From the IMG/VR virus record IMGVR_UViG_3300009494_000009, positions 1-25,056 of that record: 25,056 bases of DNA; one strand, 5' to 3'. This DNA comes from a virus. Shown one piece after another: positions 1-25,056 of the stretch. The translations under genes were made by a program, and so were the position numbers. The notes below the pieces were generated by a model. The model saw only the letters and a list, made by a program, of their open reading frames with translations, was not told the origin of the DNA and searched no databases. Each line of letters begins with the position of its first letter. Within the stretch, counting starts at the first letter, position 1.

Positions 1-103
1 AATTACGGGAGACGACCTAGAGGCTCGTTTTCACAAAGTGTTGAACAATAATCTGGCCAGAATAGACTCTGGTTACAACAAAACTAAATACGTTAATTCG
101 TAA
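1..103 (+). CDS. 3' end of an unidentified early gene (truncated by the window edge)
   Basis: An open frame read from base 2 runs to TAA at 101-103 and gives 33 residues ending in NKTKYVNS. It contains the segment NNLARID, whose LAR comes from the first CTGGCCAG copy. The fragment is too short to identify. In many phages the gene before a DUF2815 protein encodes a DUF2800 PD-(D/E)XK nuclease, so that is a reasonable guess from gene order only. Fifteen bases separate its stop from the next start, which fits the same operon. Confidence 0.6.
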   Translation, partial: ITGDDLEARFHKVLNNNLARIDSGYNKTKYVNS

Positions 104-118
104 AGACGGAGAAATACC

Positions 119-676
119 ATGGGTTTAATTACACCAAAAATGATCATCTCGTTTCCAAAACTGTTCAAAGCTGAAGAGAACCAATCAGGCATTCTTAAGT
201 TCTCTTGCTGCCTCATGATTGAGAAGTCTGATGTTGCTGGCGTTAAGATTCTTCAGGACGCCATTGACAAGGCTATCGTCAAAGGCAAGAAGACCAAATG
301 GAATGGTAAGCTTCCTCGCTTCGCGCATGAGCCTCTTCGTGATGGGGATGCAGAGATTGAGTCAGGTGACAAAGAAGCTGGTAAGGGGTATGAAGGTCGT
401 TATTTCATCAATGCCTCATGTGGTGAGAATGACCAACCAGGAGTTGTAGGTCCTGACTGTCAACCGTTACTTGACGCTGGTCGTATGTATTCAGGCTGTG
501 TTGTTCGTGCAGATGTTAACCCGTTCCCGTATGACAACCAAAGTAAAGGCGTTGCATGGTGGTTGAACCATGTAATGCTTATTGAAGAATGTGCTCCTGA
601 GGATCGTCTTGACGGTAAGCAGTCTGCTGAGAATGCCTTTTCTAAGTTCACTGAAGTTGAGGGCAACTTAGACTAA
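119..676 (+). CDS. DUF2815-family single-stranded DNA-binding protein
   Basis: This 185-residue protein begins MGLITPKMIISFPKLFKAEE and matches the pattern of the DUF2815 family, which is structurally related to T7 gp2.5 ssDNA-binding proteins (family knowledge). Recognisable features are the early FPKLF strand, the central PLRDGD and GYEGRYFINAS segments, the YSGCVVRADVNPFPYDN strand, and the late GVAWWLNHVML segment. It would coat ssDNA at the replication fork and support the polymerase encoded just downstream. The start ATG is preceded by GGAGA at a normal distance. No acidic gp2.5-like C-terminal tail is obvious; the protein ends TEVEGNLD, which is mildly acidic. Family assignment is by recognition of sequence pattern, without a search. 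Confidence 0.85.
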   Translation: MGLITPKMIISFPKLFKAEENQSGILKFSCCLMIEKSDVAGVKILQDAIDKAIVKGKKTKWNGKLPRFAHEPLRDGDAEIESGDKEAGKGYEGRYFINASCGENDQPGVVGPDCQPLLDAGRMYSGCVVRADVNPFPYDNQSKGVAWWLNHVMLIEECAPEDRLDGKQSAENAFSKFTEVEGNLD

Positions 677-717
677 TGACCCAAAGATTCCGAGTACAAT
701 TATTCTTCTTAGAACAT

Positions 718-742
718 AGTCCCCGTGGTGTTTGCGGGGACT
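718..742 (+). other. GC-rich hairpin between the SSB and polymerase genes
   Basis: AGTCCCCG (718-725) and CGGGGACT (735-742) form a perfect 8-bp stem around a 9-base loop. The structure sits in the 106-base gap between the SSB stop (676) and the polymerase start (783). No T-run follows on either strand, so a classical intrinsic terminator is unlikely. It could be an mRNA processing or stabilising hairpin, or an attenuator that lowers polymerase expression relative to SSB. Confidence 0.55.
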
Positions 743-782
743 TGTTAACACAAATCACAATGATAAACATAGGAGTAACTCA

Positions 783-2660
783 GTGACAACAGTTTATTTA
801 GACTTTGAAACATATAGTGAAATGTCTATTGATGCTGGAGCTAGGAAATACGCGTGCCATCCAAGCACGCGTATTTTATGCTTAGCTTACAAAGTAGACG
901 ATGGACCTGTACAACTATGGAAACCAGGTGAGCCTAAACCTACCTGGCCAGAAGGTGCTACGTTGTATGCGCACAATGCGTTGTTTGACTACTATATAAT
1001 GAAGTACTGCATGAAGTGCCACTATAGTTTAGACGGCTGGACTGATACAATGGCCTTATGTGGGCGCTACACACTACCTCTTGGTTTAGCTGATGCTTGT
1101 AGGGCCTTAGGTACTACAGATAAACTTTCTACTGGTAAGGCTTTAATCAGGAAATGCTGTACTCCGAAGGGCTGTCCTACTGCTAATGATTTCTTACAGC
1201 TTTACGCATATTGTAAAGTTGATGTACAGGCAATGTATGATATGGTACAAGCTCTACCATCCTCACGTTTAAGTGATACAGAACAAGCTATTTGGGTTAC
1301 GACTCAAGAGATGAACATGGAGGGTTTACCGGTTAGTCATAAAGAGATTAAGGCCGTACACGACTACACCGATGTCTGGAAAGAAGAACAGATGAAGCGT
1401 GTTCCCGAGATCTCTGGTGGTTTCCTCAACACTATTAACCAGACTGCAAAGATGAAGGAATATTGTGGTCTGCCTAACATGCAGGCTCCTACAGTAGAAA
1501 GTGCTTTACTTGACTCTACCTTGGCCAGTGATGTTCGTGAGTTATTAATATTAAGACAGCAGCTTGGTCGTAGCTCTACTGCTAAGTACAAGAAGCTGTT
1601 ACAAATGGAGCATTATGGTAAGATACATGGAAATCTATGTTATTACGGTGCTGGTACTGGGCGTTATACTGGTCGTGGGTTTCAACTACAAAACCTACCG
1701 AGAGCTTCAGTCAAAGACCCCGAAGCGCTTATTAGATCATTCATCGAAGTGGACGAGATTGAAGACCCAGTTAACAAAGCAAAAGCCTTAATTAGGCCTA
1801 TGATTTGTGCGCCCGAAGGTGAGGCGCTAATCTGCTCTGACTACTCTTCTATTGAGAATATCCTGTTAGTATGGTGTGCTGAAGACTGGGCCGCCTGTAA
1901 ACAGTACGAAGATAAGATGAGCCAGTACAAGATTATGTCGTCTACTCTATACGACATGCCTTACGACGAGGTCCAGAAGGGCACCATCGAATACCAGATT
2001 GGTAAATGCCTTATTCTTGGCTGTGGCTATATGATGGGTGGTAAGCGTTTCCTAGAGGTTGTTGAGGAGATTGGTGTTACAACGTTTGACAAGCACCAAG
2101 CACTTAGAGCGGTTAAAGGGTATAGAGCTTTATATCCTAAAGTAGTTGATCTCTGGTATGGCCTTGATGAGATGATGAAGAACGCAGTAACTAACCCTGG
2201 CCAGGTGTTTAAATACAATAGGTTTAGCGCTCGTCATGTACGTGACAGAGCCCAAAGACGGTGGCTGCTATTTAAGCTGCCATCTGGTAGAGACTTGTTC
2301 TACTGTGAGCCTAAGATTCAACAAGGACGGTTTGGTCCTGAGATTGGCCATTTAGGTCGTAATCCTTATACTAGGCAATGGGGTCCAATGGCGTTGTCCC
2401 CAGGTAGAATAACTGAGAACGCGATGCAGGCTTTAGGTCGTGACATCATGTGCCATGGCCTAGAGAATATAAAACGTGACATGCCAGAAGTAAGACTTAT
2501 CGGCACTGTGCATGATGAGGGTATTGGTATTGGCGACGAGCTACTCATTGACGAGGCAGCTCTTCAGAAATTTGATAATTGTTTATGTGATCTTCCCGAT
2601 TGGGCGCATGATTTACCTATGCGGAGTGAAGGTTGGATAGGAAAGAGGTACAGAAAATGA
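783..2660 (+). CDS. Family A DNA polymerase with 3'-5' exonuclease
   Basis: This is the replicative phage polymerase, 625 residues. The proofreading domain shows ExoI D7-x-E9 (YLDFET), ExoII N65 to D69 (AHNALFD) and ExoIII Y143-x3-D147 (YCKVD). The polymerase domain has motif A at D353 (SDYSSIE), motif B K408-x7-Y416 and motif C H577-D578-E579 (TVHDEG). The 5'-3' exonuclease domain of bacterial Pol I is absent, as usual in phages. I chose the GTG at 783 because AGGAG lies about 8 bases upstream and translation then starts right at the exonuclease strand. The frame is open further upstream from a TTG at 732, but that start lies inside the hairpin and lacks a ribosome binding site. Its stop overlaps the next start (ATGA). 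A perfect inverted repeat lies at 846-876. Confidence 0.95.
   Translation: MTTVYLDFETYSEMSIDAGARKYACHPSTRILCLAYKVDDGPVQLWKPGEPKPTWPEGATLYAHNALFDYYIMKYCMKCHYSLDGWTDTMALCGRYTLPLGLADACRALGTTDKLSTGKALIRKCCTPKGCPTANDFLQLYAYCKVDVQAMYDMVQALPSSRLSDTEQAIWVTTQEMNMEGLPVSHKEIKAVHDYTDVWKEEQMKRVPEISGGFLNTINQTAKMKEYCGLPNMQAPTVESALLDSTLASDVRELLILRQQLGRSSTAKYKKLLQMEHYGKIHGNLCYYGAGTGRYTGRGFQLQNLPRASVKDPEALIRSFIEVDEIEDPVNKAKALIRPMICAPEGEALICSDYSSIENILLVWCAEDWAACKQYEDKMSQYKIMSSTLYDMPYDEVQKGTIEYQIGKCLILGCGYMMGGKRFLEVVEEIGVTTFDKHQALRAVKGYRALYPKVVDLWYGLDEMMKNAVTNPGQVFKYNRFSARHVRDRAQRRWLLFKLPSGRDLFYCEPKIQQGRFGPEIGHLGRNPYTRQWGPMALSPGRITENAMQALGRDIMCHGLENIKRDMPEVRLIGTVHDEGIGIGDELLIDEAALQKFDNCLCDLPDWAHDLPMRSEGWIGKRYRK
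846..876 (+). repeat. Perfect 12-bp inverted repeat inside the polymerase gene
   Basis: AAATACGCGTGC (846-857) and GCACGCGTATTT (865-876) are exact reverse complements around the 7-base loop CATCCAA. The 3' arm runs into TATTTTATG, so as RNA it is a strong stem with a U-rich 3' flank, which looks like a terminator or attenuator. It begins only 63 bases after the polymerase start. The coded segment, KYACHPSTRIL, is of the conserved type for this family, so the DNA-level symmetry coexists with protein constraint. Confidence 0.7.
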
Positions 2661-2899
2661 TGCGAGAAGCGATGGAGAAGGCTGGGCTACTAAAGTCAAA
2701 AGACGCTATGGCGCAACGATGGCTGCGGTCATGGGTAGCGCTGCAACCACATCTGGCCAGAGAGAATGATGAGGAGACAATCTTGCATCTTATGCAATTT
2801 GAGAAAGCCCACAAGAAACGTGCACAGATCATATCTCGTATTTGGTCTCGCTACAAGACGGTGCGTAACGCACGTGAGGAGGCAGAAATTGTCCTTTAA
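2657..2899 (+). CDS. Small helical protein of unknown function
   Basis: The product is 80 residues starting MMREAMEKAGLLK. It is rich in Lys, Arg and Glu and is probably all alpha-helical, with no signal peptide or membrane segment. I chose the ATG at 2657 because it overlaps the polymerase stop as ATGATG, with AGAGG upstream; an in-frame TTG at 2633 is less likely. The CTGGCCAG copy at 2753 encodes LAR within PHLARENDEE. I do not recognise the family. Its position between polymerase and nuclease suggests a replication accessory role (inference). The next gene starts inside its last codons. Confidence 0.7.
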   Translation: MMREAMEKAGLLKSKDAMAQRWLRSWVALQPHLARENDEETILHLMQFEKAHKKRAQIISRIWSRYKTVRNAREEAEIVL

Positions 2900-3251
2900 C
2901 AAAAAACCAGCGTGGCAGAAAGTTAAAGAGGTGACTGTTGAAAGTTATCTTGTAAAAGAAGTGGAGAAGATTGATGGGCAAGCTTACAAGTTTACCAGTC
3001 CTGGTAGGAGGAACGTGCCTGATCGGTATTGTGTATTCCATAACAATATTGATGCGTTCGTTGAATGTAAACGTCCAGGTGCAACACTCCGTCAAGGTCA
3101 AGTCCGAGAGTCAAGGCGTCTTGAAGCAAGAGGCAAACTCGTCATCAAAGTGTCCACAAAGAAAGAAGTCGACACATTCATCTTATTTGTAAAGGAGGTA
3201 TTAGATGAACAACGTAATGCTACTGAAGACATTCAACCCAACCAAGATTAA
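2889..3251 (+). CDS. VRR-NUC domain nuclease
   Basis: This is a 120-residue single-domain protein of the VRR-NUC type, a PD-(D/E)XK fold nuclease usual in phage replication clusters next to an SNF2 helicase. The catalytic residues are visible as PD at D45 (RRNVPDRYCVF) and E59-x-K61 (FVECKRPG), followed by the typical LRQGQVRESRRLEARGK helix. The best start is TTG at 2889, with GAGGAGG about 6 bases upstream. The frame is open another 41 codons upstream, but that segment overlaps the previous gene, is Cys/Arg-rich and looks non-coding. Its 3' end overlaps the ligase start by 47 bases. It probably processes branched DNA (family inference). Confidence 0.85.
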   Translation: MSFNKKPAWQKVKEVTVESYLVKEVEKIDGQAYKFTSPGRRNVPDRYCVFHNNIDAFVECKRPGATLRQGQVRESRRLEARGKLVIKVSTKKEVDTFILFVKEVLDEQRNATEDIQPNQD

Positions 3252-3984
3252 GTTTCCGTGCATAATAAGCCCTAAGCTTGATGGTGTACGTGGTTTTTAT
3301 AGAGACGGCGAATTTGTGTCTCGTAATGATAAAGAGATCATTGGGCTTACTCATATCAAAGAGCAGCTAAAAGGTATACCACATGACCTTGATGGCGAGC
3401 TAATGGTACCTGGCCAGATATTTGATAACGCTTCTGGCCTGCTTCGTAACCACCAAGAGGTGCCTGAAGCTGAGTACCACATATTTGATATTCCTAACCT
3501 TGAAGGCTACGGTATCATAGAGCGCTTTGGTAAGCTTGGTAATCTCAAAGCTCAGTTAGAGGATAAGCCAAACATTAAGTTTGTAAAGCATACAATGTGC
3601 AGAGGTATGAAAACGCTTATGGCATTCTATCATAAGTGTATCGCTGAAGGCTATGAAGGTATCGTCATCAAGTCCAAGGAACATTTGTACCGTAACGCAA
3701 GGTCTTGGGACTGGCAGCGCCTTGTTCCTATACACTCCGAAGACTGCGAGTGTACTGGTATCTTTCCAGGTAAAGGTAAACACCTAGGCCGTGCTGGTGG
3801 TATCTTCATCGAGTTCGGCGGTCATACCGTTAAGGTTGGTACAGGGTTCTCGGATGCTGAGCGCGAGGATATGATGATCAATGATCCTACTGGCCAGATA
3901 GCTGAGACGCAATATAAAGAGAAAACTAAGGCTGGCAGTATGCGGCACCCAGCATTTAAGGGATGGAGGGATGACAAGGTATGA
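3205..3984 (+). CDS. ATP-dependent DNA ligase
   Basis: This 259-residue nucleotidyltransferase seals nicks left by replication and recombination. Motif I is SPKLDGVRG with the adenylated lysine K24. A later acidic motif is DLDGEL with E65, motif IV is GYEGIVIK with E151 and K156, and a basic WQRLVPI-type segment follows. The C-terminal part (FPGKGKHLGRAGGIFIEFGG) is an OB-fold-like domain, as in T7 ligase, although at 259 residues the enzyme is shorter than T7 ligase (about 360). The start is fixed by a near-perfect AAGGAGGT about 6 bases before ATG at 3205, inside the end of the nuclease gene. Two CTGGCCAG copies (3410, 3890) both encode GQI (PGQIF, TGQIA). Its stop overlaps the next start. 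Confidence 0.93.
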   Translation: MNNVMLLKTFNPTKIKFPCIISPKLDGVRGFYRDGEFVSRNDKEIIGLTHIKEQLKGIPHDLDGELMVPGQIFDNASGLLRNHQEVPEAEYHIFDIPNLEGYGIIERFGKLGNLKAQLEDKPNIKFVKHTMCRGMKTLMAFYHKCIAEGYEGIVIKSKEHLYRNARSWDWQRLVPIHSEDCECTGIFPGKGKHLGRAGGIFIEFGGHTVKVGTGFSDAEREDMMINDPTGQIAETQYKEKTKAGSMRHPAFKGWRDDKV

Positions 3985-4286
3985 AAGTTAAAGCTGGAGT
4001 AAAACTTGCAGGCCTTAAGCTTGAGATGCGCAAAGTCTTGTATTACGCTGATAAAATCTGGGAGAACCAAGATGAAGAGTTGGTAGTAACGTCTACTACT
4101 GATGGCGTTCATAGCGCAGGCTCTTACCATCCATATGGGTATGCTGTCGACCTTCGTACTCGGTACTTCACAAAAGGTCAGCTTACATATGTAGCAGAAA
4201 AGTTACAACAAGCACTAGAAGCTATAAGCAGTAAGTATGTCGTTGTAGTGGAGGCTACACATATTCATGTCCAATACAACGCCTAG
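3981..4286 (+). CDS. M15-like cell-wall peptidase (candidate endolysin)
   Basis: This 101-residue protein carries the zinc-peptidase pattern of the M15 family (D-Ala-D-Ala or L-Ala-D-Glu peptidases). It has S48-x-H50-x-x-G-x-A-x-D57 (SYHPYGYAVDLRTR) and a late E91 followed by H94-x-H96 (VEATHIHVQY). H50, D57 and H96 would bind zinc. It has no signal peptide and no wall-binding domain, so it would need a holin or another export route, or it acts inside the replication phase as T7 gp3.5 lysozyme does. T7 also places its amidase among the replication genes. The start ATG overlaps the ligase stop (ATGA) with AAGG upstream. This is the only clear peptidoglycan enzyme in the window. Confidence 0.82.
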   Translation: MKVKAGVKLAGLKLEMRKVLYYADKIWENQDEELVVTSTTDGVHSAGSYHPYGYAVDLRTRYFTKGQLTYVAEKLQQALEAISSKYVVVVEATHIHVQYNA

Positions 4287-4503
4287 ATTTATAATAGCAG
4301 CGGACTATTATGCAGCCAGGCAGTATGCCGCGTTGCATAATTTACCTAAAATACATTATATAGACAGACAAGAAAATATTATGGGTCTACAAAGAGGTAC
4401 AATGGTTACCATACTACGCGGGGCAGACGAACACCCTAGGTATTCTGATATCATCTATATAGCTAGGATACGCCGCTTTGAGGTGTTGCATGCTGAAGCC
4501 TAA
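4267..4503 (+). CDS. Small protein of unknown function
   Basis: The product is 78 residues, beginning MSNTTPRFIIAADYYAARQY. It starts inside the last codons of the peptidase gene and ends inside the beginning of the helicase gene, so it is packed like the other real genes here. An upstream GGAG lies further from the start than usual, about 14 bases away. The sequence looks like a small mixed alpha/beta protein with a repeated Tyr-rich helix (DYYAARQYAALH) and no membrane segment. I do not recognise a family. Its position beside the SNF2 helicase suggests an accessory role (inference). Confidence 0.65.
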   Translation: MSNTTPRFIIAADYYAARQYAALHNLPKIHYIDRQENIMGLQRGTMVTILRGADEHPRYSDIIYIARIRRFEVLHAEA

Positions 4504-5839
4504 AGCTAGGCCGTACCAAGTACGAGGAATCAAGTGGTGCCTTAATAATCCTCGTGGTTATTTGATGCTTGACATGGGTTTGGGTAAGACCTTAATCACC
4601 TTGCGGACATTATGTTCGCAAGGTGAGCGAGCGCTTGTCATAGCACCACTAAAACCGTTATATAACACCTGGCCAGATGAAATAGTTAAATGGACGCCTG
4701 AGTTGTCATTTACAATGCTACATGATTCTACTTTGTCTAGGACTCTAGAAGAGGACAGCGATGTATATCTCATTAACCCTGAGGGCATGGAGAGGTTGTA
4801 CTATGCTCTTGAGAAGTATTACAAGAAGTATAAGAAGATACCTTTCACCACATTGGTACTCGATGAAGGGTCGGTTTGGAAGTCTCACAGTGCTAAGCGA
4901 TTCAAGATTTTGGATAGTCTACTTGATATGTTCCCTAATTATCGTTACATTCTTAGCGGTACTCCTGCGCCTCACAGCTTACATGATTTATGGTCCCAGT
5001 ATTACATCTTGGACGGAGGAGCTAGTCTTGGTAAAAATATATCTACTTTTCGCGAGCGCTATTTTAGGGTTAATCCTAATTGCAAGCATCAGTGGTTCTT
5101 GACCGTAGAAGAATCAGAGTTGTATAAAAAGGTGGAGCACCTTACATATAGACTAGACGCCCGTGACCATATTGAGTATTGTAATTCTAGTTATATTAAA
5201 GACGAGATAGAGCTAAATAAAGCTCATTCTGATCAGTATAAGCAGCTTCAGAAGGATTTCTACCTTAGTTTAGATGAGAATGCATCAGAAACCGAAGCGT
5301 TCACTACAGCTCAGTTACAAGCTCAATTAAGACAGTTTGTTCAAGGCGCCCTCTACACGGATCATCCAGTGTACGAAGTCATACATACTACGAAGATCGA
5401 GCGCCTTAAAACTATACTGGCCAGAGGTGATAATGTTCTCTGTGCTATCCAGTTCCGGTTTGAACTAGATATGCTCAAGAAGGCTTTTCCTGACGCGCCA
5501 TCAATCGTTGGTGGTGTAAACTCCGACACAGCTAATAGGCTAATGAGAAAATGGAACACGGGCGAAATACCGTTGCTTATAGTACATCCGCAAGCAGTAG
5601 CCCACGGCGTAAACATACAGTTCGGTGGACATGTAGTCGTTTGGTTAGGGCTCACATGGAACTTAGAACACTACTTGCAGTTAAATGGCAGGTTGGTAAG
5701 GCCAGGACAAGAGCACGATGTCGAGGTTATACATATCATCGCGAAAGGTACTATAGATGAAGCGGTGTATAAGTCACTACAAAACAAAGAGAAGGTGCAG
5801 GATTCCTTTTTACAACACATGAGAGAGGTAACAGGATGA
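4490..5839 (+). CDS. SNF2-type superfamily 2 DNA helicase/translocase
   Basis: This 449-residue protein has the helicase motifs in order: PYQVRGIKW Q-like motif, Walker A DMGLGKT (D28-T34), Walker B LDEGS (D125-E126; the usual DEAH/DEAD is DEGS here, as in phage SNF2 proteins), motif III SGTPAP (S156) and motif VI QLNGRLVRPGQ (Q397-R404). It is a dsDNA translocase that probably remodels forks or strips proteins. Pairing with a VRR-NUC nuclease and a DUF2815 protein is common in phage genomes (family knowledge). I chose the ATG at 4490, with GAGGTG just upstream, over the in-frame TTG at 4478. The CTGGCCAG at 4669 encodes TWPDE and the one at 5417 encodes LARGD. Confidence 0.92.
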   Translation: MLKPKARPYQVRGIKWCLNNPRGYLMLDMGLGKTLITLRTLCSQGERALVIAPLKPLYNTWPDEIVKWTPELSFTMLHDSTLSRTLEEDSDVYLINPEGMERLYYALEKYYKKYKKIPFTTLVLDEGSVWKSHSAKRFKILDSLLDMFPNYRYILSGTPAPHSLHDLWSQYYILDGGASLGKNISTFRERYFRVNPNCKHQWFLTVEESELYKKVEHLTYRLDARDHIEYCNSSYIKDEIELNKAHSDQYKQLQKDFYLSLDENASETEAFTTAQLQAQLRQFVQGALYTDHPVYEVIHTTKIERLKTILARGDNVLCAIQFRFELDMLKKAFPDAPSIVGGVNSDTANRLMRKWNTGEIPLLIVHPQAVAHGVNIQFGGHVVVWLGLTWNLEHYLQLNGRLVRPGQEHDVEVIHIIAKGTIDEAVYKSLQNKEKVQDSFLQHMREVTG

Positions 5840-6027
5840 CAGAAACAGAACAGATGCTGTATATGCTTATGGGTCTTATATCTGAGATGCCACAAGAAGA
5901 GCAAGATGAAATAACTAGTATAGCTGACTGTATACGTGGCACTATAGAGGGTGAAGGAGACAAAGGGTTTTTTGCTCTGTCATTAGTAGCAGCGGAGGGG
6001 GCTATTAAAAATGAACAAATGGGATAG
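5836..6027 (+). CDS. Small acidic protein of unknown function
   Basis: This is a 63-residue acidic protein (MTETEQMLYMLMGLISEMPQ...) predicted from composition to be two or three short helices, with no signal or membrane segment. Its ATG overlaps the helicase stop (ATGA) and GAGAGG lies upstream. Its end overlaps the deaminase start by 17 bases. Tight packing on both sides supports a real gene. I do not recognise the family. Confidence 0.7.
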   Translation: MTETEQMLYMLMGLISEMPQEEQDEITSIADCIRGTIEGEGDKGFFALSLVAAEGAIKNEQMG

Positions 6028-6418
6028 ACGATATATGCTTCGCGCTGCAGAGATTGCAAGGTGGAGTAAGGATGACATCGGTGTCGGCGCTGTCATTGTA
6101 GGTAAGGATAACAGGCAAACGTCTGAGGGGTACAACGGTGTGCCGGCTGGGATTGACGAGTTGTTTAAATTAGAAAGTGAAGCTAAGATTCATGCGGAGG
6201 AGAACGCCATATTGTTTGCTAGGTGCAATTTATCTGGCCAGAGGATATATGTATGGCCTTTCTTGCCATGCGCCCATTGTGCTTCTATCATAGCTCAAGT
6301 TGGTATTATAGAAGTCATTGTGCCTGAAGAAGAGGCTACAAGTGACAAGTGGCAACGAAGCTGGGACTTAGCGAAAGCATTGTTTGCTGATAAAGGAATC
6401 AAGGTGAGGAAGGTATGA
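6011..6418 (+). CDS. dCMP/deoxycytidylate deaminase
   Basis: This 135-residue zinc-dependent deaminase converts dCMP to dUMP, feeding dTTP synthesis for phage DNA. The catalytic motif is H61-A62-E63 (IHAEENAILFA) and the zinc cysteines are P-C87-A-H-C90 (LPCAHCASII). The N-terminus WDRRYMLRAAEIARWSKD and GVGAVIV are typical of the family. The CTGGCCAG copy at 6234 encodes SGQR in the loop before the PCxxC motif. A purine-rich GGAGGGGG lies upstream of the ATG. Cytidine deaminase or a tRNA adenosine deaminase-like role is possible, but phage context favours dCMP. No thymidylate synthase partner is seen in the window. Confidence 0.9.
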   Translation: MNKWDRRYMLRAAEIARWSKDDIGVGAVIVGKDNRQTSEGYNGVPAGIDELFKLESEAKIHAEENAILFARCNLSGQRIYVWPFLPCAHCASIIAQVGIIEVIVPEEEATSDKWQRSWDLAKALFADKGIKVRKV

Positions 6419-6804
6419 AAACTCGTAAAGGTAAACATGCTACACTAGAGTACTGGTACGAAGACAGATGGTGGACAGTAAATGAACTATCTGTGCGGTG
6501 GGGCTTGTCGCCGTCGCACTTTTATAAGCTGGGCAAATCTTATAATTCCTTTACGGCACATGACGCTAAGTATGGCGTGTTTAAGTACTCTGATAATAGA
6601 GTAAACGCCGAAGCCCGCGTCGACACTTGTCTCGAGGACCAAGGCAGGTGCCGGCGGTATGAGGAATGCTGGTTACGAGGGTGTACTGAGATTGGGTCTG
6701 TAGAGTGTCTAGGTTTTGAGTTAGACACTCGTACTAGAGCGCATACTGGTAAGTGCCACGGTAAGCCCGCCAGACCAGTGCAGGGTAGTTCTGCGAATGA
6801 TTAA
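6415..6804 (+). CDS. Cys-rich protein with HTH-like N-terminus, unknown function
   Basis: This is a 129-residue basic protein. Residues of about 18-40 (WWTVNELSVRWGLSPSHFYK) look like a helix-turn-helix. The middle part has a Cys cluster, C-x7-C-x5-C-x4-C, in DTCLEDQGRCRRYEECWLRGC, followed by VECLGF and GKCHG, which could bind zinc. The start overlaps the deaminase stop (ATGA). It is the last gene of the plus-strand operon and its TAA (6802-6804) overlaps the stop of the oppositely oriented virion operon. An early-to-late transcription switch factor is one possibility, but this is only inference. Confidence 0.7.
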   Translation: MKTRKGKHATLEYWYEDRWWTVNELSVRWGLSPSHFYKLGKSYNSFTAHDAKYGVFKYSDNRVNAEARVDTCLEDQGRCRRYEECWLRGCTEIGSVECLGFELDTRTRAHTGKCHGKPARPVQGSSAND

Positions 6805-8156
6805 AGTATACTGTGCGCACTGTCTGGTATCTTACCCTCAGTAACTAGGTCACGCACTGCCTTTAACGCGTCGGCTTCATACCTCTCGAAGTCACTAGAC
6901 TTTGAGAATCTGAAACTTCTATCAAACAACTGTAGCTCGTTAACATTTAGCTTACGACGAGCTGCAGTGTCTCTAGCCTGCACTTCACCTGCGGTATTCA
7001 TATATGTTACATGTGTAGCGGTTTCCATCTTGATGTCATGAATACGTTGCATCTCACCACCAGTTCTATTAAGCATGGGTACTTCTACTAATTTGTTATA
7101 CTCTTGGTTGTTCCTTAGTATGGTGTCAAGCATTGGGCTGTCCCATAACTCGTCTATTTGTTTCTTGATAAGCTCATGCCCTGGTGCATTAGGGTTCTTG
7201 TGTATACTCTCCATCTTAGCTATACTAGCGCCTTTAAAGCTCAGCGACTTGTCTTGAATTCGGTGCTGTACTTCATGTGTCACGACATCTAGCAGTTTCT
7301 TTGCAGACGAGCCTTTAGCAACGTATACAGTATCGCCCAACAGGTAAGCAGTATTGATAGGCATGACATCGCCATTAGGTTTATGAATGTCAACGCTAGG
7401 TCTATGAGTAGCGTACTCAACGTTGACATTTCTAAGTCCTGGCATGAACTCGTACATGCTATCATGTTTTACTAGAGAGCCAAGCTTACCGCTCTTTACT
7501 ACAAATTCACCAGGCCCAATAGCATACGTAGCACCAGGCTTAAAAGCCATCATCTCATCAGATATCTCAACACTCCTGGCCAGAGTTACATCAAAGTCCA
7601 CAACGCCCTCGTTGCCTGACGGGAATGGCGTCTTCTTAACATTAGCTATAGAGTGGCCTTGCTCAGCTGCTGCAGTCTCATATTTAGCAAACTCGCTATA
7701 GCTTAGTTTGTGTGGCACAGGTGCAGTGCTAGGCATATCAACTGAGCTTATAGCCGGCTTATGAGAAACAGCTCTAATGGCGTTTCTGATGTCAACTGTC
7801 TTCTTAGGCAGCACCATACCAATAGCCATCAAAGCTTTGCCGCCAACACCAAATCCCAACACATCAGCAGCAGCAAATATACGGTCAGCTGTTGTAGCAG
7901 TACCAGCTACTTCCTTTTCAGCGTGGGCAGCTAAACTAATAGGCGCACTAAACGCGCCAAGACCTAACGCGTCTTTTTGAATCTGCTTCGGTTGGTTTTT
8001 AAACTCAACACCTTGTTGGGCTAACAGCATAGACTTACCGTAACCAGAAGCACTACTGGCCAGATAGTTCTTAATGATACTGCCAGCTCTTGTCATACCT
8101 GCTATTGCTTCTGGTTTTAACCCAGTTTGTTCTGGCGCGCCTATTGTCGAGGGCAT
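6801..8156 (-). CDS. Virion-operon protein with HEVQH metallopeptidase motif
   Basis: This 451-residue protein is the last gene of the late operon. It carries H294-E295-V-Q-H298 in LLDVVTHEVQHRIQD, the HExxH signature of zincins. It is preceded by a strand (TVYVAKGSSAKKLLD), as in the metallopeptidase-like domains of phage polyvalent ejected proteins. The N-terminal third (QTGLKPEAIAGMTRAGS... to ADVLGFGVGGKALMAIGM) has Ala/Gly-rich hydrophobic stretches that could contact membrane. No signal peptide is present. It may be a minor virion protein delivered with DNA, acting on host proteins or the wall (inference). The third zinc ligand is not evident. The start ATG overlaps the previous stop as TAATG. 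CTGGCCAG copies at 7576 and 8056 encode LARS and LASS. Confidence 0.72.
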   Translation of the reverse strand: MPSTIGAPEQTGLKPEAIAGMTRAGSIIKNYLASSASGYGKSMLLAQQGVEFKNQPKQIQKDALGLGAFSAPISLAAHAEKEVAGTATTADRIFAAADVLGFGVGGKALMAIGMVLPKKTVDIRNAIRAVSHKPAISSVDMPSTAPVPHKLSYSEFAKYETAAAEQGHSIANVKKTPFPSGNEGVVDFDVTLARSVEISDEMMAFKPGATYAIGPGEFVVKSGKLGSLVKHDSMYEFMPGLRNVNVEYATHRPSVDIHKPNGDVMPINTAYLLGDTVYVAKGSSAKKLLDVVTHEVQHRIQDKSLSFKGASIAKMESIHKNPNAPGHELIKKQIDELWDSPMLDTILRNNQEYNKLVEVPMLNRTGGEMQRIHDIKMETATHVTYMNTAGEVQARDTAARRKLNVNELQLFDRSFRFSKSSDFERYEADALKAVRDLVTEGKIPDSAHSIL

Positions 8157-8419
8157 TATGCTGCTCCTGTAAATAATGTTTTAATGAACCAAGCTACTAT
8201 TGCTGCTACAATTAAAGATATAGACGTCTTCTTTACGATCTTGCTGTTAGCTCGTACATCTGACACAAACCGATGGTTAGCCAGCCATTCAGGCCTAGCA
8301 CTCTGGCATGTGTCCATTAGCTTATGGTGCTCCCAGTGTTTTTCAGCTTCCACATAAAACTCAGTATGGTGTTCTTTAAGGGCTTCTAAGAACACTGTTT
8401 TAATTTCTTCTGGGGTCAT
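8156..8419 (-). CDS. Small protein with C-terminal membrane segment (candidate holin)
   Basis: The product is 87 residues, beginning MTPEEIKTVFLEALKEHHTE. The first 65 residues are charged and helical; one membrane span (SLIVAAIVAWFIKTLF) lies close to the C-terminus. The ATG at 8419 has AAAGGAGA about 5 bases upstream, a strong site. The frame stays open another 29 codons upstream, into the previous gene, but that is not the likely start. Its place after the tail fibre genes and the single span suggest a lysis (holin) or membrane-anchoring role. The alternative is a minor virion protein. I do not recognise the exact family. Confidence 0.6.
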   Translation of the reverse strand: MTPEEIKTVFLEALKEHHTEFYVEAEKHWEHHKLMDTCQSARPEWLANHRFVSDVRANSKIVKKTSISLIVAAIVAWFIKTLFTGAA

Positions 8420-8429
8420 TCTATCTCCT

Positions 8430-9563
8430 TTAGAATCTTGCGATGGGGAAGCCTTTACGGCAGTCATAATATACTTCAGTATCTGCGCCAAGTTCAATCT
8501 GCCCAACAGATTCGACGTGTATAATCATAGAAGCTATTGGGACTGTCTCTGAGCTGGGCAGACCGTTCATCTCTATCTCATTGAAAGCCGATGGGAGATG
8601 TACTTGAGCTAAGTCTCTAGTAGCATATAACGTCTGGCCGATTAGTTTAACGATAGGGTGCTTCTTATTATTGGTAGCCAAAAAGTGCATAACCACATAG
8701 TCTAGGCCTATGGGAGTTAGGGTATAAGTGTCACCTGTGGTGTTCTCGTTGTACACCACGTCCCCTGCAACTTTCAAGCCTAGATTATTATCGGACACTG
8801 CTGAGACCTCCCAATCACCATTAACACCATTGCGGTATATGAATGGGCAATCGGTAATGGCTTCATAGAACATAGGGATATCCTCGTCCCCGCATCTACC
8901 TGAAGACACGCCCGCGAAGGTTGATCCATTGTTAACAAGGCCAGACATATCTAACCCTTGGACCCAACCGAAGCCTCTCTGCATGTGGATGTTGAGGTGG
9001 GTCTGGCCGCTCATAACGGTACCATGGCGCTCATCAGCAACATAATTAGACTCAGTGTCTACAGGATTGTGGTATATAAGGCCTGCTAACTGGTTGGATA
9101 CGATTGCCGCCTGCATATCAGTTTGTATATGCAAGTCACCATCATCCTCAAAAGCAAGGTAATATTTTCCTGCAACGTCTGGCATCTGTATAGTCTTTAT
9201 GGTGGTTACTTCTATGAGTTGGCCTAACGCCCAGTATGAGAACTGAGTTTCCGTGGGAGAATGGTATATAGCAAACGTCCTATCAGCCAAGGCTGTCGTC
9301 CCATCGGCAAAGAAACTCTGGCCAGATAGTTCTGAGTAGACGCCGTCTTCGTCGATGTTGTCTACGATACCTGCACTGGCACTGTGGCAATACTGGAGGA
9401 TACCTATAGTAGTGGTATCCTCTCTGTTAAGACCGTTGTTCATCTTAGACGCAGAAATAAGAGCTTGTAAATAATCAGTGTTGCTGTTCATCTTGATGCC
9501 AGCCTCTCGCAAGGTGTCACCAGTTCCATCATTAGGGGCTATGCCTACATTAATTTCTTCCAT
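8430..9563 (-). CDS. Tail fibre/tailspike-associated structural protein
   Basis: This is a 377-residue protein. Its N-terminus, INVGIAPNDGTGDTLREAGIK, is a motif found near the start of many phage fibre and baseplate-attached proteins (family knowledge: GxxPNDGTGDxLR). The rest is rich in beta-forming residues and Asn/Gly, as expected of a trimeric receptor-binding or fibre-tip protein. The CTGGCCAG at 9318 encodes LSGQSF. Its ATG overlaps the preceding stop (TAATG). It lies downstream of the main fibre gene, so it may be a second fibre or a branch attached to it. Host-range function is an inference. Confidence 0.65.
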   Translation of the reverse strand: MEEINVGIAPNDGTGDTLREAGIKMNSNTDYLQALISASKMNNGLNREDTTTIGILQYCHSASAGIVDNIDEDGVYSELSGQSFFADGTTALADRTFAIYHSPTETQFSYWALGQLIEVTTIKTIQMPDVAGKYYLAFEDDGDLHIQTDMQAAIVSNQLAGLIYHNPVDTESNYVADERHGTVMSGQTHLNIHMQRGFGWVQGLDMSGLVNNGSTFAGVSSGRCGDEDIPMFYEAITDCPFIYRNGVNGDWEVSAVSDNNLGLKVAGDVVYNENTTGDTYTLTPIGLDYVVMHFLATNNKKHPIVKLIGQTLYATRDLAQVHLPSAFNEIEMNGLPSSETVPIASMIIHVESVGQIELGADTEVYYDCRKGFPIARF

Positions 9564-9979
9564 TATATTCCCTCATCCATAGTGTTAAAAGTGTCGTCAA
9601 AGGTGACAGTAGTGTCGTCGTCAAAAGTATCTATTACTTGAGTAAGAAGGACATTGAAGTGTGTGAACTCCGTCTCCTCTTCAGTGGTTAGGTTCTCGAA
9701 GCGCACGCAGCATATCTGGTCACCCTTAACCCCTGGGGCGTCCCAGAATCCGATAGCGCCATCTACTAAGACAGCGATCATGGCCTCTGAAGAACCAGCC
9801 GTACGGTGCAGAATCCGCGCTTTTAAAGCGGCATCCGGTGTCCACACCACTCTATACGCACTAGTTGTGATATTAGTTATGCTCACTGTTGGCGACCCTA
9901 CTACCGTAGTAAAAGCGGGTCTAGCGGCTTCACCGTTAGCGCCAGTACATATAGCACCATTCGCTCCAGTACAGGGCAT
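9563..9979 (-). CDS. Small putative fibre-associated protein
   Basis: This 138-residue protein begins with a duplicated hexapeptide CTGANG (MPCTGANGAICTGANGEAA), encoded by two similar 20-base DNA units at about 9935-9975. After that, PTVSITNITTSAYRVVWTP resembles a fibronectin type III or Ig-like strand pair, and a Thr/Asp-rich C-terminus (FDDDTTVTFDDTFN) follows. Start and stop both overlap the neighbours as TAATG. It probably decorates or assembles the fibre; no family is recognised. Confidence 0.6.
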   Translation of the reverse strand: MPCTGANGAICTGANGEAARPAFTTVVGSPTVSITNITTSAYRVVWTPDAALKARILHRTAGSSEAMIAVLVDGAIGFWDAPGVKGDQICCVRFENLTTEEETEFTHFNVLLTQVIDTFDDDTTVTFDDTFNTMDEGI

Positions 9980-10545
9980 TAGGAGTTCCTCAGTTCGTAT
10001 AAGTCAGTGACCTCTGCAGTGGCGTTATCCACTACATCCTGTGCTTCAGCTCTCTCAGCTTCGTCCTGCACCACTAGAGGATTCCTGATCTGGATAGGGT
10101 TTCCCTCCTCGTCTACAGAATCCACATACTCTGGTAGAGGTTCAATACCAAGGATATGTGGTATCTCAGGTGTAAGCTCCTCCCCAGTCTCTGGATCGTA
10201 TGTAGGTGGAACGTACTCTTGCTCCGGTCTACCTTCGAGTAAGATATACTTATCTAATCTGGCCAGTGATTGCTCGTAGCCTATTGTGTTAATAAGGAGT
10301 GTATTCTCTGCCTCAGCCACCACAAGCATGGCTCTCGCGTCCTCCATGAAGATACTGAAGTCCGCTAAGACTTGGTCCTCCACAGGGGATGTTGGCCTGC
10401 TGCCCATACCTTTGCCAGTACCTATCCGGTTGATAACCTGCTCGCTACGATGACCATAATGCTGGTTCTCGATGTTTGTTAAACGCTTCTCTAGTTGAGC
10501 AGGCGTGTATGTTGTGTTGCTCATTAAGTCAATAAAACTTTCCAT
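9979..10545 (-). CDS. Protein following the tail fibre gene, unknown (possible fibre chaperone)
   Basis: This 188-residue acidic protein starts MESFIDLMSNTTYTPAQLEK. It is helical at first, then Pro/Glu-rich (YVPPTYDPETGEELTPEIP), and has a helical C-terminus rich in Ala, Glu and Asp. Its ribosome binding site GGAGG lies in the final codons of the fibre gene and the stop/start overlap is TAATG, so translation should be coupled to the fibre. Fibre chaperones often sit here, but I see no recognisable chaperone motif. CTGGCCAG at 10259 encodes SLARLDK. An alternative start is the ATG seven codons on (MSNTTYTP). Confidence 0.6.
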   Translation of the reverse strand: MESFIDLMSNTTYTPAQLEKRLTNIENQHYGHRSEQVINRIGTGKGMGSRPTSPVEDQVLADFSIFMEDARAMLVVAEAENTLLINTIGYEQSLARLDKYILLEGRPEQEYVPPTYDPETGEELTPEIPHILGIEPLPEYVDSVDEEGNPIQIRNPLVVQDEAERAEAQDVVDNATAEVTDLYELRNS

Positions 10546-13500
10546 TACTTACCTCCGTATGTTGCAAAGATTACTACGTCAACAACTCCAGGTGCTACAT
10601 TAAAAGACACTCCTTTAAGGAATCCATCATTAAGGAGTGTATACTCATCACTCGCCCCGTTCAATACCAAAAGACCAGCGTTATAAATACCTTCAGTAGG
10701 AGCCCACCCGAAGGGTAATACAAAGTCTGTTTCAGAAGAGTCACCCACGAACCGATGAGCTACTGGTATCTGGCCATAGTAAGCTGCTTGCTCATCCACC
10801 CTCTTCAACTCAGCCCTCAAGGATTCAACAGGACTGTAGTATTTAACAGCCGTTGTTCCACCTATGAGAATATCACTTGATCCTGCTGAGATGGATGTTG
10901 GTGTGCCTACTACTGTAGCCTCACTTGCTACCCTCACACCCTTTGAGAATGATGATCTTCCATAGGATGTCAAGGCATGTGTGATATCTGTATCTTCATC
11001 ATAGTCCAAAGCCAATACAACATCAGAAGTACCAGCAAGTGTGCAAGCTGCTCCTTCTTGAAATAGCCCTTTCTCTTGGTTGTAGATGTATTCAATTTGC
11101 TCTGCGCTGGGTGCTCCTGCTCCTATCTTTACAGAATTAACACTACCTAGTAATCCCGATAGGTCGTCGGAGTCTAGGCCAACGCGAAGCACTGCATCTA
11201 AGTTGATGCTATCTATATCAGCAGATTGTGGCCCAGTTGCGGCTAAAACTCCGTTTATGTATAAGTACCCGACACCGCTTCTGCGGACGTACGCCAATGC
11301 CACTCTGGCAGAAAAATCAGTAATAATATCGCTAGACAGGTTAATTCCCCCAACTACGGCTCTAAATTTAGAACTTGATATAACTAATGAGAAGAAGTCA
11401 AAGCCGGTACCACCTAAGTCCCGACGCATTATGATCGTACCATTATTAATAGGGACAACATTGGCGAACATATGAAAATCACCAGTACCAAAATCTAAGT
11501 CAGCATTATAAGGTTGCTCAAGATAATCACTTGCAGAGAAACCAGAGTAGGCAACTAACTCAGAGCCAGTGGCCACAGGATTGCGTGCAACCGTACCATT
11601 GACGGTTAGTGGGTTAGCATTTACTGAGCGGTCTGCGTCTGTCCCACCGACCAAATCAGTATCATCAGTATCAGCGAGCCAAGCACCTTTAATATCACCG
11701 TGCATCCAACCAGATTGGTAGTCCTTGGTTATGTAATTAACCATACCCTCTGCTGGGGTATCTGGGTTTTCTTTGAGGAGGGTGAGTCCTTTTATGCCAC
11801 CTATATCTGTACCAGATAATGATGTAATCCTATCATCTGTCTGCAACCTCAACTCTGATGCGGCATCCGCGTAAGAGTACGAGTGGTCTGGTGCCGTAGC
11901 TTTATCTGCTGTTGGGAGATTATTTTCAACAAATACATAAGCATACCCACCAGCATCCCTCGAAGACCATCTGATTCCATTGTTAAAGAACTCGACAGCC
12001 CCAGCCTCTGGTGTGCTAATAGTATAAGTTAAATCCCAAACATCTCCACCATCAGTAATAACACTCACACCACCCTCAGTGGCAACAGCAATAGTTGGAA
12101 TCTGCAAGCCAGTGGCTGGATCGACTGGTGCGTCTGCTAGGACGGTCATTGCTACGTCGTTGACGAAAGCATTTACAATGTAACCAATGTTTGTAACCGA
12201 AGTTTTATCACAAATATTCCTATCTGATATTGGCCCGTCAAAATGGTATGCTGAGGCGGCGTGTCGCATTGTTGCACTGTCTTTTAAGAAATCAATGACA
12301 ACCACGCCATGGCCAGAAGAGCCTGAACCAATTACTAAAGTGCTTCCTGACATTGTTGTGCTAGATACAACTAGACTTGTGGAGTACAAGAATCCTTGGT
12401 TTGCCGCACTTGGCCTGTTAAACACCATCCACATTGGCACGGCATCATCAGTCGCATCGTAAATAGTTACCTTATTAGCCTCAGCAACAATCAAAGCAAC
12501 CGCAGGGAACTTACGAGTAGCCCCACGGGTAGTTGTATTCAGCTCCTCGTTATACCATGATAAGTGTGAGCATCTTTCACGCCAGGCACCACCATCCGTA
12601 TCGAGCGACGTGTCATAAATAAAAGCATCAACAATGTTTACTGAGGCTACAATTTTATCAATGGTAGCGATCTGTGATTCAGCCCCAATGTACCCTGCGG
12701 CTTCTGCGGCGGAAGCGGCGGATTCTGCTGCACTAGTAGAGCTAGCAGAGGCTGAGCTTGACGCAGAGGACGCAGAACTCGACGCGGCGGACGCAGAACT
12801 CGACGCGGCGGACGCAGAACTCGACGCGTTATTCTCGCTTACAAGAGCTGCGGCTGCAGCATCTGAGGCGATAAGTGCGTCTGCTGCTACGCCTGCCTCA
12901 CTAGCGGCTGCATTGTTCTCACTTACGAGGGCGGCTGCTGCACTTATAGCGGCGGCATCTTCTGAGTCAGAAGCGTTGTTCTCTGATACAAGGGCGGCGG
13001 CGGCGGAAGCTGCTGCAGCATCCTTATCCCCTACAATACTATCAGCAGAAGCTTGGGCTTCAGTAGCGGAGATAGCGGCGGCATCCGCAGAGTTTGAAGC
13101 ATTGTTCTCCGACACCAAGGCAGCGGCGGCTGAGGCTTCTGCTGCTATTTCAGAGTCAGACGCTTCGTAAGCACAGTTGGCACTGTTAACACTACTGGCC
13201 AGAGAGTTCGCCTCGGCCGTTTCTGACCTAACTACCGCGTCGTCTAAAGGGTAGTCTGTAAGCTCTAACGCGTTGTTAGCGCCATTGACGACGTAAGCAT
13301 GCCCAGCGATTGGTGTAGGTAATGCGTAGTCAAAGTCACCAACATTGGATATAGGCGCTAACAGAGCTCTACCAAGCTTTTCATCCAACTGTTGGTCAAT
13401 GAGAATACCTTTGTCATAGTCTGCTTCAACCCGCTCTGGAGGAAAAGCACCGTACACAGAGTAATCTGTTTTCTGCTCGATACTGATCTCACGTACAATT

Positions 13501-13718
13501 GTCAGTATGCTGATGCTGACAACTGGCGCTACTGCGAATTGTATTAAACCACCAAGAGGGTCACCAAGACCAGTGATAGTATATCCAGATGCCTGTGCAG
13601 TGTCGTCAAAATAAACCTCCATATCCGCTTCTTCTAATACTAAGAAGTCATAAGGATAATCTGTTTGCACACCGTCAACAGTGCTTTGTATCTTATTAGA
13701 TGTATTTTCTACTGTCAT
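10545..13718 (-). CDS. Tail fibre protein with T7 gp17-like N-terminus
   Basis: This 1057-residue receptor-binding fibre is laid out in three parts. Residues 1-150 match the T7 tail fibre N-terminal domain (STVDGVQTDYPYDF, AFPPERVEADYDKGIL, DEKLGRALL), which docks to the tail. Residues of about 176-343 are an Ala/Ser-rich shaft with a repeated AALVSENNAS segment (four to five copies) and a 7-residue period, likely a coiled coil. Residues of about 676-884 are LamG/concanavalin-like, ending near EYIYNQEKGLF, a likely glycan-binding module. The last 70 residues (TDFVLPFGW...VVIFATYGGK) form a beta-rich tip. The start ATG overlaps the previous stop (ATGA) with AAGGAAAA upstream. The gene holds only one CTGGCCAG (13195), in its N-terminal third. 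Confidence 0.9.
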   Translation of the reverse strand: MTVENTSNKIQSTVDGVQTDYPYDFLVLEEADMEVYFDDTAQASGYTITGLGDPLGGLIQFAVAPVVSISILTIVREISIEQKTDYSVYGAFPPERVEADYDKGILIDQQLDEKLGRALLAPISNVGDFDYALPTPIAGHAYVVNGANNALELTDYPLDDAVVRSETAEANSLASSVNSANCAYEASDSEIAAEASAAAALVSENNASNSADAAAISATEAQASADSIVGDKDAAAASAAAALVSENNASDSEDAAAISAAAALVSENNAAASEAGVAADALIASDAAAAALVSENNASSSASAASSSASAASSSASSASSSASASSTSAAESAASAAEAAGYIGAESQIATIDKIVASVNIVDAFIYDTSLDTDGGAWRERCSHLSWYNEELNTTTRGATRKFPAVALIVAEANKVTIYDATDDAVPMWMVFNRPSAANQGFLYSTSLVVSSTTMSGSTLVIGSGSSGHGVVVIDFLKDSATMRHAASAYHFDGPISDRNICDKTSVTNIGYIVNAFVNDVAMTVLADAPVDPATGLQIPTIAVATEGGVSVITDGGDVWDLTYTISTPEAGAVEFFNNGIRWSSRDAGGYAYVFVENNLPTADKATAPDHSYSYADAASELRLQTDDRITSLSGTDIGGIKGLTLLKENPDTPAEGMVNYITKDYQSGWMHGDIKGAWLADTDDTDLVGGTDADRSVNANPLTVNGTVARNPVATGSELVAYSGFSASDYLEQPYNADLDFGTGDFHMFANVVPINNGTIIMRRDLGGTGFDFFSLVISSSKFRAVVGGINLSSDIITDFSARVALAYVRRSGVGYLYINGVLAATGPQSADIDSINLDAVLRVGLDSDDLSGLLGSVNSVKIGAGAPSAEQIEYIYNQEKGLFQEGAACTLAGTSDVVLALDYDEDTDITHALTSYGRSSFSKGVRVASEATVVGTPTSISAGSSDILIGGTTAVKYYSPVESLRAELKRVDEQAAYYGQIPVAHRFVGDSSETDFVLPFGWAPTEGIYNAGLLVLNGASDEYTLLNDGFLKGVSFNVAPGVVDVVIFATYGGK
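12769..12828 (-). repeat. 21-bp tandem repeat in the fibre shaft (about 2.9 copies)
   Basis: The plus-strand unit GACGCAGAACTCGACGCGGCG repeats in tandem at 12769, 12790 and 12811, the last copy being partial. It is nearly identical in DNA and encodes 7-residue Ser/Ala units (SSASAAS type), one coiled-coil heptad each. Such identity suggests recent expansion by slippage. It is embedded in a longer, more diverged Ala-rich region. Confidence 0.85.
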
Positions 13719-16700
13719 GGCATTTTCCTTTCAATTTCAGTAAACCCTCTGTGTAAGAGGAAGTGATTATTTAACCATACTAACCGTCTCATCGCGCGCC
13801 AATCACGCTCTTCCATCTGGCCAGAGGATATGGCGCCCACTACTTGGTTAGCATTCTTAACTGTGGATAACCAAGGCCCAAGAGCCACTCCTAATGTGCC
13901 GTCAAACTGGTACCTAGTTGTTGGGCTACCTTCTAAACCTACTGCTTTAAATGCGTCTACATTACCTTTTGAAGCTCGTTCAACTAAGGTGTTAACACTT
14001 AACCATGCCGCCAAGAACCCTGAGCGGTCTACAGACTCTTTGACAACTGTATCAAAGTCTGTAGCTATAGGTTTACCCATTATAGTCTGTCTAGAGGCGT
14101 ACGACACATAACCAGCAAATAAGGCGGTACCAAGACCAACCATCTTCTGCATAGTTAAGTCATCCAGCGTAGCCATCGTCATACGATGATTAGCCGCAAT
14201 TGCGAATGACTTAAACTGGAATATTAGCCTACCAACTTCACCTTTACTAACGAGTGGCAGATCACCGACACCAGGGGTTACAATAGTGGTCTCAGCTTCT
14301 TTAAAGATAGCTTGCTTAAAACGAGCAGCTAAAGCTTTATCTGGCCAGTTATTAATCTCTGGTATGGATTGGTTTTTACCATACTTCGCGATCTTCTCTA
14401 AGTCAGACTTTGATAACCCACCTTGTGCATACCTAGCTAACTTCTTGGGCGCCATCGTAGCTACCTCAAGTGCGTCACGTAGTACACCTTTAGCATAGAT
14501 TGTGCCAACCATAGTCTTAAGTTGGGCATTCCATAAATTCATGCCTGTCCACTTTCCCATACCAGTTGTGGCAGCCGTCATAAGCTTGTCAAACTTATTT
14601 CTAGGGGTATAGTTTTGGTCCAACATATTCATTTCAGCAAGGCGCTTACTGTTAAATAAGTCCATTGCAAGACCAATATCTTTCATAAATGCTCTGTCTG
14701 CTTTAGCAGCAGACGAGAAGCTAAACACTTCAGGGCCAAACTTAAGTACTCTTGCGCCATGCCGCATATTGATGTGGCCTATGTCAGGCAAAGCAGACAC
14801 AGTCATCATACCAAGTTTAGTCAGTAGGTTATGATTACGTAAGAACTGACCGGCATGAGAGAATATAGAATCAGGGTTAGCGGGTTGGGCATATCTGTTA
14901 TGCAGTTGTTCAACCATAGCTGTTACATCGCGTTTAAAGGCCTTACGCTGCTTTCCTAATTTCCTAGCTAGTTTAGGTTGAGCTTTGTTTATTTGGCTAT
15001 CAAACGCGCTTAAAACGCTAGTTATGGCTGTTCCTGCATCCTCATCACCAAAGGTTTCTTTCATTACTAAACGAGGTGCTGCATCACGTAAATAATGGTA
15101 CCAGACACTGTTAGGGTCTTTGTCTAGCCATTTAGACATGTCCTGGAAAGGTATATCAATAATACGTTCCTTAAGAGGGCCGGTTTCAAAGGACTGCAGC
15201 TTGTAACCTTTACGAGCACGATAGTTACCATTCGCTATGTTGTTGTACACCTCATCTGCCGCTCTACCTACTTGAGCTTCAAACTCTGGCAGCTTAACTT
15301 GCTGGAACTCTTCAACAAGGGTCTTAAGTCTGGCTTCTACTTGAGCCAGCATCTGCTCTGGTGTTCTTCTCTGGCCAGTGGATGCTGACGTCTTTGGTTT
15401 CGTTTTAGCTAACTTAGCTTTACGAATACTAATCTCTTCTTGTAAGCTTTCGATAGACTTACTAAACTTCCGTACTAAGTTGTTCTGCATCACTGACTTT
15501 AAGTCAGATATAAACTCGTTGCGGTTGCTGTTGAGTAGTACTTGATTCCACCTGCGATGGTAGTAGCTAAGGTCGCCAACAGGCTGTTCAGCTTTAGCTG
15601 TTATCTTAAGGTCATGCACTAGTTGGTCTAAAACATTACCGTCTAGTTTCTTTACGATACCAGCTCTAGGTAAACCGTCTTTACGAAAGTAAACCTCCTT
15701 AACATCTCCCTCTTCTACCAAGTGTTTGATATCATCCCATACTAGGCCTTCCCAATCTTCATATCCTTTTCGTAGTACATTGGCATCAACCATACGTTTT
15801 TCAATAGGGTTAATAATGCCACGAATGTCTTTAGCTGTTTTAGATATAACATCATCAACGCCCTTATCTGCTTGGGTATGAGCAAGACCAACTTCATCCA
15901 TAAATTGTGTATGCGATAGAGTGCCGCCACTGTTACGATGCGCAGTATAACCCTCGTTACTTATGAGGTGTACTCTAGATGAAGCCTCAGCTACAAGTTG
16001 GTCAATCTGTACCTCAGCTGAAATAGTAGCTCTGCCATATTTGTTATTGAGAGTCTGCAAAGGGCTGGAGATTAGCTTTGATGTAATGTCACGTACTTCA
16101 GACATCCCAGAAGTCATAAGACGCACCCCAGGACTCATGAACCCCATAGCCTTATACACTTTAGGGTGCTTAAGAGTATTAGCAGTCTTAGCATACCCCG
16201 TTAATACCGAATCAACCATGGCGTCACGGTCAGCAAACTTAACAGTACCTTTCTTAACCATAGCGTCTACTTCAGACACAGCAGCTGAATAATGCTCTTT
16301 TGAAAACTTACCATTATAATCTTTAACTGGGGTAGCTATAGACATCGCGGGCGTAGAGTCAGCATACATAGCTTCGTCGGTGCCCTTCATAACCTTAGCA
16401 GACCCAAATAACAAGTTACCAGCTAGACCTAGAGTACCAGCAAAGGCGGCAGAACCACCAATGTTAAACATAGACTCTGCAGCCGATCGTGTGCTCTGGG
16501 CGTCTTGTAAATATAACTCACTCAACGAGGCCTCTGCTGCACCTAAAGAAGCTGCTATGCCAAAACTCCTGGCCAGAGATGCTTCTTTAATAAGTACACT
16601 TCCAGGGATAGCGTACAGTGGAAATTGCTCAGGTGATGTTAGAGCTGCTGCTGCAGTGTATATAAATCCCATTTTAGGATTGTCACTGAGAATTTGTTTG

Positions 16701-17029
16701 TCTTTGAGCTCTTTAGCAATAGTGGTAGTCAGTACGTCTGCTTCTTCAGCAGTCCTAGTACGGGCATAAGCACCTTGGTAAGGCTCGTATTCTTCGGGCA
16801 TATATTCCCTGAATTTATAATCAGGGTCCATACGTGTCATTTCAAGTTGCTTTTCAAGCGCGCTGTAGTCTCCGAAGAACACCTTGTTCATGGAGCGGTC
16901 ATCTCGGTATGCATACGCGTCACTACCAATGACATTTGACTGACGGAAGGCGGCCCCAGCTACTTCACTTTGGGTAGCTTCTGGTTTCTCCTCAAAAGGA
17001 GATATGTCTGAAAGTTGATCAAGTATCAT
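13715..17029 (-). CDS. Internal virion protein D-like (T7 gp16 position)
   Basis: This 1104-residue ejection protein occupies the place of T7 gp16. Typical segments of this group are ALTSPEQFPLYAIPGSVL followed by an Ala/Gly-rich hydrophobic stretch (about residues 130-215), and the late GRLIFQFKSFAIAANHRM. A coiled-coil region lies at about 516-597. Unlike T7 gp16 (about 1318 residues with an N-terminal lytic transglycosylase), I see no transglycosylase motif at the N-terminus, so wall digestion must come from another protein or is not needed. The role inferred is forming part of the trans-envelope channel for DNA entry. The start ATG overlaps the previous stop (ATGA). CTGGCCAG at 13817, 14341, 15371 and 16569 encode SGQ, WP, TGQ and LAR. 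Confidence 0.8.
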   Translation of the reverse strand: MILDQLSDISPFEEKPEATQSEVAGAAFRQSNVIGSDAYAYRDDRSMNKVFFGDYSALEKQLEMTRMDPDYKFREYMPEEYEPYQGAYARTRTAEEADVLTTTIAKELKDKQILSDNPKMGFIYTAAAALTSPEQFPLYAIPGSVLIKEASLARSFGIAASLGAAEASLSELYLQDAQSTRSAAESMFNIGGSAAFAGTLGLAGNLLFGSAKVMKGTDEAMYADSTPAMSIATPVKDYNGKFSKEHYSAAVSEVDAMVKKGTVKFADRDAMVDSVLTGYAKTANTLKHPKVYKAMGFMSPGVRLMTSGMSEVRDITSKLISSPLQTLNNKYGRATISAEVQIDQLVAEASSRVHLISNEGYTAHRNSGGTLSHTQFMDEVGLAHTQADKGVDDVISKTAKDIRGIINPIEKRMVDANVLRKGYEDWEGLVWDDIKHLVEEGDVKEVYFRKDGLPRAGIVKKLDGNVLDQLVHDLKITAKAEQPVGDLSYYHRRWNQVLLNSNRNEFISDLKSVMQNNLVRKFSKSIESLQEEISIRKAKLAKTKPKTSASTGQRRTPEQMLAQVEARLKTLVEEFQQVKLPEFEAQVGRAADEVYNNIANGNYRARKGYKLQSFETGPLKERIIDIPFQDMSKWLDKDPNSVWYHYLRDAAPRLVMKETFGDEDAGTAITSVLSAFDSQINKAQPKLARKLGKQRKAFKRDVTAMVEQLHNRYAQPANPDSIFSHAGQFLRNHNLLTKLGMMTVSALPDIGHINMRHGARVLKFGPEVFSFSSAAKADRAFMKDIGLAMDLFNSKRLAEMNMLDQNYTPRNKFDKLMTAATTGMGKWTGMNLWNAQLKTMVGTIYAKGVLRDALEVATMAPKKLARYAQGGLSKSDLEKIAKYGKNQSIPEINNWPDKALAARFKQAIFKEAETTIVTPGVGDLPLVSKGEVGRLIFQFKSFAIAANHRMTMATLDDLTMQKMVGLGTALFAGYVSYASRQTIMGKPIATDFDTVVKESVDRSGFLAAWLSVNTLVERASKGNVDAFKAVGLEGSPTTRYQFDGTLGVALGPWLSTVKNANQVVGAISSGQMEERDWRAMRRLVWLNNHFLLHRGFTEIERKMP

Positions 17030-19344
17030 AAGTTATCTTCAGAAGGGTAAGTGTCAGTACTATCTTTAGTTAGTGGGCCAAACATCTTGTATCGTAGGTC
17101 TTCAGCTTTGTTCTTAAGCCCAACTTGCATACGAGGTATCGCGCCTTCATGTGGGTCTAGAGCATATTTTAATGCTGGGTCTTTAACAACCAACAATGAT
17201 GGGTTATCTTTCTGCCACTGTAATGAGTCTTGTGTTTGTTTGTTCTTGGCGTCAGCTCGTGCAGCAGCAATCTCAGCAACTCGTCTTTGCTCTCGCTCCA
17301 TAGGAGTTCCTTCAAAAACAGGTTGGTAGGTGTTGAGTGGTATAGACATTCCACCAAACCTTGGGTTATTGTCTATAAGAGTGTACACTGGATTCTTAAC
17401 ATCAAAATCAGGGCCAGCTACCATCTCAATAAAGTTAGTATCATAGTTTGGGTCACCACCACCTAAAACTTGTGCCGCTTTAATTTCAGTAGACAGTTGT
17501 TGCTTGATCCATATATCATTTTGTTTTGGAGGCAGACCAGTAGTATTTGACATGATCTTGCCTGCTGGGCGATGGACAAGCTCTGCTTTACTGCCAATAG
17601 TAGACACGCCATACTCATGTTTTAAAGACTCAATCGCTAAGTCCAAAGACCGTTGGGTATCGCCTTGAGCTAGTGGTAAATATTCACCAGCTAGCGACTT
17701 AATACGGTTACGCATACCATTCTGTACATATGCAGGTGAAGTACCAAAGAACTTGTTAACTACTGGAAATTTCTCTTCAAGAGTTCTGTTAAAGCTCTTA
17801 TCGAGTACTTCTTTATAGTCATGTGAGTACCGTTGATCCTTGTACATCTTCTGCTCAGCCTCACCTAACGCAGCTTTAGCGTTATACAGCTTTAGGGCTT
17901 CTTCTTTACCTTCTTTAGTCTGGCCAGTTAGCTGCACTAATGAGTATAAGTCTTTTACGTACGACGCTTCAGGGTTATTAAATAAGTAAGCAGGGTCTTT
18001 ATCTGCTACCATAGCAAACACCTCTATAACATCTGCTTTCTCTTGGTCTGTGCCATTAAGAAGTACAGTGCCCATAGTTCTTTCAAAATGCATTGGGAAG
18101 AACCCAAAACGCTTTGTTAGAGCTACCATAATAGCATTCTGCTCGCTCTCAGGGTCAATTAGAGCGGCTTCATCAATAGAGCCCTCAATATACTTACCTT
18201 TGTCATCCCATTGGCCACCGACAAGTTCTTGCGCGGTAGAGTTATATTCTTTAGCGTTCTTACGAGGTGACACCTTAAGTCTACCACTAAAGATCAGCTG
18301 TGAAATAAGATTGCGTTTGCTTGAGTCAGAAATGACCTTAAGGCCACGAGCATAGTCATTACGCACAGCTTGCATTTTGTCAACTAAGGTGGATTTGTAT
18401 ACCTCATCACCACCAAGCTCTTCAGCTGACCTACGGATGTAGTCATTGATTGTGGCATCGGCAACAGCAACAGCAGCAGTAAGGCCCTTTTCTTGTTCTA
18501 TCTGGTTTAGCCCTGTTGTCATCTCTTGGGTTTCATAATTTATCTGGCCAGTGTTAACTGCAGCGATAAATGATCTCTGATCTGCTGTGCTTAGGTTGTT
18601 ATCTTCACGAGCTTTCTGCTTCAGTCCTAAAGACTTTTCAGGACTGTTGGCCTTAGCTAACCGGCTTTGCTCATAGCCATCTAGTTTTCTGCCACGTTGT
18701 ACTTTAGCCTTGTATGCTCGTTGAGCTTTAGGCGTCATGACCATTTGGAAGTGCGGGTCATTTAATACTATGTCAGCGTTATCCCAATCATGGTTTAGCA
18801 CAGCACCATCAAGGGTCTCTATAGCAGTATTTTCAGCATCTACTAGCTGAGCGGTATTTACTTTATTAGCCCAAGCGCCATCCGCCAGCGCGTCTATCTC
18901 AAGCTTACCCTCTTCAAACATCATACCAGCTTGATCTGACACTATACCTTCACGAGCTGTCTTCTGGGCCTCACGTTTAATAGAGTGTAATTTGTCTGCT
19001 TCGTTGTCCCAAATAGGGCTGCCATTCTCGTCGAAGTCAGTAGTACTCTTCATAGTGGCAGATACGTTAGCTTTGTAAGCAGTAAGTGCTTTCATAGCTT
19101 CAGCTTTCTGTGAGGCTGCCATCATAGCCTCGTTAGCAGCCTCACGTTTGCGTATCTGTTCTGTCACAAGGCCCGTTGCTTTCTGCGCTAGCTGCCCGCG
19201 TTGGCCCGCTATAGTAACACCATTAGAAGCTTTCTGCATGGCGATATTTGCGGCGTCAACTGCGTTACGTTGCCCAGCGTAAGCGTCGGTGGTATCCCTA
19301 CCTAGCCCTTGTACAGCACCTTGAGTTATACCAGGTAATCTCAT
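17026..19344 (-). CDS. Internal virion protein C-like (T7 gp15 position)
   Basis: This 772-residue protein is about the size of T7 gp15 (about 747) and lies between gp14-like and gp16-like genes. It is mainly helical and rich in Lys, Ala and Gln (QGAVQGLGRDTTDAYAGQRN...), with no signal or membrane segment. I chose the ATG at 19344 because GGGAGG lies 6 bases upstream and the ATGA overlaps the previous stop; an in-frame TTG two codons earlier is less likely. By analogy it forms the periplasmic tube of the ejection channel. The assignment rests on order and size more than on motifs. CTGGCCAG at 17930 and 18544 both encode TGQ. Confidence 0.75.
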   Translation of the reverse strand: MRLPGITQGAVQGLGRDTTDAYAGQRNAVDAANIAMQKASNGVTIAGQRGQLAQKATGLVTEQIRKREAANEAMMAASQKAEAMKALTAYKANVSATMKSTTDFDENGSPIWDNEADKLHSIKREAQKTAREGIVSDQAGMMFEEGKLEIDALADGAWANKVNTAQLVDAENTAIETLDGAVLNHDWDNADIVLNDPHFQMVMTPKAQRAYKAKVQRGRKLDGYEQSRLAKANSPEKSLGLKQKAREDNNLSTADQRSFIAAVNTGQINYETQEMTTGLNQIEQEKGLTAAVAVADATINDYIRRSAEELGGDEVYKSTLVDKMQAVRNDYARGLKVISDSSKRNLISQLIFSGRLKVSPRKNAKEYNSTAQELVGGQWDDKGKYIEGSIDEAALIDPESEQNAIMVALTKRFGFFPMHFERTMGTVLLNGTDQEKADVIEVFAMVADKDPAYLFNNPEASYVKDLYSLVQLTGQTKEGKEEALKLYNAKAALGEAEQKMYKDQRYSHDYKEVLDKSFNRTLEEKFPVVNKFFGTSPAYVQNGMRNRIKSLAGEYLPLAQGDTQRSLDLAIESLKHEYGVSTIGSKAELVHRPAGKIMSNTTGLPPKQNDIWIKQQLSTEIKAAQVLGGGDPNYDTNFIEMVAGPDFDVKNPVYTLIDNNPRFGGMSIPLNTYQPVFEGTPMEREQRRVAEIAAARADAKNKQTQDSLQWQKDNPSLLVVKDPALKYALDPHEGAIPRMQVGLKNKAEDLRYKMFGPLTKDSTDTYPSEDNL

Positions 19345-19871
19345 CCCCAACCTCCCGCCACTGTACCAGCAACGTTGATCAAGCTACCAAACATCTGGTT
19401 AGTACCAGCGGTTCTAGCTATATCACCTTGATCACGTATACCACTAGCTTGTATAAATGCTGAGTTACGAGCTGCTGCTCTTGTAGCAGCGCCAGATGTT
19501 CTCATGACATCTACTTCAGAAGCACCAGCAGCTTTTAACCAATCGAGCTGGGATGTGTTCTCTGAGCCGAGCTCAGACAAATACCCAGCCATAGAGCCTG
19601 TGCCAGACTGCACCCCAGAGGCCGCTGCGAATGCCATGGCTTGATCTTGCTGTTGCTCTTGAGAGTAAGATAGACGCCTTGCTTCCTCCGCAGTCTCAGC
19701 TTCCATCAGCGCGACATTCTTATTTTCAACGCCTCTAGCTAAACTTTCTGATTCGCGCGAGGCTTCCATAATCAACCTAGACTGCTTTATACTGGCATCT
19801 CTAGCATCTTTACCAGCTTTATTAGAGCTGTACGCAGACCATAACCCAGATACAACATTTAAAATGCCCAT
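19341..19871 (-). CDS. Internal virion protein B-like (T7 gp14 position)
   Basis: This 176-residue, mainly helical protein starts MGILNVVSGLWSAYSSNKAG, and its middle (LSYSQEQQQDQAMAFAAASGVQSGTGSM) resembles gp14-type core proteins, which insert in the host outer membrane during ejection. Glu/Ala-rich helices predominate and the C-terminus is hydrophobic and Gly-rich (GSLINVAGTVAGGWG). GAGGG lies upstream of the ATG. Its stop overlaps the next start. The order GNAT-like, gp14-like, gp15-like, gp16-like is that of T7 13-14-15-16. Confidence 0.78.
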   Translation of the reverse strand: MGILNVVSGLWSAYSSNKAGKDARDASIKQSRLIMEASRESESLARGVENKNVALMEAETAEEARRLSYSQEQQQDQAMAFAAASGVQSGTGSMAGYLSELGSENTSQLDWLKAAGASEVDVMRTSGAATRAAARNSAFIQASGIRDQGDIARTAGTNQMFGSLINVAGTVAGGWG

Positions 19872-19872
19872 A

Positions 19873-20307
19873 CTAAGCCCTCAACGCGTATACAGTAGAG
19901 TCAAGCTTAAACCCTTTACGCAATAATATTTTAGAGTAATCTCTTTGTGGAGTAACACTCATTGCTATCTCCTTAACACCATCTTCTAACAATTGGTCGA
20001 TACACTGGCGTACAAACTTTAAACTACCAAAGCCCCTCTGGCCAGATAGAAATGCCATAGTGTCTAGTTCAGCGCGCAGCACACCAGAATGAGTCGAGAC
20101 AGATATACCAAATATAGCGTACCCTATCAATTCACCATCTACTCTAGCACAAAAACATTTAACGACTCCAGCTAGTATAAGCGCCCGGTAAGCTTCAAAA
20201 TTAGGGCACATAGCATGTTGGTGATTCCATTCAAGCCACCACTGCTTGGCTACTGCGTACACTTCTGCCATCATAGTGTCTGACGGGTATTCAGTCGTTA
20301 ACTCCAC
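19873..20307 (-). CDS. GNAT-fold acetyltransferase-like protein (T7 gp13 position)
   Basis: This 144-residue protein has the GNAT layout: a helical start, the strand VVKCFCARVDGELIGYAIF, the strand GVLRAELDTMAFL, an acetyl-CoA loop at SGQRGFGSLKFVRQCID (a R/QxxGxG/A-like QRGFGS) and a final strand IAMSVTPQRDY. T7-like phages often carry such a protein at the gp13 position. Its use as an enzyme or as a structural scaffold fold is unclear. The CTGGCCAG at 20038 encodes the SGQ of the acetyl-CoA loop. The start is GTG at 20307, overlapping the previous gene by 10 bases; an internal MMAEVYAV start is possible. Confidence 0.78.
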   Translation of the reverse strand: MELTTEYPSDTMMAEVYAVAKQWWLEWNHQHAMCPNFEAYRALILAGVVKCFCARVDGELIGYAIFGISVSTHSGVLRAELDTMAFLSGQRGFGSLKFVRQCIDQLLEDGVKEIAMSVTPQRDYSKILLRKGFKLDSTVYALRA

Positions 20308-21053
20308 CAGCTTGTTTCCTCTTCGTCTTCCTCTTTGTCTAGCTCAATAGGTACCGTTTGTTCAAACTGAGAACCGCCACCTTGGGTCGCGCGGCCCGCA
20401 AATTTAGTAGCCTCACCGCCTGCTATGTTGGCAGCTTCAATAGCAGCTCTTTGTTCATCTGCTATAATCCTAGCCTCGTCTTCACTAGCTAGCCTATCAC
20501 CAACAGTAGGATCTATATTAGTACCGCCAAACGCTGCGCCATAATAAGCCTTCCAGGTTTCAGATTGCTCTACTCCATAACTTTCTGCTATATCAGCTTC
20601 AGTTATACCGTACCCAGACACAGTGCGTAACATTTGGTTATACGGGTCTATATAACCATCTCGAGTGCCAAACTTAACATCTGACCCAATAGGTAAGTTC
20701 ATTAGTATTTCATAAGCTGGCCCAGCTTGTAAGTCTTTTAAATCTTGGTCATATAAACTAGTGATACTGTCATATGCTGCTTGCCCTTCTTGTTGCTGCA
20801 CAACTAGTTCGTCTACTTTACTTTGTATGCCTGCTAAACCGCGAGTATAGTAATCACTCTCTGCGTCGTACCCTAGAGAAGATGCTTGGGCGTCAAAAGT
20901 AGAAGTATCACCAGCCTCAGCTATCTGTATGTCAGTGCTAGCGGTATACCTGTCTTTAGCAGCTGTATTAGCTTCTTGTAACAATGTGTTGTCGTACGTC
21001 CAAGTATTGTAGTCGTCCCACACACTTTGGCCGTCCATAAAATATGTCGCCAT
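20298..21053 (-). CDS. Virion-region protein of unknown function
   Basis: This is a 251-residue acidic protein, helical and rich in Ala, Asp, Gln and Tyr (SVWDDYNTWTYDNTLLQEAN...). It ends in a strongly acidic tail with two tryptophans (EEDEEETSWWS). It has no membrane span. It lies between the tail nozzle protein and the internal virion proteins, so a virion or assembly role is likely. Start ATG and previous stop overlap as TAATG. No family is recognised. Confidence 0.65.
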   Translation of the reverse strand: MATYFMDGQSVWDDYNTWTYDNTLLQEANTAAKDRYTASTDIQIAEAGDTSTFDAQASSLGYDAESDYYTRGLAGIQSKVDELVVQQQEGQAAYDSITSLYDQDLKDLQAGPAYEILMNLPIGSDVKFGTRDGYIDPYNQMLRTVSGYGITEADIAESYGVEQSETWKAYYGAAFGGTNIDPTVGDRLASEDEARIIADEQRAAIEAANIAGGEATKFAGRATQGGGSQFEQTVPIELDKEEDEEETSWWS

Positions 21054-22720
21054 TATAGCTGCTCCACTGCTGCTTCACCTGATATAGACAGTAAGGTCAG
21101 TATCAAAGGTAAGTCTTGGTAAATAGATATCTGGGTAAAGGTGGTCCAACCACGATTAGTAACAAATACGTCTTCAGTTAAAGGTGGTTGCGGAGTACCC
21201 ATAGGAGTAGACACTTGCCTAGTCGCCGGTCGTATAGCTTCAATTTTTGGTTTAGCAGACTCATAAATTCTAGCAACAATTTTATTCCAACGTTTCATAT
21301 GATGTACTACAGCGCCAGATGAATCTGAATAGTACGCTAAAGGTAAAGTCTCAATCATCTGACGATACCCTAAACCGACATGTACTACAGAAGCTGCTAT
21401 AGCTAATTCTATCTGGCCAGAGGATACAACAGCTGGGCTTGCTACAGCACCGTCTGCTATAACGTTTACTGTTTGCCCTTCAAGGTGGTCTAGACCAGTA
21501 ATAGTAGTAGTCTCAGTACCATCATAGGTTACACGGTTGTCTAGCATGATTAGGTCTTCATCAAACCCTAGCAAGCTTAATTGTATATCATCACCCACGT
21601 TCTGCAATAACCCTGTTAACGAGTAGCCCTCTAAATCATCAGAGGCTAGGTCTAGCACATCGTGTGTTAAGTCATGCCGATGCCAACCAACAATGAGGTC
21701 TTCAGTATCGACACCCATACGTTGGTATGAGCAGCCGGCGAGTTTGTTATCCTTATCTACTAGCCATAAAACCGGGTCTGGGTTACGAGCAAATGATATG
21801 TCCTTCACACCAGCCAGCATTATATGGTCAGCCGCAAAGGTTAAGTCATTAGCAAACCAGCCAGACTCAGTCCATTTGTAAACCATAGACCGCACCTTAC
21901 GGCCATCAGCGGATATAAATACTTCCTCATTGCCAATAGCTATAGGAACGACGTCTTTAGAACCGTGCGCTGACTGCTGCACAATTTGTATATCACTTGG
22001 GGTGATGATAGGCCCAATAGATTCAGCAACGAACTCTCTGTTACTAGTACCTATTAACAGTGTTCTACCACCTTCAATCCATACAATAAGGCCTTTGCGG
22101 TCTAACGTAAAATCAAGAGCATCATTATCGTTAACACCAGGAGTTAGGTCTGTAAAGTTACCAGACATACTACCTAGAAAGTTTTCAGGGTCATTGTACA
22201 TGCCTGCAAACCATGAACGTCCTTGGTAGAACGTACAAGTTGTTGGGTAATTACCTACTACCCATTTAGCTGGGGCGTTAGTAAATGATATAGCACCAAG
22301 AGTCCACGCAGCAGCTGTCATCTCTTGCGGAGCTACGTCGCTATGTAGCATCCAAATGTCATCTGAGTTTGGACGAGCTATGATTATGACACCTGCTAGT
22401 TGTGCAGCGGAATAGGGACTAGCGTGACTTACTGGTGTACTACCAGTACTATCAGTAATCCACATTGCGCCATCAACTAAAATAATAAAATATAGCACAC
22501 CTTGAAACTGGTATGCAAATAAACGACCGTCAGTAACGTTAGGTATAACGGCTAAGTGTCTAGTGCCAGGTCTACCTGAAACTGTACCACGGGCGTCTGG
22601 CATCATATTCTCACAAAGTGCCAGGCCTTGCTTATATGGCTTTGTATTAAGACGACCCCACATTTTAGGTGTGATCTCGCCGTACGCAAAACTATCTAGT
22701 AAAGGGTTTATTCTACCCAC
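21053..22720 (-). CDS. Tail tubular protein B-like (tail nozzle)
   Basis: This 555-residue protein begins MGRINPLLDSFAYGEITPKM and continues GLALCENMMPDARGTVSGRPGTRHL. That is the hallmark N-terminus of podovirus tail nozzle (gp12-like, stabilisation) proteins, where the genome exits and fibres attach. It is shorter than T7 gp12 (about 794). The rest is beta-rich, as expected of a propeller-like body. The start is GTG at 22720 with AGAGGAG upstream; it overlaps the end of the tail tubular A gene by 8 bases. The CTGGCCAG at 21413 encodes SSGQIEL. Confidence 0.85.
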   Translation of the reverse strand: MGRINPLLDSFAYGEITPKMWGRLNTKPYKQGLALCENMMPDARGTVSGRPGTRHLAVIPNVTDGRLFAYQFQGVLYFIILVDGAMWITDSTGSTPVSHASPYSAAQLAGVIIIARPNSDDIWMLHSDVAPQEMTAAAWTLGAISFTNAPAKWVVGNYPTTCTFYQGRSWFAGMYNDPENFLGSMSGNFTDLTPGVNDNDALDFTLDRKGLIVWIEGGRTLLIGTSNREFVAESIGPIITPSDIQIVQQSAHGSKDVVPIAIGNEEVFISADGRKVRSMVYKWTESGWFANDLTFAADHIMLAGVKDISFARNPDPVLWLVDKDNKLAGCSYQRMGVDTEDLIVGWHRHDLTHDVLDLASDDLEGYSLTGLLQNVGDDIQLSLLGFDEDLIMLDNRVTYDGTETTTITGLDHLEGQTVNVIADGAVASPAVVSSGQIELAIAASVVHVGLGYRQMIETLPLAYYSDSSGAVVHHMKRWNKIVARIYESAKPKIEAIRPATRQVSTPMGTPQPPLTEDVFVTNRGWTTFTQISIYQDLPLILTLLSISGEAAVEQL

Positions 22721-23306
22721 GATAAGCTCCTCTACGAACGTCTACTAACGAGCTCTTACCGAGTGGTTTATCACCACCCTGCAAGCCATCGTTAGCGACA
22801 GATACATTCATACTCTGGCCGTATAGTTGCCACATTGCTTTAGCAACCGAGTTAGAATTAGTGATTGGTGGGGCTAGCGTAGCAGCGATACGCGCTGCTA
22901 AAGCTTGCACAAAAGTAGGAGAATATACTTTAGGGTCAGTCTCACGACGGATATACTTCATCAGTATAGCATCTTGGTCCACCCGCAAGTTACGTCCTTC
23001 TTTATCCCAATAGTTGATCTCAGACTTGCTTGTATCATATACGCTTATAACCCTAATACAATCAGGAGGCAACAAGAAAAAGCTACCAGATTCGATTAGT
23101 GGAGCTTCATCAGCTCTAGCCACTAAACGAGCTTCTGCGATAGCAAAAGACCAGTCCGCTTCTTCAAGAACAGCGTCTCGTAGAAAGTCATAATTCTCTT
23201 TGCACAACGCAGCTTCTACTGAATCGTCTTCTAGAGAGATTATAGAGTTAGCACCAAGCCAACCCAAAGCTATACGACATATTGCTACATCTGAGACCGA
23301 AGCCAT
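22713..23306 (-). CDS. Tail tubular protein A-like (adaptor, gp11-like)
   Basis: This 197-residue protein starts MASVSDVAICRIALGWLGA and continues with CKENYDFLRDAVLEEADWSFA, the helical bundle signature of podovirus adaptor proteins that ring the portal. A beta part follows (SGSFFLLPPDCIRVISVYD), then the C-terminal helical part (VQALAARIAATLAPPITNS). The length is close to T7 gp11 (196). The start overlaps the preceding stop as TAATG. High confidence as an adaptor. Confidence 0.88.
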   Translation of the reverse strand: MASVSDVAICRIALGWLGANSIISLEDDSVEAALCKENYDFLRDAVLEEADWSFAIAEARLVARADEAPLIESGSFFLLPPDCIRVISVYDTSKSEINYWDKEGRNLRVDQDAILMKYIRRETDPKVYSPTFVQALAARIAATLAPPITNSNSVAKAMWQLYGQSMNVSVANDGLQGGDKPLGKSSLVDVRRGAYRG

Positions 23307-23497
23307 TACTTAACCGCCCGCTGCTTAGCCATCTCAGCTTTAATTGCTTTGGCCCGATCAGCAACAGCTTTAGGCATCCACAGAGTAACAATCTCTTCTG
23401 CGATAAGCAACTTTTTAGCAATCTGCTTTACAGACATCTTACTCTCTGCGAGAGCGGCGATATCTACTTTATCAACAACATTTGCACCTTGTTTCAT
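23306..23497 (-). CDS. Small HTH-like protein, unknown function
   Basis: This 63-residue basic protein has a central helix-turn-helix-like segment (MSVKQIAKKLLIAEEIVTLW) and a Lys/Ala-rich tail (DRAKAIKAEMAKQRAVK). It lies between the capsid and adaptor genes and directly follows the inverted pair of CTGGCCAG motifs. GAGGAAG lies upstream of its ATG. It could be a small DNA-binding regulator or a structural peptide; the sequence does not decide. Confidence 0.65.
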   Translation of the reverse strand: MKQGANVVDKVDIAALAESKMSVKQIAKKLLIAEEIVTLWMPKAVADRAKAIKAEMAKQRAVK

Positions 23498-23509
23498 GAG
23501 TACTTCCTC

Positions 23510-23543
23510 AAAGTAAACTCTGGCCAGAGTATCCTGGCCAGAG
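23510..23543 (-). terminator. Inverted pair of CTGGCCAG motifs forming a terminator-like hairpin after the capsid gene
   Basis: Read on the minus strand, nine bases after the capsid stop: CTCTGGCCAG, the loop GATACT, CTGGCCAGAG, then TTTACTTT. The 10-bp stem is perfect and GC-rich, with the T-rich flank at 23510-23517. It lies just downstream of the major capsid gene, where T7 has its T-phi terminator, so partial termination would raise capsid mRNA over the tail genes. ACTCTGGCCAGAGT (23517-23530) is by itself a 14-bp palindrome. It is built from two copies of the genome-wide repeat, the only adjacent pair in the window. The T-run is interrupted, so efficiency may be partial. Confidence 0.7.
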
Positions 23544-23551
23544 AATTAATA

Positions 23552-24427
23552 TTAAACTAATGCGTCCTTAAGGTGAAGGTGAACAATCTGCTCATCTTCA
23601 ATACGGACCGCGCCTGCAGTCATTTGTACAAATGCCTGCCACATGTAAGACTTACCTGGGTCTTTACCAATCTCAACCATAAGGTCTTGGTTAACAGCAA
23701 GGCCAAGAGCTTGTGGAGTAAAGGCGAGACAAGAAATCTCACCAGTACCAGGATCAAGAAGACGGTTAGAAACGATCCAAGTAAAACCCATCCAGTTGTG
23801 AACAATACCAGTAGCATTGAGTGTCTGGAGTGCTTGGGTAGTAACGTAATCCGAGTTAGTCTGCTGCTCAAGCTTCAGTAACGCACGAACCTGAGTAGGG
23901 CCAATGACCATACACTTAGGCACATCAGGGTTAATGAAGTTTTGCATGAACTTCTCTTGGACTGCAGTAATAATATCGAAGTCCATGAGTTGAGTAGCAC
24001 TACCAATAACTTGGCCTGCTGGGAAGGCATTAGCTACACCGTCACCATCAAGAGCAGTACCAGTAGCAGCAGCAATGATAAGGTCATCGTACTTACGGTT
24101 GATAGCCATACCTTGTGCTTTATGGTAGTTAGACATAGGATCAACAAGCATCTGAACTTTATCTTCAGACTCAACTGTCATGGTGTTGGTGAAGGTACCA
24201 GGACCCGCAACACGACGTGTCCAGTCGTCATCAGCATAGACTGTATCAACACGACGACCAGTCTTAGCAACCATCTCAGTAGGACCAAGAAGTTCAAAGT
24301 TGTACGCTTTACCACCAGAGGATACTTCAGTGATCGTGGACCGGAGTAAGTTGCCAGACTGCTGTACAGTATGTGTCACCAGGTTCCGGTATTCCTCGAT
24401 GAATGCTGCATCGATTGTAATAGCCAT
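23552..24427 (-). CDS. Major capsid protein
   Basis: This 291-residue protein has the architecture of phage capsid proteins with an HK97-type fold. It has an N-terminal helical arm (AAFIEEYRNLVTHTVQQSGN), the TEMVAKTGRRVDTVYADDDW segment, a spine helix region (NYHKAQGMAINRKYDDLIIAAA), a P-domain with CMVIGPTQVRALL, and a final beta segment (AVRIEDEQIVHLHL). The start ATG has AAGGAGAA upstream. It lies directly downstream of the scaffold gene, as in T7 (genes 9 and 10). It contains no CTGGCCAG inside the gene. A hairpin precedes it and a terminator-like one follows it. Confidence 0.88.
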   Translation of the reverse strand: MAITIDAAFIEEYRNLVTHTVQQSGNLLRSTITEVSSGGKAYNFELLGPTEMVAKTGRRVDTVYADDDWTRRVAGPGTFTNTMTVESEDKVQMLVDPMSNYHKAQGMAINRKYDDLIIAAATGTALDGDGVANAFPAGQVIGSATQLMDFDIITAVQEKFMQNFINPDVPKCMVIGPTQVRALLKLEQQTNSDYVTTQALQTLNATGIVHNWMGFTWIVSNRLLDPGTGEISCLAFTPQALGLAVNQDLMVEIGKDPGKSYMWQAFVQMTAGAVRIEDEQIVHLHLKDALV

Positions 24428-24459
24428 TTGTAATTCTCCTTAATAGGATTTAAAGTGAT

Positions 24460-24484
24460 GAGCCACCCGGAACCCTCCGGACTC
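24460..24484 (-). promoter_or_regulatory. Hairpin in the scaffold-capsid gap, upstream of the capsid ribosome binding site
   Basis: On the minus strand, the stem CCGGA/TCCGG with loop GGGT is extended by an outer GAG/CTC (GAGTCCGGA ... TCCGGGTGGCTC, with a bulge). It lies about 33 bases upstream of the capsid start, in the 80-base gap after the scaffold stop. No T-run follows, so this is not a clear terminator. It may be a processing or stabilising hairpin for the capsid mRNA. A promoter in this gap cannot be excluded. Confidence 0.4.
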
Positions 24485-24507
24485 GGTTTGTTATATTCGC
24501 TGGACGC

Positions 24508-25056
24508 TTATGCGCTCCCCAGTTTCAATCGGGTTAATTTTGTTACTTTGGCACGTGCTGCTTTATGCCCAATATCCTTAGTATTCCAATAAGGATGTTT
24601 GTTGTTACCCATGATATCACTCAACTGCATCGCGGCTTCATCAGGGGTCATGGTACCATCTGATTGACTTGTATCCAACAAACTGTTAGACTCGCCGCCT
24701 AGCTGGTTAGCAATTGCTACAAACGCTTTCATAGTTGCCGCGTTCATTTGCTCAGGGATAAAATCAAAGTATTGCTTACGTACATTCTCGGCAACCTGTT
24801 TATTCTTATCCTTAGCTGCTCCCCATTCACTGGCCAGAGTATTTAGTTCTTTGTTAAATGCCGCTTGTTGGGCTCGCTGACCTTCGTACTCTTTTGTAGT
24901 GATCGCGGTTACTACCTTTTCAAACTGCGTCTGGTTTAACCCAATCTCGTGTGCTAAACCTGCAAAGTCCTCTTGGCGCTTGGTATCTATTTCCAAGCCC
25001 TCAAGGTTAAGCTCTGGTGCTTTATACTCAGTCGCCTTCTCAGGCATACCCATCAT
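24508..25056 (-). CDS. Scaffolding protein (5' end beyond the window)
   Basis: The 182 residues visible begin at the window edge and end TRLKLGSA. Composition and order fit a podovirus scaffold. It is acidic and helical, with a Gln/Ala-rich coiled coil (QRAQQAAFNKELNTLASEWGAAKDKNK) and a basic C-terminus (HKAARAKVTKLTRLKLGSA) suited to binding the capsid shell. It lies immediately upstream of the major capsid gene. The MMGMPEK at the edge could be internal, since the frame stays open to base 25056. The CTGGCCAG at 24830 encodes TLASEW. Confidence 0.75.
   Translation of the reverse strand: MMGMPEKATEYKAPELNLEGLEIDTKRQEDFAGLAHEIGLNQTQFEKVVTAITTKEYEGQRAQQAAFNKELNTLASEWGAAKDKNKQVAENVRKQYFDFIPEQMNAATMKAFVAIANQLGGESNSLLDTSQSDGTMTPDEAAMQLSDIMGNNKHPYWNTKDIGHKAARAKVTKLTRLKLGSA

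Follow-up and report, generated by a model that had tools for sequence, protein, structure and literature searches.

A dispersed eight-base palindrome with strand-specific flanks in a phage genome, possibly the signature word of an unsampled host

Why does a phage carry one and the same eight-base palindrome about once per kilobase? In the window, i.e. the whole stretch of 25,056 nucleotides analysed here, CTGGCCAG occurs in 25 exact copies between positions 53 and 24837. This number, given already by the initial annotation, was confirmed by our count and by 100 dinucleotide shuffles of the window, in which the word had a mean of 0.34 and a maximum of 3 copies. Markov modelling, proposed at the outset as a check, yields 0.42, 0.83 and 1.24 copies at orders 1, 2 and 3, and all null models together give about 0.3-1.2 copies per window; values near 25 appear only at orders 5-6 and are circular, because CTGGCCAG dominates its own sub-words. 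The enrichment continues beyond the window: The whole record of 36,814 bp contains 38 copies (1.03/kb) where about one is expected, and the reversed control word is completely absent from it. The exact word is thus far above the Markov expectation throughout the genome, as is the case for host-type iterated words. The one-mismatch words sum up to 11 as compared to 7 for the control word, which is near background, so that the exact copies are not accompanied by a wide halo of decayed ones. The exception among these near-words is ATGGCCAG, which is present five times.

The sites occupy all three codon phases, both gene blocks and intergenic positions, and the mapping to ORFs bore out the earlier statement that all phases and both operons are used. 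The codon tally that came with this statement had to be revised in part: The 11 sites read as x-G-Q and the three read as W-P stood, whereas L-A-R/S accounts for seven rather than nine sites, and four rather than two are located outside called genes (53, 2753, 23520, 23534). Within genes, we find 21 of the 25 sites. The sites, and one ORF that is discussed below, are the following (single sites have no assigned strand):

53..60: outside called genes, upstream of the SSB gene
944..951: DNA polymerase, W-P phase
2197..2204: DNA polymerase, P-G-Q
2753..2760: intergenic, just upstream of the endonuclease gene
3410..3417: ligase, P-G-Q
3890..3897: ligase, T-G-Q
4669..4676: helicase, W-P
5417..5424: helicase, L-A-R
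6234..6241: dCMP deaminase, S-G-Q
6415..6804, plus strand: 129-aa ORF, weakly similar to HTH_AraC (Pfam E 0.014, a match that misses the curated cut-off)
7576..7583: 451-aa ORF
8056..8063: 451-aa ORF
9318..9325: 377-aa tail-fibre-related ORF
10259..10266: 188-aa ORF
13195..13202: 1057-aa tail protein
13817..13824: 1104-aa internal virion protein
14341..14348: internal virion protein, W-P
15371..15378: internal virion protein, T-G-Q
16569..16576: internal virion protein, L-A-R
17920..17927: 774-aa ORF
18544..18551: 774-aa ORF
20038..20045: acetyltransferase-like ORF
21413..21420: tail tube B-type protein, S-G-Q
23518..23543, minus strand: pair of sites (23520 and 23534) directly downstream of the capsid gene, folding into a terminator-like hairpin of 11 bp
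24830..24837: ORF adjoining the capsid gene, L-A-S

The spacing of the sites is over-even, with a CV of 0.60 as compared to 0.96 in simulations (P 3e-4), and apart from a single close pair no two sites are nearer than 200 bp. The 11-bp hairpin of the capsid-side pair lies in the gap that separates the capsid gene from its neighbour, and TTTACTTT follows it; its terminator-like character is based on the fold (-24 kcal/mol, z -4.3) and on a terminator scan.

The alignment of all 38 sites of the record revealed that the palindrome is embedded in a larger site. The 5' flank hardly ever has a G, and its mirror positions on the 3' side hardly ever a C: At a distance of 1-4, G on the 5' side or C on the mirror side was found in 8 out of 304 cases, with 67 expected (P 8e-23). 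Farther out, at a distance of 5-9, the avoidance is weaker, and at 10-20 it is gone. Moreover, 7-8 bases outside the core, A is favoured on the left (P 0.003) and T on the right (P 0.0002), and the flank preferences extend to about one helical turn from the site centre. The recognition site is longer than 8 bp, about 16-24 bp including the flanks, around a core that is a sharp 8 bp. Since the complementarity of the arms beyond the 8-mer was not above the marginals in the 38 sites, the flank rule is not a longer palindrome. The rule was found neither at the other CTG words of the record nor at CTGGCCAG in the other viral and bacterial loci that were fetched (2810 of 8470, 2543 expected).

The phage encodes a gp2.5-type SSB, a DNA polymerase, a ligase, a helicase, a dCMP deaminase, a primase/helicase-like protein as well as tail-tube and internal virion proteins. 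This gene content agrees with the label "T7-like" that the phage had been given; however, no phage RNA polymerase was recognised among its genes, and terminase, portal and capsid are nearest to those of Vibrio, Cronobacter and Alteromonas podophages. Neither an integrase nor a lysogeny module was recognised, and the phage is apparently virulent. Ten N right at the window end (record 25057-25066) represent a scaffold gap within the gene upstream of 24508-25056. Beyond the window, record 34942-35529 (L006:14942-15529) encodes a pentapeptide-repeat protein of 195 aa (Pfam E 8e-34); proteins of this type can mimic DNA.

Is the word an old possession of this phage lineage? Three phages whose terminases are 46-54% identical do not contain a single copy in 23-25 kb each. 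Among 80 terminase relatives in viral contigs, none has more than three copies, and the closest (65% identity) has none in 4.3 kb; L420, a terminase relative with the same metagenome id as the fragment L241 described below, has none in 16.4 kb. As the terminase relatives are not enriched, the word is not an ancestral trait of the terminase clade, and its gain in the phage is apparently recent. According to the initial annotation, lack of enrichment in close relatives would speak against its proposal. The enrichment is indeed absent from the terminase relatives, of which the closest has 65% identity, but this absence in protein relatives argues for host dependence and not for an artefact. The idea that sites might be kept at synonymous positions applies in part: At some sites the residues are kept while the codons differ. 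In the terminase, G-Q is often retained by relatives through GGC CAA, GGA CAG or GGG CAG, and at the first portal site they have L-A-A or L-A-S, encoded by other codons. At the second portal site the residues differ, S-G-Q in the phage versus K-D-A or similar in several relatives including the closest. Since the encoded residues are kept with other codons at some sites, it is the DNA word that counts, and we conclude from the terminase and portal comparisons that it was gained both synonymously and by tolerated amino-acid change. The early argument for a beneficial site is thus supported, with the wording that the site is beneficial or driven at the DNA level, by the codon phases, both gene blocks, the flank rule, the even spacing and the codons of the relatives. 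In viral contigs, relatives of the DNA polymerase gave no locus and those of the capsid one locus. Another terminase relative (L401, 170-14078) contains TCCGCGGA six times in 15 kb, with 0.2 expected, and is possibly another phage with an iterated palindrome.

A screen of several hundred contigs selected for a close CTGGCCAG pair identified L241, a podophage fragment of 4.2 kb with six copies of the word. Because L241 was found by contig screening, its copy number alone is modest evidence. Its flank rule is the same as that of the phage (1 of 48, 11.5 expected, P 3e-5), and this is independent support for a shared extended word. L241 also has a hairpin pair (2250/2266), located between the capsid and tail-tube genes, that resembles the capsid-side pair of the phage. 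The L241 capsid has no significant alignment to the phage capsid and belongs to a phiV10-like family, and the tail-tube proteins are 31% identical; judged by these sequences, L241 is an unrelated podophage of a different lineage. The word and the flank rule are shared with L241 and not with the terminase relatives. The other pair-based matches in viral contigs were rejected, since most of them were pairs arising by chance in GC-rich DNA, hairpins (L362) or pairs in homologous coding sequence (e. g. the L163/L188/L210 group), and L123 was dismissed as a word carrier because the copies reside in a repetitive LA-rich gene. The several intergenic pairs of the phage contig L362 (1739-3047) are without flank rule and are probably hairpins.

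We propose, with a probability of about 0.5, that CTGGCCAG and its flanks make up a signature word, of the uptake-signal or HIP1 kind, found throughout the genome of the host, and that the word has accumulated because the phage evolves in this host. Of the candidates listed in the initial annotation, the best fit is the uptake or HIP1-like word that phage and host would have in common, as the unrelated L241 shares the extended word, the terminase relatives are without it, and phages with USS or HIP1 exist; yet, no such host was found among about 1,950 genomes. The host would bear CTGGCCAG with its flanks (no G 5', no C 3') as a genome-wide word, and a host factor would recognise the site of about 20 bp. 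This factor may be an uptake receptor, an architectural or repair protein, or methyltransferase-linked repair, and it would drive or select the gain of CTGGCCAG in the phage.

The failed host search counts against this proposal. The genomes sampled belong to Gammaproteobacteria, Enterobacterales, Pseudomonadales, Burkholderiales, Alphaproteobacteria, Cyanobacteria and Bacteroidota (assigned according to the centre genomes); none of them has CTGGCCAG near 1/kb, the maximum being about 0.27/kb, and no sampled cyanobacterium has the word at high density. High counts in eight genomes (G716, G733, G678, G893, G1077, G1141, G1517, G1751) are close to the trinucleotide expectation, and the flank rule is absent from the outlier genomes checked, i. 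e. all but G766, G1280 and G1412, which have too little readable DNA. The matches listed by the genome-contig pair scan were mostly GC-rich genomes. In a Chloroflexi MAG (L056, JAACFF010000099.1, 620-7320), ACGGCCGT occurs nine times in 8 kb in varied contexts, with 0.16 expected, and is a HIP-like iterated palindrome of this genome.

It is tempting to speculate, as a tentative possibility, that the phage makes use of an undescribed genome-landmark system: a palindromic site of about 20 bp in a virulent phage, selected about every kb, which a phage or host protein would read while the genome is replicated, compacted or repaired, and which unrelated phages sharing a host would have acquired de novo. 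The present case is distinguished by the apparent virulence of the phage, by the density of the word and its flank rule, and by a gain that is apparently recent. The initial annotation knew of no described system with this motif, and our literature searches found no description of the word either. Even spacing of such words has been taken as a sign of a role in replication, repair or compaction, a view that is summarised together with the counter-arguments in PMC1939737.

Three alternatives to the host word are considered in the order in which they survive: a binding protein of the phage, repair linked to methylation, and a signal for primase. First, CTGGCCAG might be bound by a protein of the phage itself that coats, compacts or organises the genome or controls transcription elongation at many points like stoperators. 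Such a protein might be encoded by the 94-aa winged-helix-like ORF (record 30168-30452) or by the 129-aa ORF, the latter a candidate by its weak similarity. The over-even spacing and the flanks reaching to about one helical turn suit a genome-wide DNA-binding protein, small HTH-like ORFs are present even if their Pfam matches are weak only, and no word-bearing host was found. We still regard this idea as rather unlikely: L241 has a different capsid lineage and the same extended word, and would therefore need to have the protein in common with the phage as well; searches of viral contigs and phages for relatives of the 94-aa ORF found none; and most sites are inside genes, unlike stoperators.

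Second, a methyltransferase acting on GGCC or TGGCCA and linked repair could create CTGGCCAG without any benefit. Gain driven by methylation and mismatch repair has reportedly been modelled for HIP1 by Elhai in 2015. The palindromic core contains GGCC, and the association of HIP words with methyltransferases (PMC4390886) is a further point in favour. A purely mutational drive, however, does not predict over-even spacing, and no methyltransferase is among the phage ORFs scanned, making this explanation improbable. Third, CTGGCCAG might be a bidirectional start site for primase, with both strands of the palindrome having CTG at their 5' edge, a G-free template giving C-free primers, and a 1-kb spacing resembling Okazaki fragments. 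CTG is the trinucleotide of E. coli DnaG. The strand-specific flank rule, the even spacing and the phage-encoded primase/helicase-like protein are in line with this assumption, but the other CTG words of the record are without flank rule, known primase signals are much shorter than a palindromic core of 8 bp, and L241 would require the same primase; we therefore consider it highly doubtful. Finally, an origin by chance, composition, protein repeats or copied DNA, for which only the abundance of CTGG in many genomes can be cited, is refuted by shuffles and low-order Markov models far below the count, the lack of control words, the three codon phases and the flank rule, and by the contrast to CCTGTACAGG in L336/L379, which was rejected as a comparable word since it is a repeat array with constant repeating context.

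There is debate about what uptake-type words do, and the role of HIP1-type words has yet to be settled; a small, apparently virulent phage is a compact test object. With about 38 copies gained here and none or few in the terminase relatives, selection on the site can be separated from slow prophage change; moreover, the phage shows even spacing and provides a testable footprint with its flank rule. If the host is found, CTGGCCAG may serve as a host tag for phage contigs, as the USS does in Pasteurellaceae.

How does the proposed host word compare to known systems? The stoperators of cluster A mycobacteriophages are asymmetric, transcription-oriented and mostly intergenic protein-binding sites, tens per genome. 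The phage likewise has tens of sites over one genome, but CTGGCCAG is palindromic and mostly intragenic (21 of 25 window sites), and no lysogeny module or integrase was recognised, so that it does not belong to the stoperators. DNA uptake signals (USS/DUS), e. g. AAGTGCGGT, are different words, whereas CTGGCCAG is a palindrome. The Haemophilus phages HP1 and HP2 contain 17 USS each, with 0.3 expected, at over-even spacing (HP1 P 0.003). As in these phages, one exact word is enriched mostly within genes, at a density of the same order (0.53/kb for the USS, 1.03/kb for CTGGCCAG), with over-even spacing and near-background one-mismatch words. Unlike CTGGCCAG, the USS is not a palindrome, and it belongs to a known, naturally competent host. 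Our phage is denser in its word. HP1 and HP2 are temperate, whereas our phage is apparently virulent, which counts against the host word. In Pasteurellaceae phages, the USS frequency tracks the host and is used as a proxy for phage-host coevolution; large, likely lytic phages are USS-poor, again a point against a host word (PMC6776037). HIP1 (GCGATCGC) of the cyanobacteria is found 27 times in Planktothrix phage PaV-LD and 20 times in Nodularia phage 2AV2, with 0.2-0.3 expected in 50 kb. The cyanopodophages A-4L (L502) and Pf-WMP4 (L503) contain neither HIP1 nor GATC (96 and 120 GATC expected), the opposite strategy to that of the HIP1-rich phages. Like HIP1, CTGGCCAG is a dispersed, phage-borne 8-bp palindrome; its core is GGCC rather than GATC, and HIP1 in PaV-LD and 2AV2 is without such a flank rule and without significant over-even spacing. 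The iterated word is therefore not HIP1 itself; of the traits of the wider HIP class, it has the palindromic octamer, with no methyltransferase in the phage ORFs scanned. We consider it most economical to read CTGGCCAG as a genomic word of the host type, from an unsampled host, that differs from the words of both the USS and HIP1 and combines the density and spacing of the former with the palindrome of the latter.
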